From a virus, in the IMG/VR virus record IMGVR_UViG_3300002143_000235, positions 124,001 to 188,000 of that record: a DNA stretch of 64,000 nt. One strand, given 5' to 3'. Under the pieces are notes generated by a model. The model did no database searches. It was not told the origin of the DNA and saw only the letters and a list, made by a program, of their open reading frames with translations. Shown here piece after piece: positions 1 to 64,000 of this stretch (the first letter of the stretch is position 1; every line of letters begins with the position of its first letter). Made by a program: the position numbers and the translations under genes.

Positions 1-2
1 AA

Positions 3-548
3 AATAACTCTGCAATCCCAGGTAAGTACAACTTTACAGTTGCTGCTGGTACTGAAGATGGACGCGTTCTTGGAATCGCTGGTACTGAAATGAACTTCAC
101 TGAAGATGATTACGTATCAATGAATCAAATGGGATCAAACCCAATCTCTTACGCTAAGAACATTGGATGGTATATTGAAACTGAATACACAGCTTCTCAA
201 GCACCTAAATCAGCATTGTCTTACTTACACGTACGTGAGATCTTGATTGACCTTGAGAACGAGCTTTACGCAATGTTGTTCAAGTACCAATACAAGTTCA
301 ACATTCCAGCTGTAAGAGCTAAAATCAAACGTGAGGCTGATGACATCTGTCAGAAATACCTTGATCGTTCTGCAATCACTGCGTTCACGAACGTAATTGA
401 TGATACGAATAACACTGCCGATCTTATCGACAACCAATTCGGTCTATTGAATACATACATCACACCGGTACGAGCTATGGCAACTATCGTCAACGTGATC
501 GGTATCCAATCAAACGGAGCAGTTGGTACAAGTACAGGATTCAACTAA
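3..548 (+). CDS. tail sheath protein, C-terminal part (gene starts before the window)
   Basis: The frame is open from the window edge, so only the last ~181 residues are visible. They contain a stretch like the C-terminal domain of contractile tail sheaths (T4 gp18 family): YLHVREILIDLENELYAM, then a region with AVRAKIKREADDICQKYL, and a C-terminal strand ending in FN. In the family this domain forms the inner sheath layer that contacts the tail tube and neighbouring subunits. The first in-frame ATG (position 90) is internal. A hairpin terminator follows directly, so this is the last gene of its transcription unit. The matching tail tube gene lies far away at 23.8 kb. Confidence 0.8.
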   Translation, partial: NNSAIPGKYNFTVAAGTEDGRVLGIAGTEMNFTEDDYVSMNQMGSNPISYAKNIGWYIETEYTASQAPKSALSYLHVREILIDLENELYAMLFKYQYKFNIPAVRAKIKREADDICQKYLDRSAITAFTNVIDDTNNTADLIDNQFGLLNTYITPVRAMATIVNVIGIQSNGAVGTSTGFN

Positions 549-564
549 AAACAAATACAATGAG

Positions 565-593
565 AAAGGCATCCAATTGGATGCCTTTTTTTA
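565..593. terminator. Rho-independent terminator after the sheath gene
   Basis: Perfect 10-bp stem AAAGGCATCC/GGATGCCTTT with an AATT loop and a T run. It lies between convergent genes; the T run overlaps the stop codon of the next minus-strand gene. Confidence 0.85.
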
Positions 594-782
594 TGCTTCT
601 ACTTTTTCAGTTTCAGCAGTAAGTACATGTTGAATTTGTGGAAGAATCATTTTCTGAAACTTCATACTCACAAATTTAATTCGTTGATGCTTATTATCAC
701 CTACTGCTTGTCTAAATACAAGACCAGATAAGTGATCTGCTAATTTTGCGTAGTTCTCGTTTGTGATGAGGTATGTCAGCAT
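591..782 (-). CDS. hypothetical protein, 63 aa
   Basis: Small protein on the minus strand, not recognised. It is rich in Lys, Gln and His, with no membrane segment or cysteine motif. It is the last gene of the minus-strand block at 0.6-2.8 kb, 17 nt downstream of the DUF2279-like gene, and its stop overlaps the terminator it shares with the sheath gene. Gene status rests on tight spacing and placement between a terminator and a clear upstream gene. Confidence 0.5.
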   Translation of the reverse strand: MLTYLITNENYAKLADHLSGLVFRQAVGDNKHQRIKFVSMKFQKMILPQIQHVLTAETEKVEA

Positions 783-799
783 TTCGTTTTATATTTTTT

Positions 800-1102
800 T
801 TATTTTATAGTGAATACAAAAGTAACTGTTCCAGCCATTGAACCTACGCCAGTCCATGCAAAATCAGCAAAGCTCGGTTGACCTTTTCCAGTTGTTTTGT
901 CATAAATTTCTTTTCCAAGTCCAGCAAGAATTGCTGTTCCAAATCCTATAAATATTGCTTGTTTTTTACTTGCACCAAGTTTATACGATACAAAAGATGA
1001 TGTATAGGATATTACTGTACCTGCTACAAAATGCTTAACCTTATCTGGTTGAATTTGAGATTGTGATAAAAAAGGTATTAAAAAAAATAATAAGAATTTC
1101 AT
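800..1102 (-). CDS. YfiM/DUF2279-like exported or membrane protein, 100 aa
   Basis: The N-terminus is a hydrophobic signal-like segment (MKFLLFFLIPFLSQSQ), probably for export. The remainder has small-residue-rich segments and the motif GLGKEIYDKTTGKGQPS followed by D-x-x-W-T-x-x-G-S, which resembles the YfiM/DUF2279 family of small envelope proteins (DKxKHF near the start, GKEIYD, then SxxD). The family role is not established. In a phage, an envelope protein of this kind might help lysis, but that is inference. A TATATTTG promoter lies just upstream. Confidence 0.6.
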   Translation of the reverse strand: MKFLLFFLIPFLSQSQIQPDKVKHFVAGTVISYTSSFVSYKLGASKKQAIFIGFGTAILAGLGKEIYDKTTGKGQPSFADFAWTGVGSMAGTVTFVFTIK

Positions 1103-1118
1103 AAAAAATATTTAATAG

Positions 1119-1126
1119 CAAATATA
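1119..1126 (-). promoter_or_regulatory. Bacteroidota-type -7 box (TATATTTG)
   Basis: On the minus strand TATATTTG sits 16 nt before the start of the DUF2279-like gene. It abuts the terminator of the preceding minus-strand gene. Confidence 0.6.
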
Positions 1127-1159
1127 ATAAAAAAAAGGACACCATTGCTGATGTCCTTT
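1126..1159 (-). terminator. terminator of the 146-aa minus-strand gene
   Basis: Stem AAAGGACA/TGTCCTTT with a 10-nt loop, followed on the minus strand by eight T residues. Confidence 0.7.
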
Positions 1160-1193
1160 AAAAATTTACCTAAAAGTATGAAAAAAGTATCTA

Positions 1194-1634
1194 TTAACCG
1201 TTTTTACGGAAAGTTGATACACGTTGTGAACGGATGTTAGAGATGTTTGTTCCTACGATTTTTGACATCGCGTTACGTACCTCGTCACGTGTGAAACTCA
1301 TAGAGAACACAAGTCCGTTTGATGTTTGACCTGCAGGGAATGCAACCCATAGGTTTTTGTTTGTACGATTAGTGATTTGACTCACTGTGTACATTGCTTT
1401 GATCGTTGCACCTTTAACAACTGCAGAGTTAACTGGAGTCTTTGGTGTTACAGATTTCGCTTTTGATGCTGTTTGTGTTTTTGATGCTTTAGTTGCCATA
1501 ATTGTAACTGTTTGATTTTGATTTGAATTATATTCTTTAGGACTATTATAGTCAGGTGTTTTAGGAAAGTTTAAACCAGTGCTTAAAATTAGTTCATGTT
1601 TCTTACGAGATGGATTTTTTTCAAAGTAATCCAT
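1194..1634 (-). CDS. hypothetical basic protein (146 aa; possible 101-aa form from 1499)
   Basis: Not recognised. From residue 46 the protein begins MATKASKTQTASKAK, an Ala/Thr/Lys-rich tail as in nucleic-acid-binding or histone-like phage proteins. It then has a compact C-terminal half with VSQITNRTNKNLWVAFP and FTRDEVRNAMSKIVG. The ATG at 1499 may be the true start, because the first 45 residues are compositionally different. The same frame continues upstream of position 1634 through a single TAA into a 26-codon ORF fused to the clamp gene, so the long form could be the remains of an interrupted gene. A terminator follows. Confidence 0.6.
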   Translation of the reverse strand: MDYFEKNPSRKKHELILSTGLNFPKTPDYNSPKEYNSNQNQTVTIMATKASKTQTASKAKSVTPKTPVNSAVVKGATIKAMYTVSQITNRTNKNLWVAFPAGQTSNGLVFSMSFTRDEVRNAMSKIVGTNISNIRSQRVSTFRKNG

Positions 1635-1652
1635 AGCTTTTAGTACATTACT

Positions 1653-1733
1653 TTAAAAAGTACCTGTTGTAATAAATTTATCATTGATATACAAATCAGA
1701 CCATGGATAATACATTTGAATCTCAATCGTCAT
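1653..1733 (-). CDS. 26-codon ORF coupled to the clamp gene, in frame with the next gene
   Basis: The ATG lies one base after the clamp stop codon (TAATATG), an arrangement typical of translational coupling. The peptide contains MYYPWSDLYINDK and ends at TAA. Seven sense codons further on in the same frame comes the ATG at 1634 of the next gene. It could be a real micro-gene, or the N-terminus of a longer protein interrupted by TAA. No homology is recognised. Confidence 0.4.
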   Translation of the reverse strand: MTIEIQMYYPWSDLYINDKFITTGTF

Positions 1734-1734
1734 A

Positions 1735-2496
1735 TTATCGAATATTTGAGAGTTCAAGACCAATCATGAGCGCCACATTGTCTTCTTTAAATAAAAGAAA
1801 CTGGTCAAACATGTGAATGGTAATGTGATCCGAAGGCGTGATGCTCTTCAGGTACTTATTATTAAAAGTCCAGATTTCATCTTCAACTGTTGGAAGATCT
1901 GCAACATGTACTGACCATCTTGTATCAAAGAATTCAAGTTTACCTTTTTTTACTCGCATCGAGATTGTTTCACTCTTATTAAGAGCAGATAGTTTCTTGA
2001 TATCACTAAATTCATCACCAGTCATAGTAAATGAAAAGTTTGCAAGATCAGGATTCATCTTATTTTCAACATCTTGTTTTGAGATGTCTTTAATTTGACG
2101 GTAGTCACCGGTAACAAAGTTGAATTTCAATTTACCGTCTGTGATATACATCATTCCAGCAATTTTGTCTTTATCCTTGTAAGCTAATCGACCATGAATA
2201 GGCGTTTCTTTTGCAAGATACAATTCTAGATTTTTCACAAAGTTACCACCATTCAAAACAATAAAGTCCATAATGATTGGTTCGTCAGCTGTAATGAATT
2301 CCTCAACAGGATACATAAATGACTTAAACCCGTGAATGAAATTATCTTTTCCTTCACGTGAATAAAATAATACATGTTCTTTATCGATCTTCATTTTAAT
2401 CATTTGATCGATTCTAGTGAGGTCTTTCAATACTGTAATAATCTCTTTTAGATTGGCACGATTGAACTCAAAGTTATAATCTCGTAAATTACTCAT
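1735..2496 (-). CDS. DNA polymerase sliding clamp-like protein (gp45/PCNA fold), 253 aa
   Basis: Length fits the T4 gp45 clamp (about 228 aa). The C-terminus, with YLKSITPSDHITIHMF then a strand LLFKEDNVALMIGLELS, has the strand pattern and closing LxxxxLELS seen in PCNA-like clamps; the N-terminus (FEFNRANLKEIITVLKDLTRI) fits the first helix of such a domain. Clamps tether the polymerase, and in T4 gp45 also activates late transcription together with the sigma-like gp55. That is relevant here because an ECF-like sigma gene lies at 38.9 kb. The gene starts 5 nt after an 88-aa gene and is followed by a coupled 26-codon ORF. The assignment is by pattern only. Confidence 0.6.
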   Translation of the reverse strand: MSNLRDYNFEFNRANLKEIITVLKDLTRIDQMIKMKIDKEHVLFYSREGKDNFIHGFKSFMYPVEEFITADEPIIMDFIVLNGGNFVKNLELYLAKETPIHGRLAYKDKDKIAGMMYITDGKLKFNFVTGDYRQIKDISKQDVENKMNPDLANFSFTMTGDEFSDIKKLSALNKSETISMRVKKGKLEFFDTRWSVHVADLPTVEDEIWTFNNKYLKSITPSDHITIHMFDQFLLFKEDNVALMIGLELSNIR

Positions 2497-2501
2497 ACGA
2501 A

Positions 2502-2768
2502 TTATACTTGTTCCAGATTAATTTGTTTGATAACTGAACGATCTACTTTTAAAATTTTTGATGCAAGACCATGTAAAATAGTATTTGTACTATCAACACA
2601 GTAATCATATAATAATTCAATATGTCTATCGGATAATTCCAATGCTGTATTATCACCAGTCTTATCCATTACAGATTGTGTTAGGATACAGATAACGTTA
2701 AAATCAGTAGATGCTTCCAAAACATCGCGTTCTGGAATAGATAATCTAATTGATGTGAGTGTATTCAT
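2502..2768 (-). CDS. hypothetical protein, 88 aa, upstream of the clamp gene
   Basis: Unrecognised, mostly helical-looking protein (LYDYCVDSTNTILHGLASKIL), without membrane segments. It is the first gene of the minus-strand block, 5 nt upstream of the clamp-like gene and probably co-transcribed with it, so a replication-related role is possible but unsupported by sequence. It diverges from the plus-strand gene at 2898. Confidence 0.6.
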   Translation of the reverse strand: MNTLTSIRLSIPERDVLEASTDFNVICILTQSVMDKTGDNTALELSDRHIELLYDYCVDSTNTILHGLASKILKVDRSVIKQINLEQV

Positions 2769-2864
2769 ATGTCTTAAATGTTATTAAAATCTATGTTTTT
2801 AGAACTATTTTTTAAAAAAGTTTAAAAAAATGTGGTAAAAGTTTTTTTATATCAAATACTTTGC

Positions 2865-2891
2865 TATCTTTGTATTGTTCAATTAATAATT
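2865..2891 (+). promoter_or_regulatory. promoter TATCTTTG with conserved TATTGTTCAATTAAT leader
   Basis: -7 box TATCTTTG (2865-2872), followed by the leader TATTGTTCAATTAATAATTA. Near-identical leaders follow the promoters at 5824, 29972 and, on the minus strand, 59774. Confidence 0.7.
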
Positions 2892-2897
2892 ACAAAT

Positions 2898-3254
2898 ATG
2901 AAAAACAGAGAATTCGCAGCAGCAGTAAACGCAAAAGCAGCACACTTAAGAGAAATTAAACGTGAAGCATCACAACGTTGTAGAGCACGCCAAAAAGCAA
3001 TCCTTAATGGTGAATTGTTTACACCAGAACTTGCTCTTCGTTCATTGCAACCAAAAGCAATCAAAGTTGAGAACTTCAAAATGGAGATTGGTAACAAAAC
3101 CATTCGTCTTAACAGAAATGGTGGTACAGCTGTTGCAATGATTACAGCAGAAAAAACTGAATCAGGAACTGTTAAAACAAGAAAGTCTTTCAAAGACATT
3201 CAAACAGCAGTTCGTGAATTTATGACAGTTACAAGCACAGTAGCTACTGCATAA
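2898..3254 (+). CDS. hypothetical basic protein, 118 aa
   Basis: Not recognised. The start at 2898 was chosen because it follows the promoter and leader directly; an upstream in-frame ATG (2832) lies before the -7 box. The N-terminal third is a strongly basic Ala/Arg helix (AAAVNAKAAHLREIKREASQ), and the rest has a small beta-rich stretch (KTIRLNRNGGTAVAMITAE). This could be a nucleic-acid-binding protein. It is a single-gene transcription unit with its own promoter and terminator, probably expressed early. Confidence 0.7.
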   Translation: MKNREFAAAVNAKAAHLREIKREASQRCRARQKAILNGELFTPELALRSLQPKAIKVENFKMEIGNKTIRLNRNGGTAVAMITAEKTESGTVKTRKSFKDIQTAVREFMTVTSTVATA

Positions 3255-3274
3255 TTGAAACAAACTACAACGAC

Positions 3275-3303
3275 AAGAGGATCATTTGGTCCTCTTTTTT
3301 TTA
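3275..3303 (+). terminator. Rho-independent terminator
   Basis: Stem AAGAGGATC/GGTCCTCTT (one G-U pair) with an ATTT loop and a run of eight T. Confidence 0.85.
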
Positions 3304-3384
3304 TTAAAAATTATGCCACATATGTAATATGTATGCATATATGCACATATTTAGACTTTGATTTATATTTTTTGTATAAAGTAT

Positions 3385-3867
3385 ATGAATTATAAATTAA
3401 CCATTGAATTAGTACCTGAAACAGCGTGGTATTCAAATGTACGTAGTAATGTTACTCGAACAGAATGGGATAAACTCCGTAAGGAATGCTATAGAAGAGC
3501 TGGACACAAATGTGAAATCTGTTCATCGACCGGACTTGTACAAGGATTCAAATGGCCTGTTGAATGTCATGAAATATGGGATTACAACGATGAGACACAT
3601 ATTCAAAAATTGATTGGTCTTATCTCACTCTGTCCTTTATGTCACAAGGTAAAACATCCAGGTCTTGCTGGTATACGCGGTGAATCGGATCTTGTTATCA
3701 AACAATTAATGCATGTCAATGAAATGTCGAAATATGATGCGACAAGGTATGTATCAAGTGCTTTTCGTATATTTGAACAAAGATCAGAACACAAATGGGA
3801 GTGTGATATCACATACTTAAATAATTATTTACAAGGACCAAATGATTGGATTACTAAAACAGATTGA
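3385..3867 (+). CDS. HNH-type zinc-finger nuclease-like protein, 160 aa
   Basis: Start taken at 3385, just after a T-rich promoter-like sequence. Two CxxC knuckles (CEICSS and CPLCHKVKH) flank a VECHEIWDYND segment, an arrangement of the HNH/treble-clef fold in which the H of ECHE and the final H coordinate metal. Such proteins are common free-standing phage HNH genes, either homing-type or DNA-processing. The C-terminal ~60 residues (from ESDLVIKQLMHVNEMS) are an unassigned helical region. It overlaps the next gene by 26 nt, so both are probably translated from one message. Confidence 0.65.
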   Translation: MNYKLTIELVPETAWYSNVRSNVTRTEWDKLRKECYRRAGHKCEICSSTGLVQGFKWPVECHEIWDYNDETHIQKLIGLISLCPLCHKVKHPGLAGIRGESDLVIKQLMHVNEMSKYDATRYVSSAFRIFEQRSEHKWECDITYLNNYLQGPNDWITKTD

Positions 3868-4396
3868 AAAGGAACAGATAATAGCTATTCTACGCTATCC
3901 TGTTAAATATTTTAAAACGCTTTACATTGATTATGAAAAGCCATATGTTTCAAGATTGCAATATGATCTTGGAAATGGTTACAGATTATCATTTCACAAA
4001 ATTGAAGAATGTGATACAAATGAAGCGCTTTATCATCCACATCCTTGGCCATCAGCTATTCATGTAATTAAAGGATCATATGAAATGGGAATTTCGTATT
4101 CAGAACAAAATTATCATTATGGTCAAGAAAATGCTAACAACAGTTTCCAATCCGAAATCGTAAAAAATGAAGTATGTAAACTTGTTGTGAATGATGGTTT
4201 CTATTATGAGATGCTCAATAGACATGGTTGGCATTATGTAAAACCATTAGATCAATGTTCAATGAGTGTAATGCTTATGGGACCAAAATGGTATGATGGT
4301 AGTCGACCAACGAAACAGTTACATGAATTGGATCCAGTTGTTGCTAATAATATTAGATTGGAGTTTTTGAATTATTATCTTGATTTATTAGTGTAA
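3842..4396 (+). CDS. cupin-like hypothetical protein, 184 aa
   Basis: The pattern HPHPWPSAIHVIKGSYEMGI, then an aromatic-rich strand with YYEMLNRHGWHYV and SMSVMLMGPKW, resembles a cupin double-stranded beta-helix, in which His residues of the two motifs bind metal. No enzyme family can be named. The start at 3842 lies inside the end of the HNH-like gene, and no better start exists downstream before conserved-looking sequence. It is followed by the PARP gene, which has its own promoter. Confidence 0.55.
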   Translation: MIGLLKQIEKEQIIAILRYPVKYFKTLYIDYEKPYVSRLQYDLGNGYRLSFHKIEECDTNEALYHPHPWPSAIHVIKGSYEMGISYSEQNYHYGQENANNSFQSEIVKNEVCKLVVNDGFYYEMLNRHGWHYVKPLDQCSMSVMLMGPKWYDGSRPTKQLHELDPVVANNIRLEFLNYYLDLLV

Positions 4397-4422
4397 AAGT
4401 TTTTTAAGTAGTTTTATTTTCG

Positions 4423-4430
4423 TATTTTTG
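4423..4430 (+). promoter_or_regulatory. -7 box TATTTTTG upstream of the PARP gene
   Basis: TATTTTTG lies 16 nt before the PARP start. A short out-of-frame ATG occurs at 4437. Confidence 0.5.
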
Positions 4431-4446
4431 TACAAAATGAAAATCA

Positions 4447-5724
4447 ATGGGAAAAGAGGTTAGACTTATCAAGGTTGATGGTGATGCGAACAATAATAAG
4501 TATTACAACATGGTCGAAAACGGTGATGGTACTTTCACTGCAACTTACGGACGTGTTGGAGCAGCTAAACCGCAGACCGATACTAAACCGATGTCGAAAT
4601 GGGATGCAACATATCGTGAAAAGACGAGTATCAAGAAAGGTTATGTCGATCAGACAGATCTATTCATTGATGAATCAGTAACGATTGATGTTGATGCATC
4701 AACAGGAACTAAAAAGAAATCAGTATTTAAAGATTTTCTTTCATCAAGATCAGCAGCAGTTGTACAAATGGTACGAGATCTTCAAGGTTGGGCAAAGGGA
4801 TCGGTAGAACGAAACTATACCGTAAGTTCTGAAGCTGTAACACAGAAGCAAGTTGACAAAGCACAGGAAACACTTGATCAAATTGTAGGTTTTCAATTAG
4901 ATGCTAACAACATTGCTGAGTTCAACAAACTCTTGCAGACGTTTTACAGTATTGTGCCTCGTAAGATGAAACATGTGAAAACACATCTTGTTGATCCTGA
5001 TTCTGATCTTACTGAACGTAAGAATGAAATCATTACGGAAGAACAGACAACACTCGACGTTATGGCAGGTCAGGTAAAATTGAATGCTGATATGAAAGAC
5101 AGTGATGTTGAAGAAGATCAGGAAGAAGTTGAAACTGACATTTTGAAATCATCTGGTCTTGATGTTATCGAAGTAACTGATGATGCTGTGATCAATAAGA
5201 TCAAAGGTCTGATGGCTGATAACTCACGAAAATTCCGTAAAGCATTTGAGGTTGTAAATACCAAAACACAATCAGCTTACGAGGGACAAATTAAGAAAGC
5301 CAAAAATCAAAAAGAAGAACTTTTCTGGCATGGTTCACGAAATGAAAATTGGTGGTCTATCCTTACAACCGGTTTACTTATTCGTCCATCCAATGCCGTT
5401 TATTCTGGTTCAATGTTTGGTGATGGTATCTACTTTGCAGACAAGTTTCAGAAGTCATTTGGATACACGTCAGGACGTGGTTCATACTGGGCTGGTGGAA
5501 ATGCCAATACAGCAATTTTAGCTCTTTACAATGTGCATGTGGGTGAACAAAAGATCATCAAACGCCATGATTCATCTTGCTACAAATTGTGTCATTCAAT
5601 CCTTGCAAAAGAGAACTGTGATTCTGTATTTGCACAAGGTGGAATTGATCTTCGTAACAATGAATACATTGTTTATCAATCACAACAAAATACAGTTAAG
5701 TATCTTGTAGTTGTTGAGGCATAA
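4447..5724 (+). CDS. poly(ADP-ribose) polymerase-like protein (WGR + helical + ART catalytic domain), 425 aa
   Basis: Domains in order: residues ~1-80 form a WGR-type domain (GDGTFTATYGRVGAA; Tyr replaces Trp of the name motif); ~90-190 are helical, like the PARP regulatory domain (WAKGSVERNY, then VTQKQVDKAQETLDQI); ~290-425 form the PARP catalytic domain. The H-Y-E triad of true polymerases is intact: His295 in FWHGSR, Tyr329 in GDGIYFADKF and Glu406 in NNEYIVYQ. The family transfers ADP-ribose from NAD+ to proteins or nucleic acids, often after sensing DNA ends through WGR. It may modify host proteins or DNA-repair factors during infection. It has its own promoter, a 12-bp repeat tract follows, and then a terminator. 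Related activities are encoded at 15.4, 19.8, 41.1 and 61.6 kb. Confidence 0.92.
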   Translation: MGKEVRLIKVDGDANNNKYYNMVENGDGTFTATYGRVGAAKPQTDTKPMSKWDATYREKTSIKKGYVDQTDLFIDESVTIDVDASTGTKKKSVFKDFLSSRSAAVVQMVRDLQGWAKGSVERNYTVSSEAVTQKQVDKAQETLDQIVGFQLDANNIAEFNKLLQTFYSIVPRKMKHVKTHLVDPDSDLTERKNEIITEEQTTLDVMAGQVKLNADMKDSDVEEDQEEVETDILKSSGLDVIEVTDDAVINKIKGLMADNSRKFRKAFEVVNTKTQSAYEGQIKKAKNQKEELFWHGSRNENWWSILTTGLLIRPSNAVYSGSMFGDGIYFADKFQKSFGYTSGRGSYWAGGNANTAILALYNVHVGEQKIIKRHDSSCYKLCHSILAKENCDSVFAQGGIDLRNNEYIVYQSQQNTVKYLVVVEA

Positions 5725-5730
5725 AAATAA

Positions 5731-5790
5731 TTTACTACTTTTACTACTACTTTTACTACTACTTTTACTACTACTTTTACTACTACTTTT
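5731..5790 (+). repeat. 12-bp tandem repeat (unit TTTTACTACTAC), about five copies
   Basis: Five near-perfect head-to-tail copies between the PARP stop codon and its terminator. Built from TAC triplets and T4 runs, with no coding role seen. Confidence 0.9.
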
Positions 5791-5791
5791 T

Positions 5792-5822
5792 AAAACCGGT
5801 GCGTTTCGTATCGGTTTTTTTA
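5792..5822 (+). terminator. Rho-independent terminator after the PARP gene
   Basis: Stem AAAACCGGTGCG/CGTATCGGTTTT with two G-U pairs, loop TTT, then T run. Confidence 0.8.
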
Positions 5823-5823
5823 T

Positions 5824-5850
5824 TATATTTGTATTGTTCAATTAATTATT
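5824..5850 (+). promoter_or_regulatory. promoter TATATTTG with conserved TATTGTTCAATTAAT leader
   Basis: -7 box at 5824-5831 overlapping the terminator T tract, followed by the same leader as at 2873 and 29980. Confidence 0.75.
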
Positions 5851-5853
5851 TAT

Positions 5854-6069
5854 ATGTCATTTACAGATTTTTTAGGAGCAGAGCTAAATGTTGGTGATGA
5901 GGTCGTTTTCATTTCCCGTGGATACAGAGACTTCAGTCGTGGAACTGTTGTTTCGTTTACACCACAAAAGGTTCGCATTGCACATATTCATCGCAATATA
6001 CCAGATTATGCAAAGTTACTTTTGCAAGATCCATATCAGTTAATCAAAGTACCCATTCAAACAAAATAA
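5854..6069 (+). CDS. small SH3/KOW-like protein, 71 aa
   Basis: Compact beta-rich protein with the pattern LNVGDEVVFISRGYRDFSRG followed by VVSFTPQKVRIAH, reminiscent of KOW/SH3-type barrels. I know similar small phage proteins of unknown function. It is the first gene of a tightly packed run to 8458 behind a strong early-type promoter, so it is probably expressed soon after infection. Confidence 0.65.
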   Translation: MSFTDFLGAELNVGDEVVFISRGYRDFSRGTVVSFTPQKVRIAHIHRNIPDYAKLLLQDPYQLIKVPIQTK

Positions 6070-6071
6070 TT

Positions 6072-6473
6072 ATGAAACTCTTTGGAAATAAAAATTCAAG
6101 TGTTGTAATCATCAACGGTAAGAAATATACTGGAAGTGGTGATATTCAGATTACCGATAATAAGATTCTAATCGGTGGAAAGGATGTGACAAAGGATCTT
6201 GAAAATTCACTCACTGTTACCATCGAGGTCCATGGTGATGCATCGATAGATGCTGATTGTTGTGAGAAAATCACGGTGAACGGAAATGCTGAAAGCGTTA
6301 AAACAATGTCAGGCAGTGTTCAATGTCAGAATGTTGCTGGTAGTATCAACACACAGTCAGGTGATGTTCGTTGTGGTGATGTCGGAAATGATGTAAAAAC
6401 AATGTCAGGTGATGTAACAGCTAAATCTATTATGGGTAAGGTGAGCACTATGTCAGGTGATATCAAACGTTAA
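6072..6473 (+). CDS. repeat protein with TMSGDV motifs, 133 aa
   Basis: The C-terminal half consists of imperfect ~16-residue repeats with KTMSGSVQ, NTQSGDVR, KTMSGDVT and STMSGDIK, each with glycine and valine spacing typical of a small beta-solenoid (polymer-forming or adhesin-like fold). The N-terminal half (VVIINGKKYTGSGDIQI) looks like a beta-sandwich. No signal peptide. Function unknown; proteins with these repeats are known from other phages and bacteria. Two nt after the preceding gene. Confidence 0.65.
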   Translation: MKLFGNKNSSVVIINGKKYTGSGDIQITDNKILIGGKDVTKDLENSLTVTIEVHGDASIDADCCEKITVNGNAESVKTMSGSVQCQNVAGSINTQSGDVRCGDVGNDVKTMSGDVTAKSIMGKVSTMSGDIKR

Positions 6474-6477
6474 GGAT

Positions 6478-6834
6478 ATGCAAGTAAAGATCAAAAATAT
6501 TGTAGTACACAACAAGCTTGAACTGATTAAGCTTCTTCGTGTAAATTTGGGTTATACAATGGATAATTGCATGAAGCTTGCAACACAACTCAGTGATAAC
6601 GAGACAATGGAATTGGATGAACATATCACATATGCTATACATGAGGGAAGGGATACTAAATGTATTACTTTCGATTTCGATAGGGAAGAAGAACCTGTAT
6701 ACAATCCGTATGCTTATCAGAACGATCTCGACTACATCGATGCGAAGGGATGGTATGACTCATTACCTGAGACACAGAAAGAATTTGTACGAACATTGGC
6801 AAGGGATTTTGTCCCTGGTCCAGCAATGGGATAA
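6478..6834 (+). CDS. hypothetical protein, 118 aa
   Basis: The N-terminal ~40 residues (NKLELIKLLRVNLGYTMDNCMKLATQL) resemble the helical layout of ribosomal L7/L12 C-terminal domains, but the resemblance is weak. The C-terminal part is acidic and ends in FVPGPAMG. Start at 6478, 4 nt after the previous stop; an in-frame ATG at 6457 overlaps the previous gene. No function can be given. Confidence 0.6.
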   Translation: MQVKIKNIVVHNKLELIKLLRVNLGYTMDNCMKLATQLSDNETMELDEHITYAIHEGRDTKCITFDFDREEEPVYNPYAYQNDLDYIDAKGWYDSLPETQKEFVRTLARDFVPGPAMG

Positions 6835-6837
6835 AGA

Positions 6838-7716
6838 ATGGAAAGCATGAGATTAAATCAAGAATCAAATCGTGAGATAACGGCTAAGGTTCGAGCAATC
6901 AAACTGATGGAAGAACAAAATAATCAAAATGACATTTGGATGGATTCTATTGTTACTTCAACAAAACCCAGTGCCGATTCTTTACCAGGTTTCTATGAAC
7001 CGGCTGCAAGTATTCAACTTGGTCCACTGACACACAGTACAAGAATTCCTGGAATAGATGAGGATCAGGCTGTCATTATTCGTAACGCATTGACACATAA
7101 TGAGTGTGCACAATTGATTGAGTTTATGAATCAATCAGACAACTTTGAAGATGTTGGTGTACAAGGAATGATGGATCAGAAAGATGAACGTATTGGTTCA
7201 AAACGCACATCAATATGGGCTCCTGAAGTTGCACACCAAATCTGGCAACGTGTAATGCCTTTTCTAAAACCAAAAATGTGCACAAAGTTCACACCAACAG
7301 ATTGGTGGCAAGACAATGATGTAGACTATAACATGTTTTACAAACCAATCGGTATGTCGCCACTATTGCGATTTATGCAATATGAAAACGGTGGTCAACA
7401 TTATGCACATTATGATGCATCGTACATTTATCCTATTTCACAATACCGTACATTAAAGAGTGTTGTGATTTATCTCACAACAAATTATGGTGCTGCAACA
7501 CGTTTTGTAAAAGACGGACAGAATAGTATTCCAATAAACGAACGTAATCATATGGATTGGGATCGTCCAGTTAAGGATGAGGAGATTATTGGTAAGAGTG
7601 AATGCATCAGAGGAAATATTTTGATCTTTGATCATCGTTTGTGTCATGATGTAGAACAATACCTTGGAACTGAGAAACGCATCATTATTCGTGGTGATAT
7701 TATATACGTTGCGTAA
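6838..7716 (+). CDS. 2-oxoglutarate/Fe(II)-dependent dioxygenase (prolyl hydroxylase-like), 292 aa
   Basis: The C-terminal ~180 residues carry the full facial triad and co-substrate site of the superfamily: His191-Tyr-Asp193 in QHYAHYDASY, distal His270 in FDHRLCHDV, and Arg281 eleven residues later in TEKRIIIRGD for 2-oxoglutarate. The strand pattern between them (VVIYLTTN, AATRFV) fits the double-stranded beta-helix. These enzymes hydroxylate protein side chains or nucleobases using O2. The substrate here is unknown; host proteins or phage DNA are both possible. The gene lies in the early-type run starting at 5854; its stop overlaps the next start (TAATG). Confidence 0.85.
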   Translation: MESMRLNQESNREITAKVRAIKLMEEQNNQNDIWMDSIVTSTKPSADSLPGFYEPAASIQLGPLTHSTRIPGIDEDQAVIIRNALTHNECAQLIEFMNQSDNFEDVGVQGMMDQKDERIGSKRTSIWAPEVAHQIWQRVMPFLKPKMCTKFTPTDWWQDNDVDYNMFYKPIGMSPLLRFMQYENGGQHYAHYDASYIYPISQYRTLKSVVIYLTTNYGAATRFVKDGQNSIPINERNHMDWDRPVKDEEIIGKSECIRGNILIFDHRLCHDVEQYLGTEKRIIIRGDIIYVA

Positions 7717-8051
7717 TGACAAGACCAAGACCAAAAAAGAATAATCGAGAAGTTCGGTACCAATCATTACAAATTAATTGGAAACTTTTGTTCAAAATGT
7801 TGTTTATATTTGTTACATGTGGTATTATTGTAAATCAGTGTGAATCGAATACAACATTAAAACTCGAGAATGAAATTTTACAGTATGAACTTCTTGAAAA
7901 GGACAGTATTATTCATACACTGACACCAAAACCTGTCATTGAAAAAAAGATCGATTCTATTAAAGTAGAATCAATACAAGTAAAACGCATACCTAAACCG
8001 ATAGTAGTTGATACAATTATACCGGTTGAAATTATACACGACACATTATAA
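7716..8051 (+). CDS. single-pass membrane protein, 111 aa
   Basis: A basic N-terminus (TRPRPKKNN) precedes a hydrophobic segment at residues ~24-41 (LLFKMLFIFVTCGIIV), giving an N-in orientation. An extended charged, Pro/Ile-rich domain follows. The layout resembles an inner-membrane spanin or another lysis accessory, but no lysis cassette is adjacent, so this is only a possibility. It overlaps both neighbours by one base. Confidence 0.6.
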   Translation: MTRPRPKKNNREVRYQSLQINWKLLFKMLFIFVTCGIIVNQCESNTTLKLENEILQYELLEKDSIIHTLTPKPVIEKKIDSIKVESIQVKRIPKPIVVDTIIPVEIIHDTL

Positions 8052-8458
8052 TGGATACAATAGAAAAACATAAAGCCGAACTAAAAGAGTTCCAAGATGA
8101 ATTAAAATTAGTTTATCAAAGAAAACGTTATCTAGTTTCTATGATTGAGAATACGGTAAAGATAATTGATGAATTGGAATCTCCTGTTATTATTTCTGCA
8201 CCAACAACAAGTCAAGTATTATGGAATCGTGATATGCGTATCTGTGTTGATTTTATTGAAAAACACGAACGTGTTACTTCAAGACAGATTATAGATCATT
8301 TGAATATGAATTTGAAAAATCTGTCTACGCGTTGGAAAAATGAACTTGACGGAAATCTTTTCATGAATTACATGGGTAAAAGATTATCTGAGAATCAAAG
8401 AATCAAGTCATATAAAGATCCGGATAAGAAAACAATTACTTGGTGGGAAATTAAATAA
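8051..8458 (+). CDS. hypothetical protein with coiled coil and winged-helix-like region, 135 aa
   Basis: Residues 1-45 form a likely coiled coil (EKHKAELKEFQDELKLVYQ). Residues ~60-110 (CVDFIEKHERVTSRQIIDHL, then NLSTRWKNEL) look like a small helix-turn-helix of the kind found in winged-helix proteins. It could be a regulator, but no promoter target is evident. Last gene of the run that starts at 5854. Confidence 0.55.
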   Translation: MDTIEKHKAELKEFQDELKLVYQRKRYLVSMIENTVKIIDELESPVIISAPTTSQVLWNRDMRICVDFIEKHERVTSRQIIDHLNMNLKNLSTRWKNELDGNLFMNYMGKRLSENQRIKSYKDPDKKTITWWEIK

Positions 8459-8472
8459 TTTTTTTTTCTCTT

Positions 8473-8507
8473 TTTGCACCGCCGTATCATTTTTTTATCT
8501 ATATTTG
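8473..8507 (+). promoter_or_regulatory. extended promoter TTTGCAC...TATCTATATTTGTAA
   Basis: TTTG (8473-8476) and the -7 box TATATTTG (8500-8507) are spaced as in Bacteroidota promoters. The intervening sequence is nearly the same as at 15963-15996. Confidence 0.75.
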
Positions 8508-8529
8508 TAATGTAATCAAAAAGCAATAT

Positions 8530-9072
8530 ATGTCAACAGCAACACAAAAAGAAGTTATCCAGGTAAATACTCAAGACTTGATGCGAGTTCTTACTCAAGT
8601 TAAAGGAGCTAAACCAGCAACGATCTTAACAACTACAGAAGTAAAAATGAACAAAACTGGTAATCCATACCACGGTCGTATCACAAAACAAGCTGTAGCA
8701 AACATTTTCTTGAACTACAATTATGAGAAAGCAGTAAATGCACGTCTTGTAAAAGAAGGTAAAGAAGCAAATTTTGTTGCAAGTGCACCAGTTTGGGGTG
8801 AAGCAATTCCAGGAACACCACTTGTTCTTTACAAAGGTTCTTTGTATTTGACTGTTGGATACCTTACAAATAACACACCGAAGTCTGAATACTTCTGTGA
8901 TGGTGAGCCTATTGCAAAAGACACAATCGCAGATTACTTGAAACCAAAAAGTTCAAGTGCTGCTAAGCAAGGTCTTGAAGCAGAAGACGAAGTTGTTGTT
9001 CGTAAATTCAAACTTGAGTCAATCAAAGAAATCCGTATGGGTGGAAAGATTTACCAAATTATCGCAGACTAA
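8530..9072 (+). CDS. conserved phage protein of unknown function, 180 aa
   Basis: Resembles a widespread phage protein with the pattern KGAKPATILTTTEVKMNKTGNP, then a region matching N-Y-E-K-A-V-N-A-R and a basic C-terminus with LESIKEIRMGGKIYQI. The family has no assigned role that I know. It has a strong extended promoter and its own terminator, and codon usage looks optimised, which suggests abundant expression. A DNA-binding role is plausible from its charge but unproven. Confidence 0.7.
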   Translation: MSTATQKEVIQVNTQDLMRVLTQVKGAKPATILTTTEVKMNKTGNPYHGRITKQAVANIFLNYNYEKAVNARLVKEGKEANFVASAPVWGEAIPGTPLVLYKGSLYLTVGYLTNNTPKSEYFCDGEPIAKDTIADYLKPKSSSAAKQGLEAEDEVVVRKFKLESIKEIRMGGKIYQIIAD

Positions 9073-9094
9073 TTACTACTACTGTCAGCGTGAG

Positions 9095-9124
9095 AAAGGG
9101 ATACCCAACCGGTATCCTTTTTTT
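9095..9124 (+). terminator. Rho-independent terminator
   Basis: Stem AAAGGGATACC/GGTATCCTTTT, loop CAACC, T run. Confidence 0.8.
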
Positions 9125-9192
9125 ATTTTTATCGCATTTTGATATATAATTCAAATTTGTAAAAGAATGCGAAGATAAAAAAAGGAGGATCA

Positions 9193-9309
9193 GTGTCTTT
9201 TAAACGTCAATCACACGTCAAGAAAAGACCTAAGGTACATGCAAAAGCTGGTAGTTCTAAGAATAAAAATTCAAAGAATTATAAGAAGATGAATCGCGGA
9301 CAAGGATAA
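9193..9309 (+). CDS. small highly basic protein, 38 aa, GTG start
   Basis: The GTG start is preceded at good distance by AAAGGAGGATCA, one of the few perfect Shine-Dalgarno sequences in the window. The peptide is almost entirely Lys, Arg, Ser, Asn and Gly (SFKRQSHVKKRPK, later NKNSKNYKKMNRG), so it probably binds nucleic acid or ribosomes. It lies alone between two terminators with a TTTG-type sequence upstream. Not recognised. Confidence 0.6.
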   Translation: MSFKRQSHVKKRPKVHAKAGSSKNKNSKNYKKMNRGQG

Positions 9310-9310
9310 T

Positions 9311-9340
9311 AAAAAGGAGCTAATTAGCTCCTTTTCTTTT
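9311..9340 (+). terminator. Rho-independent terminator
   Basis: Perfect stem AAAAGGAGCT/AGCTCCTTTT with an AATT loop, immediately after the 38-aa gene. Confidence 0.85.
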
Positions 9341-9373
9341 TAAACAAAATTACCAAAATAGTGTATACAGTGC

Positions 9374-10471
9374 ATGAAGTTATGGTTTCTCTCTGATGCG
9401 CACATTGGTAAGTACAGCGCAGATTCTGATCGCTGGCTAAATCTCATGCGTAATTATTTCTTTGAATTCTTTATTCCTTTGTTGAAGGAGAATGCAAAAC
9501 CAAATGACAAGTTTTTTTTTCTTGGTGATCTTTTTGATAACCGCACATCGATCGATATGCGAGCTCTTACGCTTGCTGTGGAGATCTTTGAAGAACTTGG
9601 TAAGATAATTGAATGTCATGTTCTTTTAGGTAACCACGATCAACGTATGATGAATGATCCAACAATTAATAGTGTTGTTTCAATTCGGAATATTCCAAAT
9701 GTAACCACCTATTCAACGGATTGTGTAATTGATGTTGATGATCATAAAATTCTTATGCTTCCATGGATTCATGGAAAGAATAGTGAGAAAGAAATCATGA
9801 CCAAACACAAGAATTGTGATATTCTTTTGTGCCATTCAGATTTGAATGGTTGTCGAACACAACTATATCCCACTAGACCACTTAATCGTGATATCCTTGA
9901 TATTGATGATTTTGCTGGTTTTGAGCGTGTATACTCTGGACATATTCATATTGTTCAAACAATCAAGAACTTCACCTTTGTTGGAAGCCCGTATCACCTC
10001 GATAGGAATGACGTGGGGAACCGAAAAGGTGTTTGGGTATATGATACTAAGAAGCGTAAAGATGTGTTCATAGAGAACGATTATTCACCTGAATTTATTA
10101 AACACAAGATTCTTCAATCTAATGATATTGTTACTCTTCAGCAATTATTACAAACAAATAATTTTATTGATGTTGAGATCAGTAAGAATTTATTTTTGAA
10201 TGAACCAAATTTACGTTTAGAATTTGATAAACTTAGTAATAAGTTCAGGATTGAGAACATTGATTATATCGATGATATTGAGGTTGAGAAAAACGTTCAG
10301 AAGGAACAATCTTATGTTAAAGGATTGACAATCAAAGAAGCAAGTGAGGCTTGGTGTGATCGTATCAAAATCAATGTTGATACAGAATTATTTACTGAGA
10401 TTGAGTTCAGACACTTGATGAAAGGAACAATTGAAAATTGTTTCAATCTTCTTACTGCGCAAAAGAAATAA
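9374..10471 (+). CDS. gp47/SbcD/Mre11-like recombination nuclease, 365 aa
   Basis: Calcineurin-type phosphoesterase with all signature motifs: SDAHIG (residues 7-12), GDLFDNR, LLGNHDQ, LLCHSDLNG and YSGHIHIVQ, which provide the dinuclear metal site. A C-terminal extension of ~130 residues matches the capping and ATPase-binding region of SbcD/gp47. With an SbcC/gp46 partner it processes DNA ends for recombination-dependent replication. No gp46-like ATPase gene is in this window, so the partner must be encoded elsewhere. Length is close to T4 gp47 (339 aa). Confidence 0.9.
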   Translation: MKLWFLSDAHIGKYSADSDRWLNLMRNYFFEFFIPLLKENAKPNDKFFFLGDLFDNRTSIDMRALTLAVEIFEELGKIIECHVLLGNHDQRMMNDPTINSVVSIRNIPNVTTYSTDCVIDVDDHKILMLPWIHGKNSEKEIMTKHKNCDILLCHSDLNGCRTQLYPTRPLNRDILDIDDFAGFERVYSGHIHIVQTIKNFTFVGSPYHLDRNDVGNRKGVWVYDTKKRKDVFIENDYSPEFIKHKILQSNDIVTLQQLLQTNNFIDVEISKNLFLNEPNLRLEFDKLSNKFRIENIDYIDDIEVEKNVQKEQSYVKGLTIKEASEAWCDRIKINVDTELFTEIEFRHLMKGTIENCFNLLTAQKK

Positions 10472-10658
10472 CGGTGCTTTATATATGGAATTTATAAAGG
10501 TATTCTATTTTTCAATATGTAAAATCTATATAATTAAAACACAAAAACATCTTAACTGTGCTCGTGGAATATATAACGTTTCAAGCAGAAAAAAATGTAG
10601 TTTAATTGATGTTGTTTTTGTGTCATAATATAATTATTTTAAAAAAAACTTTTACACT

Positions 10659-10841
10659 ATGCAATCAGAATTGATTAAGAATGAATATCTGTCAGAACAG
10701 GATGTCATCACACTACGTGAATCTTTTGTTCGTAATTATTGCGAACAAAAAAATTGGGACAAGAATAACCTAGATTTTGAACAGGTACTTGAAATCCGCT
10801 CACATAATGAATGGAAAGCACCTGGAATGCTTAAGGGATAA
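10659..10841 (+). CDS. hypothetical protein, 60 aa
   Basis: Small charged helical protein (NEYLSEQDVITLRESFVRNYCEQK) of unknown function. It is preceded by a 187-nt AT-rich stretch in which I see no further gene and is followed by a clear terminator, which supports it being a real small transcription unit. Confidence 0.5.
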   Translation: MQSELIKNEYLSEQDVITLRESFVRNYCEQKNWDKNNLDFEQVLEIRSHNEWKAPGMLKG

Positions 10842-10873
10842 ATTCCATTCAAACATATTTATTTAATAGTACT

Positions 10874-10898
10874 AAGCCCGTGTAATACGGGCTTTTTA
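10874..10898 (+). terminator. Rho-independent terminator
   Basis: Stem AAGCCCGT/ACGGGCTT, loop GTAAT, T run. Confidence 0.8.
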
Positions 10899-10935
10899 TT
10901 TTTAAGTAGTTTGCATTACGTATCTATTTATTTAC

Positions 10936-10943
10936 TATATTTG
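10936..10943 (+). promoter_or_regulatory. -7 box TATATTTG
   Basis: TATATTTG 25 nt before the 424-aa membrane protein gene. Confidence 0.65.
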
Positions 10944-10968
10944 TCACAACAACATTAAAGAAATAATT

Positions 10969-12243
10969 ATGGCTGAATACTTTGCATTGTGCATTCCAAT
11001 TTTTCTTGGTCTTATTGCATTTTTTCTATTTAACACAAGAGTTACTATTGGTGAAGTGATTCTTCCGACTGTTGCTTGTATGCTACTGATTTTTACAATG
11101 AAAGGTTGTAGTACATCTTACAATACATCGGATACTGAATACCATACAAACAAAGCTTACAAAGTTGTGTATGAAGAAGATTGGAATGAATACATTGAAA
11201 AAACGTGTACTAAAACAGTTTGTACAGGCTCTGGAAAGGATGAAAAGTGTCATACTGAAACATACGACTGTTCATATGTAGATTATCATCCAGCAACATA
11301 TACACTTATAGATGATGCTGAAAATTCATACAGTATCAGTCCTTTAGAATTTGAAAAAATTTGTAAAAAATGGCATGATAAGCATTGGGTAAATATGTAT
11401 CGTGATTATCATAATAATGATGGTGACAAATATTATGGTGAATGGAACGGTGATATAAAAACACTTATTACAACACACAGTACACATAGTTACGAAAATC
11501 GTGTACAAGCTGCTCGATCTATTTATAACTATGAAGAACTTACAGAAAAGGATGTAAAAGATAATCGTCTTATTGAATATCCTGATCCTAATGGTTATGA
11601 AATGCCAGCGATTCTTTCAAATGATGTGAAATTTCCAAAGTGGAAGCAAGATGAATTAAATCGAATCAATGGTATTTTAGGTGCAAAAAAACAAGTGCAA
11701 GTATTTCTACTTGTATGGAAAAATATGCCGAGTGATGTTGCCGAGATGCAAAAAGCTTACTGGAAAGGTGGAAATAAAAATGAACTTGTTATCTGTGTGG
11801 GTGTTGATAAAAATGAAAACATTGTATGGAATAATGTATTTACATGGTCTGAAAAAGATATTGTAAAAATCAAAATTCGTGATTATTTATTGGATGAACG
11901 TGGAAAGAAATTAAATATTAAAGGTTTAAGTAAATTTACAGAAACAGTTATTGTTAAGGATTGGAAACGTAAACAATTTAAAGATTTTGCATATTTGCAT
12001 ATTGAACTTACACGTGGACAAGTTATTTGGATTTATATCATGACAACAATTGTATCTATTGGACTTACAATTTTTATAGTTGTTAATGGATATAACCCAG
12101 TTTATACTGTATCAAAGTTCAGTACTGATAAGATCAAACAATTCTTCAAAAATCTTGTATATAAGTTGCGTGTATTTTTTATAAACATTTGGACAAAAGT
12201 TGTTAAACTATATTCCAAAATACTAGCACACTTTAAAAAATAA
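10969..12243 (+). CDS. multi-pass membrane protein, 424 aa
   Basis: Two hydrophobic segments at the N-terminus (residues ~4-20 and ~28-44), the second ending in MKGCSTS, and one near the C-terminus (~345-365, VIWIYIMTTIVSIGLTIFIV) followed by a basic amphipathic tail. The large central domain contains a cysteine cluster (KTCTKTVCTGSGKDEKC, then YDCSYVDYHPA) and a part resembling TPM-type domains (VFLLVWKNMPSDVAEMQ, ELVICVGVDKNENIVW). Similar proteins of unknown function occur in other large phages, as far as I recall. A role in altering the host envelope is possible. Confidence 0.65.
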   Translation: MAEYFALCIPIFLGLIAFFLFNTRVTIGEVILPTVACMLLIFTMKGCSTSYNTSDTEYHTNKAYKVVYEEDWNEYIEKTCTKTVCTGSGKDEKCHTETYDCSYVDYHPATYTLIDDAENSYSISPLEFEKICKKWHDKHWVNMYRDYHNNDGDKYYGEWNGDIKTLITTHSTHSYENRVQAARSIYNYEELTEKDVKDNRLIEYPDPNGYEMPAILSNDVKFPKWKQDELNRINGILGAKKQVQVFLLVWKNMPSDVAEMQKAYWKGGNKNELVICVGVDKNENIVWNNVFTWSEKDIVKIKIRDYLLDERGKKLNIKGLSKFTETVIVKDWKRKQFKDFAYLHIELTRGQVIWIYIMTTIVSIGLTIFIVVNGYNPVYTVSKFSTDKIKQFFKNLVYKLRVFFINIWTKVVKLYSKILAHFKK

Positions 12244-12253
12244 TTATTACTGC

Positions 12254-12712
12254 ATGTTATTAGACGGATTAGAAAAAGCATACAATAGTGCCATAATTAA
12301 AGGATGGGATAAAATTTATATTGCGGTTGATATTCACGATACAATTGTTCATGGAAACTATGTCGCTGATGTATTACCAACAGAGTTTCTGTTTAGAGCA
12401 AAAGAAACGTTAAAGTATCTATCAAAACGTACTGATGTATGTCTTATCTTGTACACATGTTCACACCCACATGAAATTGTTAAATACCAAGAGTTTTTTT
12501 CAAAACATGATATAAATTTTCAGTATGCAAACTGTAATCCAGAAGTTCCAAATAATGCACTAGGTTGCTATACAGATAAACTATATTTTAATCTATTGCT
12601 TGATGACAAAGCCGGATTTATTGAAGACGATTGGTTGATAATATTCAATTTTTTTAAATCAAAACAACTTCTTGTTAAATCTATAGACAAACGAGAAAAT
12701 AAAACTAATTAA
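12254..12712 (+). CDS. HAD-superfamily hydrolase-like protein, 152 aa
   Basis: HAD motif I is IAVDIHDTIV (residues ~23-32, DxxDT) and motif II is LILYTCSH; the C-terminal LLLDDKAGF supplies the acidic motif IV pair. The cap region is minimal. Substrate cannot be deduced; short phage HADs often act on nucleotides or phosphorylated RNA ends. It follows the membrane protein by 10 nt and precedes the next gene by 2 nt, so all three form one operon. Several other HAD proteins are encoded in the window. Confidence 0.7.
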   Translation: MLLDGLEKAYNSAIIKGWDKIYIAVDIHDTIVHGNYVADVLPTEFLFRAKETLKYLSKRTDVCLILYTCSHPHEIVKYQEFFSKHDINFQYANCNPEVPNNALGCYTDKLYFNLLLDDKAGFIEDDWLIIFNFFKSKQLLVKSIDKRENKTN

Positions 12713-12714
12713 TA

Positions 12715-13329
12715 ATGAAAATAGCATTTCACAATTTCTTAAATAGACAGTTTGAAAAAACAGCATCAGGTACAAGATTACACAACAAAGACAGAGCGGA
12801 GTATATGACACTTTTTAATAAAGCTGCACAGTTCCCTGGTAATGTATTTACATCAGACAATGATTTCTGCAAGTACGTTATTATTGAAAATCCTTTTGAA
12901 GATATAAAATCTCCAGTCATGCCGCTGACTCTTGATCTATATCCATTTATTCGAACATCTTATTCTGCACGAGTTGAAGGAGAATTACCAGTACTTACAC
13001 GATTTGTACAACTTCCTCCAGGTTTTGATCTTCCAAAGGCTAATTATCTAGTAGGTATTATTTATACTACTGAACATTTAGAAAAAGAACATGAAGCGAA
13101 TTTATATTATGAAGGTGAAAAATTTCGAGATTTTATGGATACGAGTGCTGACTACGGTTTAATTTGTGTATTAGGTACAGTAAATGCTGAAGCCGATCCT
13201 TATGTACCAGTTACAATTATGCGAAATGCGCTTGGAATGTCAGAAGGTGGAAATGGTGTAAAACTAGACCGTGAAATGTACATGAAAAGTGTTGAATTCT
13301 GGTCAAAAAATATTATGGTCGGAAATTAA
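12715..13329 (+). CDS. DUF3228-like protein, 204 aa
   Basis: The C-terminus IMRNALGMSEGGNGVKLDRE followed by a region with YMKSVEFW matches the conserved end I remember for the DUF3228 family (MRNALG, GG-G-V-LDRE, SVxFW). The preceding GELPVLTRFVQLP and YLVGIIYT also fit. The family occurs in plants, protists and bacteria without an assigned function. Last gene of the operon from 10969; a strong terminator follows. Confidence 0.6.
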   Translation: MKIAFHNFLNRQFEKTASGTRLHNKDRAEYMTLFNKAAQFPGNVFTSDNDFCKYVIIENPFEDIKSPVMPLTLDLYPFIRTSYSARVEGELPVLTRFVQLPPGFDLPKANYLVGIIYTTEHLEKEHEANLYYEGEKFRDFMDTSADYGLICVLGTVNAEADPYVPVTIMRNALGMSEGGNGVKLDREMYMKSVEFWSKNIMVGN

Positions 13330-13346
13330 ATAAATAAGTTTTTTAG

Positions 13347-13379
13347 AAAAAAGGATCAACATTGTTGATCCTTTTTTTT
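13347..13379 (+). terminator. Rho-independent terminator
   Basis: Perfect stem AAGGATCAAC/GTTGATCCTT with an ATT loop, flanked by A and T runs. Confidence 0.9.
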
Positions 13380-13504
13380 CATTATATGTAAATAAAAAAA
13401 ACAGTACTATATCTAAAGATAAGTTTATTAATAAAAACATTGAAAGTGCTTATTTTATTAACACTGTGATGATATATAATGTAAATTAATAAGGAAAAAT
13501 ACTC

Positions 13505-14131
13505 ATGACATTTGGATTAGTAGAAATAATGACTGGTATAGGTGGATTTCTTACTATTTACATTATTAATAATGCACGTCTTAAAGAAGGTATTACTGAT
13601 TGGGTTTTAGGTGTATTTGGACGAAATACATACGATATAACTGATCATAATGTTCGTGAACAGCTTAAAGCACTCAAATTTGATTCAATACTTAATGAAT
13701 TTGATAATAAGATTAAGACTGATCTTTATCATTATTATGTTGAAACAGTTTTAAATACTATGCATGATCTTGTAAGTGATATATTAGATAATCAAAAGAA
13801 AATGAATTTTTCGGCACTTAAGGCACATGTTAAAAATAATATGTACGATAGATTATCTAGTATAGATATAGAAATTGATAAACATGTTTCTATGCCTGAT
13901 CAATTACAAGAAAAATTTGACAAGTTTAGAAACTATTTGACAAAACAACATACGTATTCGATTGATAATGCTCTACATGCATCAAATAAAAAGTTACTTC
14001 TTGTTCAAGTTTTAGATGCTATTGAAAATAATAGTCGTTGGTTTCTTTTTTACACTACTGAGATGATGGAAAATTTTAACGGTCACTTTGATGCTTTATC
14101 ACGTAGTGATGTTTTCATTAAACAAAATTAA
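13505..14131 (+). CDS. membrane-anchored hypothetical protein, 208 aa
   Basis: Hydrophobic N-terminal anchor (LVEIMTGIGGFLTIYIINNA, residues ~5-24), then a mainly helical soluble domain with heptad-like spacing (HNVREQLKALKFDSILNEFD). Not recognised. It starts a new unit after the terminator at 13379; AAGGAAAAA lies 8 nt before the ATG. Confidence 0.6.
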   Translation: MTFGLVEIMTGIGGFLTIYIINNARLKEGITDWVLGVFGRNTYDITDHNVREQLKALKFDSILNEFDNKIKTDLYHYYVETVLNTMHDLVSDILDNQKKMNFSALKAHVKNNMYDRLSSIDIEIDKHVSMPDQLQEKFDKFRNYLTKQHTYSIDNALHASNKKLLLVQVLDAIENNSRWFLFYTTEMMENFNGHFDALSRSDVFIKQN

Positions 14132-14151
14132 TTCTTTGCGTTATAATACGC

Positions 14152-14655
14152 ATGATACCTACGTACAAAGAAATTAGATTATTAGCAAATAATATTCAGC
14201 AACAAGCACATACACTTGCTACATTACGCGGTGTAAAATTCGCGCGTGCTTTGAGTATAAATATTGCAGTTATAGGACGTATTATTGATTTTCTTGATAA
14301 TCTTAAAAGACCACTACCAGAATATATTGAATACAATAATCAAAGAATAGCAATATGTAAACTATTTTGTAAACGCTCCAATGATGGTGTGTTACAACAT
14401 CTTGTTGTTGAAGGTAAAAATTTATTTGATGTGGATATTGATGATCCAGTATTTATAAAAGAAATGAATGATTTATACTCTAAATACGGTGAAGATATTC
14501 ATCGTCAAAAAAATCAAGATAGTATTTATAATATGGTAGTTAATAATGAAATAGGTCAAGAATGGATTGATCAATTTGTTAAGATAAAAGAGGAATGGAT
14601 TGATGAAAATATTACAGTTCAACAGATGGAACTGATAATGTATTTTATAGAATGA
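14152..14655 (+). CDS. hypothetical protein, 167 aa
   Basis: Helical, soluble-looking protein; the N-terminus (EIRLLANNIQQQAHTLATL) is coiled-coil-like and the C-terminus is acidic. No motif recognised. It follows the membrane-anchored protein by 20 nt and ends in a bidirectional terminator, so the two form a small operon. Confidence 0.6.
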   Translation: MIPTYKEIRLLANNIQQQAHTLATLRGVKFARALSINIAVIGRIIDFLDNLKRPLPEYIEYNNQRIAICKLFCKRSNDGVLQHLVVEGKNLFDVDIDDPVFIKEMNDLYSKYGEDIHRQKNQDSIYNMVVNNEIGQEWIDQFVKIKEEWIDENITVQQMELIMYFIE

Positions 14656-14683
14656 AAAAGGGTATCAAATTGATACCCTTTTC
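14655..14683. terminator. bidirectional terminator between convergent genes
   Basis: Long stem AAAAGGGTATCA/TGATACCCTTTT with A and T runs on either side; serves the plus gene ending at 14655 and the minus gene ending at 14684. Confidence 0.85.
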
Positions 14684-14995
14684 TTATTTTCTGTTTTTGA
14701 ATTGTTCAAATGTTGGAAATTCAAGTGATTCATTCTCTGTTTCATCTTCAAGTGTTGAATCATCTTCACCTTCTGTATCTGTTTCTAATTCATCTTCAGT
14801 CCCAGTTGCATCAGCATTAACATCTTCAGCTGTTTCCATTCCTGGATCTTCAACTTCAGGTTCTGGTGTTCCTTCTAGTGTTTGAGTGTATGTATTGTTA
14901 GCAAGCTCCTTACCAGAAGCGTCCAAAACTTTAACTGACATCTCTGCTTCATTTGTATTGATTTCAATATCAAAACCATTAATTTGAATCTTCAT
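14684..14995 (-). CDS. acidic hypothetical protein, 103 aa
   Basis: Start taken at 14995 (MKIQINGFDIEINTNEAEMS). The first ~45 residues form a small beta domain; the rest is an Asp/Glu/Thr-rich tail (EDELETDTEGEDDSTLEDE) ending in a conserved-looking FPTFEQF. The acidic tail suggests disorder and perhaps a DNA-mimic, scaffold-like or virion role. A late-type AT motif lies upstream on this strand. Confidence 0.65.
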   Translation of the reverse strand: MKIQINGFDIEINTNEAEMSVKVLDASGKELANNTYTQTLEGTPEPEVEDPGMETAEDVNADATGTEDELETDTEGEDDSTLEDETENESLEFPTFEQFKNRK

Positions 14996-15010
14996 AATAA
15001 GACGTTTATT

Positions 15011-15019
15011 TTTATATAT
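15011..15019 (-). promoter_or_regulatory. candidate late-type promoter motif (ATATATAAA on the minus strand)
   Basis: Minus-strand GATATATAAA 16 nt before the acidic 103-aa gene; same motif as upstream of virion genes. Confidence 0.4.
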
Positions 15020-15031
15020 CAAAATTTTTAG

Positions 15032-15039
15032 TATATTTG
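15032..15039 (+). promoter_or_regulatory. -7 box TATATTTG, only 4 nt from the ATG
   Basis: TATATTTG followed by TAAC and the ATG at 15044, so the transcript is expected to start at or next to the start codon (leaderless). Confidence 0.65.
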
Positions 15040-15043
15040 TAAC

Positions 15044-15424
15044 ATGAATAACAAATATTGGTGGACGCCTGAAGAAAAGGGGCTTACACCAGAACAGATT
15101 GATATAAAAGTTGAAGAACTCTGGCAAAAAAGTCTTGCTGAAGTTACACATTGTTGTCCAGATTGTATTGTTAGTCCCGGTGAAGCTCATGAATTTCTGT
15201 GTGACGTTGCAAGATGTATGTCATGTAAAGGACAAGCATTAAGTTGTGGTTGTGAAGATATTGGTGAAGATATTTGGACTGGTTTATGGCCAGGAATTAA
15301 AGAGTGTTACGAATTAAAACTTATTTGTTGGTCTGATCCAAATCGTATTGGTGGAACAGATTGGACTTTTGATTTGAATACACTTGCTGAAATAAATGCT
15401 AGAAAGAAATGGACAAAAGATTAG
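15044..15424 (+). CDS. cysteine-rich, probably zinc-binding protein, 126 aa
   Basis: Contains CCPDC, then C-x8-C (EFLCDVARCMSCKG) and CGCED, giving enough Cys for a zinc knuckle. The N-terminus is helical (YWWTPEEKGLTPEQIDIKV) and the C-terminus carries several Trp. Not recognised further. Its last codons overlap the KptA start by 16 nt, so the two are co-translated and may work together on RNA; that link is inference. Confidence 0.65.
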   Translation: MNNKYWWTPEEKGLTPEQIDIKVEELWQKSLAEVTHCCPDCIVSPGEAHEFLCDVARCMSCKGQALSCGCEDIGEDIWTGLWPGIKECYELKLICWSDPNRIGGTDWTFDLNTLAEINARKKWTKD

Positions 15425-15951
15425 AACGAGTATCACGACATATGTCTAAATTACTTAGACATGATAGTGAAGGCCTTGTAATGGATAATGAAGGTTGGAT
15501 ACAGTGTAGTGATTTATGTAAGCATACAAACATTACATTAACAGAACTTCGTGATATTGTATCATCAAATGATAAGAAACGATTTGCATTTGATAAGTAT
15601 GAACAACGAATTCGTGCATCACAAGGTCACTCGAAAGGTATGAATATTGATATTACAATGCCATGTATAACACTAGTTCAACAAGATTTTCCAATATATC
15701 ATGGCACATCTATGTCTATTGCACAGAAAATTATAGGAACATCAATCCTACCAGGTGAACATATTTATGTACACTGAACAAAAAATCTTACTTTGGCATG
15801 GAAACGTGCTAGACAGCGTGATCGCGACAATCCAGCTCTGGTTGTTCTTGATGTAAAAAAATACCTAGCTGACGGAAATGTACTTTATATTTCTGAAAAT
15901 GAAGTGTATCATACAGGAGAAGTAGATGGAAAATATTTACGTATTGAATAA
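15409..15951 (+). pseudogene. kptA: KptA/Tpt1 RNA 2'-phosphotransferase interrupted by an in-frame TGA
   Basis: The Tpt1/KptA family removes an internal or terminal 2'-phosphate from RNA using NAD+, releasing ADP-ribose 1'',2''-cyclic phosphate. Family landmarks in order: RVSRHMSKLLRH (residues 6-17), EGWIQCSDL, YHGTSMSIAQKI and HIYVH. Then TGA (15775-15777), and in the same frame TKNLTLAWKRARQRDRDNPA, VVLDVKKYL, LYISENEVYHTGEV and a normal stop at 15951. The TGA falls where the family has HVHLS (a Leu position), one base from TTA. Total length (180 codons) matches the family. Either the gene is inactivated, TGA is read through, or there is a base error; no suppressor tRNA is seen in the window. 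Confidence 0.85.
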
Positions 15952-15962
15952 TTTTTTAATAA

Positions 15963-15996
15963 TTTGCACAACCTATTCATTTTTTATCTATATTTG
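15963..15996 (+). promoter_or_regulatory. extended promoter TTTGCAC...TATCTATATTTGTAA
   Basis: Second copy of the extended promoter seen at 8473-8507: TTTGCAC, CC, a T tract, then TATCTATATTTGTAA. Confidence 0.75.
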
Positions 15997-16020
15997 TAAG
16001 GTAAATTAAAAATAAAAAAT

Positions 16021-16758
16021 ATGACTGAAGTATTTATAACATCTTCGACATCCTACCGCATTGTAAAAAACGGTATTGAAATTTTTGAAACAAAAAACGC
16101 TCTTGCATCAATGAATGATGTATTAAATACACTTGGTTTAAATGCAGACGAAGTTTCAATTTTTTCAGGAGATGGTAATTTTGCACAAGAACATTCAATT
16201 ACGGGTATTGGTGCCTATCGTGAAATTTTAACAAATTACGATGCAAACGAAGACGAAACTCAAAGTGTTGACGAAATCATTGCTGAGATGAACGGCGGAA
16301 TGAAAGCACGTAATGCTGATCGTTATCGTCACATTGTAACACAAGAAACACCTACAGTTGAAGACGAAGAAGAAACGGTAACAGATAAACAATCTGAATC
16401 AAATCAACACGTACCAGTGGGAGCTGTTGAACGTCCAGAAATTGGTAATCTTATTTACATTGATGGAATGAAGAGTATTCTTCGTACAATTCTTGGTGGT
16501 GTTGCGACAGTATCTGCAGTTCATGATACAAATACTTATGTTCCAAACGGTGAATCGGATTCTTATATTGACGATCAATACGATGAAGAAGACTATAATG
16601 GTAATTACAGCGGTGAAGAAGATATTGAAACCACTGAGGCTAATATTATGGTTGAGATTGAAGAGTTCCCCGGAATATACTTCTCTTGGTCAATGTTACG
16701 TGCACGTCAAGAAGAACTTGCAGCACAGTACGGTTACAAACCAGCACAACAATTGTAA
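16021..16758 (+). CDS. acidic conserved phage protein of unknown function, 245 aa
   Basis: Three parts: an N-terminal beta-alpha region (VFITSSTSYRIVKNGIEIFE), a long acidic low-complexity middle (residues ~75-215, broken by GNLIYIDGMKSILRTILGG), and a conserved-looking end EEFPGIYFSWSMLRARQEEL. No enzymatic motif. It shares an extended promoter type with the 180-aa gene at 8530, has its own terminator, and is probably well expressed. Confidence 0.6.
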   Translation: MTEVFITSSTSYRIVKNGIEIFETKNALASMNDVLNTLGLNADEVSIFSGDGNFAQEHSITGIGAYREILTNYDANEDETQSVDEIIAEMNGGMKARNADRYRHIVTQETPTVEDEEETVTDKQSESNQHVPVGAVERPEIGNLIYIDGMKSILRTILGGVATVSAVHDTNTYVPNGESDSYIDDQYDEEDYNGNYSGEEDIETTEANIMVEIEEFPGIYFSWSMLRARQEELAAQYGYKPAQQL

Positions 16759-16773
16759 TTATTGATAAAATAA

Positions 16774-16803
16774 AAAAAACGTTTCAAATTGAAACGTTTT
16801 TTT
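16774..16803 (+). terminator. Rho-independent terminator
   Basis: Stem AAAACGTTTCAA/TTGAAACGTTTT with a one- to three-base loop, plus T run. Confidence 0.85.
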
Positions 16804-16863
16804 ATTTCGTAATTATTAAACAACTATCATTTTGTGATTTATAATAAAGAAAATAAATTACGT

Positions 16864-17493
16864 ATGGTTTCAGCTCTTACTTCGACTGCAAGACGTCGAA
16901 AGCTACCGCAAGGTTTCACACCGATGATTGTTGAAGAAACAGATTTAAATGCAAATAGCATTTCTGTTTTTGATAAGTTGATGCAGGAACGTATCATATT
17001 TTTAGGTGTAGAAATAGATGATTACATCGCAAATACGATTAATGCTCAATTATTATATTTAAATTCTGAAAGTGCTGATGAACCTATTTGGATGTATATC
17101 AACTCACCGGGCGGAAGTGTTTATTCTGGTCTAGCAATCTATGATACAATGAATATGATTGACGCACCAGTTTACACTTGTGTGATGGGATTAGCTGCTT
17201 CAATGGCATTTATTCTTGCTATTGCTGGTGAGAAGGGTCATAGATATGCTTTACCAAACAGTAAACTAATGTTGCACCAACCACTTGGTGGAATTGATTA
17301 CGCACAAGCTACTGATATTGCAATTCACAACGATGAAATTCAAGATCTTAAAAAAGATATAAACACAATAATTGCTGAACACACTGGTCAATCGATTGCC
17401 AAAGTGAAAAAACTTTCTGAGCGTGATACGTGGATGAAAGCTAGTGATGCATTAGCTTTCGGAGCAATTGATGTAGTGCGAACAAAAAAATAA
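16864..17493 (+). CDS. clpP: ClpP-type serine peptidase, 209 aa
   Basis: The catalytic triad of ClpP is complete: Ser113 in GLAASMAF, His138 in KLMLHQPLGG and Asp188 in SERDTWM (numbering from 16864). The oxyanion segment NSPGGSVYSGLAIYD and the C-terminal ASDALAFGAIDVV are also typical. In bacteria ClpP forms a tetradecameric chamber fed by ClpX/ClpA with tagged proteins, including those carrying the tmRNA tag. A slightly longer start (16834) is possible. The gene lies 91 nt upstream of a phage tmRNA gene, suggesting joint handling of stalled or tagged proteins. No Clp ATPase gene is in the window, so a host ATPase is presumably used. Confidence 0.92.
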   Translation: MVSALTSTARRRKLPQGFTPMIVEETDLNANSISVFDKLMQERIIFLGVEIDDYIANTINAQLLYLNSESADEPIWMYINSPGGSVYSGLAIYDTMNMIDAPVYTCVMGLAASMAFILAIAGEKGHRYALPNSKLMLHQPLGGIDYAQATDIAIHNDEIQDLKKDINTIIAEHTGQSIAKVKKLSERDTWMKASDALAFGAIDVVRTKK

Positions 17494-17550
17494 TGATACT
17501 GAAATTAAACAATCTTTTCAGATCACTATATAAATACTAACAAAGATACT

Positions 17551-17566
17551 TCTGATAATTATCAGA
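17551..17566. promoter_or_regulatory. perfect 16-bp palindrome upstream of the tmRNA
   Basis: TCTGATAATTATCAGA, between clpP and the tmRNA 5' end; could be an operator or a weak terminator stem. Confidence 0.4.
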
Positions 17567-17584
17567 GGATGTTCATTGACTTCT

Positions 17585-17963
17585 GGGGGTGACCGATTTT
17601 GATTTGCATTTGATATGTAAATAAGCATGTGGTGATAGTATAATTTCACCTTAAAAAGAATACACAACAATAAACGCAAACACTAAAAATTCTGCAGCTT
17701 TCGCACAGATCGCAGCAGACCTTGGAGCAAATGCAGTTACGACTGTAAACGATACGGCTGATATCGTTGAATTTGCAGCCTAAGGTACTCCGAAAGGACT
17801 TAACACAGCACAAGAGGTTCTGACACGCCTGAACAAATGTGTCAACAAAGTTTTGTATGTCTTCACAAGACATTCTATTTGGTCCGCAAAGAAAAGTGGA
17901 ATAAACATGTAGAAGGTTTATCCTATTGCTGTAAAGATCGGGGTTTGATTCCCCGCACCTCCA
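17585..17963 (+). ncRNA. ssrA: transfer-messenger RNA (tmRNA) with a 35-residue tag frame
   Basis: 5' end GGGGGTGACCGATTTTGA and 3' end CACCTCC plus A close a 7-bp acceptor stem that includes the G3-U pair required for alanylation. The T-arm is CGGGG-TTTGATT-CCCCG, and ACATGTAG precedes it as in other tmRNAs. A tag frame opens with GCA at 17676 and ends at TAA 17781. It encodes ANTKNSAAFA, a 25-residue remainder and a final VEFAA, which looks like a ClpXP-type degron. Known tags are mostly about 10 residues, so 35 is at the upper end. Length is ~379 nt. CCA is not encoded. tmRNA rescues ribosomes stalled on broken mRNA; the phage may use it when host or phage mRNAs are degraded. Confidence 0.93.
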
Positions 17964-17964
17964 C

Positions 17965-17997
17965 AAAAAAGGCTTCAAATTCTTGAAGCCTTTTTTA
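17965..17997 (+). terminator. terminator of the tmRNA gene
   Basis: Stem AAAGGCTTCAA/TTGAAGCCTTT, A run before and T run after. Confidence 0.85.
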
Positions 17998-18036
17998 TTT
18001 CATAAAATCTCGGTATATTTACTAAAATTGTAAATT

Positions 18037-18744
18037 ATGATTAAATCCAACAATATCAAACGAGCAATAAAGAATATGTTGAACAACATTCATACACATT
18101 TTATATTCAATTCAGGTTTTCGTAAAGTATTTTTTACGTCTATTGTTATGAGTCTTATGTTTCCGCTTATTTGGCTTATGGGTTATAAGGATAGAGATCT
18201 TATTGTTATGGCACAAAGAAATAACATTACTCAACTTAAATCAGATACAATCCGTTTAAAATCAGAAATGATTGCATATGTTGATGACGTGAATGCTTAC
18301 AACGAGTTGACATCAGATCATGATTACATTCGTTACATGGCTTTTAAGCACTCCGATATCATTGTACCTAAGGATTTTAATGCTAGTGACCTTAAAGTGC
18401 TTCACAGGATGTGTAAACGCTTCAATGTTCCTTATTCATATGTCTATCGATTAATTTATAAAGAAAGTAAATTTATTCCTGGACTTGTGTCGAGTGGTGG
18501 TGCACGTGGGTATATGCAATTAATGCCAGCAACATATTTAATTTATAAATCAAAATACATAAAAAAATACAATGATTTTGATACCTACACAGATAATCAG
18601 AAAAATCTTGTTATTGGTACATTCATGATTGCCACAATATATGAAAAATATGGTGATTGGAAAAAGGTATTTGCTTGCTACAATACAGGCAATCCAAAAA
18701 ATACACACCTAGCATATGTAAACTTTATTGTAAAAATAAGATAA
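18037..18744 (+). CDS. membrane-anchored lytic transglycosylase (SLT domain), 235 aa
   Basis: A hydrophobic segment at residues ~31-50 (VFFTSIVMSLMFPLIWLMGY) anchors the protein, and a short coiled stretch follows. The SLT/goose-lysozyme-like domain then shows the catalytic Glu143 in YRLIYKESKFIPGL, the G-A-R-G-YMQLMPAT motif and the ACYNTG motif. The family cleaves peptidoglycan between MurNAc and GlcNAc. Its position away from the tail genes and its N-terminal anchor suggest lysis from within or local wall remodelling rather than a tail spike. Upstream there is a TATATTTA box (18012). Confidence 0.85.
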   Translation: MIKSNNIKRAIKNMLNNIHTHFIFNSGFRKVFFTSIVMSLMFPLIWLMGYKDRDLIVMAQRNNITQLKSDTIRLKSEMIAYVDDVNAYNELTSDHDYIRYMAFKHSDIIVPKDFNASDLKVLHRMCKRFNVPYSYVYRLIYKESKFIPGLVSSGGARGYMQLMPATYLIYKSKYIKKYNDFDTYTDNQKNLVIGTFMIATIYEKYGDWKKVFACYNTGNPKNTHLAYVNFIVKIR

Positions 18745-18759
18745 AATAAAAAAGAAGTC

Positions 18760-19053
18760 ATGGCACGATACAAATACAAATTGGATACAGACAAATTATC
18801 AGTAAGTTATAAAATTTTAGTGTTAGTGGTTGGTATTTTATTTATGGCTTCAATAATAACTGGTATTGGTGCGATTATAAGTATTGCCATATCAAGTCAA
18901 ATAACAAATTATTGGTGTATAGTATGTTTTTTTATATCATTATTTTATGTGATTTTAAGAGCAATATCAAAACCATTAATATTTGATACTGATGATGAAA
19001 TAAAAAAAGAATTTAGGAAGATAACTAAAGATGAAAAAGAGACTATATGTTGA
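18760..19053 (+). CDS. two-pass membrane protein, 97 aa
   Basis: Two hydrophobic segments (residues ~18-42 and ~50-68) with basic N-terminus and a charged C-terminal tail (DDEIKKEFRKITKDEKE). It lies 15 nt after the transglycosylase gene and its end overlaps the nucleotidase gene by 23 nt. A small membrane protein next to a cell-wall enzyme could be a holin, but holin families are not recognisable from sequence alone. Confidence 0.6.
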   Translation: MARYKYKLDTDKLSVSYKILVLVVGILFMASIITGIGAIISIAISSQITNYWCIVCFFISLFYVILRAISKPLIFDTDDEIKKEFRKITKDEKETIC

Positions 19054-19510
19054 TTTAGATGGTGTTTTATGTGATATTGCTGCACAACATGTTACATATA
19101 AAAAACTTTTCCCAACACAACCATATCCACAATCACAATATGGTTTTTTTAGTGGAATGCTTCCTATTAAAGATGGTGTTGAAACTGTCAAACAATTGAT
19201 GAAGTATTTTGATGTATGGATCTGTACTGCACCAAGTTGGAAAAATCCAATGTGTTTAGCAGAAAAAAATATGTGGATTAGACAACATTTTGGAATCGAT
19301 TTTTGTGAAAAAATTATTATTACATCAGATAAATCATTATGTATTGGTGATTATCTTATTGATGATAATCTTGAAGGTCGTGGACAGGATAGATTTATGG
19401 GTGAATTAATTCATTTTGGTTCACAAATTTTTTTTACGTGGCAAGATGTTTACAACTATCTAATTAAAAAAGAATCAATTAAATTTCCTATTTTACAGAT
19501 CAATGGCTGA
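19031..19510 (+). CDS. 5'(3')-deoxyribonucleotidase (NT5C-type HAD), 159 aa
   Basis: HAD motif I is LYVDLDGVLCDI at the N-terminus (nucleophile and acid/base Asp). It is followed by LPIKDGVETVKQL, motif II WICTAPSWKNP, a segment EKIIITSDKSL with the motif III Lys, and motif IV YLIDDN. This order and spacing match the phage and bacterial 5'(3')-deoxyribonucleotidases that dephosphorylate dNMPs, used in phages to balance nucleotide pools. It overlaps both neighbours, which points to co-translation with the DUF4326 and macrodomain genes. Confidence 0.85.
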   Translation: MKKRLYVDLDGVLCDIAAQHVTYKKLFPTQPYPQSQYGFFSGMLPIKDGVETVKQLMKYFDVWICTAPSWKNPMCLAEKNMWIRQHFGIDFCEKIIITSDKSLCIGDYLIDDNLEGRGQDRFMGELIHFGSQIFFTWQDVYNYLIKKESIKFPILQING

Positions 19511-19808
19511 GACAAAAGTTGTTCACTGTAAGAAGGATGCATTTGACATCTATATTGGTCGTGGAAGCATTTATGGTAATCCATTTACACATATAAAGGA
19601 TAGAGAAACAAAAGCTGAATTTGTGGTAGCAACTAGATCGGAAGCTATTGAAAGTTATCGAGAATGGATTAAAAGCCAACCAAATATTTTACAAAAGCTT
19701 GAAACATTGAGAGGTAAACGTCTTGGTTGTTTTTGTGCGCCTAAAACATGTCACGGTGATATACTTGTGGAATTATTAAACGGAAAACAATACCATTCAA
19801 TTTTTTGA
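19503..19808 (+). CDS. DUF4326 protein, 101 aa
   Basis: Matches the DUF4326 pattern: YIGRGSIYGNPFTH near the start, EAIESYREWIKSQ in the middle, and LRGKRLGCFCAPKTCHGDIL at the end, with Cys/His residues that could bind a metal or carry chemistry. The biochemical role is not established. It overlaps the nucleotidase gene at its start and the macrodomain-like gene at its end (by four bases), so it may belong to the nucleotide or ADP-ribose branch of the phage's metabolism. Confidence 0.8.
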   Translation: MAETKVVHCKKDAFDIYIGRGSIYGNPFTHIKDRETKAEFVVATRSEAIESYREWIKSQPNILQKLETLRGKRLGCFCAPKTCHGDILVELLNGKQYHSIF

Positions 19809-20248
19809 TTACTTATAAAACATATACTGGTTTACTTACTTATTTAGATGAGAACAGTATTTTTGTTTTTGGTTCAAATACACAGGGTCGACATGGTAAA
19901 GGTTCAGCATTGACAGCTAAGATTTATTTTGGTGCAATCTATGGTAAAGCTAGAGGTAGACAGGGACAATCATATGCTATTGTAACAAAAGATCTTACAA
20001 AGAAAATTCATCCAAGTATACCACGACAAGTTGTTGTGGATCAAATATGTATTCTTTACGACTATGCATTAAATAATCCAAAACTTCAATTTTACGTAGC
20101 TTATAATGGAATCAGTAAAAATCTGAATGGCTATTCAAATCAAGAAATGGTAGAAATGTTTTCAACATTTGAAATTCCAATTAATATGATATTTGAATGG
20201 GAGTTCAGTAAACTTCTTAAAGCTCCCACACGTTTATCACTCTTTTAA
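19805..20248 (+). CDS. macrodomain-like (ADP-ribose-binding) protein, 147 aa, TTG start
   Basis: The segment IFVFGSNTQGRHGKGSALTA (residues ~18-37) is the phage-type version of the macrodomain nucleotide loop, in which Asn and the Gly-rich loop contact ADP-ribose. Downstream strands (SYAIVTK, QFYVAYNG) fit the alpha/beta/alpha sandwich. Macrodomains bind or hydrolyse ADP-ribose, ADP-ribosylated proteins or Tpt1/PARP products. The only plausible start is TTG overlapping the DUF4326 stop (TTTTGA). It could read or erase marks made by the phage PARP or mART. Confidence 0.75.
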   Translation: MITYKTYTGLLTYLDENSIFVFGSNTQGRHGKGSALTAKIYFGAIYGKARGRQGQSYAIVTKDLTKKIHPSIPRQVVVDQICILYDYALNNPKLQFYVAYNGISKNLNGYSNQEMVEMFSTFEIPINMIFEWEFSKLLKAPTRLSLF

Positions 20249-20258
20249 TATATACGAT

Positions 20259-20582
20259 ATGCAACGATTTAAGCAACTAAAAACAGATGAAAAAGTAATA
20301 ACTATCTCAAAAGAGGTAGAACAATATCTTTATTCATCGCCTTTTTCATGGTTGTTAATGTGTGAACTTGATGATGCAGATATTGAAATTAAAAACAATG
20401 TACTTTATTGGAATTCCGGTATAATTTATTGGGGTATATGGGAATGGGGTGTATTCGTAAATGGTGATTTTAGATCAGGTACGTGGCTTGGTGGAATACT
20501 ACTTGGTGGAACTGTCAGTGCTGATTGGCATCGAGGTGTTTTGAAGACTGGTCAATTAAAAGGAAAACGTCTAGATACATGA
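20259..20582 (+). CDS. Trp-Gly repeat protein, 107 aa
   Basis: Residues ~45-100 form short repeats of the type W-x-x-G-x(5)-G-F (IIYWGIWEWGVFVNGDFRSG, then TWLGGILLGG and WHRGVLKTG), resembling MORN-like or Gly-Trp beta-hairpin repeats. No catalytic motif. Start at 20259; the stop overlaps the start of the next gene (ATGA). Function unknown. Confidence 0.6.
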   Translation: MQRFKQLKTDEKVITISKEVEQYLYSSPFSWLLMCELDDADIEIKNNVLYWNSGIIYWGIWEWGVFVNGDFRSGTWLGGILLGGTVSADWHRGVLKTGQLKGKRLDT

Positions 20583-21397
20583 GAAAAGCAATACACTGGG
20601 TTGATTTAGATGAGACTATTTGGCGTACAAATGCTAAATGGTGGATTGTTGATAAACGAAATCCTTCTACATATTTAATGCGTATTACACAGTATGACGC
20701 ACAACTTATTCTTAATGGTAAATACATGCAAGATGGTCAAGAAATTAATTATAATGGAATGACAGGTTGGTTGTCAAATGAATTGATAACTAAAATCAAA
20801 CAAAAACGTGCAATTGATTTGAAAGACATTGGAATATCATTTCGTGAGTACCAGGATGAGAAATTGATCATTAATCAAACAAAAGATATGTTTATCTTTA
20901 TTGATCGAATAAGTCTTATAAAAAAATCTACTGATACTGTTAATCTTCTAACAGCACGTTCAAATGCAAGAGCACATATTCAACTTGTTGAGATTTTGAA
21001 AAAAGAATTAAAAGAACACGGATTGAATATTAATAAGAGTATGTTTGTAAACGATCCTCTTGTTATGAACAGTTACGGCTCTACATCAGATAAAAAATTA
21101 ATAGTTATTATTGAATCAATTATTGGTTACCAAGTAAAAGATAATACATTCACACCAATTATGTGTGATCATTACGATGATTGTCATTTTTACGATGATG
21201 AAGATTTAAATATAAGTGCATGTGAAGGTATTAATGCACGAATATCAACATTGTTGAACAATACACAACCATGGTTAAAACAACGTGTTGTTGAGCGTAT
21301 AAATTTAGCAGAAAAAAAATTGATACTAAATCATGTTACTACGAATGAATTGAATCCATTTACTACTCAAGTGATAGATATCAAGATGCATTCATAA
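20579..21397 (+). CDS. HAD-like protein with long C-terminal region, 272 aa
   Basis: Starts with AIHWVDLDETIWRTNAKWW, where DLDET fits HAD motif I. NLLTARSNARAHIQLV fits motif II (Thr followed by a basic segment). An acidic cluster with HYDDCHFYDDE is in the region expected for motif IV. Such single-domain phage HADs are often nucleotide or RNA-end phosphatases; the substrate is not determinable here. It ends the co-translated string that begins at 18760. Confidence 0.65.
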   Translation: MRKAIHWVDLDETIWRTNAKWWIVDKRNPSTYLMRITQYDAQLILNGKYMQDGQEINYNGMTGWLSNELITKIKQKRAIDLKDIGISFREYQDEKLIINQTKDMFIFIDRISLIKKSTDTVNLLTARSNARAHIQLVEILKKELKEHGLNINKSMFVNDPLVMNSYGSTSDKKLIVIIESIIGYQVKDNTFTPIMCDHYDDCHFYDDEDLNISACEGINARISTLLNNTQPWLKQRVVERINLAEKKLILNHVTTNELNPFTTQVIDIKMHS

Positions 21398-21401
21398 TGT
21401 T

Positions 21402-21432
21402 TTGAGTTGCTCTGTTTCATCAACTCAATTTT
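21402..21432 (+). terminator. Rho-independent terminator
   Basis: Stem TTGAGTTG/CAACTCAA with an 11-nt loop and four T, just after the HAD-like gene. Confidence 0.65.
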
Positions 21433-21457
21433 AGGACCGCTATAGTTATAGCAAAAC

Positions 21458-21488
21458 AAAACACCAGAATTCGCTACTCTGGTGTTTT
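21458..21488 (+). terminator. second terminator before the baseplate genes
   Basis: Stem AAAACACCAGA/TCTGGTGTTTT. A small hairpin GCTATA/TATAGC lies between it and the first terminator. Confidence 0.8.
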
Positions 21489-21573
21489 ATTTTTTAATCT
21501 TTTTTGTGAAACTGTTGTATAATATTATGATATTAACACAAATTTTACTCTATAGATGAGCAAGTACATCGGT

Positions 21574-21582
21574 AATATATAA
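21574..21582 (+). promoter_or_regulatory. candidate late promoter motif AATATATAA
   Basis: AATATATAA 23 nt before the gp26-like gene. Same motif recurs before other virion genes. Confidence 0.6.
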
Positions 21583-21605
21583 GAAAAATAGAAGTTTAAA
21601 GACAT

Positions 21606-22562
21606 ATGTCAGATCAACCAGATCACCTGATGAATTTTCTAGGTGAGAATCACAAGCCTGAACAACCAGAGATCATAACAAATATTGAAACTTTTGGACA
21701 AAGTACACGTCAAAAAGTTAAACACATTGAAACTACAGCCGATTCAAATTGGATAGATATTGAACTTGCATTTCTTCCTTATAATAAATTTTATAAAGAT
21801 GGAACACATATTTTCATTAGACCAGCAAAAACCATCGAAATTGAATCATTTGCTATTGTGAATGATAAGAATCCATTTGATGTTCAACTAAAAGTTAATG
21901 AACTTATTAAAGCCTGTACTAAAGTGCAACATCTTGATGGACACATTGGATCTTATGAAGAAATTCAAGATGGTGATCGTGAAACATTAGCAATTTTAAT
22001 TGCTCGTGCTTCAGCTAAGAATGGACGTAAGATTGCTAAGACTGTTAATTGTACATGTGGTAGTGAAGAAGTTATTGAATTTATTCCAGCAAATTATGTT
22101 TATCAAGAACCAAATGCAGAAGCAGAAGCATGGTTCAATCCAAACACAAAACGTTACGAATTTCAATTAGCTGATGGATCACAGATTAATCTTGCACCAC
22201 CATCAATTGGACTTGCCAGTAGCATCAATCAGTATATTTTTTACAAGACTGCACAAAGTGAAGGTAAGATTATGCCAAATTTATCATTTATGCAGATCTT
22301 ACCTTATATTAAAGCTGCAAATGGTGTTACTGAATTGACAACAGAACAATTAGAGACAGAAGAATTTGCATTTGGTAAAATGAATGATGAGCATTTTATG
22401 TTTATTGATGATGCTGTTGAAAAAATTAATTACGGTGTAAAGGAGGCACGATGCAACTGTTCGAAGTGCGGGAAAGAGTTGACCACACCCTTTCGCTACC
22501 CTAACGGAGCTCGAGCTCTTCTCATTATTCCAAATGCCTTTAACCAGCTTATCAGAAAATGA
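21606..22562 (+). CDS. T4 gp26-like baseplate hub assembly protein, 318 aa
   Basis: Overall layout resembles T4 baseplate proteins gp26/gp51: an N-terminal part with WIDIELAFLPYNKFYKDGTH, a central helical part with FDVQLKVNELIKACTK and DRETLAILIARASAKNGRK, and cysteine pairs (CTCGSEE and CNCSKCGKE) of a possible zinc site. This family acts in baseplate hub assembly and is not always part of the virion. The 84-aa gene that follows overlaps by 29 nt and looks like its small partner. Late-type promoter upstream. Confidence 0.6.
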   Translation: MSDQPDHLMNFLGENHKPEQPEIITNIETFGQSTRQKVKHIETTADSNWIDIELAFLPYNKFYKDGTHIFIRPAKTIEIESFAIVNDKNPFDVQLKVNELIKACTKVQHLDGHIGSYEEIQDGDRETLAILIARASAKNGRKIAKTVNCTCGSEEVIEFIPANYVYQEPNAEAEAWFNPNTKRYEFQLADGSQINLAPPSIGLASSINQYIFYKTAQSEGKIMPNLSFMQILPYIKAANGVTELTTEQLETEEFAFGKMNDEHFMFIDDAVEKINYGVKEARCNCSKCGKELTTPFRYPNGARALLIIPNAFNQLIRK

Positions 22563-22788
22563 GTTTGAGTTCATGATGCAGTCAAGACAACCCTTGTCTG
22601 AAATTATGAACATGCCTTATTGGAAATTTGAAGATTTTATCGAACGTCTTAATAAACGAAATGAAGAGATGAATCATGAAAGAAAAAAACAAGAAGAGCA
22701 ACAAAATAAGTCACAATCACAATACAGTGCGAGTGCTTTAAAAGCTGGACCAAATATGAATAACTTTAAAGTTCCGAAATTTAGATAA
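22534..22788 (+). CDS. gp51-like baseplate chaperone, 84 aa
   Basis: Short helical protein with MNMPYWKFEDFIERLNKRNEE, which fits the small baseplate-hub chaperones that accompany gp26-like proteins in T4-type phages. The C-terminal half is Gln/Ser-rich and probably disordered. Its start lies inside the gp26-like gene, and its stop codon lies within the terminator hairpin. Confidence 0.5.
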   Translation: MPLTSLSENEFEFMMQSRQPLSEIMNMPYWKFEDFIERLNKRNEEMNHERKKQEEQQNKSQSQYSASALKAGPNMNNFKVPKFR

Positions 22789-22806
22789 TTTCGGAACTTT
22801 TTTTTA
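22768..22806 (+). terminator. terminator containing the stop codon of the 84-aa gene
   Basis: 14-bp perfect stem AAAGTTCCGAAATT/AATTTCGGAACTTT; the TAG ATAA region with the stop forms the loop. T run follows. Confidence 0.9.
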
Positions 22807-22861
22807 AACAATTTGTATTTATATGTTTATAAGTATTAGACATGCCGGTCTCTAAATGAGC

Positions 22862-22870
22862 AATATATAA
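22862..22870 (+). promoter_or_regulatory. candidate late promoter motif AATATATAA
   Basis: AATATATAA 18 nt before the 254-aa gene. Confidence 0.6.
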
Positions 22871-22888
22871 ATACATACATTTCTTATT

Positions 22889-23653
22889 ATGAGTTTTATC
22901 CTCAGAACAGTTGATGAACATAACATCAACTACCACACGTACCTTGGAGAAAAGTACGATGTTGTTAATCGTGAACGTTCGCCAGAGTATTTCGAAACAC
23001 TTCTTAACCGAGATCCTTTTGGTGGAGATTCTAAAAAAGCTTTTGTCTATGTCAGTTATAGTGATGGATACAAATACATTCAACAAGGCGAGCATGCCTA
23101 CATTATGATAAGTAATGGTGAAACGTTTGACAATTTAACACCAAAAAGTATTTTTAAACTTCCTAAACTTGATAATACTGAACCGACAAATGAAATACCA
23201 TACCAGTTTGATTCACGTGATATAAAACCAAAAAGCTGGTTGAAATTAGAAAAAGCTACTGTACATAAACTTTGTATTAATAAAGATAATGAAGTATCTA
23301 TAAATACATATAACGAATTTGGTAGAAATGTTGCAAGTTTTTTAAATGTACAAAAAGAAATGCATGAAGCTGGTTATTGTATGATTTTTCCAACATATGA
23401 TGGAAAGTTTATTATTTGTGGTTTTACTGGTCGTGGCTATAATAATGGTATTTATGAATCTGATAATATAAAAAAAATTGGAAGTAAAATACATGTTCTT
23501 TCACAAGCTGATTCAAATGGTCAGTATTATCTTATTCAACTTGATGAATGTGCAGGAGAATTTTTAGTTTCAGATGAAACATGTTCAAGTAGGGTCGGAT
23601 ACGGTCTTTTATTAGATCGTGAAACTGTTTACAATCTTATTTCGGAAAAATAA
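22889..23653 (+). CDS. hypothetical protein in the tail region, 254 aa
   Basis: Not recognised. The N-terminus YHTYLGEKYDVVNRERSPEYF looks conserved; the rest is a mixed alpha/beta protein with several Gly/Tyr-rich strands. It lies between baseplate chaperones and the tail tube with its own late-type promoter and terminator, so it is probably a virion or virion-assembly protein. Confidence 0.6.
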   Translation: MSFILRTVDEHNINYHTYLGEKYDVVNRERSPEYFETLLNRDPFGGDSKKAFVYVSYSDGYKYIQQGEHAYIMISNGETFDNLTPKSIFKLPKLDNTEPTNEIPYQFDSRDIKPKSWLKLEKATVHKLCINKDNEVSINTYNEFGRNVASFLNVQKEMHEAGYCMIFPTYDGKFIICGFTGRGYNNGIYESDNIKKIGSKIHVLSQADSNGQYYLIQLDECAGEFLVSDETCSSRVGYGLLLDRETVYNLISEK

Positions 23654-23671
23654 TAAATTTAAGATGATAGT

Positions 23672-23706
23672 GAGAGGTATTCAAATGGATACCTCTCTTC
23701 TTTTTG
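23672..23706 (+). terminator. Rho-independent terminator
   Basis: Stem GAGAGGTAT/ATACCTCTC extended by two G-U/C-G pairs, loop AAAT, T run. Confidence 0.8.
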
Positions 23707-23719
23707 TGTGTTTTTGATT

Positions 23720-23728
23720 AATATATAG
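23720..23728 (+). promoter_or_regulatory. candidate late promoter motif AATATATAG
   Basis: AATATATAG 26 nt before the tail tube gene. Confidence 0.6.
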
Positions 23729-23754
23729 ATTAAACAAAAACTACACACCAAGAT

Positions 23755-24318
23755 ATGGCTTTAGCTCACTTTTCAAACGTGTTGAGTCACAACAGACTAG
23801 ACGAAGCAGTTTACAAAGCATTGTTCGAAATTACATTCGACCTTCCACCTATTCTCGGACGTTCTACAACTGAAGTTCAGTTGATGTTAGAGAATGCACG
23901 AAATATTACATTGCCTGTAACTCCAGACCTTGATGTTGTTACACAACGATTCAAATATAGTACACGTGCTTTCGTGGGTCTTCCGTCTCAAACACATAAC
24001 CCAGATATTAATATCAACTTCAACCTTAATGAAAATGATAAGAATGCTGTTTATGTTTGGAACATTTTGAAAGCATGGTATGATTTAGCATGGAACTCAC
24101 AAACTGGTGAAACACATACTAAACGTGATATGGTTGGAAACATCATTGTTAATCAACATAATCGTGAAGGACAAGTTATCAGACGTGTAACTTACAAGAA
24201 CTGCCAGATTATCGGTGTTTCTGAAACTGAACTTAACTGGGATTCTCCTGCAGATATCCTTGAGTGTAGCGGTAAATGGGTTGCTGATTACTGGGAAGAT
24301 CTTTACATCGACGCTTAA
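23755..24318 (+). CDS. tail tube protein (gp19-like), 187 aa
   Basis: Has the tail-tube layout of T4 gp19 and relatives: N-terminal region with DEAVYKALFEITFDLPPIL, a beta-hairpin loop with ITLPVTPDLDVVTQRFKYST, a central helix with VYVWNILKAWYDLAWN, and C-terminal strands YKNCQIIGVSETELNWDSP then an acidic end. Hexamers of this protein stack into the inner tail tube. Length (187 aa) is close to gp19 (163 aa). Strong late-type promoter; codon usage is rich in frequent codons, as expected for an abundant structural protein. Confidence 0.85.
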   Translation: MALAHFSNVLSHNRLDEAVYKALFEITFDLPPILGRSTTEVQLMLENARNITLPVTPDLDVVTQRFKYSTRAFVGLPSQTHNPDININFNLNENDKNAVYVWNILKAWYDLAWNSQTGETHTKRDMVGNIIVNQHNREGQVIRRVTYKNCQIIGVSETELNWDSPADILECSGKWVADYWEDLYIDA

Positions 24319-24352
24319 TAAATTATAATTTTTAAAAATAATGTATTAATGT

Positions 24353-24919
24353 ATGATAACAACTATAAATGAGTTTCGACAATATAGTTCTGGACATTTA
24401 GTAGATACTAATAAATTATTTCCTGAGGATAATATCTATGTTGGAAATTTAATTATAGTTGATGAGATGCACGATATGAAGATAACTATTACCACAGTGA
24501 CAGGTAATGTATTTATAGCGTCATCAACAATACCTAAATGGTGTAAAAACATTACCGTGAATGGTGACTTTAATGCTGGTAAAGGTATTATTTCTGTTGC
24601 AACTGAAGGATCTAATATTTTAAAGAATAAAGTAAGTTGGACAGGGTCAATTGATCTTCCAAATCTTATAAGTTTAGTTAATTGTCCAAAGATTATAAAT
24701 GGTGATTGTAATATAGTTGGTAATCTAAATATTGATTTAGAAAATGGACCAAAAGTTGTTACTGGTACATATGTAGTAAGTACTACAAAATCTGTTAAAT
24801 ATATTGAAAGGTACACAGAAGTGAGTAAAAATATCATAACACAGAATGATAATCACAGTGTACGTGATTCTAGAGATCGTTATCATAAACGAAAAGAACG
24901 CTATAAATTTTGGAAATAA
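24353..24919 (+). CDS. hypothetical protein with capsid-targeting-like N-terminus, 188 aa
   Basis: Begins MITTINEFRQY, close to MITTLNEW of the mART at 41095 and MITDFNQF at 43243; in T4, similar short N-termini direct internal proteins into the prohead. The body contains short strand repeats (NGDFNAGKGIISV, NGDCNIVGNLNI) typical of a small beta-solenoid, and a basic C-terminus (RDRYHKRKERYKFWK). It may be a capsid internal protein; this is inference. Follows the tail tube gene by 34 nt. Confidence 0.6.
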   Translation: MITTINEFRQYSSGHLVDTNKLFPEDNIYVGNLIIVDEMHDMKITITTVTGNVFIASSTIPKWCKNITVNGDFNAGKGIISVATEGSNILKNKVSWTGSIDLPNLISLVNCPKIINGDCNIVGNLNIDLENGPKVVTGTYVVSTTKSVKYIERYTEVSKNIITQNDNHSVRDSRDRYHKRKERYKFWK

Positions 24920-24936
24920 CATTTTTAATGAATTAC

Positions 24937-24960
24937 AAAGGACCTTCGGGTCTTTTTTTT
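24937..24960 (+). terminator. Rho-independent terminator with TTCG tetraloop
   Basis: Stem AAAGGACC/GGTCTTT closed by TTCG, run of eight T. Confidence 0.85.
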
Positions 24961-25014
24961 ATTTTAAACAAATTCATAATCTGTGTCTATAAATTGAAAA
25001 GGTCCTGATGATGG

Positions 25015-25653
25015 ATGAAAGCACAAACACAAGAAAAACAAACGGTTGAAGCAACAACCTTAACAAAAAAAGAACTCTGTATCCTTAAACAAGGAAAACA
25101 GATTGTTACAGAAGAACAATTTGCAGTATGCTACATGACAGCTAAATGTCAACTCAAAAACCGAACACCTGAATTTGGTATCTACAACAAAAATTTGGCT
25201 GCTGAATGTGGTATGAATCCAGAGACATTCAGACGTACTGTTGAAAAATTTAAACTTGTTATTACGGGTAAAGATGAAGATCCATCTGAAACAGATAAAG
25301 AGGCAATTTATCCAAAAATCAGAATAGCTTATAACAAGTTTATAGAATTACTTGATGAGACTGTATACGATTTTGCTGAACGTTCGTTTACAGAAGAAAA
25401 CAGAAACATCGGTTACGAAATGGCATTGGAGAAAGCAGAGCAACAAGATAAGTATGCAGCTGAATATAAGAAACGTGATGCTGAAATAAAGAACAAAGTA
25501 ACATTACTATTCAATTCACTTAATAGTGTCTTTAAAGATGCTACAAAAGCAAAACGTCAAGCAATCAATAAGGTTGCAAATGAATCAAATGTAAGTGTTG
25601 AAAGAGTGCTTGGTGTTTGGAATAAAGATGAGATGTTGAAAAAAATATCATAA
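25015..25653 (+). CDS. hypothetical protein, 212 aa
   Basis: Mostly helical, charged protein. The middle (IYNKNLAAECGMNPETFRRTVEKF) looks like a helix-turn-helix of the winged or AraC kind, and the C-terminus (KRQAINKVANESNVSVERVLGVW) like a second small helical domain. It could bind DNA; no family recognised. Confidence 0.55.
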   Translation: MKAQTQEKQTVEATTLTKKELCILKQGKQIVTEEQFAVCYMTAKCQLKNRTPEFGIYNKNLAAECGMNPETFRRTVEKFKLVITGKDEDPSETDKEAIYPKIRIAYNKFIELLDETVYDFAERSFTEENRNIGYEMALEKAEQQDKYAAEYKKRDAEIKNKVTLLFNSLNSVFKDATKAKRQAINKVANESNVSVERVLGVWNKDEMLKKIS

Positions 25654-25705
25654 AAATTAATAAAGGAAGTAAACAATTACATATATAGATTGTATAACTA
25701 ACGAA

Positions 25706-25777
25706 ATGAAGAACCTGATAACATTAACGATTATTACCCTATGTACTTTGATGTGCAACGGTCTTGTCGTGAGTTAA
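25706..25777 (+). CDS. possible 23-aa hydrophobic peptide
   Basis: MKNLITLTIITLCTLMCNG resembles a lipoprotein or secretion signal with no mature part. It lies in an otherwise gene-free 244-nt stretch upstream of a terminator. It could be a small toxin-like membrane peptide or chance. Confidence 0.25.
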   Translation: MKNLITLTIITLCTLMCNGLVVS

Positions 25778-25808
25778 TGTTTGAAAGAAAATATTGATAA
25801 GTGATAAG

Positions 25809-25838
25809 ACCGGAACTGAAAAGTTTCGGTTTTTTTTG
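25809..25838 (+). terminator. Rho-independent terminator
   Basis: Stem ACCGGAACT/AGTTTCGGT with a GAAA loop, then eight T. Confidence 0.8.
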
Positions 25839-25870
25839 TCTTAGTATGTCGTAGATTGAAAAATGTTTCG

Positions 25871-25878
25871 TATATTTG
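25871..25878 (+). promoter_or_regulatory. -7 box TATATTTG before the tRNA region
   Basis: TATATTTG 19 nt before the 76-aa gene; may also transcribe into the tRNA cluster, as no terminator is seen between. Confidence 0.65.
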
Positions 25879-25897
25879 TCAAACAAAACAAATAGAT

Positions 25898-26128
25898 ATG
25901 GGATATTCAAATGAAATCAAGCCTACGTGCCGACTAAGTGAGATTAAAGATCGCACAGCTGTAAACGGTGAAGTATTCGTAGTTCGAGATACAAATAACA
26001 AAGCAGCGGCTTTGGTTTATGCTAACGATGGTGATAATAACTCAGATCGCGTACGATCAGCATTTGCTAAAAGTACAGGAGTAAAATTCACTGATACACG
26101 TTGTTCACGTTTGAAAAACGTTAAGTAA
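25898..26128 (+). CDS. hypothetical protein, 76 aa
   Basis: Start at 25898, after the promoter. Small alpha/beta protein (NGEVFVVRDTNNKAAALVYA) with basic C-terminus (DTRCSRLKNVK); not recognised. No terminator separates it from the tRNA-Leu gene 88 nt downstream. Confidence 0.6.
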   Translation: MGYSNEIKPTCRLSEIKDRTAVNGEVFVVRDTNNKAAALVYANDGDNNSDRVRSAFAKSTGVKFTDTRCSRLKNVK

Positions 26129-26215
26129 ACGTTCATTGACATAATGGTAATTGAATACATATTACTCGGTAAAAGTGCGAACTTTACGTAACACGAATCC
26201 TGAGAGTATGTATAT

Positions 26216-26301
26216 GGGCCGATGGTGGAATTGGTAGACACGTCGCGTTTAAGCCGCGATGCTCCGTAAGGGGCGTGTGGGTTCGACTCCCACTTGGCCT
26301 A
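26216..26301 (+). tRNA. tRNA-Leu (anticodon UAA)
   Basis: Class II tRNA, 86 nt: acceptor GGGCCGA/TTGGCCT, D-arm with GGTGGAATTGGTAGACAC, anticodon arm TCGCG-TTTAAGC-CGCGA, variable arm GCTCC-GTAA-GGGGC, T-arm GTGGG-TTCGACT-CCCAC, discriminator A. CCA is not encoded. Confidence 0.95.
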
Positions 26302-26421
26302 CACAAACACTAAACACCAATTACTGAAACAGAGTGTACAATCTGTGTAAAGAAATGTCGATAAAAAACAATACTGTGGTGCTTGGTATTGGAGACGGCG
26401 AAATTAAAGCGCTAAGATATT

Positions 26422-26501
26422 GTGAGTGAGAGAAGCTGGTCACTTGTTGTTCGTATGGGTTCAGAAACCAAAGATCATCGGTTCGAATCCGACACTCACT
26501 A
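26422..26501 (+). tRNA. atypical or degenerate tRNA-like gene (loop suggests CAG)
   Basis: A perfect 7-bp acceptor GTGAGTG/CACTCAC and a T-arm (TCGG-TTCGAAT-CCGA) are present. The D-arm is poor, and the best anticodon arm, around TTCAGAA, has only three good pairs. If functional the anticodon would be CAG (Leu codon CUG) without the usual class II variable arm. It may be a decaying tRNA. Confidence 0.45.
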
Positions 26502-26578
26502 CTAATTGAACGCTGTAAAGCAAACTGAAGTTCTGTGAATCAATTCATTTTAGAATTGAAAGAGTTAATAAGTAAATT

Positions 26579-26662
26579 GGCCGTGTGGTGGAATTGGTAG
26601 ACACGCCATCTTGAGGGGGTGGTGCTCGTAAGAGCGTGTGGGTTCGAATCCCACCATGGTCA
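26579..26662 (+). tRNA. tRNA-Leu (anticodon GAG)
   Basis: Class II, 84 nt: acceptor GGCCGTG/CATGGTC, D region GTGGAATTGGTAGACAC, anticodon arm CCATC-TTGAGGG-GGTGG, variable arm GCTC-GTAA-GAGC, T-arm GTGGG-TTCGAAT-CCCAC, discriminator A. Confidence 0.95.
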
Positions 26663-26737
26663 CTTCTGAGGATTTAGTATTTAACGTAGAGCTGGATCAA
26701 CGGTAAAATAACAAGTTGGATGAGAAGACAACAATTT

Positions 26738-26811
26738 AGTCGTATAGCTCAGTTGGTTAGAGCACCACACTGATAATGTGGGGGTCGCAAGTTCAAGTCT
26801 TGCTATGACTA
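26738..26811 (+). tRNA. tRNA-Ile (anticodon GAU)
   Basis: 74 nt: acceptor AGTCGTA/TATGACT, D-arm GCTC/GAGC, anticodon arm CCACA-CTGATAA-TGTGG, T-arm GCAAG-TTCAAGT-CTTGC, discriminator A. Confidence 0.95.
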
Positions 26812-27028
26812 CGAAATACCTGCTGAAGACGATCAGTAATGGATAAAGGGTGGAGCTGTTATATGATAAGCCATCTCGAATGGAGATGTGTAACGGAAGA
26901 CCACGACACTATAGTTTTAACCAGCAAAACGTTGGTCGTTGTAGGAAAAGAGACTGATTAAAAGCAAACTCACCGACCGGGAGATGAAAACAACTCTTGA
27001 TTCGCTGGAATGGACAGGTATTTTATTT
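26812..27028 (+). other. 217-nt spacer with hairpins, no gene seen
   Basis: Holds a hairpin CATCTC/GAGATG and another GTTTT/AAAAC with a 7-nt loop lacking U33, so not a normal anticodon arm. No ORF with support. Could be processed leader RNA or remains of tRNA genes. Confidence 0.35.
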
Positions 27029-27100
27029 AGGCGCGTAGTAGAACGGTTATCACGCATGACTGATAATCATGTAATGGGAGTTCGATTCTCCCCGTGCCTA
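27029..27100 (+). tRNA. second tRNA-Ile-type gene (anticodon GAU)
   Basis: 72 nt: acceptor AGGCGCG/CGTGCCT, weak D-arm with AACGGTTA loop, anticodon arm CATGA-CTGATAA-TCATG, T-arm GGGAG-TTCGATT-CTCCC, discriminator A. The body differs strongly from the first tRNA-Ile, so it is not a recent duplicate. Confidence 0.85.
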
Positions 27101-27219
27101 CACTAAAGATGGTTGACCACATAATAGCATTGTGTTAAAAATTGGGATAAGATGTCACCCAGTAGGAAGGAAAGTCTAGCAACGAAACCTGCTTAGTATT
27201 TGAAACGTAAATACAAACT

Positions 27220-27267
27220 GCTCGTGTGGTGGAATTGGTAGACACACAAAATACTTGTGTGTCTACC
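27220..27267 (+). pseudogene. 5' fragment of a tRNA-Leu gene ending in an inverted repeat
   Basis: The first ~26 nt share CGTGTGGTGGAATTGGTAGA and the following CAC with the intact tRNA-Leu(GAG). Instead of an anticodon arm, GGTAGACACACAA is followed five bases later by its exact reverse complement (27255-27267). No matching 3' half (CACGAGC) was found. The HNH gene begins 32 nt on, suggesting the tRNA was broken by HNH insertion. Confidence 0.75.
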
Positions 27268-27298
27268 AAACTTCTTAAAAAACATATGTATATTATAC

Positions 27299-27754
27299 AT
27301 GTGGAGCAGGAATTATATTACAGATGAACAAATAATAGAAGCAGTTAAATTATCTAAAACAATGAGCGAAGCTGCAGCTATTGTTAAATTAAAATTTGAA
27401 ACATTTAAACGTAGAGCACAACATTTAGATATTTATAAACCAAATCAATATCGGAAAGGAATTAAACGTTCTGAAAGTGAATTTGAAAAACAAACAATAC
27501 CACTTGAAGAAATATTGAATGGAAAACACCCATCTTATAATACATCAAGATTACGAAAACGATTAATTAAAGCAGGATTAAAAGAAAATAAATGTGAAGA
27601 AAAAGATTGTACTGTTTCAGATTGGAAAGGTAAATCATTAACATGTGAACTTCATCATATTGATGGTGATAGAACAAATCACAAGTTAAATAATTTACAA
27701 ATAATTTGTCCAAATTGTCATAGCCAAACTGATAGTTTTGCACGAAGAAAATAA
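27299..27754 (+). CDS. HNH homing-type endonuclease, 151 aa
   Basis: C-terminal HNH domain: CEEKDC as first zinc pair, LTCELHHIDGDRTNHKLNNL as the HNH core (His-His, Asn), and ICPNCHSQTDSF as the second zinc pair. The N-terminal half (EQIIEAVKLSKTMSEAAAIV) resembles a helix-turn-helix for DNA recognition. Start at 27299 in preference to 27257, which lies inside the tRNA remnant inverted repeat. It is inserted between a broken tRNA-Leu and an intact tRNA, 3 nt before the latter, a location typical of mobile HNH genes. Confidence 0.9.
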   Translation: MWSRNYITDEQIIEAVKLSKTMSEAAAIVKLKFETFKRRAQHLDIYKPNQYRKGIKRSESEFEKQTIPLEEILNGKHPSYNTSRLRKRLIKAGLKENKCEEKDCTVSDWKGKSLTCELHHIDGDRTNHKLNNLQIICPNCHSQTDSFARRK

Positions 27755-27757
27755 TAT

Positions 27758-27831
27758 AGCTACATAGCCCAATTGGAAGAGGCAATAGATTTAGAATCTA
27801 TATAGTGTGGGTTCGAGTCCCACTGTGGCTA
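27758..27831 (+). tRNA. tRNA with anticodon UAG (Leu codon CUA), class I body
   Basis: 74 nt: acceptor AGCTACA/TGTGGCT, D-arm GCCC...AGGC, anticodon arm ATAGA-TTTAGAA-TCTAT, 5-nt variable loop ATAGT, T-arm GTGGG-TTCGAGT-CCCAC, discriminator A. The anticodon is that of Leu, but bacterial tRNA-Leu normally has a long variable arm, so its aminoacylation identity is open. Confidence 0.85.
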
Positions 27832-27969
27832 CAACGGCAGGTGAGATGTATTATTCTCTGAAAAGTTAGACTGCAACAGACTGTTGAGAAGCAGTGGCAT
27901 TGTTGGTGTTAGCCCAACTAGGGAAAAGTCCCCGAATGAGAGTTCCTTTCACGCTGGTGGTAAACGTGT

Positions 27970-28054
27970 TTTATGTAAAAGCGATCAGTTTGACTGAGTA
28001 TAAAAACGTCTAGCACAGTTGAAAGATAAGACGTTCTAATTGTTTTTACATAAA
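27970..28054 (+). ncRNA. candidate structured RNA (three-way junction)
   Basis: Closing stem TTTATGTAAAA (27970-27980) pairs perfectly with TTTTACATAAA (28044-28054). Inside lie hairpin CAGT-TTG-ACTG (27986-27996) and hairpin AACGTCT/AGACGTT (28005-28035). Upstream (27900-27925) is GGGA-AAAG-TCCC. No ORF. It may be part of a larger RNA starting near 27840. Confidence 0.45.
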
Positions 28055-28059
28055 TAAAT

Positions 28060-28136
28060 GCTTCGTTATACCCTCATGCTTATACCATGTAGAAAGGTTA
28101 GTCTGGTTCACGTTGGTTCAAATCCAACACGAAGTA
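28060..28136 (+). tRNA. tRNA-like sequence, probably degenerate
   Basis: Acceptor GCTTCGT/ACGAAGT and T-arm GTTGG-TTCAAAT-CCAAC are well formed over 77 nt, discriminator A. The D- and anticodon arms do not fold normally; the only U33-type loop is CATG-CTTATAC-CATG. Confidence 0.4.
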
Positions 28137-28146
28137 CAAGCATAAA

Positions 28147-28171
28147 GATGGTTCGACTCCATCCAGGCCTA
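28147..28171 (+). pseudogene. orphan tRNA T-arm and 3' acceptor strand
   Basis: GATGG-TTCGACT-CCATC followed by CAGGCCT and A, a normal tRNA 3' end, but no matching 5' half (AGGCCTG or wobble form with a proper body) is found upstream. Confidence 0.45.
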
Positions 28172-28188
28172 CAAATAAAGAATTGAAA

Positions 28189-28326
28189 ATGAATAAGAAA
28201 TTGATACAACGAATTGAAGAAATCTTCGAACAAAAGTTACAATCGAAGACAGGTTGGGGTCGCAACGAGATCCTGGCACTTCACAAAGAAGCAGTTAATG
28301 AAGCTCTTTTAGAGTTAATTGACTAA
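28189..28326 (+). CDS. small hypothetical protein, 45 aa
   Basis: Charged helical peptide (MNKKLIQRIEEIFEQKLQ, then GRNEILALHKEAVNEALLEL). The coding pattern looks genuine and it starts near GAAA after the tRNA-like sequence. It ends 4 nt before the tRNA-Thr gene. Not recognised. Confidence 0.55.
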   Translation: MNKKLIQRIEEIFEQKLQSKTGWGRNEILALHKEAVNEALLELID

Positions 28327-28330
28327 AAAT

Positions 28331-28402
28331 GCTGGAATAGTATAATGGTTATTATATCTGTTTTGTAATCAGGTGATCACAGTTCGATCCTGTGTTCCAG
28401 CT
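28331..28402 (+). tRNA. tRNA-Thr (anticodon UGU)
   Basis: 72 nt: acceptor GCTGGAA/TTCCAGC, anticodon arm with loop TTTGTAA (stem TCTG/CAGG with a mismatch at the loop), T-arm CACAG-TTCGATC-CTGTG, discriminator T. Confidence 0.85.
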
Positions 28403-28454
28403 CTGATATGCCACGTAAGCCTCTACAAGTATGCTCAAACCGCGGACGTTAGGT

Positions 28455-28525
28455 AATCTGTCTGAGGTACCAGAGGACAGATTGAAAAGATACGGAGTTG
28501 TGAATCTCGAGGGCTAAAATCACAA
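28455..28525 (+). other. two spacer hairpins between tRNA-Thr and tRNA-Cys
   Basis: AATCTGTC/GACAGATT (28455-28483) and TTGTGA/TCACAA (28498-28525). Possibly processing signals or remains of tRNAs. Confidence 0.4.
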
Positions 28526-28528
28526 ACT

Positions 28529-28600
28529 GCCGGAATGGTCGAGCGATTAGGCGTCTCCCTGCAAAGGAGAATCACGGGGGTTTGAATCCCTCTTCCGGCT
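28529..28600 (+). tRNA. tRNA-Cys (anticodon GCA)
   Basis: 72 nt: acceptor GCCGGAA/TTCCGGC, anticodon arm TCTCC-CTGCAAA-GGAGA, T-arm GGGGG-TTTGAAT-CCCTC, discriminator U, the CysRS identity base. Confidence 0.95.
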
Positions 28601-28615
28601 CAATAAATTTAAAAT

Positions 28616-28765
28616 ATGTCAATATTATCAATCATTCTCATCTGTTTAGGTGTTTACGCTGTAATCGGATTAATTGTAGGACTTGTTACAAAGAGTGTTG
28701 CAAACGGTTTTCTCTGGGGTGTTGAATTGATTGGTGAGTTATTTGAAAATATTGATTTCGATTAA
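28616..28765 (+). CDS. small membrane protein, 49 aa
   Basis: One hydrophobic segment (LSIILICLGVYAVIGLIVGL, residues ~3-22), then a short soluble tail ending ENIDFD. Sits exactly between two tRNA-Cys genes. Not recognised; coding support comes from regular spacing and composition. Confidence 0.55.
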   Translation: MSILSIILICLGVYAVIGLIVGLVTKSVANGFLWGVELIGELFENIDFD

Positions 28766-28769
28766 AAAT

Positions 28770-28841
28770 GTTGGTGTGTCCGAATAGTTATGGTACTGGT
28801 CTGCAAAACCAGTTAAGTAGGCGCAAGTCCTACCACCAACT
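28770..28841 (+). tRNA. second tRNA-Cys (anticodon GCA)
   Basis: 72 nt: acceptor GTTGGTG/CACCAAC, anticodon arm CTGGT-CTGCAAA-ACCAG, T-arm GTAGG-CGCAAGT-CCTAC, discriminator U. T-loop begins CGC rather than TTC. Confidence 0.85.
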
Positions 28842-28855
28842 CAAATAAATTAAGA

Positions 28856-29023
28856 ATGGTACTTTACATTATTTTAGCAGCACTCATTTACATCATTATA
28901 AGCGTGATAGTTTATTTCATTATGCAAAATGAAGAATCTGATAAGAAATGGTTATGGACAATCTTTTGGCCGATTGCACTTGGATTTGAGCTTTTAGCAA
29001 ATAGTATGTGGTTTTTCTTCTGA
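28856..29023 (+). CDS. small membrane protein, 55 aa
   Basis: Two hydrophobic stretches (residues ~2-22 and ~33-55) around a charged centre (QNEESDKKW). Stop overlaps the next start by one base (TGATG), indicating coupling to the HAD protein. Not recognised. Confidence 0.6.
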   Translation: MVLYIILAALIYIIISVIVYFIMQNEESDKKWLWTIFWPIALGFELLANSMWFFF

Positions 29024-29433
29024 TGAGATACATTTTTACAGATATTGATGGAGTTCTTCAGATAAAGAATCCTAAAAAGTGGGATAAGAAGTGTTGTGCT
29101 TTGTATAATAAGCTTTGTAACGAGCTTGATTTGAAAGCTGTTATAACTTCTACTTGGAGAGTACGATACAGTGTTAGAGAGCTTCAAAACATCTTTTATG
29201 ATCAAGGTATTGATGTAGAAATTGTTGGTGTAACTGATGTATTAGGAATTGATCGTGGTGAAGAAATCTTGAACTACATTCGAGATAACAGTGTAAGTGA
29301 ATATGTTGTGATCGATGATAATGTTAGAGACATAATACCATTTGTAAATAATGTTGTAGGTATCGATAAATCATATATTGGACTTACAGAAGAAAATTGT
29401 AAAGAAATTAAAAAAATATTTAGTAATGATTGA
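29023..29433 (+). CDS. HAD domain of the Swiss-Army-Knife RNA repair type, 136 aa
   Basis: Motif I IFTDIDGVLQI at the very N-terminus, motif II VITSTWRV (S/T-x-W-R, characteristic of the HAD_SAK group), and YVVIDDNVRDI as motif IV. HAD_SAK domains occur alone in phages and as part of multi-domain RNA repair proteins, acting as phosphatases on RNA ends. Its place inside the tRNA cluster, together with KptA and a CCA enzyme, fits tRNA end repair, though that is inference. Start at 29023 by stop-start overlap. Confidence 0.75.
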   Translation: MRYIFTDIDGVLQIKNPKKWDKKCCALYNKLCNELDLKAVITSTWRVRYSVRELQNIFYDQGIDVEIVGVTDVLGIDRGEEILNYIRDNSVSEYVVIDDNVRDIIPFVNNVVGIDKSYIGLTEENCKEIKKIFSND

Positions 29434-29635
29434 ACATAATGGAAAAATTTATGTCGAAGTACGTAGAATCAAGAAGTCAACATTTGAGACAGGTCTTGAA
29501 GGTGTAAAAAAATATATGGAGCACATTAAGGCTGAACATGTATTACAAGATGCTGAGTATTTCATCTTTGTTAATTTTGTTGATGATGTAGAATTTGAAA
29601 TGGTTGAAGAACCAGTTGTCGATGAGACAGCATAA
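29426..29635 (+). CDS. hypothetical protein, 69 aa
   Basis: Starts inside the end of the HAD gene (8-nt overlap). Beta-alpha-beta-like small protein (GKIYVEVRRIKKSTFET, AEYFIFVNFVDDVEFE) with acidic tail. Not recognised; followed by tRNA-Met 9 nt later. Confidence 0.6.
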   Translation: MIEHNGKIYVEVRRIKKSTFETGLEGVKKYMEHIKAEHVLQDAEYFIFVNFVDDVEFEMVEEPVVDETA

Positions 29636-29644
29636 AATAAATAT

Positions 29645-29715
29645 GGCAATATAGTTCAAGGGTAGAACGGTGGAATCATAACCCACTAATTTCAGTTCGA
29701 GTCTGAATATTGCTA
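29645..29715 (+). tRNA. tRNA with anticodon CAU (Met, or Ile2 if modified)
   Basis: 71 nt: acceptor GGCAATA/TATTGCT, D-arm GTTC/GAAC, anticodon arm GTGGA-ATCATAA-CCCAC (A-C at the loop), T-arm TTCAG-TTCGAGT-CTGAA, discriminator A. Lacks the initiator-type G-C run. Confidence 0.85.
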
Positions 29716-29797
29716 CTTTGACTTTTTAGTGAAACAGATTTCATATAACTGGTCTAAAGGAAGAAAAAATTAAATTAAAATTAATACCTGTGTATCA

Positions 29798-29935
29798 ATG
29801 TCAAAACAATTACCATTAAAGTTTAAATTCTTTGATGAATCTGGAAAACTTTTAGAATTTGTTAATACAAAAAATGTTGAAGTTGTTGCTATTACTACAC
29901 CACACAATTTATGTTTTTATCTTTTTTACAGATAA
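29798..29935 (+). CDS. possible small protein, 45 aa
   Basis: MSKQLPLKFKFFDESGKLLE and a hydrophobic, aromatic end (LCFYLFYR). It fills the 286-nt stretch between tRNA-Met and the next promoter, where no other gene is visible. Weak support. Confidence 0.4.
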   Translation: MSKQLPLKFKFFDESGKLLEFVNTKNVEVVAITTPHNLCFYLFYR

Positions 29936-29971
29936 AATTGCTAAAATATTTTTTTGTATCGTTTTTTTTAT

Positions 29972-29998
29972 TATATTTGTATTGTTCAATTAATAATT
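29972..29998 (+). promoter_or_regulatory. promoter TATATTTG with conserved TATTGTTCAATTAAT leader
   Basis: Same -7 box and leader as at 2865 and 5824, here before the 104-aa gene. Confidence 0.75.
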
Positions 29999-30001
29999 CA
30001 A

Positions 30002-30316
30002 ATGGAAAATCCTTTACAAGATATCATTCAGAGTATGTTTAAGAAATTAAATGATCCGAAAGTAACTACGGCTAAGCTAGCACAAATTATTATGATTGCA
30101 AGCGAATCACGGGAGGGATTACTTGAGGAACCTGAAAACTGTCCAGCAGAAAATATTTCGTGGGTAAATGAATCAATTATCGAATACACTAAAATAATTG
30201 TGCAAGCAAACCATAAAGCACAACGTATGTTGAATGGTGATTTGGTACCAGAATCGTGTGATGCTGAATTGGAAGAGGCACTTACTGAGATTTCACAACA
30301 GCTGATTTCAGCATAA
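30002..30316 (+). CDS. hypothetical protein, 104 aa
   Basis: Start at 30002, right after the conserved leader. All-helical, acidic protein with hydrophobic heptads (IIQSMFKKLNDPKVTTAKLA). First gene of a string reaching 31455. Not recognised. Confidence 0.65.
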   Translation: MENPLQDIIQSMFKKLNDPKVTTAKLAQIIMIASESREGLLEEPENCPAENISWVNESIIEYTKIIVQANHKAQRMLNGDLVPESCDAELEEALTEISQQLISA

Positions 30317-30326
30317 AAATATTTTT

Positions 30327-30722
30327 ATGAGCATAGTAGAACTAACTAGTAAAGGTAAAATTAAGATCAAACGCGGAATGTCTGACGATCTTAAAGCACA
30401 CATTCATCAATTGAATACACTCAAATCTGTAGATCCTGAATTGGGTACATGGTATGATGCAAAGAAATTTAAACCTGTGGCTAATGGTAGTTATCTTACC
30501 ATTCTGGAATCTGGTGCTCGTAATCGTGATTCTCAAAGTTGGGCTGGTATGGGTGATCCAGAAACAGCATCATATAACACAAACTACGATTCTTCACCAT
30601 TGAATAATTGGAGTGGACGTGGAACATTACGTGTAGCATTCTTTACAGCAATGCCTATTTTTGATAAAACTTGGGAAAAAGGTATTTTTAATGAATGTGG
30701 TAAATGGATTGATCCAGCTTAA
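30327..30722 (+). CDS. hypothetical protein, 131 aa
   Basis: Mixed alpha/beta protein with several Trp in the C-terminal half (DSQSWAGMGDPETASY, LNNWSGRGTLRVAFF). No known motif. Spaced 10 nt from the previous gene. Confidence 0.6.
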   Translation: MSIVELTSKGKIKIKRGMSDDLKAHIHQLNTLKSVDPELGTWYDAKKFKPVANGSYLTILESGARNRDSQSWAGMGDPETASYNTNYDSSPLNNWSGRGTLRVAFFTAMPIFDKTWEKGIFNECGKWIDPA

Positions 30723-30751
30723 ATAGAATTTATTTAATTAATAGAAAAAAT

Positions 30752-31126
30752 ATGTTTAGTAAATTATTTGGTAAGAAAAAACCAGTTGTAACACAACAAA
30801 CCGAAACAGTTGTTTTAGAAGAAACAATTCAAGAAGATGTAATTGAAGAAGTAGCCACACAAATCGAATCAGAAACACTAGTTGAACCGATTTATGATGA
30901 ACTTATGCACTATATTGCATTTTATAATACACCAAGTGGTGGAAAAGCAAAAGGTTATTGGCAAACATCTCAAGCAAAAGTTGATGAAGAAACAAATAGT
31001 TTTTTATTTAAAAATCAATTAGGATATACACGTTATCAGACAGCGAGTATTTCACATGCAAAAGTTGTCAAAATTGCTGAAGAATTAAATATCAATATCA
31101 GTGATGTATTAGCATCAGTGGGTTAA
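30752..31126 (+). CDS. hypothetical protein with acidic linker, 124 aa
   Basis: N-terminal basic patch (MFSKLFGKKKPV), an acidic/Thr/Val-rich linker (residues ~14-50), and a C-terminal domain with HYIAFYNTPSGGKAKGYWQT. The layout (membrane-surface patch, linker, domain) suggests a localised protein. Not recognised. Confidence 0.6.
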   Translation: MFSKLFGKKKPVVTQQTETVVLEETIQEDVIEEVATQIESETLVEPIYDELMHYIAFYNTPSGGKAKGYWQTSQAKVDEETNSFLFKNQLGYTRYQTASISHAKVVKIAEELNINISDVLASVG

Positions 31127-31152
31127 TTAAGACTTTTCATTGTTTAATTGAT

Positions 31153-31455
31153 ATGGAAAAAAGAAATCAATTTTTAGAAGCTGACGGTTTGTATTGGGAA
31201 TCTGATACACATGAATGGTTTCATGATAAAAGTACGACATCTTATGCACAAAAAAATCAATTTTGTGGAACTACTGAAATGAAAGATAGTTTAACAAATA
31301 TTTATTGTTTTATTGTAAGAGATAAGAATAATGGTGAATATAATTATGTCATTTTAGATTCAAAAAAAAATGAGGTTATATATGATTCCAAAAAATTAGA
31401 AGATTTAGCATTTTATATCGATAAATTAAAAATTGAAAAACGTTTCAATTTATAG
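31153..31455 (+). CDS. hypothetical protein, 100 aa
   Basis: Small alpha/beta protein (EADGLYWESDTHEWFHDKST; YCFIVRDKNNGEYNYVILD). No motif recognised. Last gene before the CCA enzyme promoter. Confidence 0.55.
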   Translation: MEKRNQFLEADGLYWESDTHEWFHDKSTTSYAQKNQFCGTTEMKDSLTNIYCFIVRDKNNGEYNYVILDSKKNEVIYDSKKLEDLAFYIDKLKIEKRFNL

Positions 31456-31477
31456 TGTTTAATTGAAATATTATACC

Positions 31478-31485
31478 TATATTTA
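31478..31485 (+). promoter_or_regulatory. -7 box TATATTTA, 4 nt from the ATG
   Basis: TATATTTA followed by CAGT and the ATG at 31490; expected transcript is almost leaderless. Confidence 0.5.
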
Positions 31486-31489
31486 CAGT

Positions 31490-32614
31490 ATGAAAATTCT
31501 ATCAAAAGAACAAGCATCGACAAAATTGAAAGGTATTTTACCTGTAGACATTCAGATTCTAGCAAACGCATTTCAGCTTGCTAGTTTTGATTTGTTCTTG
31601 GTTGGTGGTTGTATACGTGATGCATTTATGGACAAAGCACCAAAAGATTTCGATGTTTGTACAAATGCAATGCCTGAGCAAGTAATGGAAATTCTTAAAG
31701 CAAATGCAATTAACTTCCAACTTCAAGGTGAAGCATTTGGTGTTGTTGTTGCGAGAATGTCTGAGGATATAGAAATTGCCACATTTCGCACGGATATTTC
31801 AGGAGGAACTGGTAAAAATTCAGACGATAGTGTTGTATTAGGGGTTACTATTGAAGAAGACGTTGCACGACGTGATCTTACGATAAATGCACTCTTTATG
31901 AATTTGCAGACTGGTGAGATTATTGATCTTGTTGGTGGTATTGATGATTTAAATAATGGTATCGTTCGAACTGTTGGACATCCATCTGAACGTTTTGCAG
32001 AAGACAATCTTCGTAAATTACGTGCTGTTGTTAGAACTGTTAAAACAAATTTTCAATTTGAAGAAAATACTTTTAATTCTATTAAAAATGATCCATCTCT
32101 AAATGTGTCAAAAGAAAGAATCATTATAGAATTATTTAAAATAGATTTCAATTTTGATATTTTACATGATTTATTATTTTCAAGTAATTTAATTTTTGAA
32201 ATTTTACCTGATCTTGATATTACTAATGATACAAATAAACCGATTATATCATTGGATTCAATGTTTGCTATTATTCTTCAAAATGAAAATCTAAAGAATT
32301 TAAATAATAAATTAAACAATTTAAATTTTCCTTGCACATTATCTAATAATATTTGTTTTTTAATTAAATCTATGAAAACTGATTTAACTGAAATTAATCC
32401 CTTTCACTTTTCAAAGGATCGCAAAAAAACAAAATTAACAGTTGATGAATTAATTTTATTTTTTGATAATGATCAAAACATTATTGAATTAATAAATTTT
32501 AAAATAAAACCAGAATTGTCTCAAGAATTAATGGATCAAGGTTTTAAAGGAAAAGATTTAGGTTTGGCTATTGAATTATTTTGTTTTGAGAATCGCACAA
32601 ATATTTTGAAATAA
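31490..32614 (+). CDS. CCA-adding tRNA nucleotidyltransferase, 374 aa
   Basis: Class II nucleotidyltransferase: GG motif LVGGCIRDAFMDKAPKDFDV (Asp-x-Asp catalytic pair with DFDV), IATFRTDI, VARRDLTINALFMN and ERFAEDNLRKLRAV follow in the usual order. The C-terminal half is helical and more divergent. The enzyme adds CCA to tRNA 3' ends. All intact tRNAs in the window lack an encoded CCA, so this gene makes the phage array self-sufficient, and it could repair tRNAs damaged by host nucleases. Start at 31490 follows the promoter; 31463 would lie upstream of it. Confidence 0.9.
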   Translation: MKILSKEQASTKLKGILPVDIQILANAFQLASFDLFLVGGCIRDAFMDKAPKDFDVCTNAMPEQVMEILKANAINFQLQGEAFGVVVARMSEDIEIATFRTDISGGTGKNSDDSVVLGVTIEEDVARRDLTINALFMNLQTGEIIDLVGGIDDLNNGIVRTVGHPSERFAEDNLRKLRAVVRTVKTNFQFEENTFNSIKNDPSLNVSKERIIIELFKIDFNFDILHDLLFSSNLIFEILPDLDITNDTNKPIISLDSMFAIILQNENLKNLNNKLNNLNFPCTLSNNICFLIKSMKTDLTEINPFHFSKDRKKTKLTVDELILFFDNDQNIIELINFKIKPELSQELMDQGFKGKDLGLAIELFCFENRTNILK

Positions 32615-32618
32615 TAGA

Positions 32619-32693
32619 ATGAAGATTGATTTTATTTTTATGAATGAAATTCTCCTAGAAGAAGAGAAATTTAAAATTACAGGATCAAATTAA
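32619..32693 (+). CDS. possible 24-aa peptide
   Basis: MKIDFIFMNEILLEEEKFKI, four bases after the CCA enzyme stop. Too short to be sure; could be chance. Confidence 0.25.
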   Translation: MKIDFIFMNEILLEEEKFKITGSN

Positions 32694-32724
32694 CGACCTT
32701 GTAAAAAACCAGAAAAAAATAATT

Positions 32725-33360
32725 ATGGGTTGGTGGTCAGAAGACATTATGGGTGGAGATACTCCGCTTGATTTTGAAGCAAATATCTACAGCATTTGTG
32801 GCGCACAAATGTTCTACGAGAATAACAAGATCTTACTTTCTCATCTTGAAATTTCAGGAAATATGCCTGCGATTGTTGAAATGATTGAACGTGAAGATGA
32901 TCCAATTGGATGGCAAGTATTAGCTGTGCTTGGTATGGAATGTGGTGTTATTTTCAGTGATGCCATCACTGAAAAGATGCTCCAGGCGTGTGACGAAGAC
33001 GAATGGGCGCAGGAAAACGATATTCGTAAAACACGTATTAATGAGTTAAAGAACGCTATTACCAATTATACAGGTGAATTAGTGGTCATAAATTCTAAAG
33101 GACTGTTTGACACAATGTTTGGTAATTCGACACAACCATTTGTAATTCCAAGCTTCAATCCACAGACTGAGGAAGAGATCCAGAAACTGAATGACTTCCA
33201 GCATTTGGGACCATTTCATCCTTATACTTGTGATCGTGGAGCTGTTGAATGCGAAGTTAATAATATACCGAGAGATTATTCAAAGGATGGTATTTTGATT
33301 GCTACAACTGATGGTTGGATTTGTCCTTGCGGTAAATACAAACAACCGTATCGGGACTGA
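32725..33360 (+). CDS. DUF4259-like N-terminus plus zinc-ribbon-like C-terminus, 211 aa
   Basis: The N-terminus MGWWSEDIMGGDTPLDFEAN matches a widespread short protein type (start MGxW, GxDxxLDxxxxx, as in DUF4259-like proteins). The C-terminus has a possible zinc site: HPYTCDRG, VECEVNN and WICPCGKY. A ~70-residue helical domain lies between. Function unknown. It precedes the large tail fibre gene but has a different promoter context. Confidence 0.6.
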   Translation: MGWWSEDIMGGDTPLDFEANIYSICGAQMFYENNKILLSHLEISGNMPAIVEMIEREDDPIGWQVLAVLGMECGVIFSDAITEKMLQACDEDEWAQENDIRKTRINELKNAITNYTGELVVINSKGLFDTMFGNSTQPFVIPSFNPQTEEEIQKLNDFQHLGPFHPYTCDRGAVECEVNNIPRDYSKDGILIATTDGWICPCGKYKQPYRD

Positions 33361-33367
33361 TCGGATG

Positions 33368-33375
33368 ATATATAT
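33368..33375 (+). promoter_or_regulatory. candidate late promoter motif ATATATAT
   Basis: GATATATAT 21 nt before the GTG start of the 992-aa virion gene; weaker match to the late motif. Confidence 0.4.
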
Positions 33376-33396
33376 GGTAAAGGATCTGATTATCCC

Positions 33397-36375
33397 GTGC
33401 CATTTGACAAATCAATACGTTTATTAAATTTCTGTGTAGAAGAGTCTAATAGACTGAAACTATACACATCATTACCACATGATTATGTCGTAGGTGATAC
33501 TGTTTTTATTAATGGTGGTTATTATGATAATAGTAAAAACTTAGTCAATGTATCATCTTTTGCAGGTGGAACTGCATATAATCCATTCTCTAACCAATTA
33601 AAAGGTTATGAAGTTTTAGCTATAAACTATTCAGATAATAGTGTTGTACTTGATATTATTGTTGATGTCAACAATTTAATTTATCCATACGGTGTTGAAA
33701 ATAATCCATACGGTGATCCACAAAATCTTATAGATTTAGCTTATAACACATTTGATAATGATGATTTATACAAACACGTTTATATAAGTCGTGCACTATT
33801 TTCTACTGGTTCATTTCGCCAAGGTATCATCAATAATGGTGTATTTGGAAATGATCATAACACTGTAAGAATCAATCGTCAAATTTCATCAACAAACACT
33901 CAATGTGTTGTTAATCATATTGCATCAAAAAATGTATTAATGTCAAGTGGTGTTATACATTCTAAAACTGATAGTGATGTTGCTCCATGTCTCGCTATAA
34001 AAGTTGTAGAAGATGCTACAGTTGGAAGTCCAAACCCTTTTTATCTTGATCTTGTAGGATTTGATGCCAATAACAATGGATTTGGATTTAATATGTTCGA
34101 CCGTTTTACAGTTACAGATAATGCTAATATTGATAATGGTGTATTGGATAATCCAATACTTAATGGTATTGATATTACATTACCAACATTTACTGGTGGA
34201 TATATTGGATCGGATGGACCAATTTATGGATTGACTCTTAACGATAATATAAGTATGGATGGTGTTACACTTAGATCATCAACTATGATTAGTACTCATG
34301 TTGAAATAGCAAATGCACAAATTGATACATCTATTTCTCTTCGTGGAATTTCATTTGCTTATACTGCAAATGAATCAGAATTTATTTTAAATGTTAATTA
34401 TGAAACTGTTGCTAACAAGAAATGGGATATTAATACATTTTACTATATTCAAGGTTTTCGTTTTTTAGATAATAATACATACTTTCCATTTAATCAAGCT
34501 GAGATGTGGGCTAAATTAACGGATGTTTCATACACTTTTGGTGATATAACAAGTGCAACAATGACATTTGATACAGATATTGAGTATATTATTGATTGGG
34601 CAGTAATGATGAGTACTTATGCTGCAAATGATATTGATTGTTCAGATGTAATTCTTTATCCACGTTTAACTATTACACCTAAACATATCATACCTAATAC
34701 TTATATAAATCAATCAACTTTACGAACATTATATGATAATACACTTGGTACTATGTTTGTTTCAAATACAAATATTTCAGGTATACATATTGGTACAATG
34801 TTTGATGGTTATTGTACTCTTAACGGAACTCATGCTGGTTTAAGTACACGTCTTGCTAAATTTATACAAGTACATGATGCTATTACTGAATCAGCAACAG
34901 CATTAGATGGTCAATATGTGACAATTGAATATAAGACACCAATAAAAGCTAATTTTATTAATTCTGAAATTAGAGAAGGTTGGATTTATGATTCATTTAT
35001 TCGTGATACACATGTATATGGTAGTACAAATAGTGTTTATTTGAATAATTTAAAATTACAAGATGGTTCTAAAGTAGATTCTGGAGTGTTTTGGAATGAT
35101 GCTCAAGTTAATTTTACTGGTACAGATATTGGTGGATTATCAGGATTTGATCTTATTGAAACTGCGTATCTTGGTGATCGAAAAACACCATGGATTACAG
35201 GACTTGCTGGTATTGCTCCACTTAATTCAACACAAGGTGCAACTAATATTAATAAAATTGAAGGAAATAGAGCTGCAGGATATTACACGTCACAAGCACA
35301 AACAACTTTACAAACATTATTTCCAGTTAATAATAATACAATAAACTATGAAGTCCCAACACTTTACAATGTTATTACATCTATAAATACTTCTAAACAA
35401 ATTGCTATTCTTGATTATAAGACAATGACATATAATGGTGTCATTTGGCAGTCGGGTATTGTTAAACCACGTATTATGTATGGAAGTGTTATTGCTTTAA
35501 ATTTTACACTTCAACTAGCGCTTCAAAGAAAATTTGCTAATACGCTTGCTGGAATTTATACGTTACCAGGAGTTGATCCAAGTATTGCAACAACATCACA
35601 GATTACACGTGTGGATGATAATTTCTTAGTAACACAAAACCTCTACGGATATCCAACAGAAGCTCGTACACAGCGTGAAATGACTATCTATGTCAAAGAT
35701 TTGATTTCTCCTATGTCAAATGCTGTACCAGATCCAGTAAACAATAATCCAAATGTATTATTTTTTGCTAAAGTAACACCAAATGTTGGACCAAGTTATG
35801 ATAATATTTTAACAGGTTCAACAACTGCTATTGCTAATGGTATTAACAAATTAAAATTTAGACATAATGGTGTATTTGCAGCAACTGTTGGAAATGCAAC
35901 AGATGTACCAGCATGTTTTATTGAAATTGAGCGTATAATTATAACAGAAAAAGATTTATTAGATGTTATCACTAATAGAAATATTGTTATATCAAATTAT
36001 TGTGTCCCATCACCAACAGCTGTTGGTGATACACGTTATTCATTTGATACAACTGTTGCACTTAATACTTATCCAACTGATTTTGTAATTAAAGATAATG
36101 CTGATGTTGATGTTACAATTAATATGGATTCGACAAAAAAGATTGATGTTATAATTGAATACTGGGTTACATGGTATTATAAATCTGCAACATATGCTGT
36201 TACTAATTTAGGTAACTCTAATCTTCTTACAGGTCATAGTGGTGGTGTTAGAACAAAACATACTCTTAATCTTGCATTTGAATCGAATAATGAAACATAC
36301 TATTTGATTACAGCAACAGGTAACAACCGAATTACATCAAGCGCTGGTGATCCATTAGTTTATGAATTACCGTGA
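33397..36375 (+). CDS. large tail fibre or adhesin-like virion protein, 992 aa, GTG start
   Basis: Very long beta-rich protein with many short Asn/Gly/Asp-turn strands (GVIHSKTDSDVAPCLAIKV, IDNGVLDNPILNGIDITLP, VTLRSSTMISTHVEIANAQI), the pattern of a right-handed beta-helix or multi-domain fibre. Start GTG at 33397; no ATG upstream in frame. Composition and the adjacent 211-aa gene suggest the distal tail, where it may bind the host surface. No enzymatic or known receptor-binding motif is recognised. Some stretches have slightly repeated signatures, for example ISG-type loops at residues ~440-500. Confidence 0.6.
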   Translation: MPFDKSIRLLNFCVEESNRLKLYTSLPHDYVVGDTVFINGGYYDNSKNLVNVSSFAGGTAYNPFSNQLKGYEVLAINYSDNSVVLDIIVDVNNLIYPYGVENNPYGDPQNLIDLAYNTFDNDDLYKHVYISRALFSTGSFRQGIINNGVFGNDHNTVRINRQISSTNTQCVVNHIASKNVLMSSGVIHSKTDSDVAPCLAIKVVEDATVGSPNPFYLDLVGFDANNNGFGFNMFDRFTVTDNANIDNGVLDNPILNGIDITLPTFTGGYIGSDGPIYGLTLNDNISMDGVTLRSSTMISTHVEIANAQIDTSISLRGISFAYTANESEFILNVNYETVANKKWDINTFYYIQGFRFLDNNTYFPFNQAEMWAKLTDVSYTFGDITSATMTFDTDIEYIIDWAVMMSTYAANDIDCSDVILYPRLTITPKHIIPNTYINQSTLRTLYDNTLGTMFVSNTNISGIHIGTMFDGYCTLNGTHAGLSTRLAKFIQVHDAITESATALDGQYVTIEYKTPIKANFINSEIREGWIYDSFIRDTHVYGSTNSVYLNNLKLQDGSKVDSGVFWNDAQVNFTGTDIGGLSGFDLIETAYLGDRKTPWITGLAGIAPLNSTQGATNINKIEGNRAAGYYTSQAQTTLQTLFPVNNNTINYEVPTLYNVITSINTSKQIAILDYKTMTYNGVIWQSGIVKPRIMYGSVIALNFTLQLALQRKFANTLAGIYTLPGVDPSIATTSQITRVDDNFLVTQNLYGYPTEARTQREMTIYVKDLISPMSNAVPDPVNNNPNVLFFAKVTPNVGPSYDNILTGSTTAIANGINKLKFRHNGVFAATVGNATDVPACFIEIERIIITEKDLLDVITNRNIVISNYCVPSPTAVGDTRYSFDTTVALNTYPTDFVIKDNADVDVTINMDSTKKIDVIIEYWVTWYYKSATYAVTNLGNSNLLTGHSGGVRTKHTLNLAFESNNETYYLITATGNNRITSSAGDPLVYELP

Positions 36376-36377
36376 TG

Positions 36378-36386
36378 AATATATAA
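36378..36386 (+). promoter_or_regulatory. candidate late promoter motif AATATATAA
   Basis: AATATATAA two bases after the 992-aa gene, 23 nt before the next virion gene. Confidence 0.55.
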
Positions 36387-36409
36387 AATAACAACGAGAA
36401 TTTATAAAA

Positions 36410-37045
36410 ATGGATTTAGCTATTCACGCTTTACCGGCTGGAGCTGGTAACCTTTTATCAACAGACAGAATACCATATGACAGAGATCTTGGTGGTGGTA
36501 ACTGGAATTCTGAATACCATACAGGTACTGAAATTATTAATGCTATAACTGGACTTGCAACAGCAACGTTTACAAATATTAATACATCAATTAATAATGC
36601 AATTACAACAGCTGTAAGTACAGTTGACTCTAATTTACATATTTTAGCACGTGATACATTTGTATCAGCTTCACATAGTTCAGGTGTATCAATTTTTTTT
36701 GATAGTAATACAGATATTAATACGTTTGTACAAGCTAATAGAATTTATACATTAAAAGTTCGCATTTATGCTTATAAAGCTTTAGGTGCTTGTGCTGTAC
36801 GTGCGCAAGAATACAATATTACAATTAGTACTGATTCAGCTCTACCATCGCCTTTTATACAAATTCTTGGTGGTGGTGGTTCAACAGACTTTTTATTTGA
36901 TCATAACAATACAGCTGGTAGTGATATAATTTTAAATCCTTCCGGATTTTCAATAACTAGTGGAGGTAAATTACGCTGTAGTGTTTCACATAATATTGTA
37001 GGTGAAATTGTAACATTTTTAGGACATTTTCAAATTATTCTTTAA
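36410..37045 (+). CDS. small tail fibre-like virion protein, 211 aa
   Basis: Begins with a Gly/Ala-rich segment (HALPAGAGNLLSTDRIPYD) typical of fibre or appendage N-termini, then a short coiled-coil-like stretch (TNINTSINNAITTAVSTVDS), then a beta-sandwich-like C-terminal half ending in VTFLGHFQIIL. That order (attachment, trimer stem, head) fits a short fibre or receptor-binding protein. Its stop overlaps the convergent minus-strand gene by four bases (TTAA). Confidence 0.5.
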   Translation: MDLAIHALPAGAGNLLSTDRIPYDRDLGGGNWNSEYHTGTEIINAITGLATATFTNINTSINNAITTAVSTVDSNLHILARDTFVSASHSSGVSIFFDSNTDINTFVQANRIYTLKVRIYAYKALGACAVRAQEYNITISTDSALPSPFIQILGGGGSTDFLFDHNNTAGSDIILNPSGFSITSGGKLRCSVSHNIVGEIVTFLGHFQIIL

Positions 37046-37554
37046 AGTTGAATATGATTAAATGCTGGTTCATCTAATATTTTTTCAAGTAATTCTTTAA
37101 CAGACATTTTTTTCTCGTCTATAATTATTGGAACTTCTTCATTGGTTAATTTACCATTTAAAAGATCCGTATATCCAGAATATTTTTTTGACATGCGTTC
37201 AACAAATGCCATGATACGTTTAGTCATGTGTGGAATTGGTGCATAAAATAATATATCATCCTTTGAGCCAATTGCTATAATACGCTCAATATTTACCATC
37301 ACATGATCTGGACAAATAGTACATATAAAATGTATACAAGTTCTATATAATTTAGTTTTCTGTATAGTATATGAATTGCTAATATGCATAAAAATTCTGA
37401 AGAATGCGTACGGATCTTCATCTATAGCAAGAGACATCAAATCAAATGCAGTACCTACTACATTTTCATTCTTAATCATTATTACATCATCATTTTGCAT
37501 GTACCAATCAAGGAATATGTAATTCCATTTTAGCGTCTTATGTCCAGTGTCCAT
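37042..37554 (-). CDS. hypothetical protein downstream of primase, 170 aa
   Basis: Helical protein with no clear motif (NVVGTAFDLMSLAIDEDPYA; HMTKRIMAFVERMSKKYSG). Overlaps the primase end by 25 nt on the same strand, so it is co-translated with primase and may act in replication. Not recognised. Confidence 0.6.
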   Translation of the reverse strand: MDTGHKTLKWNYIFLDWYMQNDDVIMIKNENVVGTAFDLMSLAIDEDPYAFFRIFMHISNSYTIQKTKLYRTCIHFICTICPDHVMVNIERIIAIGSKDDILFYAPIPHMTKRIMAFVERMSKKYSGYTDLLNGKLTNEEVPIIIDEKKMSVKELLEKILDEPAFNHIQL

Positions 37555-38744
37555 TCGTAATTGTGTAAGTTTTTTTCAGGTTCTTTCTTCTTATATGAAG
37601 TTTTTTTAGAATAGTTTATATAGAGTGTATCTGCGCGTTCTTTACTAAAAAATGGTATGAGTGTTTTCCAATGACATGGTAAAACTTGCATTAGTTTATT
37701 AAGATCTTTCACATTATTGTTAAACCATAATTTGTATTTATGGGGGTCAAAATTTCCTTTAATAATGTGTTGTAAATATTTTTCCCAGAGAAATACTTTA
37801 TAACCTTTTTTCAACCACTCATCAGCTTTACGTTTTCCGACTTCATCATTATCAAAGAAAAAACGAATATCCAAATCATTCTGTGTGAAAATTCCGTAAT
37901 CAGTATTCAGACCTACCGCTCCAACACTATTTGGCATAAATACAGAATCGGTGTATCCTTCAAAAAGTGTTATAGGGGCTTCAAAATCAATATTCAATAC
38001 ATTGTAGAGATAACTAAGTTTGTTGTAGGAAACACTTTCTACAGGATCTAATTCTTCTTCATATACAGCTTCATATAAATCTTTGAATGACCAAACACGG
38101 AATCGTCTATCTATGCCAGTTTTAAGGTTACGTTCCTGCATACCTAATATTTTATCATCTTTTTTATTTAAAAAAACAACATAAGGTTCACTAAATTTAC
38201 CTCTAACTTTTAGTCCTTCATAAAAGTGTGTTTGAATAATATCTTTTGGCATTCCACGATCAAGTAAATATTGATAAACTTTTGAACCGAATCGAACTGG
38301 TGTAAAATTCTTAATCGTTCCGTTTGGTGAGTCCATCCATTCTTTAAGATCTTTCATTTCAATAAGCTTATCAAAATTACTGATAAACCATGCATCGTCT
38401 TTTTCCTGGTAGAAGTGAAACTGAGTATCAATGTAATCAATGATTTTCTTTTTCATTGACGGATCGAGGCGAATACCATAGTTCTTACAGAGACCAGTAA
38501 ACGTCGATCGGCAATCCTCATTATGACATTTGTAGTAAAGACTACTCAAGTAAAGATCACCACGTTTCTTAGACATGTCCTTTGCACTGTCTCCACAGAT
38601 TGGACAAGCAAAAGAAATTTTCTCAGCTTTTTTTGTATTAATGACACGCTTCTTTGGATGCGTATGTGCTTGATCCAGAATGACCTGAATATTGCTTATG
38701 ATAAATTCTCTGTCAATTACACTCATACTCTTTATACATTTCAA
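37530..38744 (-). CDS. DNA primase (zinc finger + TOPRIM), 404 aa
   Basis: N-terminal zinc finger: CPICGDS and, ~28 residues on, KCHNEDC. Central RNA-polymerase-type part contains VRFGSKVYQYLLDRGMPKD and VVFLNKKDDKILGMQERNL. The TOPRIM motifs are ITLFEGYTDSVFM (catalytic Glu) and DIRFFFDNDEVGKRK (Asp-x-Asp). This is the layout of DnaG-type and T4 gp61-type primases that lay down RNA primers for the lagging strand. A start six codons later (38726, MSVIDREF) is equally possible. No helicase gene is adjacent. Confidence 0.85.
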   Translation of the reverse strand: MKCIKSMSVIDREFIISNIQVILDQAHTHPKKRVINTKKAEKISFACPICGDSAKDMSKKRGDLYLSSLYYKCHNEDCRSTFTGLCKNYGIRLDPSMKKKIIDYIDTQFHFYQEKDDAWFISNFDKLIEMKDLKEWMDSPNGTIKNFTPVRFGSKVYQYLLDRGMPKDIIQTHFYEGLKVRGKFSEPYVVFLNKKDDKILGMQERNLKTGIDRRFRVWSFKDLYEAVYEEELDPVESVSYNKLSYLYNVLNIDFEAPITLFEGYTDSVFMPNSVGAVGLNTDYGIFTQNDLDIRFFFDNDEVGKRKADEWLKKGYKVFLWEKYLQHIIKGNFDPHKYKLWFNNNVKDLNKLMQVLPCHWKTLIPFFSKERADTLYINYSKKTSYKKKEPEKNLHNYEWTLDIRR

Positions 38745-38834
38745 GAAAAAAATTGTTTAGTGACGGGAACCTTTTCACAAATACTTGTTTATTATAGTAG
38801 AGCTTAACAATAACTGATATAAGAGACCGGGTTT

Positions 38835-38843
38835 AATATATAA
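38835..38843 (+). promoter_or_regulatory. candidate late promoter motif AATATATAA
   Basis: AATATATAA 47 nt before the sigma gene, leaving room for a leader; suggests autoregulation of late transcription. Confidence 0.55.
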
Positions 38844-38890
38844 TCTTGTATCAGCATTAAAGGCAATTTAAAAAAGGATTTAAAAAATTT

Positions 38891-39547
38891 ATGGAATTTA
38901 CAACAACATCTACGGCTTCCGTTACAGCAAACTACACAATTGTTTCGGAAAAAACAAATTACGAACAACGATTCGAAGAAGTTACCGGTGAAAACTTCAA
39001 TCGTTTTTACGCTAAATACTATCCTAAACTTGTGTGGCATATTCAAAAGATGAATATCAACACAATAGATGCAGAAGATTTAGCGAACAGAGCATTTATG
39101 AATGCTTTAACAAAAATAGACATGTATGATCCCAATTATCATTTTAGTACATGGTTATTTACAGCTGGAAAAAATCTAGCTTACAAATTCAAGACTGATA
39201 GCTCAAAGATCTTTCTTATCGATACAAATGGTGGTTCACACGAAACGAATGATCATGCTTATAGCACATTACAGTATCATTTAGTATCACAACACGACAC
39301 ATCAAATCTTGATTACGATAATATTACAAAACTCAAGTATGAAGCAACACTTGAAGAAATTCAACGTTTAAGTCCAATTTACAAAACCATTGTTACAATG
39401 CGTGATGTTGAAGGATATACTTACGCTGAAATTTGTGAACAATTAGGTATACAACTTCACACAGTGAAGAATCGTTTACACCACGGACGAACAACTATCG
39501 AAAATAAATTAAAAGAAAAGTTCTCTTATATTTACGAGAATTATTAA
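38891..39547 (+). CDS. ECF-like RNA polymerase sigma factor, 218 aa
   Basis: Region 2 at residues ~35-105 (FNRFYAKYYPKLVWHIQKM, DAEDLANRAFMNAL, HFSTWLFTAGKNLAYKF) and region 4 at ~155-205 (RLSPIYKTIVTMRDVEGYTY, AEICEQLGIQLHTVKNRLHHG) are clear; region 3 is missing, as in ECF sigma factors. It should redirect host RNA polymerase to phage promoters. In T4 the comparable factor is gp55 with the TATAAATA motif and the clamp as activator; here AATATATAA-type motifs precede virion genes and a gp45-like clamp is encoded at 1.7 kb. Followed by a terminator. Confidence 0.9.
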   Translation: MEFTTTSTASVTANYTIVSEKTNYEQRFEEVTGENFNRFYAKYYPKLVWHIQKMNINTIDAEDLANRAFMNALTKIDMYDPNYHFSTWLFTAGKNLAYKFKTDSSKIFLIDTNGGSHETNDHAYSTLQYHLVSQHDTSNLDYDNITKLKYEATLEEIQRLSPIYKTIVTMRDVEGYTYAEICEQLGIQLHTVKNRLHHGRTTIENKLKEKFSYIYENY

Positions 39548-39564
39548 TACATTTTTGCTGATAC

Positions 39565-39592
39565 AAAAGGGAGAAGGATTTCTCCCTTTTTT
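39565..39592 (+). terminator. Rho-independent terminator after the sigma gene
   Basis: Perfect stem AAAAGGGAGAA/TTCTCCCTTTT with a GGAT loop. Confidence 0.85.
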
Positions 39593-39601
39593 CATATATA
39601 G
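39593..39601 (+). promoter_or_regulatory. candidate late-type motif CATATATAG
   Basis: CATATATAG directly after the terminator and only 3 nt before the ATG of the 497-aa gene; a promoter here would give a leaderless message. Confidence 0.35.
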
Positions 39602-39604
39602 TTT

Positions 39605-41098
39605 ATGGAAAAGTCACATGTAAAGATACTTAATAGTAACCCAGTAAAAGCTGAGAATCGTCTCAAAAAAGAGATAGAAAAAATTCAATCACTCATAAAA
39701 AAATATGAGAATGATGAAGATCCTTATTCTAAACTTGAACAAGCTCTTAGAACAATTCGTAACAAAAGTAATGATGCAATTAGATTATGGATTATTGCAA
39801 ATGCTCTTGATAATCTTGAAATGTCTGATATAGCTTTAGAATTTAAAGTAAAAGCTGATGAATTGGGTTACAGTGTGACGGTTGATGAAAAACGAACTTG
39901 GCCAGAAGAACATCACCAATTAATGTTAAATGTTAATTTCAGATCAAATATTTCAATGAGTGATTTTAAAAAGAACATTGAAAGTTTAATTAGTTCATTT
40001 GATGAGACTAATGAAGCTGGAATTATCGATTATAATTTGGAAGCACATTCTGTAAAAAGTGAAATGGATGCTTCAAATGAAACTGCTAGTACAACTGCTA
40101 GTACAACAACTAATGAAGCTGCTGGTATGACAATAAGATTTACTAAAAATGATCTTAATAAAATGGTATTAAATAGTGATTTTTTCTATATCACTGAAGG
40201 TGATAAATATTTAATACGTTCTGAAAAAACATATAACAATGAAAATCTTGGAATTTGGGATTCTTTAAAAGAAGAGTTAACTGTTATTTATGCAAATTTG
40301 TTAAAGTGGCTTAAACAAAATTCTTATATTAATTCTAATCATAATGAGGGTCAAGAGTTTATTTATAATGAAAAAGATCTTCAACCTTGGAGCATGTTTC
40401 AACAAACATCTGATGAAGAACGTGCTAAACCAGAATATACAACAACGGCAGTTTTAAAAATGACACAAGACGTTCCTATCTTACGTTTTGCTTATTCACA
40501 ACTTACAAGTGGTGATAATGATAAAGATGCAAAAATGATTTATAATACGTACATCAAGTCTGATGATGATTTAGTTGATAAACTTAAAACTTATGAATCA
40601 TACGTAATGTCTATTTATGAATTTGTAAGCAACTCACCGTATGCTGAAATTGTTTATGATACACTTACGGCATACCAAGTTGAACCATCTGATGAAGATA
40701 CAAAGAAATTATTATCTCTTGTAGTAAACAAAATGACGCGCGCGCTTACAAAGCAGATTGAGTACGAACGTTCAGTATTTGCTCTTTACACATCAGATGT
40801 CAAACAATCACTTTATGATACATTTAAAGATATGGATGTAATTGATATTGTTGAACAATTTAAAAAATCTGGATTTGATATAGACAATGTTGATGCATTA
40901 AATTTTGATGCAGAAAATATATTAAATCTTCCTGATGCTGCAAAAAATCTAGTAAGAGACACAATTAAAAGTGTTGATTATACAGATGCTCTTTATTTAG
41001 ATGATAGCCTTGCAACAATTGTTTATACAACAATGATTGCAATAATTTTAAAAGAAATGGTTGGATTAAGTATTACAAAATCAGAAACAACAATATGA
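39605..41098 (+). CDS. hypothetical protein upstream of the mART, 497 aa
   Basis: Predominantly helical protein with a low-complexity Ser/Thr/Ala/Glu linker at residues ~155-180 (ASTTASTTTNEAAG). No known domain recognised. The stop overlaps the mART start by four bases (ATGA), so the two are translationally coupled; together with the late-type motif upstream this suggests a virion protein, possibly one that travels with the mART. This link is inference. Confidence 0.6.
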   Translation: MEKSHVKILNSNPVKAENRLKKEIEKIQSLIKKYENDEDPYSKLEQALRTIRNKSNDAIRLWIIANALDNLEMSDIALEFKVKADELGYSVTVDEKRTWPEEHHQLMLNVNFRSNISMSDFKKNIESLISSFDETNEAGIIDYNLEAHSVKSEMDASNETASTTASTTTNEAAGMTIRFTKNDLNKMVLNSDFFYITEGDKYLIRSEKTYNNENLGIWDSLKEELTVIYANLLKWLKQNSYINSNHNEGQEFIYNEKDLQPWSMFQQTSDEERAKPEYTTTAVLKMTQDVPILRFAYSQLTSGDNDKDAKMIYNTYIKSDDDLVDKLKTYESYVMSIYEFVSNSPYAEIVYDTLTAYQVEPSDEDTKKLLSLVVNKMTRALTKQIEYERSVFALYTSDVKQSLYDTFKDMDVIDIVEQFKKSGFDIDNVDALNFDAENILNLPDAAKNLVRDTIKSVDYTDALYLDDSLATIVYTTMIAIILKEMVGLSITKSETTI

Positions 41099-41610
41099 TT
41101 ACAACATTGAATGAATGGAAACATGTTAACGAAGTTAATTCAAATAATGTAGTATATCATGGAACTACTCGAAAATTTACATCATTTAAAATTAATTCAG
41201 AAATTAGTACAAACACATATGGTGGTACAACTGATCAAGCATTAGGTATTTTTTTTACTGATAATATTATAATGGCAAAATGGTTTGCAGGTTTAATAGA
41301 ATATAGTTTAAACTATGATAAATATGTTAAAACTGATAATACTAATGGTCAAATAATATCTGCAAAATTAAATATGAAGAATCCATGGATTCTTAAAGAC
41401 CATATTGATGATATTGATGTAGATGATCCAGGACAAACATATTTTCAAACTGTTGATAGTATGGGTGGTGGTGAAAATATGCGTAAAACTTTACAAGAAC
41501 AAGGTTACGATGGTGTAATTGTTAATAATATGAACACAAATTATTATGCTGATGGTGATTATAATATTTATGTTGTATTTAATACATCTGATATAAATGT
41601 AATCAAATAA
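41095..41610 (+). CDS. mono-ADP-ribosyltransferase-like protein with capsid-targeting-like N-terminus, 171 aa
   Basis: ART-fold features in order: VVYHGTTRKFTSF (His-Gly-Thr of the H-Y-E class), a segment ALGIFFTDNIIMAKWFAG (Phe in place of the second motif's Tyr), an LNMKNPWIL strand, GYDGVIVNN and the end IYVVFNTSDINVI. Such phage and toxin-associated ARTs move one ADP-ribose from NAD+ to a protein or nucleic acid. The first residues MITTLNEWKHVNE match N-termini of two other window proteins and resemble the cleaved capsid-targeting peptides of T4 internal proteins, so the enzyme may be packaged and injected like T4 Alt. Confidence 0.7.
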   Translation: MITTLNEWKHVNEVNSNNVVYHGTTRKFTSFKINSEISTNTYGGTTDQALGIFFTDNIIMAKWFAGLIEYSLNYDKYVKTDNTNGQIISAKLNMKNPWILKDHIDDIDVDDPGQTYFQTVDSMGGGENMRKTLQEQGYDGVIVNNMNTNYYADGDYNIYVVFNTSDINVIK

Positions 41611-42015
41611 TTAGAATTTGTTCTTCTTCTTCTGATTACATTTATAGCATAGAACCTGATAATTTTTCATAGTATTTGATCCACCTTTTGATTTGGGCCA
41701 GATATGATCTTTTGTAATCATTACTTCTTCACCATTTTCATCGATAGCATAAAGATTAAAGTGAAATCGTGGTTCAATTGCTTGTTTGTGATTGAAGTTA
41801 GCATCACGTTCTTTACGAAAAAATGTTCCTTCAAGTCCACAATCCACACATACGCATCCATCACGTTTGAAAAGATAATATCGTTGTGAATCCATTTTAA
41901 TAGGATCTCCATCAAAATCAACAATTCTTTTTTTATTTGTTGCATCAATACTGTTCATAGCATCAAAAATCTGCTTTACAGTATATGATTCTTTTTTGAT
42001 GTAATTAGTCTTCAT
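41611..42015 (-). CDS. HNH endonuclease, 134 aa
   Basis: C-terminal HNH domain: CVDCGLEG, then MITKDHIWPKSKGGSNTMKN (His, Asn) and QVLCYKCNQKKKN. Length and architecture match small free-standing phage HNH nucleases. It ends exactly where the mART gene ends on the other strand, without a terminator between them, and its start overlaps the next minus gene by four bases. Confidence 0.85.
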   Translation of the reverse strand: MKTNYIKKESYTVKQIFDAMNSIDATNKKRIVDFDGDPIKMDSQRYYLFKRDGCVCVDCGLEGTFFRKERDANFNHKQAIEPRFHFNLYAIDENGEEVMITKDHIWPKSKGGSNTMKNYQVLCYKCNQKKKNKF

Positions 42016-42236
42016 AAATTGATAAGCTTTACAAAATGTTCTTCAACATACGATGCATGAATATGACATTTATCATTTACATATGCACCACAAACCGTAA
42101 ACATAAATGGAACTTTACTTTGAAGTGCAAGAACGCGGGTATGATTGCGAATAGTTTGATCGTCTGGTAGAGTTGTTGATACTCTTTCCTCAATCATTTC
42201 GGTGAAAAGTTTATTACAATTTTTAGCTACTGACAT
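42012..42236 (-). CDS. hypothetical protein, 74 aa
   Basis: Small soluble protein (RNHTRVLALQSKVPFMFTV, CGAYVNDKCHIHASYVEE). Not recognised. Overlaps the HNH gene by four bases and follows a TATATTTG promoter, so the pair forms an operon. Confidence 0.6.
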   Translation of the reverse strand: MSVAKNCNKLFTEMIEERVSTTLPDDQTIRNHTRVLALQSKVPFMFTVCGAYVNDKCHIHASYVEEHFVKLINL

Positions 42237-42272
42237 ATCTTATTTATTGATTGCTTTACACAATTTATATCA

Positions 42273-42280
42273 CAAATATA
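42273..42280 (-). promoter_or_regulatory. -7 box TATATTTG on the minus strand
   Basis: CAAATATA on the plus strand, 36 nt before the 74-aa gene. Diverges from an AT-rich gene-free stretch to 42389. Confidence 0.6.
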
Positions 42281-42389
42281 CACATAAAGTTTGTATTAAC
42301 GAAATAAATATATCATAAACTTAAATAGATAGTGTTTATATGACTTCTATTACATTTAAAAAATAAAATAGTACGTTTATATAGGTAGA

Positions 42390-42785
42390 TCAATTTGGAA
42401 TCAACACAGGCTCTGTTTCTAATGTTTGTAAATCATGATTTATAAACTGTGACGGTATGATATCAATTCCTAGACGTTTGGCACTATTGATAATAAAAAT
42501 TAAAAGAAGTGTACCACCAGGTAAAGGGTTAAGTGCTATAACACCCAAACCAACAAGTTTAAGTGTATCTCTTACAATAATTTTTAATTGTTGTGCTTCT
42601 TCTTTTGTCAGTTCACCTGTACGAATATAATCAGCTATAATTTCACGTGCACTATCATTAAATGCAAATTGTTTTTTAAGCTTTGCAAAAAAAATATTGA
42701 ATTGTTTCTTATATTTAGTTAACAAATCGCCAGCCCAACCTTCAGAAATATATTCTATATTTTTTTTAGTGCGTATATTTTTCAT
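42390..42785 (-). CDS. hypothetical protein with hydrophobic segment, 131 aa
   Basis: Basic N-terminus, a helical middle (TKYKKQFNIFFAKLKKQFAF) and a hydrophobic stretch at ~75-105 (LKLVGLGVIALNPLPGGTLL) with P-x-P-G-G as in some membrane-associated or LETM1-like helices. Its start overlaps the preceding gene by four bases. Its N-terminus (KKNIEYISEG) is loosely similar to capsid-targeting-like starts. Function unknown. Confidence 0.55.
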   Translation of the reverse strand: MKNIRTKKNIEYISEGWAGDLLTKYKKQFNIFFAKLKKQFAFNDSAREIIADYIRTGELTKEEAQQLKIIVRDTLKLVGLGVIALNPLPGGTLLLIFIINSAKRLGIDIIPSQFINHDLQTLETEPVLIPN

Positions 42786-43243
42786 TCTTCAGATGTGTTA
42801 TCAAGTGTTTTATCTGGTCCAACACCTTCAGGATCAATTGTAAGGTTTAGTCTTTTTGTATAATAAATACCATCACCAGTCTTCACATTCTTCTTTGGTT
42901 TCTCTTCAGCATGAGATTGTTCATTCGACTCAAACGTACATGTTGCTGCTAGGTTTGGAAATCTACTACATACAAGTTGTGTTACATGTTCAACATTAAT
43001 GTCTGAACCTAATTCAATATCTATTGCTCTACCGTTTCCAGGAGGCTTAACAAGTGCTGCATATTCACTACCACGTTTAATTACATCTACATAGTAATTA
43101 CTAGGTAACTTCTCTTGTAATGCATTTTTAAGTATTAAAGATGCATCTATGTTTATGTTAGAACTCTTTGGCTTAATAATATTAAGACTACCCAAACTAT
43201 TGAGAGAATTTTCATTTATGAATTGATTAAAATCTGTTATCAT
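42782..43243 (-). CDS. hypothetical protein with capsid-targeting-like N-terminus, 153 aa
   Basis: Begins MITDFNQFINENSLN, the third example of an MIT-x-x-N-x-F/W start followed by Glu. The remaining sequence holds a small beta domain (YYVDVIKRGSEYAALVKPPG) and an Asp/Pro-rich C-terminus. A late-type ATATA motif lies upstream on the same strand. A packaged internal protein is a reasonable guess. Confidence 0.6.
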   Translation of the reverse strand: MITDFNQFINENSLNSLGSLNIIKPKSSNINIDASLILKNALQEKLPSNYYVDVIKRGSEYAALVKPPGNGRAIDIELGSDINVEHVTQLVCSRFPNLAATCTFESNEQSHAEEKPKKNVKTGDGIYYTKRLNLTIDPEGVGPDKTLDNTSEE

Positions 43244-43265
43244 AACTTTGAGTTACTAATTTAAA

Positions 43266-43274
43266 TTATATATC
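43266..43274 (-). promoter_or_regulatory. candidate late promoter motif (GATATATAA on the minus strand)
   Basis: GATATATAA 23 nt before the 153-aa gene, read on the minus strand. Confidence 0.5.
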
Positions 43275-43381
43275 ATCTAAAATGATTTAAAAAGTGTGCC
43301 ACATATGTATTATAGGCACATAGTGCACATATAGAAAACAATTTAATATTTTATCAAACTTAGAAGGATGACTTGAATATG

Positions 43382-43390
43382 ATATATAAA
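43382..43390 (+). promoter_or_regulatory. candidate late promoter motif ATATATAAA
   Basis: GATATATAAA 26 nt before the gp7-like gene that opens the baseplate operon. Confidence 0.55.
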
Positions 43391-43415
43391 CTCAACAAAC
43401 TCGTTTTATTCCTTA

Positions 43416-46400
43416 ATGCTTACACCATTGTACAAACCTCTCAAAAAAAATGGGACAACACTTTATGTGTTTCCAGGAGTTGCTGAGGATAAGAATTTTG
43501 AAACACAGAATGACAACTATAAGATGTCACTCTCGCACTTTGTTCTGGTAAACTTTCCGCGTCAAGATGCAATTGAAGGTGTCATGGACTTTGAAACAAC
43601 GTTTTATGATAATGCTACATCAATCGCTCCAGCTACATTTAAAGATCAATTGGTAGAATCATTACGTAATTACGTTGCTAATCATGAAACAACTATTCGT
43701 AATAGTAAAGTAAATGCTAATACATTTTACTATGATACATTTGAGCCTTTTACAACAACAGAAAAAATATTTTGGAAATGGGCATTAAAAACAAAGCTTA
43801 TTGATTTTGAACCGGCTGATACTACAAATGATTATTTTGGTGCCAGTTCAAAATATGATAATACTGGACCATCGGGTAACACATCACATTTTCGTGAATA
43901 TTTATGGAAAGAGCGTATCAATGATACGTATAGTGTTATTAATGCAACAATTGATGGTCTTATTCCATCGCTTACACCAATAATAACAGTTGGTGTTGGT
44001 GAACAATACATCACATTACAATTGAGTAATGGAACAACTTTTAAACCTGGTGATAAAATATTAATTAACAGACCAAATATTGACTCTGTACCAAATTATT
44101 CTACAACACAGTCTTTATTAGTTGTATCGGGTGTTGATACAACAAACTTATCAAACACTAATGACACAATCATGCTTATTGCTGATACATCAGTAATTTT
44201 AGGTGATTTACAACCTCTCAATACACTTGAACTTTACTCAGCATATGAACGATTTGTTCAATATATTGGTGAAATTAGTGGTGTAAATAATGTTCAACTT
44301 GCTGATAGAGCATATACAGAAACATTTGCACATATTTCAGGACAACATGGTTTGACGCCGTATACACTTTGGAATGTAAAGGATGATAACAATTACAAAC
44401 CAAACCTTACATTTCCAATACTAAATGCAGAAATTCAACAAGAGATCCAGGGTGGAGAACATCCAAACAATCCAATTCTTGTTGATCCATCATTATATCC
44501 GGGTGATATTTGGGCACAATTTGATAACAACTCTTTTCAGTATAAAACATCTGTTGGTAACGTTGCAACGCGTTCTGGTGCATATTATGGAAACTATGCG
44601 TTGTCTAACATTGCTCCATTCTTGAAATGGCCAGACTTCAGATCTGAAGGACTTGATGGTCTTTCACTTAATTTGAATATTAATGATTATGCGAAAGCTG
44701 TGTCTTATGCACTTCCAATTGATTCATTTAATGAATTTGCTGCAACAGCATTTAACAATACTGCGCCAAAAGATTTTAAATTTAATGCTATTCTTTGGTA
44801 TTATACAATTGAAGATGTTACAGGTACAAATGTAAGAAGTGCAACTAATCTTTATGCTGTTGAATTTCTTGACACTCCAGATAATGACATTGATGTACTT
44901 AAAACTACAATTCCTGAACAAACAAAACTTGTATCTAATGGACTTCAAGATGGTAATGCATTCACATTTACACTTGATACAAATGTTTCAATTGAATCAG
45001 GTACTGAAACACCAGCATTTGACCCAGATAAAGTTTATTCAATGTTTGGAATGGAATTGTATTATGAAGCTCTTACACGTATTACATATTTTAACGATCA
45101 GCTAACAACGTTCTTGAATTCAATGCAAGGATTACGACAACAGGTTGATGGTTTAACTGGACTTGTCTATACACAGGAATCTGTTGATTCTATTCGTTCA
45201 CGTATGAATAATCTTGAGAATTTGCTTACGATTTATTCTACACTTCAAATGGGCGAATCAGATACAATTATACCGTATCTTGATACATCTGTTACACCAG
45301 CTGTTGTTCGATTAAACAGTATTGATAAGCAGTACGGTTTTGTTTATCAATTTAGTACAAAGGATATGTTTACTGAGGTATTGAATGCCAATACGCTTAC
45401 AGAAATTGTACCAGTTCCAAAAGAAATTAAAGTTGTGAATGGTAAAGATTTTCTTGTTGTAATAAACAACAACGATAACTCTTCACCAGCTCAACCATAT
45501 GATACAACTATTGAGCAAGATAAATTATCAATCACGCTTGAAAAGGATTTGTTCTACAAACAGAAAATAGATATTATTATACAACCAAAAATTAATCCAG
45601 TACTTTCGGGTTCAACTGTGCCTGTTTCACCATTTGGAGATAAAAAACTTGATTTTTACATTAATTATGATGATGGTATAACTATATCACAACAATTAGT
45701 AAAAACGTTTGATTTACCGGTTCTTGTTAACTGGGATGGTACAAATGAATTTAACGAGACACATACACAATATTCTGACAATGTTCCAACATGGAAAGTA
45801 CGTAATGTTTTCTACTCGAAGGCTAATACAAACGACCGTATTTTTTCATTTGTAATTGAAGATGATCTTATTAGTCGTATTGATGTAACTGATCGTTCAT
45901 TTATTGAAAGACTTTCTCGTGTATTTATTGAAAATTTTCTTATTGAAAAAGAACCAGCTGCACCTACAAACGCATATACAGATTTGTCTGGACAATATGT
46001 AGTATACAATACTTTAAATAATCCATCATACATAAGAGCTGAAGTAGTAGATATTGAAATTGTAGATGCTGGTACAGGTTATCCTTCAGGTACACTTGTC
46101 AATTATCCGGGTCTTACAAATATTAATATCCCAGGTGTTACTATAAGTGTAGATGCAAGAGCAAATACTTCAGGTTTCATCAACGAGGTGTATTTAAGTA
46201 CAGAAAATGGATTGATAAATCCAGATGATATTACAGCTCCTGGTGTTTTTACAATTCCTGGTGGTGCAAAAGTACGTCCAGTAATTAAACGTGTTACACG
46301 TATTGATATTGGTGTGAACATCAATATCAATCAAGATATGTTTGTGCTTTTGACAAACTATGACAACGTTACTGATGTAAACACACTTCCTACTGGTGTT

Positions 46401-46547
46401 TATAGAAACATTGATAAGTATGTATATTCTATGCCAAATCTTACATTCCTTAGAGGATTCAAACTTTCTATGGTTCGAATCAGTGATACTGTAGTACCTT
46501 TTAATAATATCGAACAGCGATACAGTATTCAAATTGAAAAAATTTGA
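43416..46547 (+). CDS. large baseplate wedge protein (gp7-like), 1043 aa
   Basis: Length and position directly before the gp6-like gene recall T4 gp7 (1032 aa), the wedge organiser. Sequence is multi-domain and beta-rich, with a central helical part (DQLTTFLNSMQGLRQQVDG) and repeated Asn/Asp-rich loops; no single motif is diagnostic. The N-terminus (TPLYKPLKKNGTTLYVFPG) begins as a compact beta domain. In T4, gp7 holds gp6, gp8 and gp10. Assignment to gp7 is by context and size. Confidence 0.5.
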   Translation: MLTPLYKPLKKNGTTLYVFPGVAEDKNFETQNDNYKMSLSHFVLVNFPRQDAIEGVMDFETTFYDNATSIAPATFKDQLVESLRNYVANHETTIRNSKVNANTFYYDTFEPFTTTEKIFWKWALKTKLIDFEPADTTNDYFGASSKYDNTGPSGNTSHFREYLWKERINDTYSVINATIDGLIPSLTPIITVGVGEQYITLQLSNGTTFKPGDKILINRPNIDSVPNYSTTQSLLVVSGVDTTNLSNTNDTIMLIADTSVILGDLQPLNTLELYSAYERFVQYIGEISGVNNVQLADRAYTETFAHISGQHGLTPYTLWNVKDDNNYKPNLTFPILNAEIQQEIQGGEHPNNPILVDPSLYPGDIWAQFDNNSFQYKTSVGNVATRSGAYYGNYALSNIAPFLKWPDFRSEGLDGLSLNLNINDYAKAVSYALPIDSFNEFAATAFNNTAPKDFKFNAILWYYTIEDVTGTNVRSATNLYAVEFLDTPDNDIDVLKTTIPEQTKLVSNGLQDGNAFTFTLDTNVSIESGTETPAFDPDKVYSMFGMELYYEALTRITYFNDQLTTFLNSMQGLRQQVDGLTGLVYTQESVDSIRSRMNNLENLLTIYSTLQMGESDTIIPYLDTSVTPAVVRLNSIDKQYGFVYQFSTKDMFTEVLNANTLTEIVPVPKEIKVVNGKDFLVVINNNDNSSPAQPYDTTIEQDKLSITLEKDLFYKQKIDIIIQPKINPVLSGSTVPVSPFGDKKLDFYINYDDGITISQQLVKTFDLPVLVNWDGTNEFNETHTQYSDNVPTWKVRNVFYSKANTNDRIFSFVIEDDLISRIDVTDRSFIERLSRVFIENFLIEKEPAAPTNAYTDLSGQYVVYNTLNNPSYIRAEVVDIEIVDAGTGYPSGTLVNYPGLTNINIPGVTISVDARANTSGFINEVYLSTENGLINPDDITAPGVFTIPGGAKVRPVIKRVTRIDIGVNININQDMFVLLTNYDNVTDVNTLPTGVYRNIDKYVYSMPNLTFLRGFKLSMVRISDTVVPFNNIEQRYSIQIEKI

Positions 46548-46550
46548 TAA

Positions 46551-47177
46551 ATGGATGCAAAAATAGTATTGACAACATTTGAGGAAGAAATCAAAAAATA
46601 TAAAACTTTATTTTTTGATAAATTACGTGAGCATACAACTGACGGGTGGAAACTCATCTATTGTATTCAAGGAATGACATGGGAAAGTAATTTCTTTTTA
46701 AATTTAAAATTTATATTTTGGTTTGATGAGAAGATGGAAAAATTAACACATCAATCAATTACATACTTATACAGACAGGATGGTGAATATAAAACTATTG
46801 ATCTTACAAATGATGTATTAACACTTATCAATGATATACTAAACAATATAAGTGAAGAAAAAAGTAATAGTGAAATTAGTAGTTTTACTATTAGTGGTAC
46901 AGATAAATTTAATGCTGAATTTAAAGAAATAAACTCTGATCGATTTATTCAAAATCTTCGGTATGAGCCACAAGGTGTAACACCGAGTGCATTGACAACA
47001 TTTACATTTTTTCTTGAAGAAGCTAATGCAGAAAATGTATTAATTCTCAGATATGTAAAAGAAAAATGGATAATAATTAAACCTGAAGCAGAAAATATTA
47101 ATACGACTATGGAGAAAGGTATGACTATAGACGAGATATATAAAGAAGTAGTAAACAGATTGAGTACTGACACGTAA
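46551..47177 (+). CDS. hypothetical baseplate-cluster protein, 208 aa
   Basis: Mixed alpha/beta protein with no recognised motif; the N-terminal ~90 residues have aromatic-rich strands (FFLNLKFIFWFDEK). Its stop shares a base with the gp6-like start (TAATG). Between gp7-like and gp6-like genes, so probably a wedge component. Confidence 0.55.
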   Translation: MDAKIVLTTFEEEIKKYKTLFFDKLREHTTDGWKLIYCIQGMTWESNFFLNLKFIFWFDEKMEKLTHQSITYLYRQDGEYKTIDLTNDVLTLINDILNNISEEKSNSEISSFTISGTDKFNAEFKEINSDRFIQNLRYEPQGVTPSALTTFTFFLEEANAENVLILRYVKEKWIIIKPEAENINTTMEKGMTIDEIYKEVVNRLSTDT

Positions 47178-49072
47178 TGAAATTAACCGAAATAACATTT
47201 AAAAAACTGTATCAACAAATTGTTTACAACCTTAAACAAATGTATAGTCGTGCGGACAGTGTGTTTACGCTTGCATCACCATTTGGTCAAATTCTTCAAA
47301 CACTTACACAGTTATTTCAATTCACACAATTAAATGTTCAAAATGTTCAACGATCTTTTGATATAAACGATCCTTTAAATGCTAATGAAAAAGCAATTAG
47401 AGCCCTTGCACGCATTGGTCAATATAATCCATCAAGAGGACAAAGTGCATCAGGTAGTATTAATGTAAAACTTAAACAAGGTGTAGATATAGCAGCTGAG
47501 ATTGGTGGCACATCTATTACATTTGCAAATCGTTCCAGATTAAAAAACAGTAAAAATAATTTTGATTATATTGTTGATCTTAACCAAGACACAGCTACAT
47601 TTACATTACACAATGATACAGCAATATCATTACCAATTGTACAGGGAACTTACAAAACAATAACTTTTACTGGAACTGGTGAAAAAAATCAATCTTTTGT
47701 TGTCCCTTCACCAGTGGGAAAAGATATTGATAACTTTAAATTTAAACTGTATGTTGATTCACAGCTTTGGCAAAACAAACGTCATAAATTTGATATGCTA
47801 TCGCTTGAACAGGCTTATGTCACACTTACTTCATTTTCTGGTGGCGTTGATATTATATTTGGTAATGGTAATGAAGGAGCAATTCCACCGCTTGGATCTA
47901 TTATAACTTTTGAATACCTTGTTACAGACGGAGTTGATGGAAATTTACTCGATACTCAATTGAATGAATTTAAATTTATAGACTTCCCATTTAATGAATT
48001 TGGTGATGATATTTCGGCTGATACATTACTTGATGTTTATATTGATACACAGGTAACTTTTGGTAGTGATGGCGATACAACTGATTATTTAAAAAGTATC
48101 ATGCCATACACTAGTGCAAACTTTGTACTTGCAGGACCAGATCAGTATAAATTCTTTTTAAAGCGTTTGGGTGTATTCTCGCTCATTGATGTTTATACAT
48201 CTGACAAGATACCTTCAAATTTACCACAGAAGATGTATGAGCTTGCTAAGGCAAACCAGGACATGTTTAATCAGATGGCAAATACTGATAATAACTCGAC
48301 GCTTAAAACGCTTGTTGAATCGAATCTTAATGAGATTCGTTTAATGCGTAAATTACTTATAACATCAGGTGGTGAGAACCTCATCAACTTGTTCTTAATA
48401 CCAGATATTCGTGTGTTTTACGGACGTTCAAAAGATGCAAATTATTTCAATATTGATTTGAGTGCATTTACACTTGATACAACTGAAAAAAATCGTGTTT
48501 TGAATTATTTATCACAAGAAGGACTTCAAGTGATTACAAATGAAGTGAAGGTTGTTGATCCAGAGATCATTAGATATGCTGTGAATATCACAACACGTCT
48601 TTATGATGATGCAATAGATAATAATGTCATGAATGCAATGGTAAGTGTGATTTCTGATTATTTCATCAACGAGGCAAGACGTGATCGTATCCCAGCATCA
48701 GATCTAGTACGTCTTATGGATGGTATTGACGGTGTAGACTCAGTTACTGTTGAATTTGTCTCAGAAGCTACTGAAACATACCATAAAGAGTTTTTGATGA
48801 AGTCTGAACAATTCTTTTTGACAAACAATACTGTAGCACTAGATACAGACATTATCATGAGTGACGGTAATACCTATGATTCAGAACGTTATATTGGTTT
48901 AGATTCAATTCTTGGCGATATACTGATTGAAAAATATCAATTACCAATTATTCGTGGCGGATTTAGCGATCGATACAATAATGTATATTCCACTGTTCCA
49001 GGACAAACAGCATATTCACCAGTGAATATTATTGTTCTACCACAACGAACAAAACGTAAGAATTTTTCATAA
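47177..49072 (+). CDS. baseplate wedge protein, gp6/J-family, 631 aa
   Basis: Typical features of the baseplate J/gp6 family: N-terminal helical dimerisation part (FGQILQTLTQLFQFTQLNVQ, DINDPLNANEKAIRALARI), a beta part with DIIFGNGNEGAIPPLGSIIT and YLVTDGVDGNL, and a C-terminal part with YFINEARRDRIPASDLVRLM and GIDGVDSVTVEF. In contractile injection systems this protein makes the iris-like wedge ring. Length 631 aa against 660 for T4 gp6. Confidence 0.8.
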   Translation: MKLTEITFKKLYQQIVYNLKQMYSRADSVFTLASPFGQILQTLTQLFQFTQLNVQNVQRSFDINDPLNANEKAIRALARIGQYNPSRGQSASGSINVKLKQGVDIAAEIGGTSITFANRSRLKNSKNNFDYIVDLNQDTATFTLHNDTAISLPIVQGTYKTITFTGTGEKNQSFVVPSPVGKDIDNFKFKLYVDSQLWQNKRHKFDMLSLEQAYVTLTSFSGGVDIIFGNGNEGAIPPLGSIITFEYLVTDGVDGNLLDTQLNEFKFIDFPFNEFGDDISADTLLDVYIDTQVTFGSDGDTTDYLKSIMPYTSANFVLAGPDQYKFFLKRLGVFSLIDVYTSDKIPSNLPQKMYELAKANQDMFNQMANTDNNSTLKTLVESNLNEIRLMRKLLITSGGENLINLFLIPDIRVFYGRSKDANYFNIDLSAFTLDTTEKNRVLNYLSQEGLQVITNEVKVVDPEIIRYAVNITTRLYDDAIDNNVMNAMVSVISDYFINEARRDRIPASDLVRLMDGIDGVDSVTVEFVSEATETYHKEFLMKSEQFFLTNNTVALDTDIIMSDGNTYDSERYIGLDSILGDILIEKYQLPIIRGGFSDRYNNVYSTVPGQTAYSPVNIIVLPQRTKRKNFS

Positions 49073-49078
49073 TAAATC

Positions 49079-49345
49079 ATGAGTTTAATAGAAAAAAACA
49101 GTCAGATACCTGATATGTATCTGTCTAGACATAAGCATGATACCGTGAGCGAGGATCATGGATATGATTATTCATCAAATATTTTGAGACGAACGCTATC
49201 ACCAGTACTATATAACAATACTGACACAGCAGATCAGTTGGATAAATTACAGGATATGACAGTGACTATGGTAGAGGAAATTTTACCAGTGCGTAACTTG
49301 TTCCTATTCACACACGATAAATATTATAACAAGCATGGAAGATAA
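49079..49345 (+). CDS. hypothetical protein, 88 aa
   Basis: Small His/Asp-rich protein (YLSRHKHDTVSEDHGYDYS) with helical C-terminal half. Six nt after the gp6-like gene; overlaps the next start by 11 nt. Unknown. Confidence 0.55.
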   Translation: MSLIEKNSQIPDMYLSRHKHDTVSEDHGYDYSSNILRRTLSPVLYNNTDTADQLDKLQDMTVTMVEEILPVRNLFLFTHDKYYNKHGR

Positions 49346-49724
49346 TATCCGTCTACACGGCAAGGTTGCCAAATTTCCTAAGAATAGTAAAGCATCTAAG
49401 GCACTAAAGTTTCTTGAACACGTAAGAGTGAATCCAAACAAACTTTGGTACATCCTCATTGAGGATCAGGATACTGAACTTAAAGCTGTAAAATACAACA
49501 GAGCAAAAGGTGTTAACCTCATCGAGTACACACAAAAGTTGAAAGACTATTATCTGAATGAGTACAAACTCAACACTGAATTCTGTGCAAAGCTGAATGA
49601 GATTCAATTGGTGGGAGAAGCAGACTTCTCTATAATCAAAAATATTCCACAACTTGTGCTTGAGAATGGACAAACGCTTATCTCAAAAATTGCGTCAGAC
49701 CTTATTAAATTATTAGAAGACTAA
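49335..49724 (+). CDS. hypothetical protein, 129 aa
   Basis: Charged alpha/beta protein (KALKFLEHVRVNPNKLWYIL, KLKDYYLNEYKLNTEFCAKL). Overlaps its upstream neighbour. Member of the baseplate operon, possibly an assembly factor; not recognised. Confidence 0.55.
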   Translation: MEDNIRLHGKVAKFPKNSKASKALKFLEHVRVNPNKLWYILIEDQDTELKAVKYNRAKGVNLIEYTQKLKDYYLNEYKLNTEFCAKLNEIQLVGEADFSIIKNIPQLVLENGQTLISKIASDLIKLLED

Positions 49725-49729
49725 AATTA

Positions 49730-50143
49730 ATGCAAGAGCTTAAACCCTTAAATTTCTTTTTGGTTCTTTGTAAGACCCGGAAGAAGATTGAAAAATACAT
49801 GAAGGTCAACAAGATCCGAAATAAATATATCATTGATATCAAGAAGATGCTTGAAGAAGAAGATATTATGATCGAAGATATACACAACTCAGATTTACTT
49901 AAAATTCTCATCCTCAAGAAATTCAACCTTGCAAAAGAAAAAGGTAAGGACATCTATTACATTCCGTATTTTGCGCTGCAACAAGATTTAGATAAAGTTT
50001 TTAATATCAAGAAAATTTTAGCTGATACGCATAACTTCAACTTGCTTTATTTCCACGAGGATTTTGAGAAGGACAAACAACCTGAACAGGTATTGAACAG
50101 AGTTGAACAGTTTGACATTACACAACTAATTCAAGATTATTAA
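49730..50143 (+). CDS. hypothetical protein, 137 aa
   Basis: Helical, Lys-rich protein (KPLNFFLVLCKTRKKIEKYM) with C-terminal ELxxF-like acidic end. Unknown role in the baseplate operon. It is followed by a 130-nt AT-rich stretch in which I see no gene. Confidence 0.55.
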   Translation: MQELKPLNFFLVLCKTRKKIEKYMKVNKIRNKYIIDIKKMLEEEDIMIEDIHNSDLLKILILKKFNLAKEKGKDIYYIPYFALQQDLDKVFNIKKILADTHNFNLLYFHEDFEKDKQPEQVLNRVEQFDITQLIQDY

Positions 50144-50273
50144 TTATGTTACCACATTTTCAGGAGGTAATACATCAGCTGCTTTTGTAAACATACATCT
50201 TGTTTTAGTGTATCAAAAGTACACATTATTTTCCAAATATCAAACATTTGCTTGATTTAGTTGTATATCTGGC

Positions 50274-50672
50274 ATGATCGAATACAATATCAAACCTCGA
50301 AATAATGAATACGGCGGAATTCTGGCTGATTTATTTGCATCAATTGATACATTTCAATATGACAGTAATATTGTTTATGATCGATACCACTATTATGATC
50401 GATACCACTATGAGCCTAATAATATTATCACTATCAAGTTTAAAACTGATGATGTGTTTGAAGCATATTTTATGAGTTTACTTGGAGAGGATGGCTTTAT
50501 AAGACAAGACATTGGATTTGATCTTACTGTTACGCGTTTTAATAAATTTGGAATTGCACTCATTCGCATTACATTTATAAATGCACAATTAAGCGATATG
50601 AGTTTTGATTGTGACGAGAATGTGATGAATTTTTGTTGCAACAATATACAAACCGAATACCTTGACATCTAG
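50274..50672 (+). CDS. hypothetical protein with in-frame 18-bp duplication, 132 aa
   Basis: Alpha/beta protein with YDRYHYYDRYHY at residues ~35-46 resulting from an exact 18-bp tandem repeat. The C-terminal part is Cys-containing (DCDENVMNFCCNN). Lies between operon parts; unknown. Confidence 0.55.
   Translation: MIEYNIKPRNNEYGGILADLFASIDTFQYDSNIVYDRYHYYDRYHYEPNNIITIKFKTDDVFEAYFMSLLGEDGFIRQDIGFDLTVTRFNKFGIALIRITFINAQLSDMSFDCDENVMNFCCNNIQTEYLDI
50376..50411 (+). repeat. exact 18-bp tandem duplication
   Basis: TATGATCGATACCACTAT twice head to tail (50376-50393, 50394-50411), in frame within the 132-aa gene. Confidence 0.95.
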
Positions 50673-50691
50673 GGCGTAAATAGGTCTTGAC

Positions 50692-50700
50692 AATATATAC
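50692..50700 (+). promoter_or_regulatory. candidate late promoter motif AATATATAC
   Basis: AATATATAC 20 nt before the 553-aa tail-tube-initiator-like gene. Confidence 0.5.
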
Positions 50701-50720
50701 ATGTAAAATGAATAATTTGT

Positions 50721-52382
50721 ATGGACAAGAGTCTCAAATTTTTTTTAGGAATTGACAAAGCTCCAGTCAATCGTGATACAAAGACAAATACTGGTTTGTC
50801 TACACAGACTGTAGAAGGTGATGTGATTATAAATTACTTTGATCCAGCAGATCCAACTCGTACAATTACGCGTACGGAAAAGAAACCATACAAATACGAT
50901 GCGCTTGCATCTGAACAAAATCCAGGTCAATTTATTTCATACCTTGGTAATTCTGCTCAAAATGATGTTCAGCCATTTGCTATTAACCCAGAAAATCAAT
51001 CAGATATAGATTTAGAATCTATTATAATTTGGTCACAACAAAATTATCCAAGTATGGCACTTCATCCAAAACATATTGCATACTTGGATAAATTTAGAAC
51101 AATGCCAGCCAACCGTTTCATTGTATTAAGACGATTCAAAGGTCCTTGTAGACACAATCTTTTTGCTGCTAAAAAATCAAAACCAATGTCAACTATGGTT
51201 GGTTATTACGATTTTGAAAATATGCCAATGAAGATATCATTTAACGAGAAATGGAAACAGTTTGATACAACATTTATGTCTATTATTCAGGATGTTGTAG
51301 GTATTCAATTCGATACTATTCCAGGTGTAGGTGCTCTTTTTTCTAAAGCAGCAACTTCACCACTTGGTCAAGATCTTTTATATCTTGTTGGTCAACGTCT
51401 TGGTTTTATTACTCCAGGAGATATGCCTTATGGTGATCCAAACCTTATTCATGATGCAGCAATGCGTGATGTTTCTGGTGAAACTTTATCAACAGGTCTT
51501 GAATCAGAAATTACTGTAGATTTTGAAACAACTTATGTAATGCGCGAAATTTTAGGTATTGATGGTAAAGCTGCCATGCTTGATATTCTTGCAAATATAA
51601 CAACAATGGCAACAGGTAAAGCGCGTTTTGTATCTGGTAATATTGGGCCACTTAATTCACTTCTTAAGTCACTTGAATCCGGAAGTATTGAGGGTATTGT
51701 TAATTCATTTAAAGAAGCTTTGATGGCTGTTGTAAATAGTTTAAGTGATAAAGAAAAAACTACTAAAGAAGAAGCAGCAAAAGCATCAGATCGATCTCTA
51801 GCACAAAAGGGTGTTGATAACGCATTTTCACCACTCGATCAGTTTCTTGCTCAAGGTAAAGAAGTTGTATCACAAGTTATTCGTAATAGGTATTCAAGAT
51901 ACAAATGGAAATTACGTGGAGCAGTTGGTGCAATGACTGGAGCACCAACTGCTCCTTGGCATATATCTATTGGTAATCCAAAATTTCCATGGTTTGTATG
52001 TGGTAACATGGTATTAGAATCATGTGAACTTATTCCAGAAGGAGAACTTGGATACAACGATATGTTTGATAGATTAACTGTGAAAATAAAACTACGTTCA
52101 GGTCGTGTTATGGGTGGTGAAGAAATTGAAACATTATTTAATGCTGGAACTGGTAGAATTTATGATACACCTGAAAAAGTTATTCAATATGTTGTACCAG
52201 AGGGAACAACAGTTAATGTACCAAATGATGGCGGTGATATTACATTTACACAAGGATCTAAAGAAGATATTACAAATGCACCAGTTACACCTGAATCATT
52301 AAATCAATTACCAGATGGTGCAGCAACAAATTTTTCAATTAACAACGTAACTGAACCAGTTGGTCCACCAATAGCACCATAA
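50721..52382 (+). CDS. baseplate tail tube initiator-like protein (gp48/gp54-like), 553 aa
   Basis: The C-terminal third (PTAPWHISIGNPKFPWFVCG, ESCELIPEGELGYNDMF, VKIKLRSGRVMGGEEIETLF, GRIYDTPE) resembles the tube-fold end of T4 gp48/gp54, which seeds tail tube polymerisation on the hub. The middle is helical and Ala/Lys-rich. A Pro/Asn-rich tail follows. Strong late-type motif upstream. Assignment by pattern and position between wedge and hub genes. Confidence 0.5.
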   Translation: MDKSLKFFLGIDKAPVNRDTKTNTGLSTQTVEGDVIINYFDPADPTRTITRTEKKPYKYDALASEQNPGQFISYLGNSAQNDVQPFAINPENQSDIDLESIIIWSQQNYPSMALHPKHIAYLDKFRTMPANRFIVLRRFKGPCRHNLFAAKKSKPMSTMVGYYDFENMPMKISFNEKWKQFDTTFMSIIQDVVGIQFDTIPGVGALFSKAATSPLGQDLLYLVGQRLGFITPGDMPYGDPNLIHDAAMRDVSGETLSTGLESEITVDFETTYVMREILGIDGKAAMLDILANITTMATGKARFVSGNIGPLNSLLKSLESGSIEGIVNSFKEALMAVVNSLSDKEKTTKEEAAKASDRSLAQKGVDNAFSPLDQFLAQGKEVVSQVIRNRYSRYKWKLRGAVGAMTGAPTAPWHISIGNPKFPWFVCGNMVLESCELIPEGELGYNDMFDRLTVKIKLRSGRVMGGEEIETLFNAGTGRIYDTPEKVIQYVVPEGTTVNVPNDGGDITFTQGSKEDITNAPVTPESLNQLPDGAATNFSINNVTEPVGPPIAP

Positions 52383-52422
52383 TTATATAACATAGAGAAA
52401 TATATTTGAAGGTATATATCAT

Positions 52423-52911
52423 ATGCGTATCAAGAGTTTAGAATCAGCACGTCGTAATACTGACGGAAGTTACAATTTGTACTTTACAGCTACTGTTAAT
52501 GGAGTAAATATTCCTATTCTATCATTTCCATGTATATCACGTCATGATATGCGTCTTGATTTGGTTTGTTATGATATTTATGATAATACCGATAACATTG
52601 ATCTTTTATGTGATTTAAACGGTATCATTAACCCATTTTCTATAAAAAACGGTGATGACATATTATATGTAGAAGAGGAATTTATAGAAACACTTACATC
52701 ATCTGATTCGTATTTATCTAATATACAAGATCAATTAAAAACAGCTAATAAAGGTAAAGTATACAAGACTGATACAGCAAGACAAAAAGACATCGAGCAA
52801 CGTCGTAAACGCGAAAAAGATAAAGTTTACACGTCACCAACTATGCTCGGAGCTGGTGATACAAATCTTCGTTATGAAAATGGTAATCTTATACTCAAAC
52901 CAAACTTTTAA
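52423..52911 (+). CDS. LysM-like baseplate protein (gp53-like), 162 aa
   Basis: Residues ~40-90 (SRHDMRLDLVCYDIYDNTDN, DLNGIINPFSIKNGDDILYV) fit a LysM fold: a starting Asp, helix, Asn-Pro and a final Gly-Asp-x-Ile/Leu strand. T4 gp53 also carries such a domain next to the hub. The C-terminal half is charged and probably disordered (ARQKDIEQRRKREKDKVY). Assignment is tentative. Confidence 0.45.
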   Translation: MRIKSLESARRNTDGSYNLYFTATVNGVNIPILSFPCISRHDMRLDLVCYDIYDNTDNIDLLCDLNGIINPFSIKNGDDILYVEEEFIETLTSSDSYLSNIQDQLKTANKGKVYKTDTARQKDIEQRRKREKDKVYTSPTMLGAGDTNLRYENGNLILKPNF

Positions 52912-52913
52912 AT

Positions 52914-54269
52914 ATGTTAAAACAAAAGTTTAAACCTAATCGTGAAATTCTTAAAATCAAAGATATTTCAGTTGACATGCAGGGTCTTACACAGGAACAA
53001 AAAACAAGTAAAGAAGAAGCTGTATCATCCACACCTGTTGTATATTATTATAATACAATGCTCCCACCACAAACAATTAAACGTTTGACAATAAGTTCTG
53101 TAGGATTTTTACCAACCATAAGTATGGTATATCTTGACAGTATGAATATTATGCATGATATAGGTTTTCCAGGTGATAATGCAACAATTACAGTTGTACT
53201 TCCAGCTAATCATAAACAGTTGGCAAATATTTACATGGAATTTAAAATACAAACATATGAAGTGGAGTTGAAACGCGGTGAATTTCGTCAACTTATTCTT
53301 ACAGGTGTTTGTAATGTTGATAAAATGTTGATTTCTGAGTATAAATCTTTTCAAGATAATACAAGCTATCAAGTAATGGCACAAATGGCACAAGAAGGTG
53401 GATTAGGATTTCAATCTAATGTTGAATCATCTAATGATAAAATGAATTGGATAAATCCAGGTTTAAAAAATTATGCATTTTTAGAAGATACAGCAAATAA
53501 ATCTTGGGTTGGTGAAGCAGGTTTTATTTGGTCATTTGTCGATTTGTATTATAATTTAAATTACATAGATGTTGAACGTGCTTTATCTCAAGATATCAAT
53601 GAAATTAAATGGTTGCAATCTTTTTTCTCTCAAGGACAAATGGCTACAGATGAACCACCTGAAAATGATGGAGTTATTTTACCGCAATTAACTAATGGTC
53701 ATGCTGTTACTGGTTCTAATACACATTTTACCGGTGAAAAAATAATTAACAATGCAACAAAGATATCGCTTGATCGAGGTTACATTAGGTATGTACATTA
53801 TTACGATATTGATGGTAAATGGGATGATCGAAGTGGTTCGTACAAAAAATACGCATTGGATACAATTACTACACCAGGAACTGAAAATATATCTATTTAT
53901 TTAAAAGGTGAAGCAGGTTCAACAGATTTTTACAATAGTAATACTTCACAACATTATGTAGGACGTTTAGATACAAAAAACATGTATGCTGATTTTCTTT
54001 GGGCAAGTATGCAAAATCAAGAAAATATGCAAGATATACAAAAAATTACTATGCAAATTATTATACCTGTACCAAATTTTAATATTAAACGATTTGAAAA
54101 AGTATTGCTGAAATTTGTAAATAACACTCCAACTGTACAAGGTAATTTAAAAAATGCAAAACTTAACGGTGAGTGGTTAGTCACAGGTTATTATATGGAA
54201 TATAATGGTAGTGCAATGTGGCAAGTTGTAAATTTAATTAAACGTGAGTTAACCTTTGAAGACTTGTAG
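52914..54269 (+). CDS. baseplate hub protein (gp27-like), 451 aa
   Basis: N-terminal part is beta-rich (TISSVGFLPTISMVYLDS, GDNATITVVLPANHKQ), followed by a helical segment with YQVMAQMAQEGGLGFQSN and NWINPGLKNYAF, then FIWSFVDLYYNLNYIDVERA. This arrangement resembles the first tube-like domain and insertion of gp27/gpD-type hub proteins, which form the trimeric platform under the tail tube and hold the spike. Two nt after the LysM-like gene and shortly before the spike gene. Confidence 0.6.
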   Translation: MLKQKFKPNREILKIKDISVDMQGLTQEQKTSKEEAVSSTPVVYYYNTMLPPQTIKRLTISSVGFLPTISMVYLDSMNIMHDIGFPGDNATITVVLPANHKQLANIYMEFKIQTYEVELKRGEFRQLILTGVCNVDKMLISEYKSFQDNTSYQVMAQMAQEGGLGFQSNVESSNDKMNWINPGLKNYAFLEDTANKSWVGEAGFIWSFVDLYYNLNYIDVERALSQDINEIKWLQSFFSQGQMATDEPPENDGVILPQLTNGHAVTGSNTHFTGEKIINNATKISLDRGYIRYVHYYDIDGKWDDRSGSYKKYALDTITTPGTENISIYLKGEAGSTDFYNSNTSQHYVGRLDTKNMYADFLWASMQNQENMQDIQKITMQIIIPVPNFNIKRFEKVLLKFVNNTPTVQGNLKNAKLNGEWLVTGYYMEYNGSAMWQVVNLIKRELTFEDL

Positions 54270-54321
54270 CATCATTTACAGCATCGTTTATAATAAAATA
54301 TGCTAGAATTATAATGTTTCG

Positions 54322-54330
54322 ATATATAAA
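54322..54330 (+). promoter_or_regulatory. late-type motif ATATATAAA touching the next start
   Basis: GATATATAAA is only 2 nt from the ATG at 54333, so either a leaderless start or a chance match. Confidence 0.3.
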
Positions 54331-54332
54331 TT

Positions 54333-55901
54333 ATGGCAGATATTAATCCATCTTACAGGGCTCTCGTTGATGGGAACCAAGACGTTTTCAGATACGGTTT
54401 AGCAACACTAGATCAATCTATATACGAAGATCCAACTTACATTGGTTTCACTATTGAGTTAGATGAGACATCAGCTCTTTTTAATGACGTTTTACCATTT
54501 TTAGAAAAGCATGCTTCTACACGAGCAGAAATGAAAGCCCGTATTCCTGTCTATAATGAATTTATTCGTAGAGTAAAACAAGTATTTAATTCACAAGAAA
54601 GTATTGTCTCACCAAATGATAAAACTGAATTTATTAAACAACATTATATTAATTCTGTTTCAGGTTTAGAGACACTTACAAAAAAAATGATTTTATGGCG
54701 TGAAGATAAGCTTAGTTTTGTAATGCATGAAGATATTGGTCTCTATTCGTCATATCTAGCATATCTATATAATAATTTAGTATACAGTTATGAAAATGGT
54801 CGTGTCATTATTCCAGAGAATTTAGTAAAGTTTAATTGCTACATTAAAATGTCAGAAGTTCGATCATTAACATCAGTTAAAAATTTAATATCAAACAATG
54901 CATCAGAACGGGCTATAGCAAATGCACTTAAAAATAGTGTTACATCAATTATTTACAAATTGTATGACTGTGAATATGATTTTTTTAATTCAAAACCATT
55001 TGAGAATGAAATTTCACAATCTGGAATTGATACACCGCAACCTATACATTCACTAATTTCTTTTGATATGTATTTTAAAAGTGTGAGTCGACAAATTTAT
55101 ACACCACTCATAAATGATTCTGTATCAATGAATGATGATAGAACAGATCTTGATATTATAGTTAATATTACGCCTTCTAATACAAGTATGGATGGTATAC
55201 CTAAAGATCCATCTAAAACTGATATAACAACCGATGGAAATGCACCACAAACTGGAAGTGTTCAATCCGTTTCAGCATTTAAGCAAGAATCATTCATGAA
55301 TGAATCATCTAAAAAACCATCATCTTCAGCAACTTCATCTTTTGAAAAGAAAGGATTGAACGAAGATGATATTCGTGGTCGCGATAAAGCTTTGAATGAA
55401 ATTACATCATACAATGATGAATTTGTTGCTGATAGAAAAGAACAAGAGCAAGCTGCAATTTTACGTGCGGCAGGTCAAGTTGCTGATCAAGATGGTACAG
55501 ATTTGACACTTGAAAATGCTGGAGGAGATGGAGCGCTTCAACAATTATTAAATGATCCACAAGCAGCACTTACGGCTTATGGTGATAAATTAAAAGGTGT
55601 TGGAAAAAATGCACTTCTATCACAACTTAAAGCAGCACGTAAATTAATAGTGAACAGACGAAATGAACTTATTCGTGCTTTTGTATCTGAAGCTGTTCAA
55701 AAAACAGGAATTAAAAAAATTGTGCCAGATAATGTATACAAAGATCAAAATTTCCTTCAAGAAACACTTGATCAAATAGCTGGTTCTGTTGGTAACACTG
55801 TAGCAAATGAAGTTGTAAGCGAACTTACCAACAATAATACCATTCCAGGACTTGATGGTGGTATTGGTAACACATTGAATAATTTTATTCAAGGATTATA
55901 A
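54333..55901 (+). CDS. hypothetical hub-region structural protein, 522 aa
   Basis: N-terminal ~250 residues contain DPTYIGFTIELDETSALFND and VLPFLEKHASTRAEMKARIP, reminiscent of baseplate/tube-initiator proteins in T4-like phages; residues ~300-400 are a Ser/Lys/Glu-rich linker, and the C-terminus is an Ala/Gln-rich helical region ending GGIGNTLNNFIQGL. Could be a tape-measure or initiator component. Lies between the hub and spike genes. Confidence 0.5.
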   Translation: MADINPSYRALVDGNQDVFRYGLATLDQSIYEDPTYIGFTIELDETSALFNDVLPFLEKHASTRAEMKARIPVYNEFIRRVKQVFNSQESIVSPNDKTEFIKQHYINSVSGLETLTKKMILWREDKLSFVMHEDIGLYSSYLAYLYNNLVYSYENGRVIIPENLVKFNCYIKMSEVRSLTSVKNLISNNASERAIANALKNSVTSIIYKLYDCEYDFFNSKPFENEISQSGIDTPQPIHSLISFDMYFKSVSRQIYTPLINDSVSMNDDRTDLDIIVNITPSNTSMDGIPKDPSKTDITTDGNAPQTGSVQSVSAFKQESFMNESSKKPSSSATSSFEKKGLNEDDIRGRDKALNEITSYNDEFVADRKEQEQAAILRAAGQVADQDGTDLTLENAGGDGALQQLLNDPQAALTAYGDKLKGVGKNALLSQLKAARKLIVNRRNELIRAFVSEAVQKTGIKKIVPDNVYKDQNFLQETLDQIAGSVGNTVANEVVSELTNNNTIPGLDGGIGNTLNNFIQGL

Positions 55902-55916
55902 AACATTGAATCATAT

Positions 55917-57734
55917 ATGAATGACTACGAATTAAAACTCAAAAACCATGAGTTTATTGGAATTGTCGAGGACACAAATGATCCAGACAAAAAACAACGT
56001 GTACGTATACGTATACCATATTTACATGGTACAAAAAAAGAAATACCAACTGATGCACTTCCATGGGCACATCCAAAGCGTAGTAATAATGGTTTTTCAT
56101 TTTCTATACCAGAAGTCAACAAAATTGTGATGGTCACATTTCCAAGTGGTAATGCATATTTTCCTGTTTATAATGATGCTGTTCATTTAAATATCAATCT
56201 TCAGAAGAAAATTGAATCATATAACGGTGATGATTATGCGTCATTTATGGCTATATGTTACAACTACAATACACAAATTTTTGTTGATAATGAAGCACTA
56301 AACATGTATTATAAGTTAAACGGTATTAAAGTAACAAATGATACAGTATTACTTGATTTAAAAGATAATGAATCAATGATAAAATTGGGTGATATATCTG
56401 CCTCACAAGAAGCTGTACTCGGTACTAATTTTTTCAAATGGATGGATGAACTTGTTAAAGTATTAAGTAATGCATACATTGGTAATAGTGGAGTTGCTGT
56501 AATTCCAAATCCAGATCTTATACGTGTATTATCAAATTATGGTACACAACGTAAAGATTTCATTTCTAAACATATATCACTTGTAGAAAATAGAGGTGTA
56601 ACTGTTGAACAAACTGATATTGATGCAACTATTGGTGATAAGTATGAATTAGTTGCTGAATCAGGCGTACTTGATGTGAAACAAGCAGATTTGACAACCA
56701 TTGATACGCAAACACGACAATTAGATTTTGAACCAACACCACCAAATATAAATAAAAAAGCTGTTGAAACAGCTGATTTTGAACCATTGTTATCCGGTGA
56801 TCAATCAGCATCTGGAGAATTTTATGAAGTAAAAACTCCAACAGATATTAATGATCAAAATGCTGTTGATGAGGTAAATGATATTTATGGATCAGAAGAA
56901 CCGGTAAAAGTATTTGATAATGGTTCTTCTGATATTTATTTTGGAGAGGGCGATGACGTATTGTTTGATGATACTTATCTAACAGAAGCCGCAGCAGCAA
57001 ATCCAATAAATTATGGTAGTGGCTCTATTGGTGGTTCTAATCCGACAATTCTTTCACCAGTTGTTTTTGATCCACCACTTCCAAATCCAGCAACTGGAAA
57101 TCAGAAGAATGATGTTAACCGAATGAAAAAATATTTTAAATCAAAAAGTTATCAATATTCTAATTTACCGTTTCATATGAATATTGTAGGTATTCGTAAT
57201 ACACAAAAAGAAAGTGGACAAATTACAAATCAATTTGATGATTACATGTGGGTATTTTGTAATGATGATAAAGGTGGATTAGAATTTTATAAATTTGCAA
57301 TAACTACAACACCAGGTTTTGAACCCGGTACAAATCATTTACCATCTGATCCAGTTGGAATGGTTACATATGGTCAATATCCAACTTATCGTTTACATTT
57401 TCACAATCAAGATACATACGGTACAAGTAGACCATGTTTAGGACAATCTGAAAATTCATACATTAGACATGCGGCTAATGCTAATAGATATTATACACCA
57501 AGTGAATATGTTGGTACTGAAAAATATGGTGGTCGTGGATTTAATATTCATAATTCTACAATGTCAGGAAGTGCAACAAGTGTGAACAACTGGTCAAAAG
57601 GTTGTCAAGTTTTTAAAAATGCTGATGATTGGCGTAAATTTATGTCTTTGTGTTATAGACAGAGAGATAAAGCAAAAATTGATAATTATACCTATACACT
57701 TATTTCACAAAAAGAATTTTCAAAATTCAAATAA
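55917..57734 (+). CDS. tail spike/hub protein (gp5-like OB domain) with L,D-transpeptidase-like C-terminus, 605 aa
   Basis: Residues ~10-65 form an OB fold as in gp5/VgrG hub proteins (FIGIVEDTNDPDKKQRVRIR, ALPWAHPKR, VNKIVMVTFPSGN). The central ~250 residues are linker-like. The C-terminal ~200 residues contain HNQDTYGTSRPC, GGRGFNIHNSTMSG and NNWSKGCQVF. The order His, ~16 residues, S-x-G-C fits YkuD/L,D-transpeptidase-like peptidases whose Cys is the nucleophile. In T4 the hub lysozyme digests peptidoglycan; here this domain may cut peptide crosslinks instead. Function inferred from motifs only. Confidence 0.7.
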   Translation: MNDYELKLKNHEFIGIVEDTNDPDKKQRVRIRIPYLHGTKKEIPTDALPWAHPKRSNNGFSFSIPEVNKIVMVTFPSGNAYFPVYNDAVHLNINLQKKIESYNGDDYASFMAICYNYNTQIFVDNEALNMYYKLNGIKVTNDTVLLDLKDNESMIKLGDISASQEAVLGTNFFKWMDELVKVLSNAYIGNSGVAVIPNPDLIRVLSNYGTQRKDFISKHISLVENRGVTVEQTDIDATIGDKYELVAESGVLDVKQADLTTIDTQTRQLDFEPTPPNINKKAVETADFEPLLSGDQSASGEFYEVKTPTDINDQNAVDEVNDIYGSEEPVKVFDNGSSDIYFGEGDDVLFDDTYLTEAAAANPINYGSGSIGGSNPTILSPVVFDPPLPNPATGNQKNDVNRMKKYFKSKSYQYSNLPFHMNIVGIRNTQKESGQITNQFDDYMWVFCNDDKGGLEFYKFAITTTPGFEPGTNHLPSDPVGMVTYGQYPTYRLHFHNQDTYGTSRPCLGQSENSYIRHAANANRYYTPSEYVGTEKYGGRGFNIHNSTMSGSATSVNNWSKGCQVFKNADDWRKFMSLCYRQRDKAKIDNYTYTLISQKEFSKFK

Positions 57735-57772
57735 ATATTTAAACAATAATATACAATTTAACTATACAATGT

Positions 57773-57982
57773 ATGAGTAATAGTATTGCGGAGTGGAGTC
57801 ATGTCTTCACATTAATGATGGGTAAAGAATGGACAAATACATGGACCATTGATACACCGAATTTATATGATTTTCAGAAAGCTGAGATTATTGATGAGCT
57901 ATTTGAAAATTGCACACTTCAAGAACTTCAAAATTTGCTTGATATAGCAAAACAACGTAAAATAAGTGAAATAATAAAATGA
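57773..57982 (+). CDS. hypothetical protein, 69 aa
   Basis: Small helical protein (EIIDELFENCTLQELQNLLD). Its stop overlaps the GMP reductase start (ATGA), which suggests co-translation. Unknown. Confidence 0.6.
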   Translation: MSNSIAEWSHVFTLMMGKEWTNTWTIDTPNLYDFQKAEIIDELFENCTLQELQNLLDIAKQRKISEIIK

Positions 57983-58923
57983 TAAAAAAATTTGATTTTG
58001 ATGACATAAACCTCATTCCACAAAAATGTATTGTTGATTCACGATCTGAGTGTGATACAACTGTAACACTTGGAAAACATACATTTAAAATACCTGTTGT
58101 TCCAGCAAATATGAGTGCTGTTATTGACCCAAATGTTGCTGAAAGACTAGCACAAAATGGTTTCTTTTATATCATGCATAGATTTAATATTGATCCTATA
58201 GTTTTTGTGTCAGAATTCAAAGCACGTAATCTTGTTACTTCAATATCTATTGGTGTAAATGACGCAGATTATAAAATGATAGGTGAACTTTCTGCACGAA
58301 ATTTATGTCCTAATTTTATCACTGTTGATATTGCTCATGGTCACTCTACAAAAATGGAACGCATGCTTGCATTCATAAAGAATAATTTACCTGATGCTTT
58401 TATTATTGCTGGAAATGTATCTACTAGAGAAGCAGCTACAGCTTTAGCAGATTGGGGTGCAGATGCTGTCAAAGTTGGAATTGCTCCAGGTCACGCTTGT
58501 ACAACAGCATTTGCTACAGGTTTTGGTTCTAGAAATTGTCAAGCATCAACAATTCATGATATTGCACAATATTGTAAAGTACCAGTAATTGCTGATGGTG
58601 GTATTAAACATCCATCAGATATCGTTAAATCAATTGTTATGGGCGCAACAATGGTAATGTGTGGAAATCTAATGAGTGGTTGTTCTGACTCACCAGGTGA
58701 GCTTAAAACAATCAATGGTGAGCAATTTAAAGAATATTGGGGAAGTGCATCGGATCGACAGGATGGAAAATCCAATAGAATTGAAGGTACAACAAAACTA
58801 ATACCATATAAGAACAAAACAGTTCTTCAACAGATGATCTATCTTAAAGAGTGTCTACAATCAGCTATTTCTTATGGTGGTGGAAAGAATTTACAATCAC
58901 TAGCTTATGTAAGATGGCATTAA
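57979..58923 (+). CDS. guaC: GMP reductase (IMPDH/GMPR family), 314 aa
   Basis: TIM-barrel enzyme with FDFDDINLIPQKC at the start, PVVPANMSAVIDP, VDIAHGHS, IAGNVSTREAATALADWGAD and the active-site loop VGIAPGHACTTAFATGFG, in which the Cys is the nucleophile. The C-terminal IEGTTKLIPYKNKTV part also fits. No CBS insert, and the GMPR-type ending, make GMP reductase (GMP + NADPH to IMP + NH3) more likely than IMP dehydrogenase. It would redirect guanine nucleotides to adenine ones for an AT-rich genome. Confidence 0.9.
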   Translation: MIKKFDFDDINLIPQKCIVDSRSECDTTVTLGKHTFKIPVVPANMSAVIDPNVAERLAQNGFFYIMHRFNIDPIVFVSEFKARNLVTSISIGVNDADYKMIGELSARNLCPNFITVDIAHGHSTKMERMLAFIKNNLPDAFIIAGNVSTREAATALADWGADAVKVGIAPGHACTTAFATGFGSRNCQASTIHDIAQYCKVPVIADGGIKHPSDIVKSIVMGATMVMCGNLMSGCSDSPGELKTINGEQFKEYWGSASDRQDGKSNRIEGTTKLIPYKNKTVLQQMIYLKECLQSAISYGGGKNLQSLAYVRWH

Positions 58924-58924
58924 T

Positions 58925-58954
58925 AAAAAAGCTGATCAATGATCAGCTTTTTTT
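58925..58954. terminator. bidirectional terminator between convergent genes
   Basis: Stem AAAAGCTGATCA/TGATCAGCTTTT with flanking A and T runs, between guaC and the minus block. Confidence 0.85.
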
Positions 58955-58956
58955 AT

Positions 58957-59304
58957 TTAATTGACTTCAAAAGTTCGAATAATGGTATACATATTTAAAA
59001 GATCTGTTTCATTCATTTTGTATCGTTTATTTTTATAACGACGCCAATAATTAATGTTTGATTTTTCTTCTTTGTAATCAGCATGATTTTTACCCAATGA
59101 CTCTACAGCATCTTCTCTACTTTTTAGAACATCTTCAAAAGGTTTAAAGGAATGGTAATCACCATCTGTATCCCATATTTCAACATGAAAGTATTTTGAT
59201 CCATTAACATCAATAAACTCTATACAATCAATATCAAGTGAACCTGGTGTTTCCCGGTTTTTGAATTCTAATTTATGTTTGATCAGTCTTTTAATTTCTT
59301 TCAT
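58957..59304 (-). CDS. hypothetical protein, 115 aa
   Basis: Alpha/beta protein (CIEFIDVNGSKYFHVEIWDT; YHSFKPFEDVLKSREDAVES) with basic C-terminal helix. Overlaps the next upstream gene by four bases. Not recognised. Confidence 0.55.
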   Translation of the reverse strand: MKEIKRLIKHKLEFKNRETPGSLDIDCIEFIDVNGSKYFHVEIWDTDGDYHSFKPFEDVLKSREDAVESLGKNHADYKEEKSNINYWRRYKNKRYKMNETDLLNMYTIIRTFEVN

Positions 59305-59750
59305 TCTGTAAGTTTTTTGATATCAGCATCAGTCAACTTCATATCATATTGAAAGAGAACAAGAATACCGAAAATATAATGAGTTCGATTCTTTTTCAGA
59401 TTTGTATTTTGAAAGTAATCATTTGTTACAACAAAATCACCACGCATTGTAGTTACTCTCGAATAGAAGTATCCAAGTGGTTTGATCAAACATGACCAGA
59501 CAAACATGAATGTATAAGTTTTAAATCGAAGCATAACAAATTGACGATTTAATTTCCGTGTAACATCTTCATTTGTCATTCCAGCAACAATCACTAAGTT
59601 ATCTCGTAATTTCTGAATGACTTCTGATTTGTTAGATAGCATTTTGACAAACTGTGCATACAGTTTCCAATATGTCAAATATCCACCAAATTTCTGTGTG
59701 AACTTATTGTCCACACTATTCCGGCTTACTGTATGTGTACGAGTTATCAT
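59301..59750 (-). CDS. hypothetical protein, 149 aa
   Basis: Helical protein with an aromatic-rich centre (RFKTYTFMFVWSCLIKPLGY), possibly one membrane-associated helix. Preceded by a strong promoter and the conserved TGTTCAATTAAT leader on the minus strand. Not recognised. Confidence 0.6.
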   Translation of the reverse strand: MITRTHTVSRNSVDNKFTQKFGGYLTYWKLYAQFVKMLSNKSEVIQKLRDNLVIVAGMTNEDVTRKLNRQFVMLRFKTYTFMFVWSCLIKPLGYFYSRVTTMRGDFVVTNDYFQNTNLKKNRTHYIFGILVLFQYDMKLTDADIKKLTE

Positions 59751-59759
59751 ATCTTCTTA

Positions 59760-59781
59760 TTAATTGAACATTACAAAGATA
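59760..59781 (-). promoter_or_regulatory. promoter TATCTTTG with conserved TGTTCAATTAAT leader (minus strand)
   Basis: -7 box at 59774-59781 read on the minus strand, then TAATGTTCAATTAATAA, the fourth copy of this leader. Confidence 0.7.
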
Positions 59782-59806
59782 GGATAATTTTTGACATAAA
59801 GAAATT

Positions 59807-60370
59807 TTATGCGATCTTTTTATCAAAGAAAACTTCGTAATGGTCTTTTGAAAAGAATCCACGTTTTTTTACAGTTGATATATCACCTGGTTTTGTATGT
59901 TCGGTGGACACCATACGATTGTTTGCAATTTCTTTTTGAAGTGCTTTCATCCAAACTTTAAATGATGTCTTCACCCATGAACCATATTCTTGAATAACAT
60001 CAGGGCGTTTCACATGACTACCAAGATGATGCCAAAACTCTTCTTCTGGTTTAATATCGAATTTATGGTAATGTGCATTGAGAATTTTTAATTCTTTCTT
60101 ATTGTACTTATCCCAATCAATTTCACCATCAGTACCACGAAATTTTTCAGGATCTGGTGTGATAAAAGTTTTCGGTTGAGTATTAGGAAGACAACCTATA
60201 ATGAAGCGTTCCTGCAGTGTATATGGCATTGCATAGAAACCATAATTTGTAGGTGGTGCGTGAAACGAATGATCGTCACTGTATGCTTGATTCGCTGTAT
60301 GTCCTTTTTGTTTTACAGGTCCAAGAGTTCCAAAGCGAACGAAAGTACGATATTTTGTTTCTTTTGCCAT
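59807..60370 (-). CDS. hypothetical protein, 187 aa
   Basis: The N-terminus has FVRFGTLGPVKQKGHTANQA and SFHAPPTNYGFYAMPY, a conserved-looking aromatic segment. The rest is charged and includes EFWHHLGSHVKRPDV. No enzyme family recognised. It has its own minus-strand promoter (60384). Confidence 0.6.
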   Translation of the reverse strand: MAKETKYRTFVRFGTLGPVKQKGHTANQAYSDDHSFHAPPTNYGFYAMPYTLQERFIIGCLPNTQPKTFITPDPEKFRGTDGEIDWDKYNKKELKILNAHYHKFDIKPEEEFWHHLGSHVKRPDVIQEYGSWVKTSFKVWMKALQKEIANNRMVSTEHTKPGDISTVKKRGFFSKDHYEVFFDKKIA

Positions 60371-60383
60371 AATTTTAATAACA

Positions 60384-60391
60384 CAAAGATA
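60384..60391 (-). promoter_or_regulatory. -7 box TATCTTTG (minus strand)
   Basis: CAAAGATA on the plus strand, 13 nt before the 187-aa gene. Confidence 0.55.
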
Positions 60392-60412
60392 AAAGAAAAA
60401 ATGATATATTTA

Positions 60413-61108
60413 TTAAATCATTGGAATTTTTATTGGAGTATTGACATATTTATCAATATTCTTATTCATATACGTATTTAAAACTAATACATCATCATTT
60501 GCTAGTTTATCTATAAATGTCTTCACATAATCTTTTGCATTATTAATACAACATTCAAGATAAACATTGTGTATATTTTTGGTGTATTGTGGATAATATG
60601 ATGGACCATCTATAATTGGACATTGTTTAATAAATGTTTCAGCATATTTTTCAGCTTCGTATTCATGAATAAAATCAGGTCGTGTGTCATCAAGATGTTG
60701 ACACATATAATGACCTATTTCATGAAGCCATGTCCAAACATCCATAAGTTTTGTTATCTCTGGTAAAATAATATAGATTTTACCAAATTCAAATTTATTA
60801 CTTAAATGTTGATATATTTCTCGATTTAAATGTTTAGCATTAAAATGTTTAAAATATTTTGAATTCTGCCTAAAAATTATACCACCACATGTATTTGGAG
60901 CAATATAAACATTATCAAGATCAAATCCTGAATCAAGTAAACAGGCTTCAGCAAATTCTTTATAAACTTCAACTTGTGCCTGTTTTATAATTTCAACACT
61001 TTTATCATGCTGTTTATAAGCTTTGTATTTTTGTATTAATTGTATAAAAGCTAATACAAGTGTACAAGAGCCAATAAAAAACATTAAGAATATCAATAAT
61101 GTAAACAT
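60413..61108 (-). CDS. membrane-anchored HExxH zinc metalloprotease-like protein, 231 aa
   Basis: N-terminal hydrophobic segment (residues ~1-24, LIFLMFFIGSCTLVLAFIQL) acts as anchor. The zinc motif is TWLHEIGHYMCQH at ~123-135, with a likely third ligand in EYEAEKYAETF ~18 residues on, as in gluzincin-type peptidases. The target is unknown; exclusion of competing phages or host envelope changes are possible roles, both inferred. Confidence 0.75.
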   Translation of the reverse strand: MFTLLIFLMFFIGSCTLVLAFIQLIQKYKAYKQHDKSVEIIKQAQVEVYKEFAEACLLDSGFDLDNVYIAPNTCGGIIFRQNSKYFKHFNAKHLNREIYQHLSNKFEFGKIYIILPEITKLMDVWTWLHEIGHYMCQHLDDTRPDFIHEYEAEKYAETFIKQCPIIDGPSYYPQYTKNIHNVYLECCINNAKDYVKTFIDKLANDDVLVLNTYMNKNIDKYVNTPIKIPMI

Positions 61109-61116
61109 ATTAAAAA

Positions 61117-61569
61117 TTATTGGTAGATAGCTTTAAATATTCCAATGTACTTATTTTTGTCCATAACTGCACCATTCATTTTAATGACTTTCATATCATC
61201 AACACGGTCGCAGATTCGGTCACATACAATTCGATTTGAAAATTTATAATCAAAATCAGTTGGATTCCAATCATTATATAAATCATCTGGTAGATTATGG
61301 AACATGTCATCAGTCATAGTAACTGCAACATTTCGTGTAATTAATTCGTTTCGTAGTTCGTTGAAACGATCATGTAGAAATTTTAGCTTGTCATAAAAGA
61401 ATACAACATGTCCTGTACCTAATCTAAATTGAATTGGTTGATCAACTTTACGAACACGATCTGGATTGGATCGTACAGCATTTGGTATTCGAACTATCTC
61501 ACGGTATTCAGCCATCAGATGTTGATCACATAAATGTGCTGGTCGTATCTTTGCGTTTATTCTTGTCAT
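61117..61569 (-). CDS. denV: endonuclease V-type pyrimidine dimer DNA glycosylase (DenV), 150 aa
   Basis: N-terminus MTRINAKIRPAHLCDQHLMA followed by EYREIVR is nearly collinear with T4 DenV (MTRINLT..., DQHLMAEYRE). The catalytic Thr2 (N-terminal after Met removal) and Glu24 are conserved, as is LGTGHVVFFYDKLKFL and the closing YIGIFKAIYQ. DenV excises one base of a UV-made pyrimidine dimer and nicks the abasic site. Length 150 against 138 aa. A TATATTTG promoter lies upstream. Confidence 0.92.
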   Translation of the reverse strand: MTRINAKIRPAHLCDQHLMAEYREIVRIPNAVRSNPDRVRKVDQPIQFRLGTGHVVFFYDKLKFLHDRFNELRNELITRNVAVTMTDDMFHNLPDDLYNDWNPTDFDYKFSNRIVCDRICDRVDDMKVIKMNGAVMDKNKYIGIFKAIYQ

Positions 61570-61602
61570 GTTTTATATTTGTATAACAATTAATAATGAA
61601 AA

Positions 61603-61610
61603 CAAATATA
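61603..61610 (-). promoter_or_regulatory. -7 box TATATTTG (minus strand) before denV
   Basis: CAAATATA on the plus strand, 33 nt before the denV start. A plus-strand TATATTTG at 61574 lies opposite but leads into no gene. Confidence 0.6.
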
Positions 61611-61629
61611 AGAAAAAAATCGATATTGA

Positions 61630-62349
61630 TTATTTGTTTAACATTTTATTAAAAGCTAATAAAACTGTAAGCTGATAGTGATCAAGTTTACTTTCTACAT
61701 ATGCTGCATCGACTTTAGTAATTCCGCCATATCTAAAGTTCAATAATTCACCAACAATAGATGCGTTTGTATCAGTATCACCACCACACTCTATAGCTCG
61801 AATGATTCCTTCTTGTGGTGTTGAACATTGTGCAGCAAGATTCAAACAAAATTTTACTGTATCATCAGCACGTACTTTGAATTTTTTAAACGGTTTAACT
61901 TGAGCAAGCCGTTTGTTGTATTGCTCAGTATAAGCTAAATACAATTTGTAAACAGCTTCGTATGATACGGTGTGTTTATGTGATCCACGAAGTGTGTCAA
62001 AAAGTTGTGGAAGTGGATCTTGAATGTACATCAATGGACTTACACGCATCAAACAACCATTTCCAAATGAATCAACAACATCAAGACCATCACCAGTTAA
62101 CCAAGCTTTGAATCCTTTTCCATAGTGATCACCATTGTACAGATTTCCCCATCTGTGATAATTTTCAGTAAAATCAAATCCAAGCATCATTGCTTCAGCT
62201 GTTGCGAGTGTCATGATTGTGTCATCAGTGATAACTGAATTGGGATTATGTAAATTTACATTTGTATAATCACCTCTCATCGAAGGAAATTCAAATGGTT
62301 GACCAACAAGATCTCCTAGAATTGCACCGTATAATTTATATTTTGTCAT
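61630..62349 (-). CDS. ADP-ribosylglycohydrolase (ARH/DraG family), 239 aa
   Basis: Two-metal-site motifs are conserved: GAILGDLVGQPFEF (residues 8-21), ITDDTIMTLATAEAM with Asp42-Asp43-Thr44, and near residue 190 the motif ECGGDTDTNASIVGELLN that binds the second Mg. Family members remove ADP-ribose from Arg (DraG), Ser (ARH3) or thymidine/PAR derivatives. It may reverse marks made by the phage PARP or mART, or by host defence toxins. The gene is co-transcribed with two small genes and overlaps the next by four bases. Confidence 0.9.
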   Translation of the reverse strand: MTKYKLYGAILGDLVGQPFEFPSMRGDYTNVNLHNPNSVITDDTIMTLATAEAMMLGFDFTENYHRWGNLYNGDHYGKGFKAWLTGDGLDVVDSFGNGCLMRVSPLMYIQDPLPQLFDTLRGSHKHTVSYEAVYKLYLAYTEQYNKRLAQVKPFKKFKVRADDTVKFCLNLAAQCSTPQEGIIRAIECGGDTDTNASIVGELLNFRYGGITKVDAAYVESKLDHYQLTVLLAFNKMLNK

Positions 62350-62588
62350 TTTGTGTTAGTAAATAATATGCTAAATATATTAATAGGAACAGTAATACAA
62401 GCCCTGTCTGTATCAGGTGTATAAAAACAATCAATTTTCCTTCTCAATATAATGTCATCGTCAGTTAGTGTATGACCCAATTCAATTTTTTGAATTAATT
62501 CAAGAAATTGAAAAACAGTTGTATCCTGTCTAGGAGAAATATATACTGAGATTGTTGATGCAGTTTTTGGTTTTAAAAGTGTTTTCAT
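62346..62588 (-). CDS. hypothetical protein, 80 aa
   Basis: Small protein (TTVFQFLELIQKIELGHTLTD, RACITVPINIFSILF). Overlaps both neighbours by four bases each, so it is co-translated with the ADP-ribosylglycohydrolase. Not recognised. Confidence 0.55.
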   Translation of the reverse strand: MKTLLKPKTASTISVYISPRQDTTVFQFLELIQKIELGHTLTDDDIILRRKIDCFYTPDTDRACITVPINIFSILFTNTK

Positions 62589-63232
62589 ACTCCAAGTGCT
62601 TTATCTTTATCATTTTCTGTAAATCCATCAAGTCCTGGTATTGAATCCATCTGTTTGATTTTAACTTGTTCCAGTTTAAAATCTTCCTGAATAGGATTAA
62701 GATTGCGTCTGATTGGAAGATTTGTTTTTGCATCAATCCATTCACCGTGCTTCCCACTATTTATATCATAGTATTTAGAGTAAAAATCATCAACAGTTTG
62801 CACAAGAACAAATGATCCTTGACCAACTACAAGTTCACATACATATCCATGAAGAATATAGGCAGATTGTGTAAACATTCCACCAAACTTCCACATATCT
62901 TCTTCTGGAACATGCACATCATTAATCTGTGCAGCATCAAAGATAAGATATATTAATAGTTCAGGAGCATCATAGTGTCCCATTTTTGTACTACGATCTT
63001 TGTAAGCTTCTGAATCATACTTTGCTTTAACAGCTTTGACAAATGCATCAAATCCTATTGGATCATCTTTAAAACGATCTAATAGACGTTGTGCTTGATT
63101 TCCTTCCATATCTCGCTTATCATGGGCTTTCTTAAAGAATGCTTTTGCTTCAGCTAATTTTTCAGGATCTTCTAACTCTTTGATTACACGATCAAGTAGA
63201 CTTAATGTTTCTTTATTATTCTGATCTTTCAT
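62585..63232 (-). CDS. hypothetical protein, 215 aa
   Basis: Helical N-terminal half (LLDRVIKELEDPEKLAEAKA) and a beta-containing second half (YVCELVVGQGSFVLVQTVDD) with an FGG loop. No motif recognised. Start lies 5 nt after a TATATTTG box, giving a near-leaderless message. First gene of the ARH operon. Confidence 0.6.
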   Translation of the reverse strand: MKDQNNKETLSLLDRVIKELEDPEKLAEAKAFFKKAHDKRDMEGNQAQRLLDRFKDDPIGFDAFVKAVKAKYDSEAYKDRSTKMGHYDAPELLIYLIFDAAQINDVHVPEEDMWKFGGMFTQSAYILHGYVCELVVGQGSFVLVQTVDDFYSKYYDINSGKHGEWIDAKTNLPIRRNLNPIQEDFKLEQVKIKQMDSIPGLDGFTENDKDKALGV

Positions 63233-63237
63233 AAGTA

Positions 63238-63245
63238 CAAATATA
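63238..63245 (-). promoter_or_regulatory. -7 box TATATTTG (minus strand), 5 nt from the ATG
   Basis: CAAATATA on the plus strand; the predicted transcript begins at or beside the start codon at 63232. Confidence 0.6.
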
Positions 63246-63253
63246 ACAATAAA

Positions 63254-64000
63254 TTATTTAGAAAAATATTCATGAACAGCATAAACAATTGCAACAGTAT
63301 CACAATCGTAATGTCCTGAACAATTGATGCAATTGATCTCAACAACTTTGAATCCTTCATTTGTAATAGCAATGTCAATAACAAATGCATCAGCTGGTTG
63401 ATATGTATCAATCATTTCTTGGGCAAAGGTAAACAATTCTAGTTCAGCATGAATATTTGTTCGTTCAGTTATTACACGCATATTGATCATGTACTGTGAC
63501 GCAGAGATGATCTTTCCATCAACCACAAAGAAACGTACTTCACGGAAGATATCTTTACGGGAACAGATTTGAACAGGCGTATCAGCATTGAGCGCACCGG
63601 TATGCACATTATTCAATGCCCATTCAACATATTCATCCCATGATTCTTTTGTAAATACCTGACCTGTGAATGCTTTGTTGTCTTCACACGGTCTAGCAAA
63701 AAATAAGTATCCAGGTTCTTTGAATGTATCAGAAAATTTGATAATCTGAGAATCGTGGTTAAGCATATGTGTACCATAGTGTGGAGCATAGATGCGGTAA
63801 TCATGGTTGTCATTATGCATTGAACCAGGTGACCATCCGTATTTTTTCGCAATATGAGCCATTTTTACAGTTCCCCAACAAAATACATCCTTTGTGTCAA
63901 AAGACTCGTGTATGATGTCCTGTGTGAACGGTACGATATGCACAGACTGGTACGGATACTCTAATCCTTCGAATGCATCGATGATTGACTGATACTTTGC
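63254..64000 (-). CDS. ATP-grasp domain protein, partial (5' end outside the window)
   Basis: Open to the window edge, so ~249 residues are visible. The C-terminal part fits a DUF4343-like ATP-grasp ligase: LFFARPCEDNKAFTGQVFTK, VQICSRKDIFREVRFFVVDG and AFVIDIAITNEGFKVVEINC with the Asp and Glu that bind Mg-ATP, then a final NCSGHYDCDTVAIVY. Such enzymes ligate a carboxylate to an amine or thiol; the substrate is unknown. GTG at 63943 is probably internal. Confidence 0.75.
   Translation of the reverse strand, partial: AKYQSIIDAFEGLEYPYQSVHIVPFTQDIIHESFDTKDVFCWGTVKMAHIAKKYGWSPGSMHNDNHDYRIYAPHYGTHMLNHDSQIIKFSDTFKEPGYLFFARPCEDNKAFTGQVFTKESWDEYVEWALNNVHTGALNADTPVQICSRKDIFREVRFFVVDGKIISASQYMINMRVITERTNIHAELELFTFAQEMIDTYQPADAFVIDIAITNEGFKVVEINCINCSGHYDCDTVAIVYAVHEYFSK

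Follow-up and report, generated by a model that had tools for sequence, protein, structure and literature searches.

The ADP-ribose genes of this jumbo phage, six or more of which make, move or remove ADP-ribose within one genome, are best explained, at a rough probability of 0.6, as six genuine genes that serve three functional modules rather than one coordinated programme: a WGR-PARP with a distant ADP-ribosylglycohydrolase (ARH), an NAD-dependent RNA-repair block that includes KptA, and an ART-PolyVal protein encoded among late genes. The window, meaning the whole stretch of 64,000 nucleotides that was analysed, comprises bases 124001-188000 of a 313,708-bp (314 kb) virus record, and its source is most likely a large contractile-tailed phage with a Bacteroidota host. 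According to passages of PMC9503650, the carriage of several NAD/ADP-ribose genes by a single jumbo phage is established.

The first-pass annotation had proposed such a gene set in this phage, and its inventory is upheld (Table 1). Families were assigned with Pfam profiles against curated bit-score cut-offs, by which five of the six proteins, namely WGR-PARP, Tpt1/KptA, DUF4326, ART-PolyVal, and ARH, were placed as annotated; the sixth, called macrodomain-like, was missed by Pfam and was placed by phrog_2072 together with AlphaFold2 and Foldseek. Beyond that list, the genome encodes a second macrodomain gene (genome positions 270782-271435) and, 0.8 kb from it, a 2H-like phosphoesterase gene (genome positions 272205-272693). 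The ADP-ribose genes lie in different functional neighbourhoods, spread over up to 57 kb.

Table 1. Positions of ADP-ribose genes and associated features in the window.
Feature	Position	Strand	Basis
WGR-PARP, 425 aa	4447..5724	+	PF00644, PF05406, phrog_23333
kptA (Tpt1), reading frame ended by TGA after 122 residues	15409..15777	+	PF01885; whole-frame match with one TGA
kptA segment strongly diverged from sister strain, flanks near-identical	15500..15960	+	Comparison with sister strain
NT5C-type deoxyribonucleotidase, overlaps DUF4326 gene	19031..19510	+	PF06941, 54 bits
DUF4326 protein, 101 aa	19503..19808	+	PF14216, 84.3 bits (cut-off 25); phrog_464
Macrodomain protein (predicted fold), 147 aa, overlaps DUF4326 gene	19805..20248	+	phrog_2072, 106.7 bits; AlphaFold2 and Foldseek
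Array of nine tRNA genes	26216..29716	+	ARAGORN; Rfam
HAD domain, Swiss Army Knife RNA-repair type (HAD-SAK), in tRNA array	29008..29433	+	PF18143, 68.5 bits
CCA-adding/poly(A) polymerase-type nucleotidyltransferase	31463..32614	+	PF01743, 118 bits
ART-PolyVal ADP-ribosyltransferase-like protein, 171 aa	41095..41610	+	PF18760, 51.9 bits (cut-off 31.2)
ARH, 239 aa (short)	61630..62349	-	PF03747 ADP_ribosyl_GH, 77.9 bits (cut-off 26.2); alignments

The WGR-PARP scores 80.0 bits against the PARP profile (cut-off 26.7), 26.0 bits against the WGR profile (cut-off 22), and 194 bits against its phrog family, and it matches PARP1/2/3 among PDB sequences. The catalytic H-Y-E triad, correctly annotated as intact, consists of H295, Y329, and E406, which are invariant across nine phage PARPs, and the signature of the WGR domain is Y34-G35-R36. 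The helical regulatory region (PARP_reg, PF02877) scores 14.3 bits, below the cut-off of 26.8, and is aligned to PARP1 by phmmer; Cytophagales PARPs are likewise without a Pfam PARP_reg match, yet model as helical (PMC5966428). Near the gene are a clamp-like gene (2 kb away) and a gene for a calcineurin-type (SbcD/gp47-like) nuclease (3.7 kb away). Neither the window nor the 18 kb preceding it places a ligase or a PF01661 macrodomain gene beside the PARP; the PARP-ligase-macrodomain linkage described below was observed in other phages, not at the window PARP.

Among phages generally, a DNA ligase lies beside the PARP at 34 of 80 viral loci, in comparison with 3 of 80 macrodomain control loci and 1 of 64 bacterial PARP loci, the ligase and macrodomain profiles having been trained on PARP loci, so that control loci may be under-counted. 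Every one of these 34 viral ligases is encoded on the same strand as its PARP. At 24 of the 80 viral loci the PARP adjoins a PF01661 macrodomain gene, with a median gap of 13 bp, and NADAR genes are likewise neighbours of phage WGR-PARPs. The linkage of PARP to DNA ligase across phages makes DNA repair a likelier role than host modification or counter-defence, and the gene context of phage PARPs points to DNA strand-break handling, not host takeover. In the first module as proposed, the WGR-PARP would sense DNA ends or nicks through its WGR domain, by analogy with PARP1-3 and bacterial PARPs, and would ADP-ribosylate itself or nearby proteins, and ARH would take the mark off. Its likely job would be the handling of strand breaks in phage DNA, because phage PARPs adjoin DNA ligases, macrodomains, and NADARs and co-occur with ARH.

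The co-occurrence of WGR-PARP and ARH in large phages is new here. With near duplicates and catalytic-domain-only PARP matches left out, ARH is present in 10 of 28 other PARP-positive contigs of at least 100 kb as against 0 of 20 core-gene relatives lacking PARP (Fisher p=0.002), this control set being one lineage and most records being fragments. When PARP-positive contigs are collapsed to lineages, the figures are 6/19 versus 0/20 (p=0.008), with similar contig sizes, and the presence of ARH on the PARP tree requires at least seven changes. PARP and ARH are 56 kb apart in the window; in LR756511 they share a strand, 4.2 kb separates them, and a DNA ligase is encoded in between. As a candidate eraser, microbial PARG was rejected, with 0 of 28 PARP-positive contigs giving a match. 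The ARH of the window, annotated as such at the outset, keeps the dinuclear metal motifs TDDT (residues 41-44) and GGDTDT (189-194), shows SHKH at the place of the TH.H..EG of most relatives, and, set against the 14 further phage sequences in the alignment, is without part of a helical stretch.

KptA, DUF4326, and the macrodomain protein form a separate block that is colinear in a relative and fits NAD-dependent tRNA repair. The related phage G056 has in common with the window the gene order kptA, clpP-like, NT5C, DUF4326, macrodomain, and CCA enzyme, at 45-73% identity. RNA 2'-phosphate ends are the substrate of KptA, and in this second module the product would be processed by the 2H-like enzyme, macrodomains, and DUF4326, in a context shared by HAD-SAK, the CCA-adding enzyme, and the tRNAs, the RNA-repair genes among which KptA lies. 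A T4-type RNA ligase was considered as a KptA partner, but a search of KptA-positive records detected none, and the RNA-repair pathway is therefore incomplete as seen; a NADAR of the window genome was also rejected, none having been found in the whole record. A macrodomain fold is predicted for the macrodomain-like protein: its AlphaFold2 model has a pLDDT of 90.9, and the top Foldseek matches are almost only macrodomains at probability 1.00 (TARG1 TMq 0.64, DarG 0.53-0.57; E-values 0.0036-0.06). A search of PDB sequences with the family profile returned noise only. Lys62 is invariant in 36 homologues and is a candidate for the catalytic lysine of the TARG1/DarG class.

The annotation of KptA as interrupted proved right. 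The profile match is 86.2 bits (PTS_2-RNA; cut-off 26) and the in-frame TGA at 15775-15777 is real in the present assembly; downstream of it the frame is open to its natural end, with homology to 15951. As 122 of about 180 residues precede the TGA, a full-length KptA catalytic domain is not encoded in the window genome. Recoding of the TGA was weighed as an alternative and may apply; no suppressor tRNA for TGA was seen within the window, and only this one gene is affected. The gene is uninterrupted in several other virus records and is full length and uninterrupted in a sister strain (IMGVR_UViG_3300002138_000147) that is 98.6-99.97% identical at shared loci outside kptA. Allele exchange and a nonsense change in kptA show that the RNA-repair branch evolves quickly between strains of one phage. 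Judged from their sequences, KptA, through its TGA, and ARH, through loss of the TH motif and of the helical stretch, are weakened components.

The macrodomain and DUF4326 proteins also bear on the suggestion, raised in the first-pass annotation, of counter-defence, in which macrodomains, DUF4326, and ARH would degrade the ADP-ribose signals or adducts of host NAD-based immunity (TIR-type signalling, DarT, and similar systems), the other genes being unrelated. This role has been proposed for phage macrodomain and DUF4326 proteins in passages of PMC9503650, and it agrees with a modelled fold near those of DarG and TARG1 and with the overlap of the two genes, which are fused as one viral protein elsewhere. 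Their conserved neighbours here are nevertheless RNA-repair and nucleotide genes; counter-defence may hold for these two proteins and is unlikely as the explanation of the whole set. Among the window genes scanned, DarT gave no match. That a large phage genome gathers common auxiliary genes, their coincidence reflecting genome size only, is still less probable, since the presence of DUF4326 in about 2,000 of 50,697 phage records would suit such a view but PARP-ARH co-occurrence exceeds that in size-matched relatives, PARP is linked to ligase and macrodomain genes, and the order kptA-DUF4326-macrodomain is conserved.

The third module would consist of the ART-PolyVal protein, whose annotation as an ADP-ribosyltransferase agrees with Pfam. 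Its gene overlaps a preceding 497-aa gene by 4 bases and is flanked by a sigma-factor gene and baseplate genes (late/tail region), from which the product may be carried in the virion and injected. His22 is kept, and the second and third motif positions deviate from the pT24 homologues; a single-sequence fold, at pLDDT 32.6, was too poor for inspection of the active site. In a protein-level search its N-terminal motif, M.TT[IL]NE[FW], recurred in two other phage proteins, and tblastn of the ART against phages gave no match. Scans of viral contigs with single ART, ARH, baseplate, and ClpP proteins recovered nothing beyond the same phage or fragments close to it. A Ku-like match of the protein encoded at 39605 (E 0.011, below cut-off) was taken as chance.

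The annotation had further suggested a single regulated modification programme, in which PARP and ART would write on host or phage macromolecules, a macrodomain would read, and ARH would erase. What stands of this is that writers and erasers occur within one genome, that PARP and ARH co-occur beyond chance across several phage lineages, and that PARP adjoins macrodomain genes in other phages; the kptA block, too, keeps its order in a relative. Coordination of the whole set was not supported: the genes occupy separate neighbourhoods, KptA works on RNA ends and its copy is interrupted, an active-site motif of ARH is lost, PARP is linked to DNA ligases across phages, and the tail-region ART was found in only 1 other of 21 related records, pT24, which is without PARP, ARH, and KptA. 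One programme is thus an unlikely account, and three modules are preferred. The analysis shows the identities of the genes, their motifs, neighbourhoods, and co-occurrence, and the predicted macrodomain fold, whereas every activity, substrate, and time of action, like virion packaging and any cooperation between the genes, is inferred.

A bolder proposal, held tentatively and at clearly less than even odds, is that large phages possess a PARP strand-break response in which the WGR-PARP would sense breaks in replicating phage DNA, the ADP-ribose signal would be linked with a DNA ligase of the phage, and a macrodomain, ARH, or NADAR, also of the phage, would reverse it; of this set, the window phage would have the writer and, far from it, an eraser. 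If true, phages would have their own equivalent of the single-strand-break repair of eukaryotes, and the current working view of phage PARPs as modifiers of host proteins would change. If phage PARPs work with phage ligases and erasers, ADP-ribose break signalling would have been assembled repeatedly by phages and would not be solely cellular.

By analogy, the ligase, macrodomain, and ARH around phage PARPs recall the eukaryotic break-repair set. The likeness to eukaryotic PARP1/2/3 single-strand-break repair lies in the WGR-HD-ART architecture, the HD being a probable one in the phage; the phage differs in having no identified zinc fingers or scaffold protein and no ligase adjoining the window PARP. 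The NAD+-ADPr network of jumbo phages (Iyer et al., 2021, PMC7824862; Iyer et al., 2022, PMC9503650) already includes, in the passages that describe it, ART, PARP, KptA, macrodomain, ARH, and DUF4326, often several per genome; phage PARPs are grouped there with host-modifying ARTs, and those passages do not connect the phage PARP with neighbouring DNA ligase or macrodomain genes, or with ARH. The 462-kb uncultured huge phage LR756500.1 (near twin IMGVR_UViG_3300025030_000039, 429 kb) likewise encodes PARP (40% identity), ARH, KptA, and DUF4326. Unlike the window phage, it has NADAR and an uninterrupted KptA, its PARP and ARH genes are separated by only about 13 kb, and neither ART-PolyVal nor a phrog_2072 macrodomain was detected. 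The bacterial WGR-PARPs of Cytophagales (clade 1 of PMC5966428) differ in being chromosomal and in having a ligase neighbour once and an ARH neighbour once among 64 loci, but they resemble the phage PARP in their WGR, probable helical region, and catalytic domain, in the H-Y-E triad and WGR-signature tyrosine, and in sequence, with up to about 50% identity.

Five of the six proteins under study exceed the curated Pfam cut-offs of their named families, and the first-pass annotation was right that an ADP-ribose gene set resides in one phage. Its further reading, in which writers, a reader and an eraser of ADP-ribose form a single regulated programme, is unsupported, as the genes form no single cluster and lie in distinct neighbourhoods; three modules fit them better.

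Locations of the features discussed (window coordinates unless "genome" or another record is stated)
Feature	Location	Strand	Remark
WGR-PARP	4447		
KptA	15409		
Divergent kptA segment	~15500-15960		
DUF4326	19503		
Macrodomain protein	19805-20248		phrog_2072
Protein sharing ART start	24353		MITTINEF
ART-PolyVal	41095		MITTLNEW
Predicted protein	42782-43243	-	starts MITDFNQFINEN
Baseplate protein	50721-52382		
ARH	61630	-	
R2K-clade ATP-grasp peptide ligase	63254-64000	-	PF14243, 78.6 bits
Small protein	genome 267573-267911 (L393:3574-3912)		YHIT...NI..I...GI
Protein sharing ART start	genome 267952 (L393:3953)		MYTTINEW
Second macrodomain gene	genome 270782-271435		outside window
2H-type protein gene	genome 272205-272693		outside window
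DUF4326-macrodomain fusion	L183:265-3378		viral locus
PARP and macrodomain genes	L193:954-3348		virus contig
PARP and ARH genes	L227:4011-5942		Cytophagales genome

The sixth protein, previously called macrodomain-like, matched no family in a Pfam search; when modelled with 35 relatives it yielded a confident structure whose top matches are almost all macrodomains, including TARG1 and DarG, at E-values above 0.001, which suggests a macrodomain at the level of the fold and is not proof of activity. The H-Y-E set of the PARP is complete. The ARH retains both metal-binding motifs but no longer has the TH motif or a portion of the helical stretch seen in its phage homologues, so its activity is doubtful. 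The ART-PolyVal member is a putative ART with regard to its catalytic residues.

Other genes in the window, which covers positions 124001-188000 of a virus record 313,708 bp long, encode nine tRNAs, a tmRNA, a primase, a sigma factor, a tail-tube-like protein, and baseplate wedge and hub proteins. The closest matches of one baseplate protein are from uncultured huge phages and phages of Tenacibaculum, Chryseobacterium, Flavobacterium, Prevotella, and Sphingomonas. Cytophagales and Saprospiraceae chromosomes encode the nearest kin of the PARP, making a Bacteroidota host likely. R2K-clade ATP-grasp ligases are reported to occur in jumbo phages and NCLDVs, where they are likely to modify proteins (PMC7824862, in part).

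Window 12.2-32.6 kb has a colinear counterpart in G056, a relative of 29.5 kb that conserves the order kptA, clpP-like gene, nucleotidase, DUF4326, macrodomain gene, and CCA-adding enzyme, at 45-73% identity for these genes; the tRNA array contains a gene for an RNA-repair protein of the HAD "Swiss Army Knife" type. Since 2H and macrodomain enzymes process the product of KptA and DUF4326 is proposed to strip phosphates off ADP-ribose derivatives (PMC9503650, in part), the kptA, DUF4326, macrodomain, and 2H genes would fit RNA repair and by-product clearance. T4-type RNA ligase (PF09511) was absent from the KptA-positive records tested, the two never occurring together in 16 records. One viral protein of ~1037 residues fuses DUF4326 and a phrog_2072 macrodomain.

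The kptA product stops after 122 residues at an in-frame TGA, past which the frame is open and still homologous; uninterrupted kptA occurs in other virus records and in the sister strain (IMGVR_UViG_3300002138_000147, 169 kb), which is the same phage and, kptA apart, matches it at 98.6-99.97% identity across shared loci. Within the divergent segment the difference between the strains reaches 32% per 100 bp, with sharp boundaries and nearly identical flanks, suggesting allele exchange inside kptA. Per site, synonymous change clearly outweighs non-synonymous change across kptA, the stop-distal part included. This leaves three readings of the nonsense change: a recent origin, an assembly error, or readthrough.

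A DNA ligase lies within 5 kb of WGR-PARP in 34 of 80 viral loci (20 NAD-dependent, 14 ATP-dependent), always on the PARP strand (34/34), compared with 3/80 phage macrodomain-gene loci and 1/64 bacterial PARP loci, limited controls with shorter flanks against which the contrast still gives p=4e-5 after length normalisation. Clustering PARPs at 70% identity leaves 13/39 (p=3e-5 vs the macrodomain control). A PF01661 macrodomain gene adjoins PARP in 24 of the 80 (median gap 13 bp) and a NADAR gene does so in 12, the profiles in these neighbourhood counts having been trained on the PARP loci themselves. Such neighbours point to DNA strand breaks. This phage's own PARP has no ligase, PF01661 macrodomain, or NADAR neighbour; genes for a clamp-like protein and a calcineurin-type nuclease do lie within 4 kb. 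On a 210-kb virus contig, a phrog_2072-type macrodomain gene lies ~0.5 kb from PARP on the same strand.

PARP and ARH show an association: of 28 further WGR-PARP-encoding virus contigs 100 kb or longer, 10 also encode ARH, against 0/20 core-gene relatives without PARP (p=0.002), or 6/19 vs 0/20 (p=0.008) after collapsing lineages, contig sizes being comparable. For KptA it was a weaker, non-significant tendency (3/28 vs 0/20). Microbial PARG was found in 0/28 of the PARP-positive contigs. The PARP tree requires a minimum of seven changes in ARH presence, and the published frequency of ARH among jumbo phages is ~5% (PMC9503650, in part). Because many phages have ARH without PARP, the two are linked by tendency rather than by rule. 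In PARP-positive phage LR756511, PARP, an ATP-dependent ligase, and ARH follow one another within ~7 kb on one strand; in a Cytophagales genome, an ARH gene adjoins WGR-PARP in divergent orientation.

The ART gene is flanked by sigma-factor and baseplate genes. Its N-terminal motif, M.TT[IL]NE[FW], occurs only three times, in any frame, across the two stretches read, and could, speculatively, be a head-targeting or cleavage signal. The start of a small protein nearby the third occurrence recalls ADP-ribosyltransferases; it has no Pfam or PHROG match.

Jumbo phages holding several such NAD/ADP-ribose genes are already known (PMC9503650, PMC7824862, both in part). The portions of these papers available state neither the PARP-ARH co-occurrence nor the PARP-ligase-macrodomain neighbourhood in phages, which are new and testable, and both lie outside the region the first-pass annotation described.
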